Shown: piece by piece, positions 1 to 64,000 of the stretch
Position numbering within the stretch: the stretch's first letter is position 1
Layout of the letters: the number at the start of each line of letters is the position of its first letter
NCBI GenBank assembly: GCA_022495005.1
Contig: JAGYXB010000445.1
Location: forward strand, 310,001 to 374,000
Source of the DNA: Rhyacophila brunnea
Lineage: Eukaryota; Arthropoda; Insecta; Trichoptera; Rhyacophilidae
Direction: 5' to 3'
Length of the DNA stretch: 64,000 nt
Position numbers and translations under genes: made by a program
Notes under the pieces: generated by a model
Told to the model about the DNA's origin: nothing
Databases searched by the model: none
Seen by the model: only the letters and a program-made list of their open reading frames with translations

Positions 1-443
1 CTCGTCCTCTGACTTTTGGTTGTCGCGATATCCTGAACTATGGCGTGGCCTAATTTGACAGGATCTTCAATGGTAGTCCTAATAAACAGGCAATTGGGCG
101 CAGACGTAGCGACAGATTGAAATCTATTCGTTTTAGGGCTGCCCGACTTCAGTTCCGATATTTGCTTTTCTAAAACGTCAGATATATCTTCGTCGACCAC
201 TGTCGAGTCATCGATATCTCGCATCTCTTCAGCATTTTCGTCGCCGTGTTTCTCGGAACCGAATAATTTGTCTGCATATTCGTTCAGCAAGTTATAAGCT
301 TCGCGGACGCAATTTTTTTCTTGGAAATTACACGTGCAAAAGAATCCTCGTAAGCCGGATTCTAACGAAAGAGCTTTCTTCCTTTTCTGGGAATGGTAAT
401 TGTTCTTTTCTTTAAAATAACTTCGTTTCTTATTATCACCCAT
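1..443 (-). CDS. Thumpd1: THUMPD1-like tRNA acetylation adaptor, first coding exon (partial)
   Basis: An open frame runs on the minus strand from an ATG at 443-441 to the window edge, 147 codons plus two bases with no stop. It begins with a basic stretch (MGDNKKRSYFK). An RGFFCTCN segment near residues 33-39 is followed by a Cys and EAYNLLNEYAD, an acidic stretch, then RFQSV and NCLFIRTTIE near residues 110-125. This order and wording match the N-terminal part of animal THUMP domain-containing protein 1 (yeast Tan1), which in other organisms helps the NAT10/Kre33 acetyltransferase place N4-acetylcytidine on tRNA-Ser and tRNA-Leu. The THUMP domain core would lie beyond the edge. Codon use is richer in G and C than in the receptor genes. 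Identification is by memory of the family; the start is the first ATG after upstream sequence that cannot be read through. Confidence 0.82.
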   Translation of the reverse strand, partial: MGDNKKRSYFKEKNNYHSQKRKKALSLESGLRGFFCTCNFQEKNCVREAYNLLNEYADKLFGSEKHGDENAEEMRDIDDSTVVDEDISDVLEKQISELKSGSPKTNRFQSVATSAPNCLFIRTTIEDPVKLGHAIVQDIATTKSQRT

Positions 444-829
444 TCTGACCAAGTTGTTTACAGTATTAAAATACACAATCTCAAATGGTAATATTGACGT
501 TTCCGATGTTTTTGCCGGTATTGTGAGAATACAGAACATAGAATTCAGAAGGTGTCTATGGAAGTCAGTGTTGTCACTTGTCAGTTGTCAAGTAAAATAA
601 ATTAAATATTTAAAAAAAAAACTTTTTATAATTTTACCTAATATAAAATTATCACATAAATAAATAGACTTGATAAAAAGGCATATTTTCTTATCTTCCT
701 GATCAAAAAAATAGTAGATCTCTGGATTTACTTCAGTTATTTCATATCTTAAGCTTCATCTTTATTAGATCTATGCTGCACTAGCTACTAGCTAGTAATT
801 AGTAGTCATGCTACAGTGTTGGAACGGAA
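444..829. other. Intergenic, upstream of the THUMPD1-like gene
   Basis: No coding potential seen. The stretch is AT-rich and should hold the 5' UTR and promoter of the minus-strand THUMPD1-like gene; I see no distinctive promoter motif. Confidence 0.5.
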
Positions 830-1016
830 TAGGTACAGACCTACAAACTTATCTGGAGAATGAGATGGGGGAGCCACTGTCGAAAACTATCCAATCACGA
901 CCCGTAACTGGAATAATCAAACATTCTAATGAGGTTTTCAAATATGGCGTCCTACGGTAGTTCATAGTTCCATTTTTGGCCATTCTCCGGATAAGTATGT
1001 AGGTATATCTGTACCT
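830..1016. mobile_element. Short inverted-repeat element (MITE-like)
   Basis: The left end (TAGGTACAGACCTACAAAC, then TTATCTGGAGAATG) is the imperfect reverse complement of the right end (CATTCTCCGGATAAGTATGTA then GGTATATCTGTACCTA). The ends are about 33 bp each around a unique centre of about 120 bp with no ORF. The size and symmetry suggest a non-autonomous DNA transposon. No clear target duplication beyond a possible TA was found. Confidence 0.55.
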
Positions 1017-2709
1017 AGTGTCCGAAAACTTTAACGTGAGACCCGGCGGCGGCGCTCGTGTTGATCTGATCTATGGTTTTCGATTTCGAAGTATTGTGAG
1101 TATTGCCAGGATTAGACGATATTATTTCCCACTTCCTTAAATAGGTATATTATATTTTCGCAAATTTCAAATAATTCATTTTTTCTTAAATTTTATATGG
1201 CAACATTAAAATTTTCATCGTTTCGCGCAAGGTAGTTAATTACTTATAAAGTAAGTATATATAGATTTTTGACTTACTGGAACCGATCCTTTAAAAAAAT
1301 TTGGGTTTTAACGGCTCTGGTTAAAATCCAATGGTAGATTAATCTTATTTAAAATTTCTCGTCGAAATATCTTGAATGCCTAATTTTGGTTTGTTTCGTA
1401 ATACAGAGCTGCCCGGTGTGTGGAAAATTAACTAAATTTATTTCAATACGTCATGTCGTCATATACTGTGTACACACATACATTACAATATAACATGCAA
1501 TTCAGTCGTGTGCTGTATGTTAAATTATTTGCGAAATCTTATATACCTAGGGTTATTGACGTGACCCGGCTCGCGGCTAGCTCATTAATGTAACCGGGCC
1601 GTCACTAAGGAGACTAGGGATGAACTAGGAGGGTGGAGCTCCCTTGTGGTAACACAACTTTTGATTATCGGTAAATAAAACTCTTGGTTGGTGTGATACC
1701 AAATTTATTCAGGTTCAATGTTCACAGTGTCACAATCAAGTTATTTGTTATTGTTCAAACAATTAAAACTTATAAAGATGTCCGTGAACTATTTAGTTAA
1801 TTATTATATAATCTTTATGAAACCTTCCAAAAAGATTCAAAATGTTCACACTCAATCTGAGGAAAGTATACGCAGATGTTCGATAAATATTTTTATTTCG
1901 TAAAATATTTTCTTTTACAACGTCACAATCGTATTATTTTCACATAATATCAAGTTCGAAAAATGTCTACTGAAATTTCAGTAGATCTATTGATATTTTT
2001 TGCCAACACTGAATTTTTGATTTTTTTTCGAAATTCAAGAAATCTACTGATAGTTGTGTTTCTCCGTAATTGTAAGTTTACTGATTAACTGAAACTTGAA
2101 ATGATTTACGCACGATCTTTTTTAATGTGTTACACTTCTAAATTGACGAAGAAAGCATTGTAACTCTACCCAAGAGCGCCATTTTACCCATTAATATCAT
2201 CATTGTTTACAATACATTAATATTATTAGCTATTTTTATCCTTATTAGTCTTTAATTATACTTATCTAATATACTACATTTTCCAAAATCTACTGCTATT
2301 TTATGAAATCTACTGAATTTTTTGTCAAAATCTACTGAAATTTTAAATTTTGACTTAGCAGCACTGCAGTAGCTGTCCCTGTCATCGCGGCAACTCTTTC
2401 GATAACGATGTTGAAGAGCCGAATGAGGCTATTTTGTCGTTTTTCTTCTTAACAGTAGGAGATAACATGACTCATAAACTTCCTGCTGTCACTTTTCAAA
2501 ACTTTTGCCATTATTAACACGTCTGATACCGCGCACTTATAAAAAACGTCAAAAATACGTTCAAGGTGAGGGGAACGAATACTGAAACGCGAGAGAAGGG
2601 GGTCTAGCTCTCCAAGCCGCCGCCCATCACCATAAAGTTTTCGCACTCTACTTACTAATTTTTAATATTACTTATCGATTATGATTTTATCAATTTACAT
2701 TCGATTGTC
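1017..2709. other. Intergenic, no gene recognised
   Basis: AT-rich sequence with only short chance reading frames. Between about 1950 and 2350 there are several partly repeated phrases of the type AAATCTACTGA, on both sides of a poorly conserved centre, which may be an old degenerate repeat. Nothing here can be named with confidence. Confidence 0.4.
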
Positions 2710-2717
2710 ATCGAAGT

Positions 2718-3869
2718 CAGTGCTTTTCAAACTTTTCATATCACGGCCCCCTAAATCAGAAAAAAATAAATCCAAGGCTCCTCTCCCCAAAAAATTTAGT
2801 CTTTAGTGAACAACATTACTTTATTTATCATTAAGTACATTTTTATTAAAAATAATAGAACATTTTATTTTCATTTAAGTACTTGCTTGTAAAGCAAAAT
2901 TTAAAAAAAAATTTCGAATTTATTACAGCTACACCATACAAAAACTATTTAATGGGAGGTGATTGCATATTTTTACATAGTAAATCAATATCCGGTACAG
3001 TGTTTGAAATGCTAATTCGTAGGGTTTGCTCATTGAAAGACACGACCTGTGTTTATTTCTTTATTATCAGTAATGATGAAAATGCTGTCTCGCGTAGGTA
3101 GGTATGTTGTCGCAAATGATGCTTTTGCCATTGACGGATATTCTTGCTGTCTATCCAAAATTCTGCAAGATGCTTTTATTAAATTCGACTTCATGGAATT
3201 TATTTGATCTAATATCAACCAAATATTCTTCTTCAGCTGCTTACGTAATATGTTCATATTTTAAGGATTTAGCAAATGGTGTTCTTATGCAATTGTACTT
3301 TTGGTATTCATTTAAGTTTGGAAAATATTTATGTTGAAAAATCGTTGTGATTCGGCAATGTGATCAAGTAGATATAACACTTTTAATTGAAGTCGAGAGT
3401 GATATTTTCATTTGTGGGTACATAGTACTCTCATTCAAGCATGAAAACATGTCAGTGCATATTGTAATACCTTTTGACCACGAAGAAAGTTTTTTTAGAA
3501 AGCTTGAAGTTTGATATTCAGAATTAAAATGTTGATATCTTTTCCCTGAAGAGAAAGATTCAATTCATTTACTAATCCGCCAAAATATGAAACGATTCAT
3601 CACGAAAGTGGGAAGAAAGATCTGATTAAAGGGAAAGAAGAAAGGGCGAAGTTCATTACTTACTAAGTTCTACAATTTTTATCCATATCGGATAAAGTAT
3701 TGTGATCGTGTAAAAATTCAACCTCGAGATTGTGACTGATTTGTATCAGGTATCGTCCAGTGATCACGTTATGATTTTGGTTTTTTCAAATACTGAAATA
3801 TTTCGCGGTTCCCTGGCAGGAGCTCCACGACCCCCTGGTGGGCCGCGCCCCCCAGTTTGAGAAATACTA
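2718..3869 (-). mobile_element. hAT-superfamily DNA transposon remnant (ZBED5-like transposase fragments)
   Basis: The left end reads CAGTGCTTTTCAAAC and the right end, reversed, reads TAGTATTTCTCAAAC followed by a run rich in G and GGCC. These are hAT-like terminal inverted repeats. The flanks ATCGAAGT (2710-2717) and ATCTAAGT (3870-3877) agree at 7 of 8 bases, as expected for an aged 8-bp hAT target duplication. On the minus strand, broken frames between about 3700 and 3030 give phrases such as LVNELNLSLQGKD, NIWLILDQIN and PSMAKASFATTYL, resembling the middle and C-terminal dimerisation regions of ZBED5-like hAT transposases. Stops and frameshifts are frequent, and at 1152 bp it is far shorter than a full element, so it is dead. 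Confidence 0.72.
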
Positions 3870-3877
3870 ATCTAAGT

Positions 3878-6029
3878 CACATCATGCCGACGTGAAAATT
3901 TGGAAAAGCTTTAGGAAAAAGTAATTTTTAAAAACCTTTGCTTTATTACATGAAATAAGTAGGTAGGTTCTGTTATATCTGTTCATTAGGCATTATATAT
4001 ATTTTATACATTTAAAATAAATTAATACGACAATAAAATTTGTTATTGATTAATCATTTTATTATGTGTGTATGAAGGTGACTACCAACTACGTACTAAT
4101 ACCGACAGAACTGTCTGCCTTCAGCAAACGGCCCCTCTAGGGTACGAAAAGACCGGATCATCGCCCTCCAGTCTATTAGTCAGCTGGTCTTGAATAAGTA
4201 AGTAACCCTCCTCCTAGCTACCATTCAAATATAATAATAATATTACATAAGTAGTATTAATTATATTAATATTAGTCAGTCAACCTTAAAGGGTTAGATA
4301 CATCGCGTGATGTATACAGGTCGATCGGGATTGGTTGAGATACCTCATACGATATGTCGCATAGCCTGTCGACGCTCCAAGGACAGGAGCAAACAGGATA
4401 AAAAAAATTTAAAAAAAGCAGTAGAAAAAAGACCTTTCGAGCGAGATGACGTTATGTTAAGAAGGAGTTGTTAAGTTGCTAGTAAAGATAATAATGTTAA
4501 AAGATAAAGCTATTGTATTAAATTTAAGTTATTGTGAAGTTATTTTATATTTAAATATAACAGTTTTAACGTACGCTGAGTTATTTATTGTGAACCCTTC
4601 CTTACTCCCGGCGAGTTAAGAAATAACGGGAAAGATGTATCAAAAAAAATGTGGTGAAATGTACGAGGTAGCAGTACCTACTTAACTGTTTATCATAATG
4701 CTCGGATTGTTAAATAATTAATATCACACGGAATAGAGGTAAATACAGGTTGCTCGAAAAAAACACCCGTCTTTATGTTTAAAATAAACTAAAATTTAAT
4801 TATTGTTATTACAAAATATTATTGTTCTGTTACAATATGTAACATAATATTATGATTTTTTTTTTTTGGTTTTTAGCCATCTGGATTACAAAACGTTGAC
4901 TACTAAAACATTATAACCTTTCACGTATGTAGGTTATCTAAATATGTATATGGGGAATGGTGGATAGGCATTCGATAAATCTATTGGGCCCATGCAAGCG
5001 ACCCACGGATTTAATGATTTTCTAAGACCCTAACCTTTCTATGGTTTTTTTATTGACACGAAGTGCATAGTTATTGTAGATTTACCTAAGACCGACAGAA
5101 AATAAAATAAGCAAATTAATAGATATTAAGTATAAAAAAGTATCAATACGCTACTACCTATCTAAAAACATTCAAAATATAAATTAACATATTGTTGAAT
5201 TCAAAGTTCTTGCATTTAAAATGAGCGCTGGTTAAACAATGTCATCTTATTATTACTTTCTTATCTTATTAGTCTGTACGGTTATTATTTTCTTCCTTTC
5301 GAAGTCTTTTCGAAGGTGTTATTTTTTATATTAAGCAAAGCATTACAAAATCTATACAAATAACATCAAAAGGGCCCACAATAAAACGATTGAAATAGAA
5401 ACGTACTTGTACACAAAAAAATAAACCAATTATATTATTATGTGTCAACACTATCAGTAAGTACCTACTTAAGTAAAAGGGTGTGATTTATGGTATTTTT
5501 TTTTTAATTTTATCTGAATTATTTTATTGAATCTCAAAATCTTTCGGTGTGTCGGTTCTGGATGTCCCCAGCTCACCACTGTCTAGCTAGGATGTATCGT
5601 CTTTATCCGCATGGTAAATTCTGCCCTATGAATAATAAATTTCTAAATTTAATGTATTGTAGCCCCTTGGCATGTGAGTATATTTTTAATACCTATGTAT
5701 AGATAATAAACATTGAACTACAATATTATCATATTATGAAACAGTCTGTAAATGATTTTGCAACATGCTTACTTAATAATCTATTAGTATATTACTAGCA
5801 GTGTATGTACTACAATAATATGTACTATGTACTTATGTAAATCATTCACTTAACATAAAGGTATTATTAAACTGTGACAACCAGTTCGTATTTACCTACA
5901 ACTAACATAGACAATCAATATTTGCGATGTCTTCGTAACAGAGCTTACTAATTTTAATTAGATATTAGTTTTGTCTGACCGAACGTATACATTACATCAA
6001 AATTTTAATTTATTAATAAACTCAGTACC
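3878..6029. other. Intergenic, upstream of GR1
   Basis: AT-rich, with homopolymer runs and no ORF worth naming. It holds the presumed GR1 promoter immediately before 6030; I see no clear TATA box or initiator. A more GC-balanced patch at 4060-4660 may be an unidentified repeat fragment. Confidence 0.4.
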
Positions 6030-9000
6030 ATGTATAATGTCCTTAAGCCGTTGTATGTATATATCGGATTATTTGGAATTCATAACATAAATAGTAGTAA
6101 CAGTGAAAATTCTACAATTCAAAAGTTTCATAAAATATTTTCAGTTTGTGTTTTACTAATTTTAGTTTCCGCCTTTGTACATGGAACCGCTAGTAATTTG
6201 GACGGTTATATAAAATCATTGAATGCTTCGATTGCTATAACGGATATTTTAGTTAGCTTATGTCTGTTTTTGGTAGCCTTTTGTTCAATATTTTTGTCTA
6301 TAACATACAACGAAAAATTACATCATAAACTGTTTACTGTCTTTAATGACATCAATAAATTGCTTTATCTTGATGTGAGACTTTACAGTAAATTGTACAA
6401 ATTCTACATATTGGCATCCATACTTGCTTTAGTATCATCCGTTTATATTATAATATCAGATGCTAACGTTTGGTTTGGCAGTGGAAATAATGTGCTGTTT
6501 CTAAACCACTACACTTTATTAGTAATGGATGTATTAATTCTGCAATACAGCATTGAAATTTCGATATCTGTTTTACAAATTGAAGTTGTAATTGAACAGT
6601 TAATTTGTTCAGGAAGTACAATACAAAGTATTGAATCTTTGGTGGTTGATTTTGAAAATAATCACATTTTATTTAAGAATATATCCAATTCAAATCTCAT
6701 TAAAATTTATGCGCGGAAGTCTATAAGCTTCTGGCAAAATAGTCCTGACACCACATCGCGATTAATGTTGGCGTTCGATAAGATTGTGGATAGCATCGAC
6801 ATTATTAATTCAACACATGGTATACAGGTAATTTTGTAAATCTATTTAACCATCTTAGAGCCCTTATAAACTGGCCTTTTTGAGAAGTGCCACGCCCATA
6901 CGGATGTTATACACGGACTATAGAACGATGACTAAACAGAACAGTGACAAAACAGAACAGCCAGGAGAAAAATGAAACATTAATTTTTGTGGAATCTATT
7001 TAGGTTAGGTTAGGTTAGGTGAGATATCCTAAGCTTGCCGGCAACACTATATACTATACGGCAACACTATATATAATTTGATTTATTACGGCGTATTGAA
7101 AATCTGTGCTATTAAAAATCTATCAACATAATAGAGATAGGACAATGTCAATATTAAATTTATATTTTACCTGAAAAGTCATAGTTATATTAATTATCGT
7201 TGTTCTGTTTGTCACTGTTCTGTTTTGTCATGTTCTGGTTTGTCATGGAACCGTAAGAAAGAAACTCCAGCTGTACGGTGTTTAGCGACGTAGGGCGCTT
7301 CTAAAAATCGCTAGTTTATAAGTTGCGTGAAGGTTAATGCTGTATTTTGTAAGCTATTTTTTATGCCTCTGTATGACTGTGAGACGTAGTACAAAAGTCT
7401 CTACTCTTGAGCTTTGAGAATCGATCTCCGCCGAATTTTAGGGGTACACTGGAACGACCGTAATAATTGAGTTTGTAGCTGCTTCGTCAGTTTTTGACAA
7501 CATATGTAACTACGAATAGTCGTTTTACAAAGCTCGGACACGGAAGTATTCTGGATATTACCGGATTCTGCCATAATCGACTCCCCTTCACCCTGAAGCG
7601 GTATTACAATCTACGCACCTACTGCAGCAGGTCTCAATCCGATGCTGAACTATGAATGTGATAGATTGAGGTAAGTAAGTAATATACATATAAAAATGAC
7701 CTTCATTTTATTATAATATCAAGAACAATAGTCATTTTCAGATGCTTCTCACAGCAACTTGCTGCTTTGTTTCAACTCTGTCAGGAACAAACGCCTACAT
7801 TCAAATGAACATCCTTCAACGTCGAGGAGTCATTGATGAAATTGGAAGAGTAAGTAGTACTTAGGTATACCTCATCATATGGCCGCCAATTATACGGTTT
7901 TTCACAAGGCCCTGTTTATAGTCAGGTGCTAAATTATCATTAATACTTTGAGTGCAATATGGTAAACAATATTTGCAGAAAATGATGATTATTTCATATT
8001 GAAATACGTAGCAATACGTGTTAATTGATTTTAATGAAATATACAATCCAAAATCTTCATTTACTGTATACTGCTTACCTCACTGCATTCGAAAATAATC
8101 AAAAACCAGCACTACAATCGCAACTCGTAAATTTTGTGCCCCAGTCTGTCTAAAGTTGGCCTTGGGATTTTCACTATAACGGCTTTTCAAAATTATGACG
8201 CAGTTTCTATTTACTTGTACCAAAAAAACTTTTCGACATATTGTGCATGTAAGCTATATGTATGTAATACAAATAGGTAAACATAATATCTTTACTGGAT
8301 GCAGAGCAATAACAATTACCTACTAATGAAAACATGCACCAACAAAATCGATAAAGTAACCTCGAAGTGTTTGCGAAAACCGCTTTGTTATTCGAGAAAG
8401 GAATGGACACACTACGTCAAATTGATTCCCGAAGAACGAATTTATTTTCGTAATGGAAAGTGATTTTAAAACGAATAAAATGCCTTGAAATTTTCTATAT
8501 TTTTTCTAAAATTGGATCCGTGGAAATTGTATTGCTTTACGGTTAACAGGAACGTGTTTTGGTCGTAAATCGAGGTATATATATTATTATATACTATATA
8601 ACGGTACCTAACTATAGTATTTTTATATAAAGATATTGTTATTCGATGGCTTAGTGCACAAATTTATGTGTTAAGTGCAATTTTAAGTTAAGTACCTTTT
8701 GTCTGAGATACATTCTGCAGTTTTTTTTGACATATTGTTCGGCGCGAACCGAGCAACACGGAGAGACTAGCGGTTTTGAATGGCCTCCAGGGAAGATGAA
8801 GTAGAGGAAGAGCGTAAGAGCGACCAAGTGAATGAGTTAACTGGGGACGACATTTATTTTTCCCTGAAAGAAGCAGAGGATCGAGAAGGGTGGAAAGTCT
8901 TGATCGCTCAAAAGATGACAGAATTTTAAGGTGGTTATGATCCTCAGCATGAGAGAACGATCATGAAGAATATCTCTCAAGCCCATATTTTATAGTACAC

Positions 9001-10946
9001 ATATTTTAGACAACATTTGTATGCGTTATTCTTAATAGAGGTTGGAGGCAGATGGAAACATTTCCCTGAATTGCAAGTTAGATATGGTGTGTTAAATTAT
9101 TGTTTAAATGTTTCAGGATGCACTAGCTTCCAGTTCGATCTGTTGGAGCATTCATTTTACAACTCGTGTAATTATGCTCACAACTATGTCAGAAGTATTA
9201 TTTAATACAGCAAAAAAAATAAAGGCCACATTATCTAAACTACGAATTAACAAATATATCAGTAAGTAAGCCATTTTGATAGTAATTATAATTGTTATAT
9301 TACATGTATCTACTTAAACATAATTGATTTATATAATAAGTTTCCTAAAATCTGCTATCATACCTATACACGCCTTTTATGTAAACCGTAGTCGACTTAG
9401 TAGTGTTGCCTCTACGCCAAGTCGTAGGCCGTAGCAGCGTAGGCTGTAGAGACGTAGGCCGAACAAGCACAGGCAAGACATGTATAATTATAGTTTTAGA
9501 AATAATGTATTTTTATTGATTTTATTGCACTATAACATATTGGTATCCTTTTATTCCTTAATAATTATCGTGTTATTATTATTAATTGCTGTATTACTAG
9601 AGACTATGGATTTAAAAGTCGGTTAGAGTATTATACGTTATATAACTTGCACCCTTTTTGCACTTTTTACTACATCCTTATTTTATACTATATTTAAACT
9701 TTGCCTTATTACCTCGCATACAATTACATCACATGATATTCACTTGTGTTAATATATGTAGTAATAAATAAATAAAAAGATTATAATTATAATAATATGT
9801 AAAAAATATATTTTTCATCCTAGAGCTGGAGTGCAAAAATATGAAGCGTATACTCTACCTCCATTTTTATTATTAAAAAAATATATTGATTATGATTCTT
9901 TAAGCACTTCTCCATCGTATGTAATACTGTTAGTATAATAGAAATAAACGTAATGTTGATTGCAAAGTTGGTTATATTCGTCGTAGGGACGCCATTTTTT
10001 TTATGTTTCTCGATTGACTTATTATCTATTTTTTTAGGTTATTTTATTTAGCCATCTATCTATCGAATAACTAATGTATTAACAAAAGAAAATATGCTTG
10101 GTGAAATTTTGTGAATATATCAGAATATTAGAATGTGGATGTAACCGACTTTGGTACCCTCACTTGTTGACATCATCGAGTTGAAAAATAATAATGTATA
10201 GTATAAAAGGTGCAAATGTATAATTTTGCCCTCCTATATAAGGGATAAATGACTTTTAATGACGTTTAGATTAACATTTCTAATTTTTTTGTAAAAACAT
10301 AGTGCGGTCACAATACTAAAGCTATAACAGATATAAATAAAATATAATACAATTATGAATAAAATTATTCATAATACTTAAGACAGCGTCAGAGAAAACT
10401 TATTAAACTCCATGACTCGAACCTGTATCCATCAAAATTCAGCCAATATGCTTTTTAAAATTAGCCACATACGCCCTACCTAATTACGATGAAATTAACT
10501 GAAAGTCATGCGATTGAAGCGCTTTACAAATTTTGTTAAAATTGGCGACTGGCTTTTGTGGTTTTAATCCAAGGTACCAATGACAAATACTTACCATGAT
10601 TACCATAAATATAGTCCAAACGTAGGTACTTTCACTTACTAATAATTTAATAAACTATTTTTTTTACTAGCACAATATTTTGTTCAAGGTTTTTCTCAAA
10701 TTTTGTGAATTATTATTAGTTATAATAATATACTCATATAATAAATGTTAATATTTTTCTGTTTATTTTACAGGTTGTTTCGTACGTGAAGAACTTGTAA
10801 CCTTTTCCCAGTTGGTGGAAAAAAGGTCTCTCAGATTGACTGCCTGCAACTTCTTTGAAATCGATTTTAATTTCTTGTGTGGGTTTCTGGGATCCATATG
10901 TGTCTACAACATCATTTTGGTCCAGATGAAAACTTATACCGTTTAA
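6030..10946 (+). CDS. Gustatory receptor GR1 (7tm_7 family), four exons
   Basis: Exons by hand: 6030-6827, 7742-7849, 9117-9261 and 10774-10946, giving 1224 nt and 407 aa. All borders are GT-AG, with intron phases 0, 0 and 1. GRs are seven-transmembrane ligand-gated cation channels of taste neurons. The first exon (266 codons) holds four hydrophobic segments. Exon 2 holds TM5 (TCCFVSTLSGTNAYIQ), exon 3 holds TM6 ending near MSEVLFNTAKK, and exon 4 holds TM7 with VYNIILVQM (from residue 394), the family's TYhhhhhQF signature with V for T and M for F. LVEKRSLRLTACNFFEID just before TM7 is also typical. The first exon ends with IINSTHGIQ, shared in form with GR2-GR5. It is the only receptor here on the plus strand. 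Ligand unknown; expression cannot be judged. Confidence 0.88.
6925..7253. mobile_element. Small DNA element with AACAGAACAGTGACA ends and a TTAGG tract, GR1 intron 1
   Basis: The left end repeats AACAGAACAGTGACAAAACAG. The right end (GTTCTGTTTGTCACTGTTCTG, then TTTTGTCATG) is its inverted counterpart and adds a GGTTCCATGAC-type terminus on reversal. Inside, four tandem TTAGG units occur at about 7001-7021. The same end motifs flank the larger element at about 57362-58775. Probably a non-autonomous DNA transposon; target duplication not resolved. Confidence 0.5.
7310..7650 (+). pseudogene. Degraded LINE reverse transcriptase C-terminal fragment, GR1 intron 1
   Basis: The plus strand reads, with breaks, phrases such as FFMPLYDCET and LSFENRSPPNFRGTLERP, resembling the post-catalytic C-terminal region of RTE- or CR1-like reverse transcriptases, which often carries a LYGSETW-like motif. 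Stops are frequent. Assignment is by resemblance only. Confidence 0.35.
7850..9116 (+). other. GR1 intron 2
   Basis: No nested gene seen. Most of it is repeated at 28959-30078 in the sister duplicated block, with small indels; a stretch around 8150-8320 of this copy is missing there. Conservation here reflects the segmental duplication. Confidence 0.6.
9400..9472. repeat. CGTAGGCCGTAG-type degenerate minisatellite
   Basis: Loose tandem repeats of a 10-12 bp unit such as GTAGGCCGTAGCAGC within GR1 intron 3. A paralogous copy lies at 30363-30432, and a longer related array at about 26120-26210. Their base composition stands out from the AT-rich surroundings. Confidence 0.5.
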
Positions 10947-11125
10947 AAAAAATAGATACCAAAGCCGTAGCAAGGTCTTTTGGCATCCAGCCCAGGAAAA
11001 GGGTAGATATTAAGCCACACGAAAACACTAACAATGGAATTCCTGAAAATAAAAATAAGCTAAGAGATCCAAGACCTTGCTACGGCTTTTAGACACAACA
11101 CAGCCAAGATCACCATGACTGGTCT
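10947..11125 (+). other. GR1 3' flank up to the LINE insertion
   Basis: Contains AATAAA-like words near 11046-11053 that could serve as polyadenylation signals for GR1. The sequence continues, after the LINE, at 16526 and is colinear with 31767-31950 and onward in the sister block. Confidence 0.45.
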
Positions 11126-11299
11126 GAGCGGTAGTTTTTTTTTTTTTCTTTATTTGGAAGCAATTGAGCTCTTCTCTGAATGGAAGGCTATTCTGCTTTA
11201 CAATGGTTTACAAAAGTATACATACATTTTTTTTTTAACGACAGGCATAAATAGTTACATTGTTAATGATACAGAATTACATTTTTGTTACACTATACA

Positions 11300-12478
11300 C
11301 TAGACATTTACGTTACATTTTTGGAGAAATTCATGTACAATTTTCATAACTGAAATATTTGGTTTTGCCAGGAACGAATTAATCGTAAAAGGAGGGTATA
11401 ACCTGCATTTTCCCAACTTATTCAATAACACTTCTCTCTCCTGGTCATAGGCATCACATTGCCAGACAATGTGGTTAAGATCTTGAGTGGGATGTCCACA
11501 CTGACACTGAGGGCTATCTACCACTTTAATTTTGTACAATGATTCGTTGAGACTGTAATGCCCTGACCTGCTTCTAGCTATTGTCACTATTACATCTCGC
11601 TTTATTTTACAATGTTTACTAAACCAAGTTTTAGGAGATCTACTATAAAAGTTTTGATAGTAGTGTGTTCCCTTTTCTTTCCCAAGATTTTCTAAATATT
11701 TACCGTTATTTTCGCTCATTGTTTGTTTAAACTGGGCTTTAAAATCTGTGTATGGAATTCTTATATTTTCTGATGGGTATTTTACAGATTTTTTTGCCAA
11801 TTGATCCGCAATTTCATTGCCATTAATTCCTTTATGTGCTGGAATCCAGTATATCTGTATATTTGTACCGTGTTCGTTACTATTGCTAAATTTGGAAATG
11901 TTGGTTCTAATATTAAGAATGTAGTCATTAGTTTTGATGCTGAAATTTGGATTTTCGAGCGAGTGAATCAGACTTAAGGAGTCAGTGAAAATGTTGATAT
12001 TTTTATTTTTGTAATTAAGTGCAATTTTAGTGGCTTCGTATAAGGCTAAGCACTCTGCTGTATAGATGGAAGTGAATCTGTGGACACTTTTGGCAACCGA
12101 CGTGTTGGATTGGGGGAAGAACACTGCTACACCTACTGAAGGTGAATCGGGAATTTTGCTTCCATCCGTAAAAATTTGGACTACATTTTGATTGCTAAAT
12201 TTGGACTTGAATAATAAGTCGGGAGAGTCGGAGTGCGATAGCTCCATTCCTATTTTTGTATTAGTTAAAACGTTATATATAATATCCTCATATGTATAAT
12301 TAAAAAAGTTGTAGAAGTCTCTTTTTAAAATCAGATGATCAATACAATTTACAGCTTGGATACTTTCTTTTAAAATTTGAAATCTCTTCGGAGTACGATC
12401 TCGCGTTATAGTTGTTTGTAGAAATCTGTTGACATTGTATCTCGTATTAGAAGTACGGTTTGACATACATTTTACCAA
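11300..12478 (-). CDS. LINE ORF2, RNase H domain and C-terminal zinc-knuckle-like tail
   Basis: 392 residues. The RNase H fold, which removes RNA from RNA-DNA hybrids during integration, shows all four catalytic acids: D105 in FTDGSK, E142 in YTAECLAL, D166 in FTDSLSL and D225 in NEIADQLAKK. It also has the WIPAHKGI loop. The C-terminus holds CQCGHPTQDLNHIVWQC, a CCHC-like motif usual after RNase H in insect LINEs. The frame is offset from the RT frame at about 12475, so the first residues here follow a frameshift. The stop at 11300 is followed by a 3' UTR of about 150 bp and the A-tail. Confidence 0.9.
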   Translation of the reverse strand: MVKCMSNRTSNTRYNVNRFLQTTITRDRTPKRFQILKESIQAVNCIDHLILKRDFYNFFNYTYEDIIYNVLTNTKIGMELSHSDSPDLLFKSKFSNQNVVQIFTDGSKIPDSPSVGVAVFFPQSNTSVAKSVHRFTSIYTAECLALYEATKIALNYKNKNINIFTDSLSLIHSLENPNFSIKTNDYILNIRTNISKFSNSNEHGTNIQIYWIPAHKGINGNEIADQLAKKSVKYPSENIRIPYTDFKAQFKQTMSENNGKYLENLGKEKGTHYYQNFYSRSPKTWFSKHCKIKRDVIVTIARSRSGHYSLNESLYKIKVVDSPQCQCGHPTQDLNHIVWQCDAYDQEREVLLNKLGKCRLYPPFTINSFLAKPNISVMKIVHEFLQKCNVNV

Positions 12479-14283
12479 GAAGTTTTACATAGAAATTTAG
12501 ATCTTTCTTCTAGTAATGTTATCTTGGCTTCGGCAAGTAGTATGTTAGTAGGTGTACTTTTTCTTAGGCCAAGAGCCAATCTGATAGCTTGGTTCTGTAG
12601 TCGTTCTAACTGTAGCTTTGCTCCTTTATTTTTTGGGAAGTAAATATAGCTTCCATAGTCCATTATGGATCTGATGTAGCTTTTATAGAAAGTTATTAGA
12701 GTGGAAGGGTGTGATCCCCACCAAGTACCTCTGAGGAACTTTATAATGTTGGTGGCTCTATTGACTTTCTGGGCAATGTAATTGACATGTTTATCAAAAG
12801 AAAGCTTGAAGTCAAAATAAATACCTAGAAATTTGGCTGATTCAGTTGATTTAATCATCATATCATTAAATTTAATTTGAAATTCTCCCGGCAGTATTTT
12901 GTTTTTGTTGAAATGTACGAATACCGTTTTCTCCGGAGATAGATCCAAACCCAGTTTGAATAGATTATTTCTAATTGTTTCTAGTGCACATTCCATTATA
13001 TTTTTATCCTGATTGGGGTCTTTAGTTTTAAGGAACAAAGATATATCGTCTGCAAATTGGGAGACTGTTATAGCTTTCGGTATATTGCGAACAATGTGGC
13101 TAACGTATATAATGTAAAACAGCGGACTTAAAATTCCTCCTTGAGGAACGCCTTTATACAGTGTTCTCGGGAGATCTATGTTTGAATTAGTATAGATTAA
13201 TCTCTCGTAGACAAGAAAAAAACAGAATTTAACGAGTTTAAAGGGGCACCCTATTTGTGCCAATATTTCAACGAGAATATCTGATTGAACGTTATTGAAG
13301 GCTCCAATCACGTCCAAAAAAATACCTAGCGTATGTTTTTTTTCATTAAAAGATTCTTCAATATACATTGCAACATTTGTTAGGTTATCCGCACAGGAAA
13401 AACCTTTCCTGAATCCGGTTTGTGTATCTGGGATAATTTTTTCTCTTTCCAGCCACCAGCGAAATCTATTTGCGACCATGATTTCTAAGATTTTGCAGAC
13501 ACATGAGGTCAGTGCAATAGGTCTTAAGCTATCCAAATTAGGTTTATTAATAAAATGTATAAATATGCTTTTCCATTCGTCAGGGAATTCCATGCTATGA
13601 AACATGAGGTTAAAAATGTCAAGGAATATATGTTTTATTGGAGTGGGAAGCATATTAATGACTTCATACGTTATCCCGTCCGTTCCAGGTGCGGAATTAT
13701 GTTGACGAGAATTTAATGCTATGCTGAATTCTATGAAACTAAAGTGAGTGTCGAATAGCGTGTTATTTTTGGTAACAGGGAAAATGTTAGGGTTACTTGG
13801 AACCCACGGTGGGCATAGTCTTTCAAGAGCAGCTTCAATTTTCTCTTTATTTTGCATATTTTGTTCAATACTATCGGGTCTAATTTTTATCCATTTGTTT
13901 TTAAAAATTTTTGCTTTTTCCCATGTATGCTTAAGGTCTGTGCTAAAATTGATGGTCTCTGCAAATTTTCGAAAGCAGTCACTCTTTTTCTTTTTAAAAG
14001 TTTTTTTAGCTATGGCAGCATTCTTTTTGTATTCAATTAAGTCTTTAAAATCTAAGGTAAATTCCCATTTTTTTAAGGCAGCTTTTCTTTTTCTCTTTAC
14101 CTTATCACTCTCTGAATCCCACCATTCTACTGGATTGCTATGGCGAAATTGGGGATTATTCCCTTTTTTTGGGGTGCAATCTATGATTGCTTGTGTGATT
14201 TTTTTAATGAGGAATTTATACTGCGAGACTGAACTTAAACTGAGAAAAGAATCTGTTTTGAATTCATTAATATTTTCAGCCAT
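12472..14283 (-). CDS. LINE ORF2, reverse transcriptase domain
   Basis: 603 residues holding a complete RT domain. SAPGTDGITYEVI (fingers), LRPIALTSCVCKILE, TQTGFRKGFSCADNL, LGIFLDVIGAFNNV (first catalytic Asp), GVPQGGILSPLFYIIY and QFADDISLF (catalytic Asp pair near residues 411-412) come in the standard order. KFLGIYFDFKLSFDKHV and the thumb region follow. The catalytic YxDD-type box is FADD, as in most insect LINEs. The domain itself is uninterrupted, but its frame differs from both the endonuclease and RNase H frames, so one frameshift lies at each end. Residues before about EWWD link it to the endonuclease. Confidence 0.92.
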   Translation of the reverse strand: MAENINEFKTDSFLSLSSVSQYKFLIKKITQAIIDCTPKKGNNPQFRHSNPVEWWDSESDKVKRKRKAALKKWEFTLDFKDLIEYKKNAAIAKKTFKKKKSDCFRKFAETINFSTDLKHTWEKAKIFKNKWIKIRPDSIEQNMQNKEKIEAALERLCPPWVPSNPNIFPVTKNNTLFDTHFSFIEFSIALNSRQHNSAPGTDGITYEVINMLPTPIKHIFLDIFNLMFHSMEFPDEWKSIFIHFINKPNLDSLRPIALTSCVCKILEIMVANRFRWWLEREKIIPDTQTGFRKGFSCADNLTNVAMYIEESFNEKKHTLGIFLDVIGAFNNVQSDILVEILAQIGCPFKLVKFCFFLVYERLIYTNSNIDLPRTLYKGVPQGGILSPLFYIIYVSHIVRNIPKAITVSQFADDISLFLKTKDPNQDKNIMECALETIRNNLFKLGLDLSPEKTVFVHFNKNKILPGEFQIKFNDMMIKSTESAKFLGIYFDFKLSFDKHVNYIAQKVNRATNIIKFLRGTWWGSHPSTLITFYKSYIRSIMDYGSYIYFPKNKGAKLQLERLQNQAIRLALGLRKSTPTNILLAEAKITLLEERSKFLCKTSW

Positions 14284-15128
14284 TGTATTTTAAATTTAAC
14301 CCAATTGGTTTTTTTGGTCTGCAACTTGAAAGTCTTTTTGAAATAAATTGCTTTTTGTACAGATAAATTAATACGCACTGGATAGTGATCCGATCCCCGG
14401 GGGTCTTCATCTATATTTAATACAATCTGTTGTAGAAGATTAGGAGAAGAAAAAACTAAATCAATATTTGATTTTGTACCTCGTCGCAGATCAATACGGG
14501 TTTTAGTATTATTGTTTATTAAAATTAAGTCGTAATCAGCTAAAGTATAGATGATTCTAGAACCATTTATATCATTTCTATTGCAATTCCACGCGACATT
14601 GTGGGCATTGAAGTCTCCCACCAATATGGTTTTATCATCTAATAGAGTATTAGTAAAAACTTGGTCCCATTCCTGAAGCGACAGATTTGTATTATTTCCG
14701 CTATTGCTCGGGGGCCTATAAACTGCAATGATATTAATTTTATCTTTAAGGTTAGTCAGTGTAATGCCCAAAACTTCAGTGGATATGTTCGGAATGATGG
14801 GGTTGTTAATAGCTTTGTAAGCTATAGTATTTCTAATAATGAAAATTATACCTCCTCCTCTGGCGTACGTCCTGTCTCGCCGAAGCACCATAAAACCTGG
14901 GAAGCTAATAACTATGTGAGGAATGGTGTCGTTTAACCATGTTTCAACGCCTATAAAAATATCAATTTCATCTAGCATCACTCTAAGCTCCTCTAGTCTA
15001 TTAAGAATGCTTCTTGTATTCCAGAAAACAATACGTATATCAGATTGAATAAATTGGTTAACTTTGTTGCTGGAATTATGCATTATGTTATTGTTCCTCT
15101 TGTCCTTCCAACGAACTAATATCTTCAC
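14235..15128 (-). CDS. LINE ORF2, endonuclease domain
   Basis: 297 residues forming an AP-endonuclease-like domain, which nicks target DNA for target-primed reverse transcription. Visible active-site motifs are WNTRS (N37), GVETW (E62), VGDFNAHN (residues about 170-177) and GSDHYPV (near residue 245). The glycine-rich YARGGGIIF segment is also typical. The frame loses register around 14285, where the reverse transcriptase frame begins, so the last residues (after about KKTNWVKFK) are frameshifted and not native. Domain order and spacing to the RT domain are as expected for an APE-type LINE. Confidence 0.88.
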   Translation of the reverse strand: MKILVRWKDKRNNNIMHNSSNKVNQFIQSDIRIVFWNTRSILNRLEELRVMLDEIDIFIGVETWLNDTIPHIVISFPGFMVLRRDRTYARGGGIIFIIRNTIAYKAINNPIIPNISTEVLGITLTNLKDKINIIAVYRPPSNSGNNTNLSLQEWDQVFTNTLLDDKTILVGDFNAHNVAWNCNRNDINGSRIIYTLADYDLILINNNTKTRIDLRRGTKSNIDLVFSSPNLLQQIVLNIDEDPRGSDHYPVRINLSVQKAIYFKKTFKLQTKKTNWVKFKIQWLKILMNSKQILFSV

Positions 15129-15474
15129 TGGAAACTTTTAATTGTGGATAACTGAGTCTTTTCTTGATCTTTGTTATGCGACTTTTAATGCTGCGTTCTT
15201 TTAAATGACTATAGATTTCTGTTAGCATGTTATTAAGAGCTTCTATATCAGTAGTAAATTCATTAGCAATCATTTCAGTATTGGGATTTCCATGTGTTTT
15301 CACAAGGAAACTGAGTAATGTTTCATAATCGATTGGAAATCTATGACGATTACTTTCAACATGTTCCTTGGCAGGTAACAAAAGTTCATTTGTATCTTCA
15401 GTGGATACTTTTTTTCTTTCTTTTTTTTGATTTTTTTGGTGTCTGTTGGAGTGCAGGAATGCGTGAGATTGCAT
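15088..15474 (-). CDS. LINE ORF1, C-terminal part in a shifted frame
   Basis: 128 codons overlapping the end of the preceding frame and running on with acidic, serine-rich sequence (SYPQLKVSSEDISSLEGQEEQ at the end). It has no known domain. I read it as the remainder of ORF1, moved out of frame near 15420, because the overlap lies at an A-tract and the sequence continues without a gap to the start of the endonuclease frame. Its stop at 15088 overlaps the first codons of the endonuclease frame (15128), an arrangement common between LINE ORF1 and ORF2. Confidence 0.6.
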   Translation of the reverse strand: MQSHAFLHSNRHQKNQKKERKKVSTEDTNELLLPAKEHVESNRHRFPIDYETLLSFLVKTHGNPNTEMIANEFTTDIEALNNMLTEIYSHLKERSIKSRITKIKKRLSYPQLKVSSEDISSLEGQEEQ

Positions 15475-16336
15475 TATTTTTCACTGTATCTTCAAATTCA
15501 AATTCTACGCTGCTGATATCAGTTGGACTGGTCAACGGCCTTTTTGAACCGATTGGCGTATCCTTGTTGATAATAGAGTTGTCCGACTCTATATCTGCAG
15601 CTAGTTCATCCTCCTGGAGTGTATTTTCTCTCTCTAACGAAAGAGAGGTTAACACATTTGGTACATTGAGAGAGTCAGGCAATTGTACAGTGTGAGGTTC
15701 ATTATTTCCAGTTGTTTTACAATATTTGGCCAGATGGCCCTCTTCTTTGCATATAAAGCATGTCAATTTTTCGGTGGAGAAGTAAATCCAGTACAGGGTA
15801 TTATCAAAATTTATTTGCATTGACTCTGGCAGTTTAATAGTGTCTTCTGGGTTTACATAAACCTGTCTCCGGAAACTTAAAATATGTGCATAACCCGGTT
15901 CGTTAATACCAGCTCTGATGCTTGTAATACGTGAAGTAGTTTTTATGTTTAATTCGTTTAGTTTTGATTCCAGAACGCTGTGTGGGATTATAGGACACAC
16001 GTTTGATATTATTATCCTCTTTGATTTGGTGATCAGCGGCCTGATTTCTAGTACGTGGTTTCCAATTTTAACTGTTTCTTTATTTACTGTTAATTTATCT
16101 GCTTGTTCTTCACTACTCAAGTATATACATATTCTTCCCTGGGAAATCCTAGATACATATCTTATATGACATGGACCTACCTTATTCCCGATTGACAGTG
16201 TATATTCTCGTATAGAGATGCCCTCGATAGCATCTAAAACGATGGCTTGCTCCTTCTTCGGAAATTGCATTTTTTGAGCAACTGATGCATAAGACATTGT
16301 TTGTTGGGTTTCTTTTTGGTGATCCATTGCTGGCAA
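15398..16336 (-). CDS. LINE ORF1 (Gag-like, one CCHC zinc knuckle), N-terminal part
   Basis: 312 residues of an RNA-binding ORF1 protein that would coat LINE RNA. A basic/polar N-terminus leads into an RRM-like region (residues about 45-170, with IIISNVCPIIPHS and GYAHILSFRRQVY). A single CCHC knuckle follows, with C193, C196, H201 and C206 in CFICKEEGHLAKYC. The frame ends in a lysine-rich tail (KKSKKRKKK) encoded by an A-rich tract, where the reading shifts into the frame of 15088-15474. A one-base indel in that tract is the simplest cause. It starts at the first ATG after a 5' UTR of about 175 bp; an alternative ATG four codons later is possible. First coding region of the 11140-16511 LINE. 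Confidence 0.82.
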   Translation of the reverse strand: MPAMDHQKETQQTMSYASVAQKMQFPKKEQAIVLDAIEGISIREYTLSIGNKVGPCHIRYVSRISQGRICIYLSSEEQADKLTVNKETVKIGNHVLEIRPLITKSKRIIISNVCPIIPHSVLESKLNELNIKTTSRITSIRAGINEPGYAHILSFRRQVYVNPEDTIKLPESMQINFDNTLYWIYFSTEKLTCFICKEEGHLAKYCKTTGNNEPHTVQLPDSLNVPNVLTSLSLERENTLQEDELAADIESDNSIINKDTPIGSKRPLTSPTDISSVEFEFEDTVKNNAISRIPALQQTPKKSKKRKKKSIH

Positions 16337-16525
16337 CGTTGTATTTTTGATTTTTAATAAGCGCCCCTGTAGTCAGAGACACTTAAATGTAAACAACTTT
16401 GTAACAATAATTTATTGTTACGCCGCGCGCACAACTGGTTATTATTAATTTGTAAACACTCGCTATCTCATTTGGTGACGTGCGACGGTCGCCGAGCACA
16501 CGGAACAACTGGAGCGGTAGTTTTT

Positions 16526-18564
16526 ATTAAAAACTTTGTAATGAAAAGCGATTCATAACAGTATAATAATTATTTATTTATTCATTTAAATCATTTCAAT
16601 TGAATAATATATAGAATTCATATGTTTATGGTAAAACTCTGCCCATAAGTCACAAGATCTTAAATAGTTATCAAGCCATAGAATAATAGATTTAAGCTTT
16701 CGGCCTTTGAACATCGGTGGTATAGAAACTATCGCGGTTACCATTTGTCCATGTCGTATTAGAAAGTTTCGCTTAATTTTAATTTATCATTTACAAAAAG
16801 AAGTGAACGAGTTTTCTTAAAATTCCTGGAATCTTTTTGGCGCCCTCAATGCTCCTGCAGCGACTCGGCGCACAGAGCGGTCGCCCTATTCGCCAGCCCC
16901 TAGATATGGCCCTGAATAATACAAACAAAGTGATTGAATGACTATGACTGGGGTTTTCTATACTACATTACTTGATTTTTGATTCCAGAACGTATGTATG
17001 TACATAATTTGGAAAATCTCAGAATATAACTTTGTATATAGTGGGACCTTAGAGTCTGTACTCTATAAGCTGGCGTTGACATCATGTCGTTCACGGACGG
17101 AGAGCATTGTGCCATCGCGTTCGACTGTTGCAAGTTTTCAATGAGAGAGAACGAGAGGGAATGTAGTGCTGAATGATGAAGCGGGGGGGGGGGGAACTGC
17201 ACGCCAGCTTATAGAAGACAGACTCTAAATCCACTGCCATTAATTTTCCTAGTATTTATATTTATTAATTAGGTTATAAATACAAAGATTTTCTAATATT
17301 AAAGGTGTTATTTTAAATTATTTGGATATTCGCAACCATCTTTTGTAAATTTGAATCAATGTAGTAACAACTTTGATTCGTAGACGGCATCAGAATATCT
17401 ACAAATTTTAATTTTAAGTACTTATGCACTAATGTTGTTTTAAATTAAATATTTTTCATTCAATGAATAATAGATAAGTGACAAGATTTAACAAAGTAAC
17501 ATTTGTTATTGAACACCTGTACCCACGCAACCGTTAGATACAACGATTTTTCAAATATAATAATATGCATATTTGTAATACAACTATTTCGAAAACTTGA
17601 ACCGATAACTTAATAAAATTGAAAATAGCACTATCCCCGAAAGTGACTACGAATCACAATGGGTTCATGATTTTTTCAAGGATTTTTCTGAAATTGTTTA
17701 AAACTACATTTAACATCTTTGAAAGTAATCTGTTTTACAGGATTATAATAATAACAAAATAAAAAATATGTAAACATTTGTCATTTATTATTATTACATT
17801 ATTACATTTATTATGTCATTATTATGTCATTTATGGATCCGACCGAGTGGAGCTGTTTGCCAGGGTCCGTTCACCCACAGGCCCGATGGCCACGCCAACT
17901 TGATATCAACCAAGGCCAACTTGGAGGCATTCGATAAATTTGCTGCGTCATATGGAGGACGGAATAATTCCGAACCCTCCATAGATTCATCACTTTCAAC
18001 TCCTGACTCCTCTGTTTCGGCAGAGTTTCAGTACACGGGTACAGAGGACACTTCATGTCATTAGAGATAAATGACGGCAGAGCCAAGTCAAGATTATTTT
18101 TATTTTCTAAAACTCTTTCTTTAAGCACTAAGGTGCATGGTTGCTACATCAGTCCCGTACAGCATCGCTTCGGGACAAGGAAGTGTGGCACTAAAATCTT
18201 TTCATTCTGACTCGTTTATAGCGTCATGGAAGGTGGCCGTGCACAAACCGCGGCTGCATATACATGGCGGGTGGAGATAGGAAAACTCAAATCATAGCCC
18301 TGAAGTAAAGTAGCGACTTTTTTTATTAACTATTAGAGTAAATTTGTGTATGTAATAATCCCATTTACGTGGTCGACGCACCACGCCGAGCCCTCATGCC
18401 AGAGCCCTGTCAGCCTCCTCCTTGTTGATTGTATTAATTAAGTCTTAATTGTCATAGTTGAATGTGTATATTATTATATCGGTATTTATCATATTGGGAT
18501 AACTTAAATAAATATAAGTCAAGTTGGCCAATAATTATTTGTCTTAGTCGAATTTGACACTTGT
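16526..18564. other. Non-coding block shared with the sister duplication
   Basis: Colinear with about 31945-33735, apart from an internal block at about 17825-18290 that differs. It includes a run of 12 G at 17183-17194; the sister site has 15 G at 32679-32693. No gene seen. It lies between the GR1 3' end and the GR2 3' end, so it includes two convergent 3' regions. Confidence 0.6.
17825..18290. other. GC-richer block absent from the sister copy, origin unknown
   Basis: In an AT-rich setting this ~465-bp block is clearly richer in G and C, and it carries an 83-codon frame at 17813-18064 with the word PDGHANLISTKANLEAFDKF. The flanks match 33290 and 33470 in the sister block, where a different short sequence lies instead. 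It may be a piece of an unrecognised transposon or a captured gene fragment. I do not recognise the protein and see no clear terminal repeats. Confidence 0.35.
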
Positions 18565-21500
18565 TTAGGGGTACGCCTTCATTTGAAAAAATATTACATT
18601 ATAAATAATAGTACTAGACAAGAGACCCCACAAAAAGCTACAGTCAAGATTGAATAAATTTAAAACAGTCAGTTGTAAAGGTCTCTTCTCGACCAATAAA
18701 TAATATTGTAACATCTGGTGACGCATCTGGCTACCTGAAATTTTCAATAATAAAGTAATTAATATAATATGTACTTGAATTAATCTCAATAATATATTTA
18801 CCAAAAAATACACAAACTCGTTTATATATTACATTACACCACCATGTTCTAAGTCTAAGTGGATCCATAATATGGCATTAAACAGAGTAGAGGTTGTTTT
18901 AACACATTTCTGTTTTTACGAGAAATATACGTTGGCCACTTACTTAACCTATTAGGTGCATAATACCCTTGGTCCACAGATATATTGAAAAACAATAATG
19001 TTCATTTGTCAGACCTGAGATTCAAACCATGACATTATAAGCCGACACGTTACCGCGATGCCATCGTATACGATACATTTGCACTGTATAGATAATAATA
19101 GTTAATTAAGTTGAAGTGTAATAAATAAGTACCTACTAGAATAAGATAACGCAATGAGAATTATGAACAATAGATACAATATACTTCAAAATACCTGTGT
19201 CTAAAAACAATACAAATTGTCTAAAAACAATACAATACCTTTTAAAATGAGCATTAGTTCAAGAATTTTTCGGTTATAATAACAACATATTTTTGTGATT
19301 ATTTTTATTAACCATAATGAAAATCGATTTTTTTCATAAATAAAAATGCTTTTAACGTAGAATTATATATATTTATTTATAATATAATCGCACTAGCATA
19401 TTGTGAAAACGATAATTTTTATTTACTTTTATAGTTTTATAAATGATATGACGGCGTTTCTAATTTATATAACGATTCAAATTAAAAGTATCTGAACTAT
19501 TAAAAAAAGTATATTACCTATAATAGTTAATTATATTATAAGCCAAACTATATTCGTTGTTAAACACACAATTATTGGAACATGGAATTTTTAAAAATAT
19601 TAAGGCTATACCTCAGTTAAGGCATGGTCTAAAAAGATCGTGGCTAGGCGATGCCCGGATTGTGCAAATGATGCGTACCGAACAAAATATAATTTGTCAT
19701 ATAAATCCAAGATGCGTCCATTTAATGTTCTGTTTATTTTTCTATTAGTAACAATAATAATATATTCATTGACATGTTTTCTTTTTCAAGTAAATGGGTA
19801 ACGTTTTTTAGTCATATTTACACGATTTAAGAATTAATACCCCCGTCGCCATCACAAAACAAATTGACGTGTTCACAGCTCGACTTCGCTCTCCGATTGC
19901 CAGCGAGTCCAAAATTTCGTCGCACCTATAATTGAAAATAATTTACCGTTTCACTGAAGTACCGTCTTAAATCAAGCAGGACTCGAACCTTCAACCTATT
20001 GGCCAATTAAGCAACCTGTAAAATACAAAAATGTCTTTTTCTTCGGCCATATTCGCCTCTTAGCTAAAGCATATGGACACCATACGGCGCTTTCAAGAGT
20101 ACCTGTCGCTCGCCAGTTTTCTTGCGTCATTACTGGTCATACCAGCATCTCGTAGTTTCGTCGTATACACTTTATAGATAGTATTTAGCAGCCTTCCAAA
20201 ATACCGGAATCTGGTTGACTTAAAAAAACAGGCAAACCAGTTTCTGGTGTCCGCAGCACGTAGTCTAGTCAGGTCAAACGTTGCCTCTTCACTCTATAGT
20301 AAGAGGTTGCTAGGTTAGCTCTCTTTATTCCTAAAATCACACTTGGTATCCGTCGCGAACATCCGCTGTTTTCTAAACTCAATATACGGTTATTTTGAGC
20401 CTTTATAAGGTGCCATGATTTGCTACCGCACAGCAGCACCGTCAGAATGTAACCGTCGAATAGGCGGAATTTGGTTTTAACCGAGTACATTCGTGAGTTC
20501 CAGATACTCTGCATCGAGTTGAATGGTGTTCTAGCATATTTACAAATCACGCCAAAATTTACCAATAACTATGCGTCCGAGGTATTCTCAAATTCCGTTA
20601 ATATTAGTGATTCTCTTTTTGTGGTTTTGGAACTGGAACAATTTATTTCGCGATTGATGCGATTTCTAATGCGGAGCAATTAAACAAAACGAATGTGATT
20701 TTTTTCTATTGTATTTAATTTAATGTAACGTAATTATATGACTAGATTTCTGTAATATTTATTACGCTTCGCCTACATAATATTCCGAGATAAAATAAAG
20801 TACACGATATAATAAATCTCGAGTCACCTTCTCTCTGGTGCAGTTTTTTTAAAATTAATAATATACTCAGAAATCAATAAGTTAAGTGTATTTCATAAAC
20901 TACATAACATAAATTGTGTATTAAACTTACTTAGATAATTGTTTATCATCAACTTCAACAGTGATACTTTCAACCTTCTTCCCTCACTTAATAATGCTTC
21001 TGATACAATGATTGTAACCACCAACACAATAAGGTAATGTGCACTATAACTGAGATTGATGAAAAATGATAGTGTGTCCTAGAAGTAAATAATGTAACGT
21101 ATATAAAATATATGCCTAAATTCCATATAGAAAATCATGTTGTCGATAGAAATAGAGAGAAAAATATTTAACTCTTAATCATATTTATAACTGTGAAACG
21201 AAACGATCGCTAGACCACTATGCACGACAACAAAATCTTATAAAGATAGATCTTACTGCACTCTTCAGCGAGCATTCGCCCAACAGTAATTTAGAGAAAA
21301 TTTGTTACACGTCGAAGTAGTAAATTTTACACAATTTTCTTTCAATGCCTTCTACCGAAGAGGCTAAAAACCTCGTTGTGGGGGCCGGAGATTCCAGCGC
21401 CTAGTCTAAGATAATTAATTTTTGTTATTTTAAGTTGACTTTTGATTCGGGTCCAATAATCATTGTATAATAACTAAAATATCATAATCACATAAGCTTA

Positions 21501-24159
21501 GAATAAGAATACTATAGTGAATAGTTTCATATATTAAATAAAATGATGTTCCATTGTGAACTGGATTGAGAAACCGTTTTTCTTCGACCTAAGGCCCAGG
21601 AAAGTAGTTTTATACCTCTAAATAATTAATAGCCCAAACATTATCTACCGAATTTAACGGCTTATTCACTTTTGAGATACGTTCCGCGCATAACATAATA
21701 TAATAATTATTGTTGTGTTTCCTTTTAAAAATTTAGCAACTATGTTCGATTTATCTGTGAAATATTTATACAAATCAATAACGAAGCACCTCCAATCTTA
21801 TGTCTTCGAGAGTCTTATAGGTGGAGTGATAGTAAGTACCATTCATTTCAATATAATATAATATTGAATATATTAGAAAATAATCTATGCAAATCCCAAC
21901 ATAAATGTATTAAATAATTACATTTAATATCTACCTGAAATATTTTCAAATATTGACATTGAATTATGTAGTTAGTTCCTGATAAAATGCACAAAAAGCA
22001 GCACAAAACTATGAATAGCATCTGAAAAATAATGGACAGTTCAGAAATTGTAGTCTCACAATATGGCAAAAATACTGGTACTACAGAAACTGTTAATAAT
22101 GGCAAAAAAATGAAGAATATTATGTAGTTTCAATGAAATATACAGACAGGCAAGTAATACAGGGTTTTACAGAATAATTCTCTCATCGTTTAATATCACT
22201 CTTTGGTTATATAAACTGTAATTAAGTTTTGTGATGCAATTTAAAAGAATAAGTATTCATTTATAAGCCTATAAGTTTAGGGCTTTAAATGATAATATTT
22301 GCAAAGAAATCGAGAATTTACCACATGAAATCATGAAAACAAAGATGAAAATGAAATAAAATAGCCCAACATTTCATATGACCAAATACGGCTAGATGCG
22401 GCCAATTTTCTGATTATTATTTTTTGAAATTGAAAATAAAAATACATGAAAAAAGAAAATATGATTACAAAAATATACATAGTGGCACCAACACAAGTGT
22501 GATCCTTTATGTAAATCATTATCGAGTTGATTCATAAAGATATGAACAGGGTTGGCTACGAGGCATAACAATAAAAAATGTGTTTGGTTTAGTTATGGAT
22601 TTTTTTAGAATAATAATATTGTCTGACGAAATAATTTGTATTTTGAATGTCATTCGCAGATTTTTCTATCGAGATCGTAACAGACTTGGCTTCTATCTTT
22701 CGGTACGCTTAGTTGGTTTAAGCGAGGGGCCTCTGTAAAATCACTGTATTTATTTTTCGCTGTAACAAGTATTATTGAAAATAAATAACAATGCGTCTCT
22801 CTACAAACATCCGTTGTTATCAATATGTCGCCAAATGAGAACTCGGCAAGACGATGTCAGCCTATAATCACAACCGAAAGAGAGTATCTAAAGTTTTCTC
22901 TTCTCTCTTCGGAGGTAACAATATAGGCAGTGATTATAACATATGCATTATCTAAAATTGGCTCTGCTTTATTAAAAGCAAGAAAATTATAATTTGGTCA
23001 CAGTAAGTTCTATAGAGGTATTAAATTAAAAGAGGGGCAAGTAATCGGCTTTTTCATACAGCTGAATGAAGCAGGCCAACAATAGCTGACAACTTACGAG
23101 AAATAGCGACGCGATAAAAATAATATATAATAAAATTAAAATATAGAGGATTTACTTTGGTCATTATAACATATCCATATAATATAATGCTAACGTTCAA
23201 ATTTTGCCACAAATTGATTACCAGCCCGCCTCACCATACTTTTTCACCATACTAGCCTGCTTCACCATACTTTCATATAACCTACCGCCCCTAAGTAGGT
23301 ACCTACAAGAAAATCAATATAATTATAATAATAATAAACCTTTTGAATAAATTACCTGCAGTCCATGTGATGAATTGATAATTTCAATGTTATCAGCAAC
23401 ATTATCAAAAATGTGCATCAATCGTTGAATATTATCAGGCTGTTGTTTCCATAGCATTTTATATTTCAATGCATAATTCTTTGAGGTATTAGAGATAGAA
23501 AAATACTTTATAATAACATGGTTATTATTAAAATCCATTAATGTATTGTCGATGTTTTTCATTTCAATGTGATAACAGAGAAGTTGTTCATTTACAACTT
23601 GGATCTGAACTATTGATATCGAGATTTCGAGAACATATTGCAAAATGACTGCATCCAATAAAAAAATATAGTAATAGTTAAAATAATCAATCAGATTTAT
23701 GAATTTAGAGAAATTAATCATATCGATAGCTATTATAATTGATGAGGATAGCAATCGTACCGTTGTCACTAATATAAAGAATTTGTAATACTTTTCGTAA
23801 AAATGGTTTTCCAGAAAAAGTTTCTTGTTTATGGAATCTAAACTGACAAAAAGTTTAATTTGCAAGTCTACATTAAATATACCTGTCATGGATAACGTAG
23901 TTACACCAACTACAAAGAATCCGAGACCCATCAAAACATCTGTTGTGGCCATCGATAGATTAAATTTACTGTAGTAATTACCTCCAATTTTAATTTTCAT
24001 TGAAAAAATGTATGTAACTAGACAAGCTAAGAAAAATGAAATGCAATAAAGTTTCCGTAGTCTCAACCATATTAACGATTTACTATGGGCATAAAAGTTA
24101 TGATTATAAAGTCCAAATAATGAAAAGTAACTATATAATGGCCTAACAATAGAAAACAT
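18565..24159 (-). CDS. Gustatory receptor GR2 (7tm_7 family), four exons
   Basis: Exons in gene order: 23356-24159, 21935-22021, 20931-21078 and 18565-18734, giving 1209 nt and 402 aa with no stop. Borders are GT-AG and phases 0, 0, 1. The start MFSIVRPLYSYFSLFGLYN is the first ATG. Hydrophobic segments lie near residues 37-54, 70-93, 124-146 and 160-186 in exon 1. TM5 is in exon 2 (LFIVLCCFLCILSGTN), TM6 in exon 3 (AHYLIVLVVTIIVSEALL) and TM7 in exon 4 with IYNVIFFQM from residue 390. The loop VEKRPLQLTVLNLFNLD precedes TM7. It is the intact sister of GR3, made by the tandem duplication; sequence 5' of the start is nearly identical between the two. A likely membrane chemoreceptor of taste neurons; ligand unknown. 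Confidence 0.9.
19600..20000 (+). repeat. ~400-bp interspersed repeat, copy 1 (GR2 intron 3)
   Basis: Begins near GGCTATACCTCAGTTAAGGCATGG and contains ATGCGTCCATTTAATGTT, CATTGACATGTTTTC and CACGATTTAAGAAT. The same series occurs at about 55697-56085 (same strand) and about 49790-50165 (opposite strand). No ORF and no convincing terminal repeat, so it is a SINE or MITE of unknown type. Absent from the matching intron of GR3. Confidence 0.7.
20040..20640 (-). pseudogene. Degraded LINE RT C-terminal fragment (GR2 intron 3)
   Basis: On the minus strand the words FNSMQSIWNSRMYSVKTKFRLFDGYILTVLLCGSKSW can be read (in shorter pieces) with the typical end-of-RT order: a TIW-SS-YS-like segment, then a LLYGSE-W-like motif. 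These belong to CR1/RTE-type LINEs. Stops break the frame further downstream. A related but distinct fragment lies at 24640-24900. Confidence 0.5.
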
Positions 24160-24639
24160 TTTTATAATTATTTAACTGCACTAATCCAATCAATTAAAAA
24201 GAGTCATTAATTCTCTTTTATGTGTAAAATGAACCTGTTATTTATAGGTATTTTCTATACATAATGAATACCTAATACACGTCGTAATTGTGTGAGCTGT
24301 TTTCACGTACTTCGTAATAGTATTTTGATCGTCGAAAATGATTATATCACACAATTTCGTTCCATGAAGATAAATGAGTTTTACGTAGGTAGGTAATATA
24401 AATTAAATATTTATATAGACTACATTCAATTTATTGTAAAGTTGACAGCTATTGATTTGTATTGTATTTAAATGTAATAAGGTTTAGTGGAAAAGTGGTA
24501 GAAGTATACCACTTATTCAATAGTTTAGAAATAAAGTAGACCCAAAAAGTGGCCATAGCGTAACGTTTATTGTAATACGATTAATTTTAAAATAGGTTTT
24601 ACGTGTCGTCATAATGTTTTTCGGCTATATCCACTATCG

Positions 24640-24900
24640 GCTAGATAGTATTTAGCAGCCTTCCAGGATGCCGGAATCCAGTTTGCTTGAAGAACAGGAA
24701 AGCCAGGATGGGGTTCACTTCTAGTATCCGCAGCACATGGCAGAGCCAGGTCCAACGTCGCCTATCCACTCTCAGCATGATGAGAGGCTTCTTGGTGCGT
24801 TCTCTTATCTACCCCTAAAGTCATACCACCACAAACCCAGTACACTTGTTTTCGAAGCCCAGTTTACGGTTGCTCTGAGCCTTTGTATGGTGCCATGATT
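24640..24900 (-). pseudogene. LINE RT C-terminal fragment upstream of GR2
   Basis: Minus-strand reading gives a RRRW-W-CHVLR-like segment followed by NPILAF and TGFRHPG, the tail of an insect LINE RT. A near-identical copy lies at 39875-40140 upstream of GR3, so the fragment was already present before the tandem duplication. Confidence 0.55.
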
Positions 24901-26119
24901 CTCTACAATGTTATTACATATTATTTTAAATCATCACCATTGGTTCATTCACTCTAACTTATATGGTAGTATAAATGAGTCATGTGTGTAGTATTATACG
25001 TGAACTACGAATTTATAACATTATTTATGAGTTTTTGGTATAGTTTATTATAGGTAAATTTGAAATATAGAGGTTAGAGGAAACGAACAAAGTATTAATC
25101 AGAGAAATAAAAACAATATTTTCGGTACGATATCTGGTTGAATAAAAACGTTCTGGTTCAAAAAACTCAGAGACTGGTTGGAACTCAGTACCTCATCCCT
25201 ATTTAGAGCAGTGTTGAGAAAAGAGAAAGTGGCCTAACTCATTGCCGACGGCGGATTACGAATATGGCACGAAAAGAAGTAGAAATTTGTAATAAGATTT
25301 TACAAATTCACTCATTCAACTCATTTATATCGTTAATATCTTAGAGCGGTGCTTCTTAAATTGTAAGATATCGTGAAGGTTCTCCCAAGGAGCTGCACAA
25401 TATTTCAGTAAATACTGAAATCAATAAATTAGTACACATATTTTTTTTCAAAATCTGCATAATTAAATACCACGTGCATACAGTACTGTGGTAAAGACTC
25501 ACTAGGATAGGTGATTATTTAAAGATTACATATTTTCTAAACGACAAATTAAAACAAAGACTTTGTTTTATTTAAAGTTTTTTCTGTGATGACTTTGATG
25601 GTGTTTGTCTTCGAGATCGGAGGAATATTACTATTAATACTTTATTATATGAAACGGGAAATTCTTTCATGGCAACTTCTACGTACCTTTGGGCATTGGC
25701 TATGTTATTTTGTCCAACTAATGAAGCCATAGATTTTTTTTAAATGTATGTTCGATTTCCAGTACGGCATCACTTTTTGTCTTGTTAATTATTTATTTTG
25801 TGTTAAAGAAACCACAATTATTTCACCGTTAAAAATAAATATATTACAAATTTTATTATTTTTATATTAATAAAAAAAAAATCGGGTCCTTGTTTTAAGG
25901 GGACGTGTCATAAAAATAATTGATAGAAACTATATTATAGCATTTATTTCATGAGTTGAATGCACGATCATAAATACATATTCGATAAGTAAGCTAATCG
26001 AATACTGTACCTATTATAATTTTTGTAAGTGTAACTGGATGTAATATGTCAAAGAAACTGCCATTTTTACTCACCCGTACATGCATCACGTAGCACCAGT
26101 AGTATAGCTTCTACGCCTC

Positions 26120-26210
26120 ACCGCAGTTTGTAGAGGCGTAGGCCGTAGTGGCATAGGCCGTAGAGACGTAGACCGTAGCGGCGTAGACCGTAAGGGTTTA
26201 AGCCGTATGG
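26120..26210. repeat. CGTAGACCGTAG-type degenerate minisatellite
   Basis: Tandem units such as GTAGAGACGTAGACCGTAGC repeat with variation. Related to the arrays at 9400-9472 and 30363-30432. Confidence 0.5.
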
Positions 26211-26389
26211 GCCAAAAATGTATTTAGTTTAGTATTAGAAGAAATTATTTTATTGGTAGTGTTGTATTACATATTGCTATTATATATTATTAATTGCTTA
26301 TTATTATGGAATTATAAGGGCTATTCACTGATTGCTATCCATTTAATGATCCATAATTTGCCGCTGACGATGGTTATTAGCCTAAAAAG

Positions 26390-26630
26390 CCTTAAATAGA
26401 GATGTTCTGGACACATAACTGAAAGAAGAGAGAATCGTTGGACAAATCTAGTCATCCAGTGGTATCCAAGAAGTACAAAACGTCCGCAAGGTAGACCCAG
26501 AGGCCGCTGGAAATGATAAAGTTCTGCGGAAGTACGTGGCAACGTAATGCACAGGACCGAGAGAAGTGGAAGCAGCTCGAAGAGGCCTTCATCCAGCAGT
26601 GGATAGATTCAGGCTGATGATGATGATGGT
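26390..26630 (+). pseudogene. RTE-like LINE 3' end fragment with (GAT)n tail
   Basis: The plus strand reads CSGHITERRENRWTNLVIQW, then RPQGRPRGRW, and after frame breaks FIQQWIDSG. It ends in a GATGATGATG repeat. This is the usual 3' terminus of RTE-type LINEs in moths and butterflies: a C-terminal RT tail followed by a short tandem repeat in place of poly(A). The fragment is 5'-truncated and contains stops. Confidence 0.6.
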
Positions 26631-27892
26631 GTTTATTAATTTCTGTAATCGTGTTTTTTTTACATTTTTAATATAAGCTAAATATATTTTTATCGTCACC
26701 GTTGAGGTCGTATGACTAACATATTTGTAATTATTTATTTTTAGAGTGCAGAGTATAAAGATGTTTTTGAAATTTGACCATACATTTTTGATCCAATAAA
26801 CAAAAAATCTCGGCACAGAATGACATTTCATCTCTTTGGACGGCGTTCTCAGACTGCATAAAATAGTGGGATCATTTAAAATTCCACCACTATTCAGTAT
26901 TCGGGGTGGTGCAAAATTAATGTGACTTGTTCCAAGACACGTAGATGTCAGTACCAATCCTTACTTAAAGGGCGATCCAGATCTATACTTAGGCATAAAA
27001 TACGCGTTTATCTTTAAAAGACCAGTATCGGCAACTTAGATTGCGTCACCTACAGTATCCACACATAATAATATATCATATAGCACGTGGCAAATCTGAA
27101 GTAGCCCAGAACGAAACCATTTAGAATACGACCAAGACACACTTAACGTCGAGCTTAATTAGCAACTCTGGATGGTGTTTATTGCCTGGTTAATACAGAT
27201 AATTCTTCACCACACTCGTAGTGATAATTTACTGTTAACGTTCAAAATTCAAAGTTCAAAGACTCAATAGAAAATGACTATGTTTTATAGATTTAACGTT
27301 TATTTTCAATTGTGAATAACTGTATTTATTGCTAGAAATAATACACATCGATATTCATTTGTCAGCATATTTCTATTATACGTATAGTGTTATCAGTTCT
27401 GTCTAGGTCTATATTCTATAAATAGAATCTAGATCGTTACAAAGATAATTGTCGAGTTAAAATGTATTGAAGTAGATGCTTATTTTAAAAAATCCATCAT
27501 TTATGGAAAAGCTAGGTACCTAGCAAACACCTTGAATTCATTGATTTAAAGATAAAATTTGTAGGTAAATAATATGTGTAGTCGAAAATAATTAGGCAGA
27601 AAATGAACACATGTAAAAAAAGATGCATGCAGTTCTTATAATACGTTTATTGGTAAAATAATGACAATGAAACTAAACACAAATACAACTGTCAAAATGT
27701 CCACTTTTTCTTCGGGTACCTTTCACTTACTTCGAGCAGGCACTCTTCATCATTGGTGGACGTACTGCTATTTGGTATATTTGTATTAATCATCAATTAT
27801 TTCCATTTAAATAAAAGCGAAACATTACGATATAAGTCCACTGAATTTTGGTATCAAACATTGTCCATGGCTTGTCTAATGCCCGGACATTT

Positions 27893-28062
27893 TTATTTAT
27901 ATGCTTTCATTTAAAAAAGTATAATATTATAAGTGACAAGAGTGGAGAAAAGTCCCCCCAAGAAGCTTCAGTCGAGATTGAAGAGTTTGGAAACTGTTAA
28001 TTGTAATGTACTTTTCTCTACTAAAGAATAATACTGTAGCAATTGATCACGATTTTGGTTAC
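27893..28062 (-). pseudogene. GR4-like last exon, dead
   Basis: A 170-bp sequence matches GR4 exon 4 (42820-42989) throughout, including the CAG acceptor, length and stop position. Two codons have become stops: the Trp of FNLDWSF in GR4 is TGA here, and the Gln of the TM7 signature (LFQM) is TAA. The surrounding DNA, about 27266-28840, also matches GR4's 3' flank and intron 3, but no GR4-like exons 1-3 follow. I read it as the truncated left-hand partner created by the tandem duplication. It is not linked to any upstream exon and cannot make a receptor. Confidence 0.88.
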
Positions 28063-28840
28063 CTGAAACGTTATATATCAAGATATTATGATACAAACTC
28101 GTACATTTTTTTTAAATACTTACCCAAAAATACATATTATATAATATTAGTATAATAATATTTTAGGATATTCATCCTAATCTAGATGTTATACCTAAGC
28201 TTATAATATACTATTATCAATTTTATTTTTCAAATGTTATATAATATCAAGATATTATTCTACATATATTCATTGTTTTAAAATACTTACTCAAAATACA
28301 TAGGAACTTATATATTATGTAATATTAGTATAATAATACTTTAAGATATAGCCTTAATGTAGATGTTATAACTAAGCTATATACTATTTAAAATTTTATT
28401 TTTCAACTCATATATATACCCAGATTTTTCATTCAAACCTATCAGACACAGAAATAAGTTTATTGGTTTTCACATAAGTTCATATACGGAAACATCTGTA
28501 TACCAGAGTCAGTATGACAGATGTTGATGAAAATTAATTAGGTACAGATTTGTATTTAAATTATCAAATTATCAATATGAATCAATGTATTCTTTTGACT
28601 AAATTCAACAAAAAGACATCAAAATTAAAAGCATCAATACGCAAGTACCAAAATCCTTTACGGGGTGGGGTTCAGGTATTAAAATTCATTTTTAGTGATT
28701 CCAGTTAAATTTATATTTAAATTTAAAGCCAAACTAATTTATAAATAAACCCTCATTGGCCTGGTATATAAAGTATTTGTAGAGCAATTTATATTCTTCA
28801 CTGATCATATTTCTTAGCAAATAATTGTTTTTAAAATATA

Positions 28841-28861
28841 TAATTTTAAACAGCCTAAGTA
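28841..28861. other. Tandem-duplication breakpoint: GR4 intron 3 joined to GR1 exon 2
   Basis: Left of 28840 the sequence follows GR4 intron 3 (to about 43592). Right of 28862 it follows GR1 from 7753, within exon 2. About 21 bases between them match neither parent and look like repair filler. Confidence 0.8.
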
Positions 28862-31766
28862 AGCAACTTGCTGCTTTGTTTCAACTCCGCCAGGAACAAA
28901 CGCCTACATTCAAATAAACATCCTTCAACGTCGAGGAGTTATTGTTAAAATTGGAAGAGTAAGTAGTACTTAGGTATACCTCATATCATATGGTCGCCCA
29001 TTGTACGGCTTTTCACAAGGCCCTCTTAATAGTCAGGCCATAATATGAAATTCTAAGTGCTAAATTATCATCCATACTCTTAGTGCAATATGATGATTAT
29101 TTCATATTGAAATACATAGCTATACGTGTTATTTGATTTTAATGAAATATACAATCCAAAATCTTCATTTAATGTAAACTGCTTACCTCACTGCATTCGA
29201 AAATAATCAATAACCAGCACTACAATCGCAACTCGTAAATTTTGTGCCCCAGTCTGTCTAATGAAAACATGCACCAACAAAATCGATAAAGTAACCTCGA
29301 AGTGTTTGCGAAAACCGCTTTGTTATTCGAGAAAGGAATGAGGACACACTACGTCAAATTGTTTCCCGAAGAACGAACCTTTTTTCGTAATGGAAAGTGA
29401 TTTTGAAATAAATAAAATGCATTGAAATTTTCTATATTTTTTATAAAATTGGAACCGTGGAAATTGTATTGCTTTACGGTTAACTTTCCAGGAACGTGTT
29501 TTGGTCGTAAATCGAGGTATATAAATTATTATTTACTATATTACGGTACCTAACTATAGTATTTTAATATCAAAATATCGTTATTTGATGGCTTAGTGCA
29601 CAAATTAATGTGTTAAGTGCAATTTTAAGTTAAGTTAGTTAAGTACCTTTTGTCTGAAATGCATTCTGCAGCTTTTTGGACATATCGTTCGGCGCGGACC
29701 GGGCAACATGGAGAGACTGGCGGTTTTGAGTGGCCTCCGGGGAAGGTGAAGTAGAGGAAGAGCATAGAAGCGACCAAGTGAACGAGCTAACTGGGGGCGA
29801 CATTTATTCTGCACTGAAAGAAGCAGAGGATATCGAGAGGGGTGGAAAGTCTTGATCGCTCAAAAGATGACAGAATTTAAGGTGGTCACTATCCTCAGCT
29901 ATGAGAGAAAGATCATGAAGAATATCTATTCTATATCTCTCAAGCCCATATTTTATAGTATATATATTTTAAACAAAATTTGTATGCGTTATTCTTAATA
30001 GAGGTTGGAGGCAGATGAAAACATTTCCCCGTATTGCAAGTTAGATATGGTGTGTTAAATTATTGTTTAATGTTTCAGGATGCACTAACTTTCAGTTCAA
30101 TCTGTTGGAGCATTCATTTTGCAACTCATGTAAGTATGCTCATAACTGTGTCAGAAGTATTATTTAATACAGCAAAAAAAAATAAAGCCACATTATCTAA
30201 ACTACTAATAAACAAATATATCAGTAAGTAAGCCATTTTGATAGTAATTAAAATTGTTATACTACATGTATCTACTTAAACATAATCGATTTATATAATA
30301 AGTTTCCAAAAATCTGCTATCATATCTATACATGCCTTTTATGTAAACCGTAGTCGACTAGTAGTGTTGCCTCTACGCTAAGTCGTAGGCCGTAGCAGCG
30401 TAGGCTGTAGAGACGTGGGCCGAACAAGCGCAGGCAATACATGTATTTATAGTTTTAGAAATAATGTATTTTTATTGATGTTATTGCACTTTAACATATT
30501 GGTATCCTTTTATTTCTAAATAATTATCGTGTTTGGATTTAAAAGTCGGTTAGAGTATTATAAGTTATATAACTTGTACTTTTTACTATACCCTTATTGT
30601 ATACTATATTTTTAAATTTATACTTTGCCTTATTACCTCGCATATAATTACATGATATTCACTTGTGTTAATATATGTAGTAATAAATAAATAAATAGAT
30701 TATATAATATATAAAAAAAATATTTTTAGCATTTTCATCCTAGAGCTGGAGTGAAAAGATATGAAGCGTATACTCTACCTTAATTTTTATTATTAAAAAA
30801 AATATATTGATTAGGATTCTCTAGGCACTTTTCCATCGTATGTAATATTGTTAGTAAAATAGAAATAAACGTAATGCTGATTGAAAAGTTGCTTATATTC
30901 ATCGTAGGTACGCCATTTTTTATGTTTTTCGACTGACTGATTATCTATTTTTTTAGGTTATTTTATTTAGCCATATATGAATCGAATTACTAATGTATTA
31001 ACAAAAGAAAAATACTAAATAAAAGAAGAAATAATTTTGTGATTACCTACTTATATCAGAATATTAGAATATGCAGGTAACCGACTTTGGTACCCTCACT
31101 TGTTGACATCACCGAGTTGAAAAATAATAATGTATAGTAATATAGAAGGTGCAAATGTATAATTCTGCCCTCCTATATAATGATATGATTAAGGAATAGA
31201 TAACTCAGCATTTAAGATTAACATTTCTACATATTTTGTAAAATTATGGTGCGGTCACAATACTAAAGCTAGAATATATATAAATAAAATATGATACAAT
31301 AATTATGAAGAACAGCGTCAGAGAAAACTTATTAAACTCCATGACTCAAACCTGTATCTATCGAAATTCAGCCAATGTGCTTTTCAAAATTAGCCACATA
31401 CGCCCCTACCTAATTACGATGAAATTAACTGAAAGTCATGTGATTAAGCGCTTTACAAATTTTGTTAAAATCGGCCAACAATTAAAAGTTAAAAAACAAT
31501 AAAAAATGTTCCATTCTCTAATCTTGTGAATTTATTCGTTATAATAATGGGTATATATTATAATAAATGTCAATATTTTTATGTTTACTTTACAGGTTGT
31601 TTTAAACGTGAAGAACTTGTAACCTTTTCCCAGTTGGTGGAAAAAAGGTCTCTCAGACTGACTGCCTGCAACTTCTTTGAAATAGATTTTAATTTCTTGT
31701 GTGGTTTTTGGGATCTATGTATGTCTACAACATCATTTTGGTCCAGATGAAAACTTATACTGTTTA
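28862..31766 (+). pseudogene. GR1-like pseudogene (exons 2-4 only)
   Basis: Sequences equivalent to GR1 exon 2 (28862-28958, lacking its first 11 bases), exon 3 (30079-30223) and exon 4 (31596-about 31766) are present with their splice sites. There is no exon 1 or acceptor upstream; instead the filler before exon 2 supplies an in-frame TAA. Exon 3 is still open (ending NKYIS). In exon 4 one base is missing in the TGTGG-TTT stretch relative to GR1, near 31700, so the frame shifts just before TM7 and the VYNIILVQM signature is lost, ending in FWSR and a stop. It is the second dead fragment from the duplication. Confidence 0.9.
30363..30432. repeat. CGTAGGCCGTAG-type degenerate minisatellite, sister copy
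   Basis: Paralogue of the array at 9400-9472, inside intron 3 of the GR1-like pseudogene. Confidence 0.45.
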
Positions 31767-33735
31767 AAATAATATCAAAGGCGTAGCAAGGTTTTTTGGT
31801 GCCCAACCCAGAGAAAAGAGTAGATTTTGCGCCCCCACAGCTCCACAAAAATACTAAAAATGGAATTCCTGAAAATAAAATTTAGCTAAAGATCCTAGAC
31901 CAAAGACACAACACAGTCAAGATCACCATGACTGGTTTGAACAGTAGTTTTTATTAAAAACTTTGTAATGAAAAGCGATTCATAACATTATAATAATTAT
32001 TTATTTATTCATTTGAATCAATTCAATTAAATATATAGAATTCATATGTTTATGTTAAAACACTGCCCATAAGTTACAAGATCTTAAATAGTTACCTAGC
32101 CATAGAATAAAACATCTATGCTTTCGGCCTTCGAACATCGGTAGTATAGAAACTATTGCGGTTACCAATTGTCCATGTCGTATAGGAAAGTTTCGCTTTT
32201 GTAAGACGTTAAGTACCTAAGTGAAGTTTATTGATATTTTTAATTTATCATTTACAAAAAAAAGTGAACGAGTTTTCTAAAAATTCCTGGCATATTTTTG
32301 GCGCCCTCAATGCTCCTGCAGCGACTCGGCGCACAGGGCGGTCGCCTTATTTGCCAGCCCCTAGATATATGGCCCTGAATAATACAAACAAAGTGATTGA
32401 ATGACTATGACTGGGATTTTCTATACTACATTACTTGATTTTTGATTCCAGAACGTATGCATGTATGTACATAATTTGGAAAATCTCAGAACATAATTTG
32501 GAAAAAACTGTAAGTTCTTCTTACTGATTTGTATACAATAGGACCTTAGAGTCTGTACTCTATAAGGTGGCGTTCACATCACGTCGTTCGCGACGGAGAG
32601 CATTGTGCCATCGCGTTTGACTGTTGCAAGTTTTCAATGGGAGGTAACGAGAGGGAATGTAGTGCTGAAGGATGAAGCGGGGGGGGGGGGGGGAACCCGC
32701 ACGTCAGCTTATAGAAGACAGACTCTAAATCCACAGCCATTACATTCCTAGTATTTATATTTATTTATTAGGCTATAAATACAATGATTTCCTAATATTA
32801 AAGGTGTTATTTTAAATTGTTTGGATATTCGCAACCATCTTTTGTAATTTTGAATCAATGTAGTAAGAACTTTGATTCGTAGAGGGCATCAGAATATCTA
32901 CAAATTTTAATTTTAAGTACTTATACACTAATGTTGTTTTAAATTAAATATTTTTCATTCAATGAATAATACATAAGTGACAAGATTTAACAAAGTAACA
33001 TTCGTTATTGAACACCTGTACCCACGCAACTGTTAGATACAATGATTTTTCAAATATAATAATATTATAATAATAACTATTTCGAAAACTTGAACCGATA
33101 ACTTAATAAAATTGAAAACAGCACTATCCCTGAAAGTGACAGAGTTATATACGAATCACAATGGGTTCATGATTTTTCAAGGATTTTTCTGAAACTGTTC
33201 AAAACTACATTTAACATCTTTGAAAGTAATCATCAAGTTTTACAGGATTATAATAATAACATAATAAAAATGCAAACATTTGTCATTTATTATAATAGTG
33301 ATATAAAAAAAACAATTTAGTATGAAATCAATTTGAATTATTAATTTAAATTCCACCAAGTACTTCGATTGATACATGGGCCCCATATCCTGAAGCGGGC
33401 CTCTATGCCAAAATATTTTGAGGTCCCACTTACCTATCAATCTCCATATCCAATTACATATTTAAAATATGTAACAGCCTTGAAGTAAAGTAGCGACTTT
33501 TTTATTAACTGTTAGAGTAAATTAGTGTTATGTGTTAATCCCATTTACGTGGTCGACCCACCACGCCGAGCCCTTATGCCAGAGCCTCCTCTTTGTTGAT
33601 AGTATTAATTGAGTCTTAGTTGTCATGGTAAAATGTGTATATTATTATATCGGTATTTATCATATTGTGACAACTTAAATAAATATAAGTCAAGTTGGCC
33701 AATAATTATTTGTCTTAGTCGAATTTGACACTTGT
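31767..33735. other. Non-coding block shared with the first copy; uninterrupted LINE target site
   Basis: Colinear with 10947-11125 plus 16526-18564. At about 31940-31955 the empty version of the LINE target (GAACAGTAGTTTTTATT) is seen. A 15-G run lies at 32679-32693. The ~180 bp at 33290-33470 differ from the corresponding block at 17825-18290. No gene seen. Confidence 0.65.
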
Positions 33736-33984
33736 TTAGGGGTACGCCTTCATTTGAAAAAATATTACATTATAAATAATGGTACTAGACAAGAGACCCC
33801 ATAAGAAGCTACAGTCAAGATTGAATAAATTTAAAACCGTCAGTTGTAAAGGTCTCTTCTCGATCAATAAATAATATTGTAACATCTGGTGACGCATCTG
33901 GCTACCTGAAATTTTCAATAATAAGTAATTAATATAATATGTATTTGCATTAATCTCAATAATATATTTACTAAAAATAACCTA

Positions 33985-34613
33985 ACCTAACTGAACTGAA
34001 AAAAAAAATCTTTTTTTTTAAACGGTACATGTTCAAACACGCGCGTTAACATGATCTACAAACACTATCTTATTCTTAGGTCAATAATTATTATAAAACA
34101 ATCATTATTCGTAGGATGTTTATCACACTTGAATGGTCAAAGACATAGCTTATAATTAGTGTCTTTAGAATTATCTTCAAATGGGTTAATCTTGTCCATT
34201 TTTTGAATAATAAAATTCCTAATTTTTGTCAAATTTGGGATCAAAGAGATTATTAATATAATTTTTATCGTAAATATTTCAATATAATAATGTCGACATA
34301 AATTATACCTACTAATGGTTCTATAGATGCGTTTAAAAATTAATAAATTTAAAAAAATTTAACACCACTGCATATGCATGTACTGAAATATGACTATATT
34401 CTAAAACATTAGAGCGAGAGGTTTAAAAGAATACTATTTTATGTAATAAAAATACTTTATGCAGTCATTAAATGTTTAAAATAAATATAAAAGATAGTAA
34501 GGCTTCAAAATTATATAAATAGATGATCTAAAACGTTTAAGGAATGTCCAGGATCATGCTTTGAATATACAATAAAAGCTCCATTTTGACCTACGCTGAG
34601 CATGTCCGCCCTT
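33985..34613. mobile_element. Foldback element family, copy 2 (single arm, GR3 intron 3)
   Basis: Matches the right arm of the palindrome at 40779-42173, from the A/T-rich centre (GTACATGTTCAAACACGCGCG) to the terminus GAGCATGTCCGCCCTTAA, with an internal deletion of about 130 bp after ACATGATCT. The left arm is missing. It ends at a TTAA. Confidence 0.7.
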
Positions 34614-34640
34614 AAGAATATATAATTCTGATTATTGAAC

Positions 34641-35160
34641 AAATATAATTTTGAAAAACACTTTCTGAGAGAATATATTATACCAATAGAAAAAATCTTT
34701 TTTAAAAAAAAGTAAGCTACCCCGACGGCGAATCGAACCTTGTATCTCCCGGGTTTACGCCCCATCAGTGCATTACCACTATGCTACGCGGTGACATACT
34801 AATCGCAACAAATTTTAACTATTGGTCTATTTTAATACCTACTCATCAGCGCTCTTCCAAATCAAGCTACAGTAGCCAAAGCCAAATTAGCTTGATTAAT
34901 TGCTTTACTAATTTGGCTTTGGCTACTGTAGCTTGATTTGGAAGAGCGCTGATGAGTAGGTATTAAAATTGACCAATAGTTAAAATTTGTCGCAATTAGT
35001 ATGTCACCGCGTAGCATAGTGGTAATGCACTGATGGGGCGTAAACCCGGGAGATACAAGGTTCGATTCCCCGTCGGGGTGGCTTACTTTTTTTCAAAAAA
35101 GATTTTGTCTATTGGTTATAATATATTCTCTCAGAATGTTTTTTTCAAAATTATATGTGT
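34641..35160. repeat. Large inverted repeat with a tRNA-like sequence in each arm (GR3 intron 3)
   Basis: Arms of about 250 bp (34641-34890 and 34908-about 35160) are reverse complements with few mismatches, separated by only 17 bp. Each arm holds a tRNA-like stretch (about 34716-34794 minus, 35003-35082 plus) with a box A-like TAGCATAGTGG and a box B matching GGTTCGATTCC. The ends GTCACC and GGTGGC can pair, but the T and acceptor stems have mismatches and no consistent anticodon emerges, so I call it tRNA-derived SINE-like and not a working tRNA. It abuts foldback copy 2. Transcripts crossing it would fold into a long hairpin. Confidence 0.72.
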
Positions 35161-36194
35161 ATTTATTGAACTTGATTATTTTTCCAACTGGAACTATATC
35201 GCAATTGACGTGATTTATAATGCAAAGCAATTGTGATTATTGTTTCTGTTGTATTTAATTTAATGTATCGTAATTATATGACTAGATGTTTTTAATATTT
35301 ATTACACTTTGCCTACATACTATTCCGAGATAAAATACAGTACGCGATATAATACATCTCAGCTCCCCTTCTCTCTTGATATAGTTAATTACTTTTTTCA
35401 ATTATTAATTTATTGAAATCAATAAGTTCCTAGTTAAGTATATTTCATAAACTACATAACATATTGTGTATTCAACTTACTAAGATAACTGTTTATCATC
35501 AACTTCAACAGTGAAACTTTCAATCTTCTTCCCTCACTTAATAATGCTTCTGATACAATGATTGTAATCACCAACAAAATAAGGAAATGTGCACTATAAA
35601 TGAGATTGCTGATGGAGGATAGTATGTCCTTAAAGTAAATAATAAAACATCTATTACATAATGACCTGAGATTATATCAATAGGTATTATATTAATTTAA
35701 TATTGAGACTAGATAGTTATACTAATTAACGTAATAAATGCCTAAACTTCCTATCAAAAATCCTGTAGTCGATAGAAATAGGGAGAAAAATATTTAACTA
35801 CTAATTATATTTATAGCTGTGAAACGAAACGATCGCTAGACCACTATGCACGACAGCAAAATCGTATACAGGCAGAGATATAGTAGACGATATACCCGAT
35901 AGGCGAATAAAATTGTCAGATATTATTTGAGCATCGAATACCCACAGTGTATATTATAATATCCTTTGCATTGAGAAATAAAATTACTACACTCTTCAGC
36001 GAGCATTCGCCCAACAGTAATTTAGAGAAAGTTTGTTAAGCTATACAGTTGTCTTTCTAAAATATAACGGTATTTTAAAGTGAGACGACACGTCGAAGTA
36101 GTATATTTTACAAACTATTCTTTCAATGCCCTTTTCTGGAAGGGGTTAGAACCCCCTCTTCACACCACCATTGTAGGGGCCAGATACTCTAGCG

Positions 36195-37175
36195 CAAGAG
36201 AGGGGGGGGGGGCAAACTGCGGCCCGCCGGGAATTTTTTTGCGGCCCGCCATCATTAATTGTACTTCTGATTACGAATAACTTTTTATAATTTTTTAAAA
36301 ACTATTGACAATAGATTAAAATTTGAAGAATTTGTTGTTTAGTAAATGTATTATCTCAGTACTTCTTCCTTGCGTCTCGTCTCACACTATGTAACCATTA
36401 TTTTCTACGTTCAACATAATGACACATTTAAATACTTTTAACTCCGCGTTGCAAGGAAAGAATATAATATGCGCATGATATGGTAAAAAGTTCGAATGGA
36501 TTTCAATTAAAACTCAAGTTATTCCTTCGACAAATATCGAATAACAACGTGGACCACTTTCCAAATTTGAAGTTGCTGAATATACCAGAATATAAATTTG
36601 AAGAATATGATAAAATTATTAAAGCTCTGAAAGACGATTTTTCACAAAGATTTGGTGACTTCCGAAAAATTGACAAGTTTAGCAATAGTACGCCATCCAT
36701 TTTCAATAGATATTGATAGTGTACCGACAGAGCTACAACTTAAGATTATTGATCTGCAGTGTGACACTGATTTAAGAGAATTGCATCGTCGTGACGAAAT
36801 CTCCAAATTTTACAATGCCCTTAATTCAGACAAATTCGACCAACTTAAAGATTACGCAAGAAAAATGTTCGTTATTTTTGGATCAACCTATATAATATGT
36901 GAACAAACATTTTCGATCGTGAACCTCAATAAAAATTCTTTACGATCAAATATTTCCGATGCCCATTTACAAGCAGTTTTGAGAATATCAACCACAAAAT
37001 TAACACTTGAATAAAAAAAAAAGTTAAAAAAATATGTTACAACAGTTTCATTATTCTCATTAATTTTTTTGTAATGTTTATTTTTCGTGATAATAAATAG
37101 TGTATATCTAAAAATGGTATTTTACATTTTGAATTCTTGAATTTGGCCCTCCATCCAAAAAGTTTGCCCCCCCTG
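36195..37175 (+). mobile_element. hAT-superfamily transposon remnant (GR3 intron 2)
   Basis: The right end reversed reads GCAGGGGGGGCAAACT and the left end AGAGAGG...GGGCAAACTG, giving hAT-like terminal inverted repeats with G-runs. Flanks TCTAGCGC (36188-36195) and CCTAGCGT (37176-37183) fit an aged 8-bp target duplication, and the matching GR2 intron has a single TCCAGCGC. Internal frames carry the end of a transposase related to GTF2IRD2-like/ZBED hAT proteins: NVDHFPNLKLLNI, then after a frameshift near 36690, ELQLKIIDLQCD, FGSTYIICEQTFSIVNLNK and DAHLQAVLRIS. These are the C-terminal dimerisation region; the catalytic core is missing, so it is an internally deleted, inactive copy. Confidence 0.82.
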
Positions 37176-39406
37176 CCTAGCGTCTAGTCTAAAATAATTG
37201 ATTTTTGTTATTTTAAGTTGACGTTTGACCCACGTCCTATAATAATTATATAACAACTAAAATATCAAGAATCACTTAAGCTTAGAATAAAAATAATATA
37301 ACGAATATTTTCATGTAATGAATAAACTGATGATCTATTATAAACAGGTTTGAGAAATCGCCTTCTTCAAGTAATAATAACCCAAACATTGTCCACCAAA
37401 TTCAACGTATAATTTACTTTCCGCGCATGACATAACACAATTATTGTTGTGTTTAATTTTAAAAATAAAGCAACTATGTTCGATTTATCTGTGTAATGTT
37501 TATGCAAATCAATAACGAAGCACCTCCAATCTTATGTCTTCGAGAGTCTTGGGGTGGAGTGGTAGTAGGTGGCATTCATTTCAACATAATATTATATAGG
37601 TATATTAGAAAATAATTTATGCAAATGTCAACATAAATGCAATAGTAAATAATTTTATTATATGTAATATTTACCTAATATATTTTCAAATATTGACATC
37701 GAATTATAAAGTTTGTTCCTGATAAAATGCACAAAAAGCAGCAAAAAACTATGAATAGCATCTGAAAAATAATGGACAGTTTAGAAATTGTCGTCTCCCA
37801 GTATAGCAAAAATAATGGTACCTACCACAAAAACTGCTAATAATGGTCAATAAATGAATAATATGTACCTAGTTTCAATGGAATATACAAACAGGCAAGT
37901 AATATTTATAGGGTTTTAAAGAATTATTCTCTTATCGTTTAATTTGGTTAAATAAACTATGACTAAGTTTTTTCAAGATGAAATATTGAAGACAAAAATA
38001 AATATGTAATAGCAAATGCGGCCAATAATAATTGTCTGTTTTTTTTTAATGTACAAAATATACATAGTGACACGAATATAAGTTTCATCCCTTATATAAA
38101 TCATTATCGAGCTGATTCATAGAAATATGAACAGTGTTGACTATCATGGTAAAAAAGTTGGTTTAGTTGTGGATTATTTTAGAATAATATTGTCTAACAA
38201 AGTATTTTGATTGTTGCTCGCAAATTTTTCTATCGAGAGCAGTTTACAGACTTGGCTTCTATTTTTCGACATGCACAGCTAGTTCAAGCGGGATGCCTCT
38301 GTAGTATTATTGGAAATAAATTACACCGCGTCTCTATACAAACATCCGTTGTTGTCAATATGTCACTGAATGAAAACCCAGCAAGACGATATCAGCCTGT
38401 AATCACAATCAAAGGAGAGTACCAGAAGCTTTCTATTCTCTCTTTAGAGGTGCCAATAGGCAGTAATTATAATAGCTTGTCCATTATTTTTAATTGGTTC
38501 CGTTTTATTAAAAGCAATAAAATTATGATTTGGTCACAGTACAAGAAAATCTATATTATATAATAATAATAAACATTTTCAGTAAATTACCTGCAGTCCA
38601 TGTGACGAATTGATAATTTCAATGTTATCAGCAACATTATCGAAAATGTGCATCAATCGTTCAATATTATCAGGCTGTTGTTTCCATAGTATTTTATATT
38701 TCAATGCATCATTCTTTGCGGTATTAGAGATAGAAAAATACTTTATAATAACATCGTTATTATTAAAATCCATTAACGTATTATCGACGTTTTTCATTTC
38801 AATGTGATAACACAGAAGTTGTTCATTTATAACTTGGATCTGAACTATTGATATAGAGATTTCGAGAACATATTGCAAAATGACTGCATCCAATAAAAAA
38901 ACGTAATAATAGCTAAAATAATCTATCCAATTTATGACTTTATAAAAATTAAACAAGTCAATAGCTATTAAAATTGATGAGAATAGCAATTGTACAGTTG
39001 TCGCTAATACGAAGAATTTGAAATACTTTTCGTAAAAATGATTTTCCAGATAAAGTTTCTTATTTATGGAATCTAAGTTGACAAAAAATTTAACTTGCAG
39101 GTTTATATTAAATATACCTGTCATGGATAACGTAGTTATACCAACCATAAAGTATCCGAGATGCAGCAAAACTTCTATTGTGGCCATCGATAGATTAAAC
39201 TCAATATAGTGATTACCTTCAATTTTAATTTTCGTTGAAAAAATGTATGTAACTAGATAAGCTAAGAATAATGAAATGCAATACAGTTTGCGTACTCTCA
39301 ACCATATTAAAGATTTACTATGTGTATAAAAATTATGATTATAAAGTCCAAATATTGAAAAGTAATTATAGAATGGCCTTACAATCGAAAACATTTTCAT
39401 AATCAT

Positions 39407-40778
39407 TTAACTGCACTAATCCAATCAATTAAGAAGAGTCAATAATTCTCTTTTATGTGTAAAGTGAACCTGTTATTTATAGGTATTTTCTATACATAAT
39501 GAATACCTAATACACGTCGTAATTGTGTGAGCTGTTTTCACGTACTTCGTAATAGTATTTTGATCGTCGAAAATGATTATATCACACAATTTCGTTCCAT
39601 GAAGATAAATGAGTTTTACGTAGGTAGGTAATATAAATTAAATATTTATATAGACTACATTCAATTTATTGTAAAGTTGACAGCTATTGATTTTTTTTGT
39701 ATTTAAATGTAATATGGTTTAGTGGAAAAGTGGTAGAAGTATACCACTTATTCAATAGTTTAGAAATAAAGTACACCCAAAAAGTGACCATAGCGTAACG
39801 TTTATTGTAATACGATTAATTTTAAAATAGGTTTTACGTGTCGTCATAATGTTTTTCGGCTATATCCGCTATCGGCTAGATAGTATTTAGCGGCCTTCCA
39901 GGATGCCGGAATCCAGTTTGCTTGAAGAACAGGAAAGCCAGGATGGGGTTCACTTCTGGTATCCGCAGCACATGGCAGAGCCAGGTCCAACGTCGCCTAT
40001 CCACTCTCAGCGTGATGAGAGGCTTCTTGGTGCGTTCTCTTATCTCTTCGTTACTCCTAAAGTCATACCACCACAAACCCAGTACACTTGTTTTCGAAGC
40101 CCAGTTTACGGTTGCTCTGAGCCTTTGTATGGTGCCATGATTCTCTACAATGTTAATACATATTATTTTAAATCATCACCATTGGTTCATTCACTCTAAC
40201 TTATATGGTAGTATAAATGAGTCATGTGTGTAGTATTATACGTGAACTACGAATTTATAACATTATTTATGGGTTTTTAGTATAGTTTATTATAGGTAAA
40301 TTTGAAATATAGAGGTTATGTTGAAAATGAAAACGAACAAAGTATTAATCAGAGAAATAAAAACAATATCTTCGGTAAGATATCTGGTTGAAGAAAAACG
40401 TTCTGGTTCAAAAAACTCAGAGATTGGTTTGAACTCAGTACCTCATCCCTATTTAGAGCAGTGTTGGGCCAAGAGGAAGTGGCTTCACTCATCGCCGACG
40501 GGAGATTACGAATATGGCACGAAAAGAAGAAGAAATTTGTAATAAGATTTTACAAATTCACTCATTTATATCGTTAATATCTCAGAGCGGTGCTTCTTAA
40601 ATTGTGAGGTATCGCGAAGTTTCTCCCAAGGAGATGCACAATATTTTAGTAAATACTGAAATTAATAAATTAGTACACATATTTTTTTCAAAATCTGCAT
40701 AATTAAATAACACGTGCATATAGTACTGTGGTAAAGACTCACTAGGATAGGTGATTATTTAAAGATTACATATTTTCT
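39407..40778. other. GR3 upstream region, near copy of GR2 upstream region
   Basis: Colinear with 24160-25537. It includes the presumed GR3 promoter, the LINE RT tail fragment (39875-40140, minus strand) and a stretch at 40580-40640 (CGGTGCTTCTTAAATTGTGAGG) that resembles a hAT terminus without a partner. No gene seen. Confidence 0.55.
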
Positions 40779-42173
40779 TAAGGGGGGACATGCTCGTCGA
40801 AGGTCAAAATTGAGTTTTTATTGTATTTTCAAACCATGATCCTGGACACTCCTTAAACGTTGTAGATAATCTATTTATATAATTTTAAGCCTTATTATCC
40901 TTTATAGTTAATTTAAACATTTGATGACTGCATAAAGTATTTTTGTTACATAAAATAGTATTCTTTTAAACCTCTCGTTCTAATGTTTTAAAATATAGTC
41001 ATATTTTGGTACATAACTGTGCAGTGGTGTTAGGATTTTTTACATTTATTAATTTTTAAACGCATTTATAAAACCATTAGTATAATTTATTATGAGATAA
41101 TTTTTGTAAAATATTCACGATAAAAATTATATTGATAATCTCTGTGATCCCAAATTTGACAAGAATTAGGCATATTATTATTCAAAAAATCGGCAAGATT
41201 TACATGTTTGAAGATGATTCTAAAGATATTTAATATAATCTATGTCTTTGACCATTCAAGTGTAATAAACATCTTATGAATAATGATTGCTTTATAATAA
41301 TTATTGACCTAAGAATAAGGTAGTGTTTTTTGAAATACGCCATTTCTTTTGTCATTCCCCAGTGGTTAAGCTACAACATACGGCCGTAGCCATAAATTGA
41401 CAAACTATAATTAAAGTAGGGAGTAAAATGATATTGACGCGCGTGTTTGAACATGTACCGTTTAAAAAAAAATAAAAAAAAATTCGGTTAGGTACATGTT
41501 CAAACACGCGCGTTAACATAATTTTACTCCCTACTTTAATTATAGTTTGTCAATTTATGGCTACGGCCGTATGTTGTAGCTTAATCACTAGGAAATAACA
41601 AAAAAAATGGCGTATTTCAAAAAAACACTACCTTATTCTTAGGTCAATAATTATTATAAAGCAATCATTATTCATAAGATGTTTATCACACTTGAATGGT
41701 CAAAGACATAGCTTATAATACGTATCTTTAGAATCATCTTCAAATGTGTTAATCTTGCCGATTTTTTGAATAATAAAATGCCTAATTCTTGTCAAATTTG
41801 GGATCACAGAGATTATCAATATAATTTTTTATCATGAATATTTTACAAAAATTATCTCGTAATAAATTATGCTTATGGTTTTATAAATGTGTTTAAAAAT
41901 TAATAAATGTAAAAAATCTTAGCACCACTGCACAGTTATGTACCGAAATATGACTATATTCTAAAACATTAGAGCGAGAGGTTTAAAAGAATACTATTTT
42001 ATGTAACAAAAATACTTTATGCAGTCATCAAATGTTTAAAATAACTATAAAGGATAAAAAGGCTTAAAAATTATATAAATAGATTATCTACAACGTTTAA
42101 GGAGTGTCCAGGATCATGGTTTGAAAATACAATAAAAACTCAATTTTGACCTTCGACGAGCATGTCCCCCCTT
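40779..42173. mobile_element. Foldback (palindromic) DNA element, copy 1, about 1.4 kb
   Basis: The whole element is an inverted repeat. TAAGGGGGGACATGCTCGTC at the left is mirrored by GACGAGCATGTCCCCCCTTA at the right, and the match continues for about 680 bp per arm to an A/T-rich centre at about 41461-41491. No transposase is encoded. Outside it, TTTAAAGATTACATATTTTCT occurs on both sides (ending at 40778 and starting at 42174), but only once at the matching site near 25535. Left TTAA and, in other copies, right TTAA suggest a piggyBac-like TTAA preference, though the right side here reads TTAT. Copies 2 and 3 lie at 33985-34613 and 53455-54297. Confidence 0.82.
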
Positions 42174-42819
42174 ATTTAAAGATTACATATTTTCTTGAAA
42201 ATGACTATGTTTTATAGATTTAACATTTACTTTCAATTGTGAATAACTGTGTTTATTGCTAGAAATAATACAAATCGATATTCATTTGTCAGCATATTTC
42301 TATTATACGTATAGTGTTATCAGTTCTGTCTAGGTCTATATTCTATCAATAGAATCTAGATCGTTACAAAGATAATTGTCGAGTTAAAATGTATTGAAGT
42401 AGATGCTTATTTAAAAAAATCCATCATTTATGGAAAAACTAGGTACCTAGCAAACACCTTGAATTCATTGGTTTAAAGATAAAATTTGTAGGTAAATAAT
42501 ATGTGTAGTCGAAAATAATTAGGCAGAAAATGAACACATGTAAAAAAAGATGCATGCAGTTCTTATAATACGTTTATTGGTAAAATAATGACAATGAAAC
42601 TAAACACAAATACAACTGTCAAAATGTGCACTTTTTTTTCGGTTACCTTTCACATATTTCGAGCAGGCACTCGTAATCACTGGTAGACGTACTGCTATTC
42701 GGTATATTTGTAATAATGATCAATTATTTCCGTTTAAATAAAAGCGAAACTTTACGATATAAGTCCACTGAATTTTGGTCTCAAATATTGTCCATGGCTT
42801 GTCTAATGCCCGGACATTT

Positions 42820-45800
42820 TTATTTATATGCTTTCATTTGAAAAAGTATAATGTTATAAGTGACAAGAGTGGAGAAAAGTCCCCACAAGAAGCTCCAGTC
42901 AAGATTGAAGAGTTTGGAAACTGTTATTTGTAATGGTCTTTTCTCTACTAAAGAATAGTACTGTAGCAATTGATCACGATTTTGGTTATCTGAAATGTTA
43001 TATATCAAGATATTATGATACATACTCGTACATTAATTGTTTTAAAATACTTACTCAAAATACATAGGAACTTATATAATTATATAATATTAGTAAGTAT
43101 AATAATACTTTAGGATATTAGCCTTAATGTAGATGTTATATGTAAGCTTATAATATACTATTTTAAATTTTATTTTTCAACTCAGATCCAGATTTTTCAT
43201 TCAAACCTATCAGACACAGAAATAAGTTTAATGGTTTTCACACTAAGTTCATATACGGAAAAATCTGTATGCCAGAGTCAGTGTGACAGATGTTCATGAA
43301 AATTAATTAGGTACAGATTTGTATTTAAATTATCAAATTATCATTATGAATCAATTTTACTTTTGAGTAAATTCATAAAAAAAACATAAAAATTAAAAGC
43401 AAGTACCGAAATCCTTTACGGGTCAGGTATTAAAATTCATTTATAATGATTCCAGTTAAATTTATATTTACATTTAAAGCCAAACTAATTTATAAATAAA
43501 CCCTCATTGGCCTGCATAAATAGAGTATTTGTAGAGCAATTTATATTCTTCCCTGATCATATTTTTTAGCAAATAATTGTTTTTAAAATATAACATATAT
43601 AGTACCTAACAGTTGGACTAAGTGGGATTCAATTTCACACCTTTCACTATCCGCGTGACTGATATTAAACAATAAGCTATCTATCCGTCTTTCATGCTAA
43701 TCATTGTTAATATGTAGCTGTATTAAATTTATAATTATTAGTAACACTCTGCCTTATTGTAATGCCGGCATAAAATGCTAAAAGTATAATATTTCTCTTC
43801 TTTTATGGTGGTATACATAAATACAAAGTTATCAAAGGTTCCTACTTAATATAACATTTTAAAGTATATTAAAATAAATTTAACTTACTTAGATATTCGT
43901 TTATCACCAACTTTATCAATGTAACTTTCAGCCTTCTTCCCTCACTCAATAATGCTTCTGATACAATGATTGTTATCATCAAAATAATAATATAATGTGC
44001 ATTATAAACAATATTGCTGAACAATGACATTGCATCCTAAAAATAATAAAAAAACAGTTTTTTGTAATTATTATATTATACGATACGTATTTCATCATTC
44101 AATTGAATTCAATTAAATAAATTTTTTAACATATTGCCGACTTTACAAATTATAAGTTTAAGACGTTCACAACATGACATAAAACATTATTATAAAAAAA
44201 CAAGAAAAAAGTAATAAAAGCGATAAAAATTAAAATATAAAAGCAGTGAAAATACAATTGTACATCTATAGGGCTTCAAAGAAGAACCTACACCGAGTTT
44301 TCTAAAGAGATCATATTTAAAGAATTTATAAAATAGCGACCACCTAAGTTCACCCTCACGTAAGTGGAATATATCAACACCCGAAGCAATATGGTTGCTA
44401 TTTTCACTATTTTCACCATTTTCCATACCTAGGTCTTTGCACAACGTATAGTCACCGAATTTTATGATTTCGTCTATCCAGTGTATTTTGGAACATTTTT
44501 CTATGGTATCACTGTACGATGGAATTTATCCAGGGATTCTATACACTCGATGAGTGACGTGTCATATATTCACATTGCCTACTATTGTCTGCTTTCATAT
44601 CCGTTGATTTATTTTGTGGTATTTCCGTGTTATGCCCAACATTAATGCATTTATTTATTATATCTACTTGAGTTGAGTTGAGTCTTCGGCGTGAACAGTC
44701 GTGCTTTCAATAAATTTATGTCGCCGTCTAATTACAAAGAATTACTTTGCTTAATTAGTTATTTCGCTCATAAACGATCATTATAAATCGTTAAATTAGT
44801 GTTAAGCTAGTAATTAAATTTGGTGTTTCATAAAAATTTGTCAACGTTGTACAAACTGTTTCGATTTAGTTCATCTTATATTTATAATAAATATTAATAA
44901 TAACTATTTTGTAGTTAATAAATAAACGGGATAGTTTAATATTGTAATTTTGTAATTTCTTATTATTATTATGGATTAAGGCAACAATTTAATATCGTAC
45001 GTTGTGTTTTTTTGTGTTGATTGTTGTGTTGATTGTTTAGTTATAATGACCTACACTCCGGTAAAACTAAGTGATCTTGCAATATCCTAAGGTAGCAACC
45101 GTTCAGACATTTAAACCATATTGGCAGCAAAGGCATAGTAATATGCCGCTCAAGCGGACCCCTCCTCGTGGGGAATCGCTACCGGACATTACAGACCCTG
45201 CAAACACTGCTTCAGAAATTGGAACACGCGTACGCGAGCGGTCAAAAAAGGAACGCTCGCCGAAGAGCCCCAAATCACAAGATAAGGCCTCTACTGCTGA
45301 AGATGGAGAAAGAGAGCCAAAGCAAAAGAGAACCAAACAAAGAAGCCACCAGCCTGCACCCCCGAGTACTTTGGATGTTGAAAGCGACTGCAACGTCATT
45401 ATAGATTCAGCAGTATCGGACACCACAACCGAGCCTGAAAATAATGTCATCTATGATGACATACAAACGTGCTTACATGAAGTGCACCCTCCCTTAGGGG
45501 CAAACAGGCTGACTCTAAAGATAAGCTACATAATGCCCTACTAAACCTTTCCGAGGCCGTTGGAAGGCAGAATTTGTGCATGGCCAAGCTGGAGATAAAA
45601 GTCGTAGCGCAGGAATGCGAGATTAAGGGCCTGCAGATTCAACTTCGTGATAGGCAATTAAACATTGAAAATCAAAACCTGGCCATTGCTGATTTGAGAG
45701 AGCAGACGAAAACTCTCAAAACTGCCACATTACAAATCCACAAAGAGCCTGCCATCACTGCCCCCCTCCTCTTCTTCCCTACGGGAGGAGGAGAAAAACG

Positions 45801-48800
45801 ATCGGAAACGACAAGGGAACTCATGAAGAAGTCCCTTAATCCCATGGATATTGGGGTACAAATAACGGAAATTAGAAACGTCAGAAACGGAGGTGTTATC
45901 GTACACCCCCGCTCTGAGGACAAGGCCAAGCGTCTCGTCAGCGCTCTGGAGACCTCAGAGACTGCTTTGAGAGTTAAACTCGCAGGAAAAAAGCAGCCTC
46001 GCATTATTATTTTTAATATGCCGGCTTCCACTACAGAACCTCAGCTTCGGGAGGCAATTTACAACTCTACAAGAGAGCAGACGGGTCTATCTGAGGAGAC
46101 CTACCAGGCCGTACGCCTCAGCCACAAGGCGAGTCCCAGGACTGGCAGATGCCATTATATCACTTATGTACCTGCCGCGGTGTGGTCTGCTCTCATTGCA
46201 GATGACAGACTGTACATGGGGTGGGACTCTTTCCCACTCCAGAACTATCTAGGGGTAACCAAGTGCAATAAATGCCACTTATATGGGCACATGGCCAAAT
46301 CGTGATCGGCAAAAGACGTCACCTGGTCTTACTGTACCGAACCAGGCCACGACCGTGCGGACTGTCCCGTGAAGGAAGCTTCACCAAAATGCGTTGCCTG
46401 CCGTAGTCACAAGCGGCCATATGATCACCCGACCCATAGTGCAACATGTCCGGCTCGCCTGTACGCGGAGCAGAGGGAGCGATCAATGACGGACTACTCA
46501 AATGAAATCCCTCACCCATCCACAGCATGACTCGCTTATAATAAGCATCATTCAACAACCCCCGCACCTCGGTCCTGCCAGATTTATTATCAAAATGTAA
46601 GAGGTTTAAAAACTAAAGTAAATACATTTAAAGAGGGTTTATTGTGTGCCCGACCATCGATAATTGCTCTTAGCGAAACATGACTCGACGACACCATATC
46701 GGCTAATGAGCTGTTCGGAAGTGAATATTCTGTCCATAGAACAGACCGTCGAAATGGTAGAGAGGTGGGGGCGTTTTGCTGGCAATTAAAAATGGGGTAG
46801 CAATATCCACACAAACTTTATATCCAACCAGATCAAATTTGAGTGAATATGATTTTGATTTTAATTTGTGTAAAGTTAATTTTAACTTTTGTTCACTGTA
46901 CTTGGCCGCTGTATACTTCCCTCCCGGCAGCTCAGCGACTACATACAGTGACTTTTTTCACATAATAGAATATTTGGTACTGCCCAACAAAAAACTTATT
47001 TTTTTGGGAGATTTTAATTTATATTCCGCTAGTATAATTGAATCTGATTATTCCAGCTTTAATAATTTATTTAATTTAAAACAATTTTCTTCTGTGAAAA
47101 ATAGTCTCGGTCGGACGCTTGATTTGGTGCTATCTAACGTTGGTTGCACGGTGGTCAGCGAGTGTGATGAGCCTCTCATTCCTGAAGATATCTATCATCC
47201 CTCTACTTGCACAATTGTATTTTTTAACAAGTTAAGTGCCCAAAGCGTCTTTGAACGCCCTAATTACACCAATTCTTATGTTAATTACTATCAATTAACT
47301 AATTGCGGCATAGAAAGGATTAAGCATGTATCTCACAGAAATGATTCGTCGATTCCTCCACTGAATAGGCATAATCCGCAATGGAATTTTTCAAATGGAA
47401 ATTTTTTAGCGTTGTATAATTCTTTGAGTACTACAGATTGGACCTCTTTATATGAACAAATTGATGTAAACACGGCATTAGATAATATTTTCTATAATAA
47501 ATTTTATAACAGTCTGGACTCCTGTTTCCCTCGCCGGCTCGTTCATCTACCGAAGTACTCATATCCTAAGTGGTTTACGCCAGAAATTATTTATAATCTG
47601 AGGTCAAAGGCATATTATCACGCACTGTGGAAAAAACATAGACGGACTGCAGATTATAGTAAATTTTCCTGTCTCAGAAACTCATTGAAGTGTGACATCT
47701 CTTCGGCTCACAAATCATATCTAACGTCGATTGGTCGGAATATTGTCTCTGATCCTAATTGTTTTTGGAAATATATTCATTCGCTTAGTTCCAGTAGTAC
47801 TACAAAAGACAATGCCATGATGACGTTGAATAATGATCCTATAGAGAACCATGGTATATTTAATGCATTTGCTAAGCATTTTGAATCACTTTATAGCTCA
47901 ATAGAACCGCTACTTGACCCCGATTCTGCTGGTCCTTCGTCTGCAACGCAAGATATTCAAATCTCAGCTTTTGACGAGAAAGATATGGAATATGGGTTTT
48001 CAAATTTGTCTCCCAAAAGTTCATTTGGTCCAGATGGCTTGCCATCTTATGTTGTTAAGGGCTGTTACGAACATATATCCTTTCCGCTTAAACATATATT
48101 TAATTTATTCATAGTATCCAGCACTTTTCCTGATGCATGGAAAATAACCCGCCTAAGGCCGCTTCATAAAAATGGATCTAGATCAGAGATCTCTAACTAT
48201 AGGCCAATATAAGTTCTTTCGGCTCCATGTAAATTATTTGAATCGATATTACATATACACATCAACCGTCAAATAGACTCTCGCCTCTCCGATTCGCAGC
48301 ATGGTTTTCGACTTAGGCGGTCCACAGTTACAAATCTTATAGTGTTTAATAATTTTATTTCAAATTCTATGGATAAGTCAATTCAAGTTTATTCTGTGTA
48401 CACAGATATTTACAAGGCATTTGATCGTGTTGATCACGATATTTTATTACAAAAGCTTTGTACATTTGGCGCGTCATATAGTATAATATGTTTTTTTGCT
48501 TCTTATTTGAAAAATCGCCGTCAATTTGTTGATTACCATGGGAATGAATCGCAGATTTTTAGAACAAACTCTGGTGTTCCTCAAGGTTCAAATCTTGGCC
48601 CAATTTTGTTTTTAATATTTTTTGATGATATTGTCAAAGTTATAACCAATTCTTCTTGTTTCTTATTCGCAGATGATCTTAAACTTGTTCGGACTATTGA
48701 AACCCCATTATGCTGTGCGATGATGCAGTCTGACTTAGATGCTATCTCGCAATGGTCTATATTGAATAAACTTGAATTCGCTACCTCCAAATGTAATATT

Positions 48801-51800
48801 ATTTCATTCAGTCGTTCAAGGCACACCTTATTGTTCCCATACACATTGTCTGGTATAATATTGAGTAGGGTAACGGAGATAAAAGATTTTGGTGTATTGT
48901 ATGATGAAAAGTTCACTTTCAATCAGCATATTCTTGACATCAGTACTAGATCTAGCAAAATGCTTGGTTTTGTAATGAGGGTTTCAAAATCATTCGAAAA
49001 CGTCCGAGTGCTACGTACACTATACGTATCATTTGTGTTGAGTATTATTGAATATGCCAGCAATATTTGGAGTCCTAATAGGTCCATCCACACAATTAAG
49101 TTGGATCGAGTCCACAATAGATTTCTTAGATTTCTCTACTTAAGAACATACGGGTTCTTTCCTTAAAATAATGACAATAAAATGAATTTCCCGACTCGTT
49201 TTCTTCTGGGTATGCTATCAATGCAATCCCTGTCGACCCGAAGAGTGATTGTTCTTTTAAATCATTTCTTTTTACTTCTTCGTGGGTTCATTTACAATCC
49301 GTATATACTGGCAAATATTAATTTTCATGTTCCCACCAATATCACTCACACAATATCCTATCAATATCACGGTCTTCAAGATACCTCGTCGCAGGACAGA
49401 TGTTATGTTTCATGATGCTGTGTATCGTGCAATTAGCTTATTTGATGGCACCATAAAGGTTGATTTGTTTTTTATTAACTATATAATGTTTGTGGACGTA
49501 TTAAATAGGCTAAATTTATAATTGTATAACTTATCATATTTCATTAATATTTACACATGCTGTCTTTTTATTTTTATTTGTAATTACGATATTTTTATAA
49601 ATTTGTATTTATTATGTATTATGGCGCATTGGCCAATAGCTGTAATGCCGTAATACTCTTTTTATAAATAAATAAATTAATACACTGATTGCTGACTAAA
49701 TAATTACTTTTTAGTTACCACATTTAAACAGCATGCTAATTAAATCGAATGGCTATCTTAATCGTTACGCACTGGGCGCGTCTTTGGCGTCCAATGTATT
49801 AAAAGCATACATAAGTGAAACGGCAAATAAATTTCAACAGTAGGTAGGACGAAATGATTCACTCATCGCCAATCGGAGACCGACAGTCGAGGTGTAAGCA
49901 CGTCAATTTGTTGATTGGCGTCGGAGGAATGTATTCTTAAATCGTGTAAAGATGACTAAAAAACGTTACCCATTTACTTGAAAAAGAAAACATGTCAATG
50001 AATATACTATTATTGTTACTAATAGAACAGTAATATAACATTAAATGGACGCATGTTGAACAAATTTGGCAAATTATATTTCATTCGGCTCGCGTCATTT
50101 GGACAATCCGCGCATCGCCTAGTCACGATCTTTTTAGTCCATGCCTCAACTCAAGTGTAGCCTTAAAAAAAAATGTTAAAATGAAAAATGAATTTAGCCT
50201 TTGAAGGTTTCGAAGAATGAGTAAAGCTTAACTTATTAATGTTTGAATCAGTCTCTAGACAAATAGTTATTATTGTGTACTTCAACAATTTTATTTGTAA
50301 AAAAAACTTGAATTGTTCGGAGGTTAAATCAAAAATTAATGATGTTGCCAGTGTTTTTAATGATAGTGTCGTTGTCTCAAAAATTGTTTATTATAAAAAT
50401 ACATAGATACCCCCTGGCATATTAGGAAATAGTTTATGTAAATCACAAAAAAAATGAATGAAGGCATTAGTATAATTACTGACCTGGTGATGGGTAGAAT
50501 TAGATTGAATTATGGAGTTTGTGCCACATAAAATTGATACAAAACTGCATAACACGACGGACAGCACCTAAAAAATAATGTTATAGCCTACATACACATA
50601 CATATAAGTTGATACGACCTTATATTATGTAGACTGACACTTTTATAAAAAAAAATAGTAGTGTATGTAGATGTAGGTACGTAGCTATTTTAATTTAAAA
50701 TGCAGAATAATGTATTTGTATTTTTGGCGCTCTAATCCTATGCGGAGATTCTTATCCGGTTTTTTTACAAACAAATTTAATGATTGTCAAGCGGTATTTT
50801 TCTTTGACGCAAATGACGCAATGAATTCGTCAACAGGTGTAAATAGGAGGCATCAAAACAGTTCAAATCAGTCATATAATTACTAAATTATATTAACATC
50901 TTATAGTATGCATATTTCTCACAAATTAAATATAAAATATTTTATAACAGAATAAAATACACCACTAATAAGAATGATTATGGGTCATTTAGTTATATAG
51001 TGTAGTTCTAGATAAGAGATATATGGCATTTTACTAGGCACATACGTTGGTACTTGGATTCTATAGTTATTATTTTGTTTTTTATCGTAAGTGGCCTAAA
51101 GTCAGTGTTTTGAGCCTCCAAGTTTTTAAGCCCGCTACTAAACAAATTCACAATTTAAGGTATTAAAAAATCATCTCAATCTCAATTTTAACTTAGTGGA
51201 TATTCCCCACGATGGCCCAGCGACTACTCCCGGGTTCTAATCCCGGGTCAGTAAAATTCACATGTCGTTTTTCAATGTGTGTTTAGATCAGATTGCGGAT
51301 CTAATTTATGTTGAGCAGGTGTCTAACATCCATTACTCATAAAATATCTGTTAATACAATCTCTACTGTGTGGAGGTTTATATGATCTTCTTAGCATCGG
51401 ATATGGCAAAAAAGGTTTTTATATTAAGGGACTGGTCATGTTGTTGAATCCTACAAAAGTTATTGTATAATGTAGCATTTACGCAGAAAATTTAATTGAC
51501 AGTGTTATAGTAACATCTATCGGCAGAAAATAAAAAAAACTGTCTCGGGCGGGCGATAATAAAACATATTACGTAATTTATAGTATATTAGTCTATGCGT
51601 CACCCGACACTTGGTGCAACTAGACGTAGTCCATCCGCAAGTGATGTAAAACTATTTAAATTTATGTATATATATTATTTCGATATTATTTTTCAATTCG
51701 CGTTTGAGTCAGAGTATGGACCTAATAAGTTGAGCAAGTTGTTGACATCCATTTCTTGTAAAAATCCACTCTTTGGAAGCCCATATGTTCTTATTAGGAT

Positions 51801-53103
51801 CGAACATGGTCGGAAAAAATATTATAAGATTGCAGTTCGAAATAATTATATATTATGTGTATCCTGATAGATAAAATAATAAAGTCAACATATAAGATAA
51901 GTCTCATGTTTTAATATAATATGTTCTTATCCAAAGTAAAAGAAATAGTAGTTGTCCATGGAAACTAAAAAAATAGATTTTATTATAAACCAATTACAAA
52001 TGGTAATCTTGACGAGAGTAAATACAGTAAATAGATAATTTCAGTGTATTTTAATTGGTTTTGATTTATTATAATAAATAGTTTACATAAAGTAAATGTG
52101 TGTAGGTATAATGAATAAATAAAAGCAAAAAGTAGATATTCCATTCATCGAAGGGTTTTTTTAGCAATTGATTGAAAACTATTTAGTTTTATTCAAAATA
52201 AATGACTGTGAGAATCAATAACACATTGATATTCAAAAGCATTTAATTTCCATTACATTCCCCGCTCTATTGAGTACTTGGGTAAATTACCTGTGGTCCA
52301 TGCGAGGAATTGATAATTTGAATATTATCAGCAATTTTATCAAAACTATGCATCAATCGTTCAATATTATCAGGCTGTTGACTCCATTGAATTTCATGTT
52401 TTAATGCATACTTCTTTGCGATATTAGATATAGAAAAATGCTTTGTAATAAAATCATTATTCTTAAAATCCATTGAGATAATATTGTCGATGTTTTCCAC
52501 GTCAATGTGATAGTATAATAGCTGTTCATTAATAGCTTGTATCTGAAGTATTGATATTGAAACTTCGAGAATATATTGCAAAATGGCAGCATCCATTAAG
52601 TGAAAATAATAATAGTTAAAAACGTTTATCACGTACAAGGGATCATACCAAGTATACGAGTCGATTGCTATTATTATTGATGTGTATATAAATCGTATTA
52701 TTATCACTTTCACGAAGAACTTGTAAAACTTTTCGTAAAAACCATTTTTCAGATAGAGTTTTTTATTTATGCAATCGAAACTATTAAAAAGTCTAACTTG
52801 TAAGTCAACATTACATATTACTGTCATAGATAATGTTGTTACTCCAATCATTAGATACGAAACGTTTACCAAACCTTCTGTTGTTGCGATTGTTAGAGTG
52901 AATTTGCTAAAATAATTCACTTTAATTTTATTTCTGAATTCAAAAATGTATACAAGTACACAGGTTATGAGAAACAATATTCCATAAACTTTGCGAAGTA
53001 TTTTTAAAATTAAAATATCCCCATTTTCATAAAAATTATTATTATAAACTCCGTACAATGAAAAGTACTTATAGAACGGCTTTACTATTGAAAACATTTT
53101 CAT
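42820..53103 (-). CDS. Gustatory receptor GR4 (7tm_7 family), four exons
   Basis: Exons in gene order: 52291-53103, 50484-50567, 43889-44036 and 42820-42989, giving 1215 nt and 404 aa. Borders are GT-AG and phases 0, 0, 1. It starts MKMFSIVKPFYKYFSLYG and has the same exon plan as GR2. Exon 1 ends IINSSHGPQ. Exon 2 is one codon shorter than in GR2 (VVLCSFVSILCGTN for TM5). Exon 3 keeps IITIIVSEALLSEGRRLKV-type sequence (TM6 end), and exon 4 holds LVTYNIILFQM, a T/Y form close to the family consensus. The coding exons are intact although intron 2 (6.4 kb) carries an antisense Jockey-like LINE and a 400-bp repeat, and intron 1 carries SINE copies. A dead copy of its last exon lies at 27893-28062. 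Confidence 0.9.
45071..46530 (+). pseudogene. Jockey-like ORF1 (Gag), broken
   Basis: Two frames (45071-45544 and 45574-46305) and a downstream remnant make up a Gag-like protein. The first part is basic and proline/serine-rich. The second begins with a coiled-coil-like stretch (QIQLRDRQLNIENQNLAIADL), then a region resembling the RNA-binding fold of LINE Gag, then CNKCHLYGHMAKS where a TGA cuts it off. Beyond the stop two further knuckles are readable, YCTEPGHDRADC, whose first Cys position is Trp, and CVACRSHKRPYDHPTHSATC. Three CCHC-type knuckles are usual for Jockey and R1 Gag. Role: packaging LINE RNA. Confidence 0.75.
46570..48212 (+). pseudogene. Jockey-like ORF2: endonuclease and start of RT, broken
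   Basis: The endonuclease begins near 46580 with a QNVRGLKTK-like segment and IIALSET followed by a stop (46681). A frameshift leads into the long frame 46776-48212 (478 codons), which holds YLAAVYFPPGSS, LIFLGDFNLYSA and SLGRTLDLVLSN, the middle of an AP-type endonuclease. It continues through SSFGPDGLPSYVVKGC and WKITRLRPLHKNGSRSEISNYRPI, the opening motifs of the RT domain. A TAA at 48210 interrupts the RT domain. The expected GSDH-type endonuclease motif is changed to a DIYHPS-like sequence. Confidence 0.78.
48213..49521 (+). pseudogene. Jockey-like ORF2: RT catalytic part, broken
   Basis: After the TAA the RT continues in frame with SAPCKLFESILH and QHGFRLRRSTVTNL. The open stretch 48342-49166 follows, with VYTDIYKAFDRVDHD (first catalytic Asp), NSGVPQGSNLGPILFLIF and LFADDLKLVR (catalytic Asp pair), then EIKDFGVLYDEKFTFNQHI and the thumb. 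Frameshifts after 49166 leave two short frames (49182-49415 and 49282-49521) with the C-terminal tail (VFKIPRRRTDVMFHDAVYRA). There is no RNase H domain, as usual for Jockey. Confidence 0.82.
49790..50165 (-). repeat. ~400-bp interspersed repeat, copy 2 (GR4 intron 2)
   Basis: Reverse-complement copy of the repeat at 19600-20000 and 55697-56085, starting (minus strand) with AAGGCTACACTTGAGTTGAG and including CATTGACATGTTTTC. Confidence 0.7.
51215..51430 (+). repeat. tRNA-derived SINE, copy 1 (GR4 intron 1)
   Basis: Starts with a tRNA-like head, ACGATGGCCCAGCGACTAC then a box B-like GGTTCTAATCC, followed by a tail with TTTTCAATGTGTG, TGAGCAGGTGTCTAACATCC, TCTGTTAATACAA and GATCGGA-type words. 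The same order of words appears at 54915-55165, 59220-59410 and, without the head, 51600-51860. Confidence 0.62.
51660..51860 (+). repeat. SINE body fragment, copy 2 (GR4 intron 1)
   Basis: Carries the body words (GAGTCAGAGTATGGACC, TAATAAGTTGAGCAAG, TTGACATCCATTTCT, ATCGAACATGGTCGG) without the tRNA-like head. The overlapping 90-codon frame at 51595-51867 is therefore not a gene. Confidence 0.55.
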
Positions 53104-53454
53104 ATACTTAACACTTTATTATGCCCGTACTAGAAAACACAATCATTTACAATAAGTAATAATTTGGCTACAAATTATAATTAAAAGTACTATAGGTATT
53201 TATATATATATCAATATACATTCACGTATCTTCAACAAGTCTATTATATCAAAATAATGAATAAATAATACACAATATCGTAATTATGTGGGAAATGTTT
53301 TAATACTTCGTAATAATTTATTGGAGTTAATATCATAAAGTCGTTGAATAAATTGTCATATAAAAAAATAAATATCTCTTTGTTCATACGTGAGACTAAT
53401 GGCATTAGTGTTGTGTTTTACGTAATAAGAATTAAATATTTATAAAGATTAAGG
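53104..53454. other. GR4 upstream region
   Basis: Presumed GR4 promoter. Partly similar in layout to the GR2 and GR3 upstream regions (TACTTCGTAATA-type words) but much diverged. No gene. Confidence 0.45.
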
Positions 53455-54297
53455 GGGTTGCTCTTGTTGGTTAAAAGCCATAAATAAGTAGTAGTTGTAG
53501 CCATAAATTGACAAACTAAAACTGAAGCAGGGAGTAAGATCATGTTAACGCGCGTGTTTGAACATGTACCGTTTTAAAAAAAAAGATTTTTTTTTCGGTT
53601 AGGTATATGTTTAAACACGCTCGTTAACACGATCTTACTCCCTACTTCAGTTTTAGTATGTCAATTTATGGGTACGGCCGTATGTTGTAGCTTAACCACT
53701 AGGAAATGCCAAAAGAAATGGCGTATTTCAAAAAAATACTACCTTATTCATAGGCCAATAATTATTATAAAGCGATCATTATTCGTAGGATGTTTATCAC
53801 ACTTGAATGGTCAAAGACATAGTTTATAATTATTATCTTTAGAATTATATTCAAATGTGTTAATTTTGCCCATTTTTTGAATAATAAAATACCTAATTCT
53901 TGTAAAATTTGGGATCACAGAGATTATCAATATAATTTTTTATCGTAAATATGTCACTATAATAATGTCGACATAAATTATACTAATGGTTTTAAAATGC
54001 GTTTAAAAATTAATAAACGTAAAAAATCTTAACACCACTGCACATGCATGTACTGAAATATGGCTATATTCTAAAACATTAGAGCGAGAGGTTTAGAAAA
54101 ATACTATTTTATGTAATAAAAATACTTTATGCAGTCATTAAATATTTAAAATAAATATAAAGTATAATAAGGCTTCAAAATTATATAAATAGATTATCTA
54201 CAATATTTAAGGAATGTCCAGGATCATGCTTTGAAAATGCAATAAAAGCTCCATTTTGACCTACGCTGAGCATGTCCCCCCTTAAGCAAGTCATTAG
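53455..54297. mobile_element. Foldback element family, copy 3 (between GR4 and GR5)
   Basis: Starts at TTAAGGGGGTTGC and ends GAGCATGTCCCCCCTTAA, so TTAA flanks both sides. The left arm is shortened and the right arm is nearly complete. The centre shows GTGTTTGAACATGTACCG and its mirror image around an A/T-run. No coding sequence. Confidence 0.75.
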
Positions 54298-54545
54298 TCA
54301 AACAGGTTATTGATTTCTATTGTACAATTAATTCACTAACGATATAGTGAAACAAGGATAAACAAACATATGAAAGTGAAGTGGAGCGGTAACACTATGA
54401 CTTATGGTTAAATCAGCTTAATTTATATCGCATTGTAGATTATTTTTAGCAACTACCTACTATTTAAATATTTATAAGAATAATCTAAAAATGGTAATAA
54501 ATATGTCATACTTACACTGTAAAAAAATTAAAAGCAGGTCGCATG

Positions 54546-57500
54546 TCAAACGTCAAAGGCTTTCATTTGAATTAGTATAACATTGTACGTAGCAAGAGCA
54601 CCGATAAGTCCACCAAGGAAACTGTAGTCTAGGTCAAAGAGTCGACATGCTGTCAGCTGCAATGGCCGCATCTCCACCATCTCACATAACTGAATCAATT
54701 GTTCACGTTGCTGGACATCTGAATACAAAATCTTTATTATATTCATTGTTTTGTATAATATCTTAACACGATAACACAATTTATATAATATTGCTTGAGA
54801 TTTTTATTGTTACTAAGTTGTTATTGTATTTGGTTTTTGGGTTGTCGTGTTTATTCTTTCCTTGACGTATTAAGGTTATTGCTGAAGCTTTTGCTATATT
54901 AATGAAAACGCTGCTCTACGTGTGTCGATAGCATCGTGGGTCACAGGTTCGAATCCTGGGTAAGGTACACATATACACAGGTACACATATTGGTTTTCAA
55001 TTTATGTATGAGTCAGAGTATGGACCTAATAGGTTAAGCAAGTGGCTGACATCCATTTCTCGTAAAAACATATTAATCCGTTAATACAAAAACCTCCACT
55101 CTGTGCAGTCCCATATGATTTTCTATAGGATCGGACATGGTCGAAAGAAAGAGTGATCTGAAATTATAAATATAGGCCAACGTCCCAATTAATACTGTAG
55201 ATTTTGATGAATTCCTTTAGGAGGAAAGAAGAGGATGTTGGAACATTCAGTGACAGTCCAAGAGCTAAATACAAGAACGCACATCATTATAATCAATTCT
55301 GTTTTCGGCACCGCCGACTGGATGCCGAACCATCGTATGACGGGCATCTGGGTGCCGCTACAGATGAATGAAAAATATAAAAAATTTCACGCACGTTACG
55401 ACTTGAAACAACACATAGTTAAGGACGTCTAGTAGAGAGTATTTACATATTATAGAATATATAATATTCACATATTACCTATTAAGTTCTCGTAGTTGTT
55501 AATGTTTTATATAATTGGGTTTGATGAATATTAGATTAGCCATTATTATTCTTAATGCTATAAATTTATTTCAATGGAAATAATATTTTTTCATAGTTTT
55601 ATCGGTTGATTTCAATATAATTTATACCTGCATTAGTATACACAAATGTATCTTTAATTTATTATGAAATTAATAACTAATAATGACTTGGTATCTTAAG
55701 GCTATAGGTACCTCAGTTGAGGCATGGTCTAAAAATATCGTGGCTAGGCGATGCGCAGATTGCGGGTCGCGGGTGCAAATGACGCATGCCGAACAAAATA
55801 TAATTTGTCATATATATTGAACATGCGTCCATTTAATGTTCTGTTTATTTTTCTGTTAGTAACAATTATAATATATTCATTGACATGTTTTCTTTTTAAA
55901 GTAAATGAGTAACGTTGTTTAGTCATCTTTACACGATTTAAGAATTTATAGCCCTGTCGCCACCACGAAACAAATTGACGTATTCACAGCTCGACGTTCG
56001 GTCTCCGAGTGCCAGCGAGTCCAAAATTTCATCGCGCCTATAGTTGAAAATTATTAGCCATTTCACTGAAGTATCGCCTTAATTGACAAACAAATAAGAT
56101 GTTTATAATTCATTAAATTTGTATCTCTAGTCATCGTGTATATTTGTGCGTATTCTTCTTATTCTGTACGGCGCCCAGTTATCTGTCGTTCAGTTGTCCC
56201 GGCATTTAGTGACGTTGTCCAGTTTCTATATTATGGAGAAGTGTAATATGTTTAAATTTTATATTCCCACCGTGCTCCAGTTTCCAAATCCGAAAAAAAT
56301 CCAATTCTAAATTATAATTATCATAAATCAATTACTTACTTAAATACCGATTTGTCATTAATTTGGTTATGGAATTTTTGATTAATTTTCCTTCGCTCAG
56401 TAATGCTTCCGATATAGATGTTATGATTATTAAAATCAATACGAAATGTGTATTCCATGTCAAATTGCTACTGATAGCAAGTAACGTCTGAAATTATATT
56501 GGAACATATTATCAAAACACATCACAAAACATACCTAGTGAGAATCTAGGATTTCAACCCCTAGATATATGATCTTAATACATAACTGGTAATATCCGAC
56601 ATAAATAGTGCAAACTAAGCTCTGTCACTCACAGTTATTTGTTTTTATTGAATTAAGAATATAATTTGCAAATGGTACCTACTTGCTTATTTTTTTTAAA
56701 TTCGATTAAACCCTACCTACCCAAGCCGTGATCTGACAAAAAAAAACACTTTTTTAGGCAAACTTATTTGTTTCCGTTGAATAAATAATACATAATATTA
56801 CAGATGGCGTTGGTTAGTTTTTTTAAAAATTCATTAAGCCCTGTCTAGCCAAACTATAATCGATAAAAATATTCTTCTATCTATAAAATAGCTAAAAATA
56901 TCTATGGTTTATTGGAATAATTTTAGATATTTTATAGATAAACGAATATTTTTTGAATACGTATTATCTTCTATGGCTTGGATTAGGCAGGACTTTATTG
57001 CATTTTAGAAACAAACTACCACTATCTATATATTGTAGTTTTTGTTTAATGGAAACCAAAACGTTTGACTGACAAAATTTAGTGTATACAATTTATGTCG
57101 GATCTTAACAGTCTACCTCTACCCTTCGCTACAGGTATTTTTAATATTATTTGTATTATTTTTTATATGATACACGTAGAGCCAATACAATAATAGTGGT
57201 GGGACGAAATATTTTTTATTAAAAACATCAAATATTTTTTATTTATATCATCGATTTTTAACATTGTGACAATACCAAAATTAGATTTGGTTCGCTCTGG
57301 TGCATTTAAAGCGCAAGAATTGCCATAAAACCTTATTGAAATGTTACATTCTCCATAATAAATTATTAACTGTTCAAAATAAACGGTTCCATGAATAAAC
57401 AGATCATAAAAAACAGAACGGTGGCAAAACAAAACTATGGCATTTCAGGAAAAATATAACAAGTTTTTAATACAGATTTTTAAGAAGACATGTTTTCAAT

Positions 57501-60500
57501 ACGCCGTAAAAAATCAGATTATATAACTTCTGCACTTCTAATCGTTCAATAGCCTTGATTAAACGGGACTCAACTTGATGTTGACACCAAGCTAGATATA
57601 ATATATCTCGTCTCAACCAACGTGTTCAAAATGTTTGGATGACTAGGTACAACGAAAAAATGAGTTTAATAATTCTATGAAGTTGTGCATAATTATCAAA
57701 ATCAAGCAGATAAATTGAGGTTTTTACGCCGAATGGCCATTATGCAGTGGTGATATAATATACATTAAATATTTATATAATACATTCCTTTATTTCAGTA
57801 TTTAATTAATAGATACTTAGATATGGAAAAAATCTGTGTGTGTACTTATGTACGCGCGTTAGAAGTTATACTTCTTTGGCGTAACTAAACAAAAAATAAT
57901 AGCAAAACAAAAAAATTAGCAAACCGCTATTTCGACTATTTTTGCTTAAGCAGATGACTCTACAACTATTTTCGTTAACAATAATAATTTATTACAAATC
58001 AAAAGTAAAACATAACCTATTAAATTGAATGGTTTTACTGAAACGTGATATTGGCCTTTGTGATGAAACATAATAATTATTATTGTCTTCAATTATTATT
58101 AACCGCTAATAAATAAATTGACATGGGATATCATAAACTGTAAAAATATGTATTTTTGTGTATGACGTGTATAAATATTGTAAATTTACAACATACCATT
58201 GTTTGAATTATTTACCAACTCAACATTCAAAAAAATTATTTATTTATTGATATATAATTTTACTCATAAATAATGCTTACATAAATATAGCCTCAAATCT
58301 TAATGAATAATCATAATAATAAATTGTGGGTACTGTTCGGTTATACGGAATACAGCGGAAAACGCATTTTGAAAATAGCCAATAAACTGGATTATTTGTT
58401 AGGTTAACCTAACCAAACCTAACCTAACCTAACCTTACCTAACCCAACCTAACCTAACCTAAACTAAAATAACCCAAACTAACAAATAATCCAGTTTATC
58501 GGCTATTTTCACAATGCGTTTTCCGCTGTATTCCGTATAACCGAACAGTACCAAATTGTATTGCATCGGCGCGCGCAACTTTCGTCACACGCTAAATGCG
58601 TTACATAGGCGTCACACGCCAAAAATACAATCTGATCTGTTTTCCCAAACGCGCCAAAAGAAGTATAACTTCAAAAAATAATGTTTTATTTTTTCACTGG
58701 CTGTTCTGTATTGTCACCCTTCTGTTTCTTCAGGTTCTATTGATTCATGTTCTGTTTTGACCGGTTAAAACTGTCAAATTACAACTACCAACAAAAATTT
58801 CAGAAAAACAACATAGAAACTGACATAAAATCACGTTTTATTATAGATTTCGTAACTTCAATTCTCATGTATCAACTTTAAGTATGTTCCTCATTTTAAC
58901 ACACAAATAACTACACTATTAGATACTTATATATTAATCGTAAATATCATTAAATGGACTTATGTAATATTAATTCATATGGTATTTAATATATACCTGT
59001 TCATTTTCAATATACTGTGATTGAACAATAATATTCATCCCCGAGAGAATTGATATAAAGCAGCAAGTTACCATTAATAAAATCTGAAATATATTTTAGT
59101 TAACTATTAATTATTTACATTTGGAAATTAGAAAAATTCATGAGGTATTTTAATATTTTTAATTATTTCTTATTGGGTATGTAATTAAAAAGACTAAGTA
59201 AGTATCTTTTATTGAGTGGATATTATACAGGTGTGAATTCTGGATCTGGCAAGTACATATTGTTTTTCAATTTGTGTATGAGTCAGAGCATGGACCTAAT
59301 AGGTTGAGCAGATGGAGCTGTGGCTGATATCCATTTCTCGTAAGAACTACATCAGTTAATACAAAGTTCAAAGAGGCCCATTAGATCGGACATAATCAAA
59401 AAAAATATATATTATTTTATGACCAAAATTTCATTGAGACTTTGTCAACTTACACTTAAATTCAATCGGCTTAAAATAATTTTTATCTGTTATTGATTTA
59501 TCTACAACAATTTAATAACATTCAGTTTCATTGGTTAATCATATTACGACACATAGTTAATTCATATTAATATTCATATCTTTAAGACCGATATGCATAG
59601 AATGTCGAGTTACTTAATACACATACAATGGTAAAAGTATGAAAATTGAATAATTATAAATTAATAAAAATGTTAAATAACTTATGGTAAATAAAATAAA
59701 CATGTAAAATAGAGTGCAGCCACGTTTTTTTTTTCTATATTTATTTTAAGCATGGCAATCAAAATTCGTATATTATCAACATAGTATCTGTTTAGGTTTT
59801 AGATGCCATGGTGAAAATAATAATGAGACATAGATACAGAGTAAAAACCATTGATTTGCATTGATTGAATACGCTTTTAATTAAATTCGCATAATAAATC
59901 GGGACCATTTATATGATATTAGGTGGTATGTGGTCAATAAGGTGTTGTCCTATTGGTGTGGAGCTGTCAATAAGATTTTATATTACTTAGGCGCAGGTAA
60001 GTCAAATAAGAAAAGTAGGATTTAAAAAATTTTCATGCACGTTATCATCTCCATTAATTCAGCGAAAAAAAATTAAGCATGTTTATTTTATTCTACAATA
60101 TTTGAGTTATTTATACTGACAAGCTTTTTGGGCTACAAAGCCATACTTAATCACAAAATATACTATCAATGAACGCTCGCGATCTAAAAATCATGGTAGA
60201 GAGAGATGATGGAATCTGTTAATATCTTTCTAATCCCCTGTCTAACCCAATGCTTACGGGCCGCACAAAATTGTGTTTTTGCTAATTGCTTTTCAAATGC
60301 AAATTAACACGTTAATTAAAAAATTAATTAAAAGAGCTCGTAAATTTTTAGTAACAGGTAATCATTATTGTATAAATGACTAATCTTTTTTTAAGTAATA
60401 TTCTAGCCACATGAAACAAATCCAATACTGTCCAAAACTCATGAAAGTAGGTTATCATAAGTAAAAAATCACTGATTGCAATTGTAAATTCAGTAAGTAT

Positions 60501-61329
60501 ATTAGAATTTATTAATTACCTGTAGACCACTTGTTGAATTAATAATATCAATATTGTCAGTAAGTACATCAAATGTATTTATAATACGAGAAAACATATT
60601 AATACAGGGAAACGTTCCCCCCCAAACCTTTTTATGCCGCAGCGCGTATTTTTTAATATAATCACAATTTGCAATAAGCCGAATAAAAAAATCATTGCTA
60701 TCAAAATTTATAGAATTATTGTTAGAGGTTATCATTTTAGAGTGCATAAAAATTAGCTGCTCATTCAAAACCTGGATTTGAATAACAGTAATAGTCACTT
60801 CGACGGTGTATTGCAAAATAAATGCATCAAAAAAGACTAGAAAAAAGTACTTAAGCAAATCGAATGTATCGATAGAGCCATACCAGTTTAAATAATCCGT
60901 AGAAGCGTCTAAAATTGAAAACGTAGTAAACAATAATGCAGTGAAAGTGTAATACTTTATCAATTTCTTATAGAAATCAATATCTATATAAAGTTTCTTA
61001 TTAATTTCATCGAAATTAGCAAACAATTTGCGGTTTAATTCGACATTAAAAATTGCTGACATGATCAGTGCGGTAGCAATTACCAGAGTTAAAGAAATAT
61101 CTACAAGATTAGCTGTGAACGTAAAAGATGCATGGAAAGAATTATAGTATCCGGATATTACATCTTCAACTCTTGATATCAAAAATATCGTAATGCTTAT
61201 CGTAAAAATACTAATCGAATAACACATTTGAAGTTTTTTTAACGGTGCATATTTTCCGCTTAAATGATTAATATTATAAAGTCCGAAGATAGAAAAATAA
61301 ATGTACATTGGTCTGAATGCTATATGCAT
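54546..61329 (-). CDS. Gustatory receptor GR5 (7tm_7 family), four exons
   Basis: Exons in gene order: 60520-61329, 58997-59083, 56340-56487 and 54546-54718, giving 1218 nt and 405 aa. Borders are GT-AG and phases 0, 0, 1. The start MHIAFRPMYIYFSIFGLYNI is the only nearby ATG in frame. Exon 1 ends IINSTSGLQ. Exon 2 gives TM5 (LLMVTCCFISILSGMN), exon 3 gives TM6 (HFVLILIIITSISEALLSEGK), and exon 4 has VEMRPLQLTACRLFDLD followed by TM7 with ATYNVILIQM, the best match here to the TYhhhhhQF signature. It lies outside the duplicated block and is the most diverged of the minus-strand receptors. Introns hold a SINE and the 400-bp repeat (intron 3), a DNA element (intron 2) and another SINE (intron 1). 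Confidence 0.9.
54915..55165 (+). repeat. tRNA-derived SINE, copy 3 (GR5 intron 3)
   Basis: The best copy. Box A-like GATAGCATCGTGG and a perfect box B, GGTTCGAATCC, about 20 bp apart, are followed by the same body words as the other copies (GAGTCAGAGTATGGACC, TGACATCCATTTCTCG, CGTTAATACAA, GATCGGACATGG). Confidence 0.68.
55697..56085 (+). repeat. ~400-bp interspersed repeat, copy 3 (GR5 intron 3)
   Basis: Direct-orientation copy of the family at 19600-20000 and 49790-50165, starting GGTACCTCAGTTGAGGCATGG. Confidence 0.7.
57362..58775. mobile_element. DNA element with AACAGAAC-rich inverted ends (GR5 intron 2)
   Basis: The left end (AACGGTTCCATGAATAAACAG, then AAAAACAGAACGGTGGCAAAAC) is mirrored by the right end (GCTGTTCTGTATTGTCACCC, then TTCATGTTCTGTTTTGACCGGTT). 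The same end motifs occur at 6925-7253. About 1.4 kb with no transposase frame, so non-autonomous. It contains a nested palindrome with CCTAA repeats. Confidence 0.58.
58329..58552. repeat. Palindrome with a telomere-like (CCTAA)n centre
   Basis: Arms of about 80 bp (GGTACTGTTCGGTTATACGG at the left; CCGTATAACCGAACAGTACC at the right) enclose about ten imperfect CCTAA units between about 58402 and 58475. TTAGG/CCTAA is the common insect telomere unit. The tract is short and imperfect, so it is interstitial, not a chromosome end. Confidence 0.8.
59220..59410 (+). repeat. SINE body, copy 4 (GR5 intron 1)
   Basis: Contains TTTTCAATTTGTGTATGAG, GAGCATGGACCTAATAGG, GATATCCATTTCTCG and ATCGGACAT in the family order; the head is degraded (GTGTGAATTCTGG). 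Confidence 0.58.
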
Positions 61330-64000
61330 TTGTAATTTATTTAATTGTCACGAAACCTCTAGTTATTAATAAATTGACAAGATTTATATATCGTTACGGT
61401 AACGATTCACGTCTGGCAAACTAGGTTGAACAAATAATATTATATATTTTTTAGAAACATGATGTTATTTACTGTTTTAATTCCCTAGAAGTGATAACTA
61501 ACAGTTATTCTAAACATGTTTTTCACGTGACGTTGGAAGTTTATGAGTATTTTTTAAGTGTAACCTTCCTCATTTGTTGAAAAATAACTCACCCACTGTC
61601 TACATTACGTTACAAATTTGACCCACTTGATTATTTTTAGTGTGTTGTTTAAGAAATATTAAAATTTTTCATGTTTCCTTTAAACATTTTAAATGATAGC
61701 TATACAATTTCAGATTGTATTAAGTCCTCTATTTTTACTGAGACGTGACATCATAATTATTATATATCGACAACCCTCTTTAGTAATAAAATTATTTAAG
61801 AAACTTATTACATACTAATTATAATGTGGCTGTCAACGCATCCGTGTGACACAGTTGTCAAATGAATATCATTTATTTAATTGTCATCTATTTCTTTAAT
61901 GATTCACAAGCCGTCAGCAGTTTTGAATAACGCTGACTTGGTGAGAAAGGGAAAAAAATAATTCATTAAGTACATAATATATTTTTTTGCATATAAAATT
62001 CACACAGTCGAATTACTTTTTGCAAGTAAGTTTTAACCTTTTAACCTTAGTAACAATATATTAAAATACTTTTCTCACAAAAAGCCTGAGATACTGTGCT
62101 TTTATTTTAATCGTGTTGGGTTAAATAAAAAGATTAGAACGATCGAACACTCCATATCGAGAACTACCACTTTATATTACATCATTATTATCTTTTATTT
62201 ATTGGTGACTAATTAAAATTTAATATTGGAAAAAATACAACTTTCTAACATTTTAAAAGTAATTATATCACAGATTTTGAAACACTGCTTATCTACTACC
62301 TATATAATTTGATTAATGAGGTAATTATATGAATAAATGAAATTTGAGGATGTAATCGTATTAAGTATAAACCTATCTAATAAATTATTGCATGTACTTA
62401 TTGTGGATTGCGGTCCTATTTTGGTATTTAGTAGATATTGCTCATCCTGGTAACAATGGTAGGATCACAGCGTAGCTATTCTCAACAGTTAGTACGTTTC
62501 CGTTATTTTCATTGGTCCAAATTAACACGGAAGGCATTCCATACACAAAGCAGTTATCTACAATAATTGATAAATTCGTAATATGACGAAAATTTAGGTT
62601 GGAAGACATGTCGGTAAAATTCGGGTATGTTCGTGCTGGCGTGTCCACCCGAACCGCAAAATTTTGTATTCAAACGTCAAACAATTACCTACAATTTTAT
62701 TAGTCATGGTATTGCGATTTCAACATGACGTAGTAAAATAAATAGTATGTTACTACTGGCCACTCTGACACAGCTCGCGGGGAACTATAAATTAAGCCGG
62801 CGGCCGTGACGGAATTATTTTTCTAAACAGCCGTATCTTGCATCTCGATTCTCAATATGTAAAATATACGTACTCTATCTCGCTTTAAAAACTAGCACAG
62901 CCAAGAGAGAAGCTGTTAAAAGATAGCACTTTTTGAGAGTTCAAACGGTTATCTTATTGTAATAATTAACTGACTGAATAGATAAAGTAAGCAGTGTGAT
63001 ATATTTACCGCATGTAGCTCTTTTTGGATGTTAAGTGATAGAAGAAGTGTTAAAATAGTCTCACCCCATAGTAAATACCTACATTATAATATACTCAGTA
63101 TTAAGACATTGAGTACTAACTTTGTTAAATTCCCAACACTTTTCTTAGTTCCATTGACAATGAGTAATGACATTAATGCGCTTACTGAATGTATTGATAG
63201 TGAGTACAATAACGTATCTACTAGTGGTTTTTTCCAAACATTTCAACTTTCCAACACTAGTTTTAATACTTGCCTTTTTATTCAGTAATACGATTTTCAC
63301 GTTTTTTATTGTAGGTATTAGTTTTTAATATAAATGAGAATTAACTGTATTCTGTGTCAGTGTGCATTACTATATTGGTGAGTGCGCGTAGTACCTGAAC
63401 TTCTGATGATGCCAAAAGGCAAAATCCGGTTCGCCACAACTGACTCGAATATAATAGTACAAAACTTAAATCAATTAAATTTTAGAACATTCTTATTGAT
63501 TTTTGTTTGAATAATCGTTATCAAATCAAAATCTAATAAATTGAAGAATTCCGACTCCTATGGATATTAGGAGAATTTTCTAGTTTAAAAAAAACCATCT
63601 CCAGTTAAAATTTAGCTTGGAAACTTTTTAACTTTCTGATATTATAATAGACCCCGAGTAAAGGGGCCCGTAAACGAGCCATTTTTTACGGCAATTTGAT
63701 ACGGCAATTGTGTCGCCGTTAATAGTTCCCAAAAACACGACAATAGTAGTCTACGTTGTCGAAACTTTACATCTATTGCCCATGCTCTCTGGCGACATGG
63801 TTGGTCGATATATTATGTAATATCGAACGCAATCGAAAATACGGCAATAATTGCTAGATAAATCTATTTCATTCTCGCTCTGCTCCATGTATGCGTCTCT
63901 GTTTGACCTCACCCCTAGCAACAATAAAAACATTGTATGTAGTGACAGCTGATTCGACAATACATTATTATAATTTTTCGCTGTGTCGTTATTAATATTA
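61330..64000. other. Right-hand intergenic region, no gene recognised
   Basis: It starts with the presumed GR5 promoter. The rest is AT-rich with short chance frames. A 68-codon minus-strand frame at 62442-62648 and an 86-codon plus-strand frame at 63028-63288 show no domain, signal or splice context that I can support. Two more GC-balanced patches, about 62760-62830 and 63655-63960 (GGGCCCGTAAACGAGCC, GATACGGCAATTG), look like promoter or repeat sequence but are not identifiable. Confidence 0.4.

What the first reader, a model, noticed from the sequence alone, without database searches (positions are those of the whole stretch)
7753..43592. A tandem segmental duplication that made GR2 and GR3 and broke GR1 and GR4 copies
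Block A (7753-28840) and block B (28862-43592) hold the same order: GR1 exons 2-4, shared non-coding DNA, a GR2/GR3 gene with its upstream region, then the GR4 last exon and part of intron 3. Breakpoints fall inside genes at both ends, giving one complete new receptor and two dead fragments.
Basis: seen in the sequence. Interest (0 to 1): 0.75.

Follow-up and report, generated by a model that had tools for sequence, protein, structure and literature searches.

The report
Tandem duplication in a taste-receptor cluster
A stretch of insect DNA holding a taste-receptor gene was copied side by side, leaving stumps of two neighbouring receptor genes at the seam, but the extra receptor carries a stop signal and the two copies have aged very unevenly, so it is an ordinary kind of event with a less ordinary history.

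Summary
The seam (28841-28861) was found once in the 1.09 Gb assembly (40 of 734 candidates scored). Its arms match GR1 exon 2 and GR4 intron 3. GR1 and GR4 stay open; their seam copies are dead: GR1' lost its start and has a frameshift, GR4' is one exon with two stops.

Two points change. First, "one complete new receptor" is not supported: GR3 has an in-frame TAG as the last codon of exon 2. Second, the copies aged unevenly. Non-coding DNA within the GR2/GR3 exon 1-3 region differs at about 15%, close to silent sites (dS 0.18). The rest of the block differs at about 7%. The 860 bp beginning 11 bp upstream of the ATG differ at 1.6%, with a sharp step. One event with uniform divergence does not fit; later gene conversion, or fusion of diverged haplotypes, does. 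No repeat is shared by the two breakpoints, so recombination between dispersed repeats is not supported. Related species could not be compared. A new example of a known kind.

The parts
7753..28840 (+). Block A of the tandem duplication
   Evidence: Self-BLAST, collinear with block B
28862..43592 (+). Block B of the tandem duplication
   Evidence: seam search
28841..28861 (.). Seam: 21 bases not assigned to either parent with confidence (filler, or decayed continuation of GR4 intron 3)
   Evidence: Alignment of seam to both parents; found once in the window with up to 3 mismatches
6030..10946 (+). GR1, 4 exons 6030-6827, 7742-7849, 9117-9261, 10774-10946; open frame, 407 aa; left breakpoint is inside exon 2
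   Evidence: Pfam 7tm_7 64.6 bits
28863..31767 (+). GR1' dead copy: truncated exon 2 (to 28958, without its own acceptor), exon 3 (30079-30223), exon 4 (31596-31767) with a 1-base frameshift
18565..24159 (-). GR2, exons 24159-23356, 22021-21935, 21078-20931, 18734-18565; open frame, 402 aa
   Evidence: Pfam 7tm_7 71.0 bits
33736..39394 (-). GR3, exons 39394-38591, 37761-37675, 35628-35481, 33905-33736; in-frame TAG at 37677-37675, last codon of exon 2
27896..28062 (-). GR4' dead fragment: copy of the GR4 last exon with two stops; exons 1-3 lie outside the duplicated block
42823..53097 (-). GR4, coding exons 53097-52291, 50567-50484, 44036-43889, 42989-42823 (stop codon follows at 42822-42820); open frame, 402 aa; right breakpoint is in intron 3
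   Evidence: Pfam 7tm_7 71.0 bits
24170..25029 (-). GR2 upstream tract almost identical to that of GR3 (14 of 860 columns differ)
   Evidence: Segmentation; 16 of 868 at 24160-25027, 1 indel
20625..24159 (-). High-divergence tract: GR2 exons 1-3, introns 1-2 and the adjoining 300 bases of intron 3, against GR3
   Evidence: Non-coding 266 of 1772 columns inside BLAST pieces; 303 of 1876 with looser alignment; dS 0.183 over the whole coding sequence
11126..16525 (-). Non-LTR retrotransposon in block A only, flanked by a direct repeat of 9-14 bases (11126-11139, 16512-16525; the last five are T and run into a T tract); single, unfilled counterpart in B at 31939-31952
   Evidence: Sequences and positions; endonuclease, RVT_1 and RNase H domains

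Best explanation
In an insect gustatory-receptor cluster, one stretch running from inside GR1 exon 2 to inside GR4 intron 3 was duplicated head to tail. The joint was made without a shared repeat, most likely by end joining or template switching (inferred). GR1 and GR4 stayed whole. The seam received an orphan GR4 last exon and a headless GR1, both of which decayed. The one receptor gene lying wholly inside the block became two, GR2 and GR3. The copies then exchanged sequence unevenly: the DNA just upstream of the start codon was made nearly identical again, most likely by gene conversion (inferred), while the receptor bodies diverged, on average under purifying selection. GR3 acquired a stop at the end of exon 2 and is now probably a pseudogene.
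For: Collinear direct repeat with exact ends and a seam found once (40 of 734 candidates scored). GR1, GR2 and GR4 open, with splice phases 0, 0, 1. Stops in GR4', frameshift and missing exon start in GR1'. No similarity better than a 14-base word, E 0.012, between 2 kb around each breakpoint on either strand. The seam's left arm matches only its parent, and the first dispersed repeat on the right arm begins at about 29073. Divergence splits into 7.2, 13.0, 1.6 and 5.1% segments; the first-split gain is 45.5 against at most 7.0 in 40 shuffles, whose split points were tried every 5 columns. Near-upstream against the rest of the block: 16 of 868 against 394 of 5862, Fisher P 3e-10; gene-body non-coding against the rest: P 1e-24. 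dN/dS 0.36, bootstrap 0.24-0.56. GR2 exon 1 finds no gene besides GR3 above 75% (6 of 6 candidates scored).
Against: The replacement:silent counts of the two dead fragments (22:12) do not differ from those of GR2/GR3 (61:40; Fisher P 0.69), so relaxed selection is shown only by the lesions. The 21 seam bases could hide a short homology. Conversion is inferred from two sequences only; PMC4122928 warns that conversion tests can give false positives where parts of a gene differ in constraint. Constraint on a shared promoter, or fusion of diverged haplotypes, would also give uneven divergence. The GR3 stop rests on one assembly.
Confidence: 0.75

Rival explanations
1. The duplication was an unequal exchange between two diverged haplotypes, so the GR2 and GR3 bodies were already different alleles (balanced or introgressed) when they came to lie side by side; the step in divergence reflects allele age, not later conversion.
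For: The high-divergence tract is one compact piece, 18802-24169 by segmentation, which one event could explain. GR2 and GR3 are sisters in the exon 1 tree (94/91).
Against: Silent divergence of 0.18 is, to my knowledge, very high for alleles of one species. The 1.6% tract next to it needs a further event anyway.
Confidence: 0.25
2. The two blocks are two haplotypes wrongly placed in tandem by the assembler.
For: Many insertion differences between the blocks; only one assembly was seen.
Against: dS 0.18 and non-coding divergence of about 15% in the gene body. No N bases. Lesions in both orphan fragments, and an abrupt seam inside an exon. Single full-length matches for the seam and GR1 intron 1 do not decide, since a false join could also leave them single.
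Confidence: 0.07
3. One receptor body was overwritten by gene conversion from another cluster member after a duplication whose age matches the 6-7% of the rest of the block.
For: Most of the block lies at 4.5-8.4%, so replacing one tract is a single event.
Against: Among the 6 places found for GR2 exon 1, the closest besides GR3 is GR4 at 75%, and GR2 and GR3 are sisters. No donor was found in this assembly; a lost donor is possible.
Confidence: 0.15
4. The near-identity upstream of the start codon is kept by strong purifying selection on a shared control region, not by conversion.
For: The tract begins 11 bp upstream of the ATG, where a promoter would lie.
Against: Only 16 of 868 columns differ, with 1 indel, over a contiguous stretch whose B copy includes an open frame (39876-40172) that resembles the end of a retrotransposon protein (by recall). 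Uniform constraint over that length would be unusual.
Confidence: 0.2

Closest known systems
Tandem duplication of gustatory receptors in Lepidoptera, e.g. Spodoptera (PMC9339325: abstract, section list and matched passages seen)
   Same: Receptor clusters grown by tandem duplication, with some pseudogenes and little positive selection detected (7 receptors in that paper).
   Different: That paper reports SINE enrichment near receptor clusters and suggests duplication by unequal crossing over. Here the searched seam arms lie in no repeat and the two parents share none. Breakpoints are resolved almost to the base, inside two genes.
Gene conversion among Drosophila chemosensory paralogues (PMC4122928: matched passages seen)
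   Same: Fragments of paralogues more alike than expected from their age; signs of conversion in 8 of 14 ortholog groups tested there.
   Different: Here the near-identical tract is upstream of the gene while the coding part has diverged. That paper found negligible effects of conversion on its estimates.
Haplotypic false duplication (recalled, no paper seen)
   Same: Would also give two collinear blocks with one seam.
   Different: Silent divergence here exceeds what I would expect of alleles, and both orphan fragments carry lesions.

Membership tests
Insect gustatory receptor (Pfam 7tm_7, PF08395) | Full-length match above Pfam's cut-off of 26.6 bits | tested here: met
   GR1 64.6, GR2 71.0, GR4 71.0, GR5 75.6 bits. 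GR3 was scanned as exon 1 only, no hit; its exon 1 is 91% identical to that of GR2.
Insect gustatory receptor (Pfam 7tm_7, PF08395) | TYhhhhhQF signature in transmembrane domain 7 (wording from PMC9339325) | tested here: inconclusive
   GR4 TYNIILFQM, GR5 TYNVILIQM, GR2 and GR3 IYNVIFFQM, GR1 VYNIILVQM: tyrosine and glutamine kept, last F is M, T varies.
Tandem segmental duplication | Adjacent direct copies with the same internal order and a seam joining the block's end to its start | tested here: met
Tandem segmental duplication | Pre-duplication arrangement present in relatives or other haplotypes | not testable with these tools
   The genome is stated to have no relatives in the collection.
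Duplication by recombination between dispersed repeats | Same repeat at both ancestral breakpoints and at the seam | tested here: not met
   No alignment between 2 kb around each parent better than E 0.012. Seam arms match only their parents over 341 bases on the left and 211 on the right (40 of 734 candidates scored). DNA just right of 43592 was not searched genome-wide.
Complete new receptor gene (GR3) | Uninterrupted coding frame over all four exons | tested here: not met
   In-frame TAG at the last codon of exon 2; otherwise open.

The most novel reading that the evidence does not exclude
Control region and receptor evolve apart: repeated conversion keeps the promoters of GR2 and GR3 alike, so both are expressed in the same taste cells, while the receptor bodies diverge under constraint. 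GR3 with its end-of-exon stop may still be used, through read-through or by skipping the 87-base in-phase exon.
Probability: 0.12. Interest if true: 0.55.

Novelty: new member of a known kind. Interest (0 to 1): 0.3.

Why it matters
The abstract of PMC9339325 states that the physical mechanisms behind gustatory-receptor expansion remain elusive, and the paper suggests a role for SINE elements. This is one duplication resolved almost to the base that shows no repeat at the seam, makes two gene stumps, and probably left no second working receptor. It also shows that dating such a pair from one part of the block could mislead several-fold (1.8 to 15% in non-coding DNA).

Tried and rejected
Protein database search with GR2: 2703 candidates, none at E <= 0.001. 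PDB search with GR2: none. Rfam at gathering scores: no match. Two motif scans for the last exon did not find it; a search with the GR4 last exon did. Positive selection on GR2/GR3 as a whole: not supported; dN/dS 0.36, and dN did not exceed dS in any of 1000 bootstraps. Faster evolution of GR3 than GR2: changes placed with GR4 as outgroup are 14 silent:31 replacement on GR3 and 16:21 on GR2, with 19 unplaced changes dropped, Fisher P 0.36: not shown. Relaxed selection in the dead fragments by counts: not shown. Alignment: the first table forced some stretches outside BLAST pieces; a second tally used hand-made subtractions, one of them a guess (5 differences in 52 bases), and is withdrawn except for its GR2/GR3 branch test. 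The recount, non-coding columns inside BLAST pieces only, gives 266 of 1772 for the gene body, 394 of 5862 for the rest and 16 of 868 near upstream. Paper search for gene conversion, gustatory receptor, tandem duplicates and insect together: 0 papers; other searches were made, seen as listings apart from the two papers named.

Full report
What was checked. The window (64,000 bases, no N, 32% G+C) lies at G000:C1501:310001-374000 of an unnamed 1.087 Gb assembly. A search with Pfam 7tm_7 gives 98 matches, counted exon by exon, with 111 of 288 candidates scored. The window holds five gustatory receptors of four exons each, with splice phases 0, 0 and 1 in all five. The spliced proteins of GR1, GR2, GR4 and GR5 match 7tm_7 at 64.6-75.6 bits against a cut-off of 26.6. 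The insect order was not established; a TTAGG-type array and the family point to an insect (inference).

The duplication is real. Self-comparison gives a single direct diagonal between 7753-28840 and 28862-43592. The seam sequence was found once in the assembly, 40 of 734 first-look candidates being scored. Its left 341 bases otherwise match only window 43269-43592. Its right part from 28862 matches window 7753-8152, and from about 29073 also a dispersed repeat. GR1 intron 1 next to the left breakpoint was found once at full length; the repeat matches listed lie within 6914-7262 (40 of 2751 candidates scored).

Breakpoints. The left one lies 11 bases inside GR1 exon 2, which starts at 7742. 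The right one lies in GR4 intron 3, between exon 4 (42989-42823) and exon 3 (44036-43889). Between the blocks are 21 bases that align only loosely to the continuation of GR4 intron 3. Two-kilobase flanks of the two parents share only short words, the best being 14 AT-rich bases at E 0.012. Recombination between dispersed repeats is therefore not supported; end joining or template switching is the likely route (inference).

What became of the genes. GR1, GR2 and GR4 have open frames. GR1' lacks the start and own acceptor of exon 2 and has a frameshift in exon 4. GR4' is an isolated last exon with two stops, at positions that code for tryptophan and glutamine in GR4. GR3 is open except for one codon: the last codon of exon 2 is TAG, directly before the splice donor. 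Translation would end after 296 residues, without exons 3 and 4. I take GR3 as a probable recent pseudogene. Read-through, exon skipping (87 bases, phase kept) or an assembly error are not excluded. GR2 and GR3 agree at 343 of 403 translated positions, terminal stop included.

Uneven age. Silent sites of GR2/GR3: dS 0.183; dN 0.066; ratio 0.36. Non-coding columns inside BLAST pieces: gene body 20625-23355, 266 of 1772; rest of the block, 394 of 5862 (from 4.5% at 27270-28840 to 8.4% on the GR1 side); 868 bases upstream of the ATG, 16. A looser alignment gives 303 of 1876, 420 of 5907 and 16 of 868, with 1 indel and an identical run of 229 bases in the upstream tract. Segmentation of 10,299 columns (exons included) puts steps at 18802, 24170 and 25030, with rates 7.2, 13.0, 1.6 and 5.1%. 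The first-split gain is 45.5 against at most 7.0 in 40 shuffles. Silent sites against the near-upstream tract: Fisher P 1e-15; gene-body non-coding against the rest: P 1e-24. One event with uniform divergence does not give this.

Why uneven. GR2 exon 1 finds 6 places in the assembly, all on this contig: itself, GR3 at 91%, then 75, 74, 72 and 71%. GR2 and GR3 are sisters in a tree of 8 exon 1 proteins (94/91; two of the three extra rows are partial and one fills only 32% of the columns). No donor for either body was found. Conversion that spared the receptor body is my first choice, and fusion of diverged haplotypes the second; two sequences cannot decide.

Against my reading. The replacement-to-silent counts of the dead fragments (22:12) are not distinguishable from those of GR2/GR3 (61:40), so only the lesions show their decay. 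The GR3 stop and the seam rest on one assembly. PMC4122928 warns of false signs of conversion where constraint differs along a gene. No related genome was available.

Later insertions. A retrotransposon at about 11126-16525 in block A is flanked by a direct repeat of 9-14 bases and has an unfilled counterpart in B, so it most likely came after the duplication. Domains found: endonuclease, reverse transcriptase, RNase H.

Verdict. Its product is probably already broken, and its divergence is a mosaic.

Noticed in passing
58405-58483, inside an inverted repeat 58329-58552: Interstitial telomere-like array (TTAGG/CCTAA type, 15.8 copies, 81% matches) in a 224-base inverted repeat in GR5 intron 2.
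   Followed up: no
40779-42174, 34639-35160, 53497-54284: Large palindromes (93.9% over 1402 columns at 40779-42174, 93.9% at 34639-35160) with related copies elsewhere in the window, probably foldback or MITE-like elements.
   Followed up: no
45071-49166 (+): A second non-LTR retrotransposon with interrupted frames (RVT_1 at 48213-49166), inside GR4 intron 2 and antisense to it.
   Followed up: partly
36631-37014 (+): Short open frame resembling a hAT-type transposase end (by recall; no Pfam match), in an insertion of block B that block A lacks, in GR3 intron 2.
   Followed up: no
6914-7262: High-copy dispersed repeat with inverted ends in GR1 intron 1 (119 matches listed for the query, itself included, 40 of 2751 candidates scored).
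   Followed up: partly
L012, L013, L014 (G000:C1501:417451-418254, 392216-393024, 380178-380959): Further relatives of GR2 on the same contig; for L012 and L013 the longest open frame covers only part of exon 1, so they may be broken.
   Followed up: no
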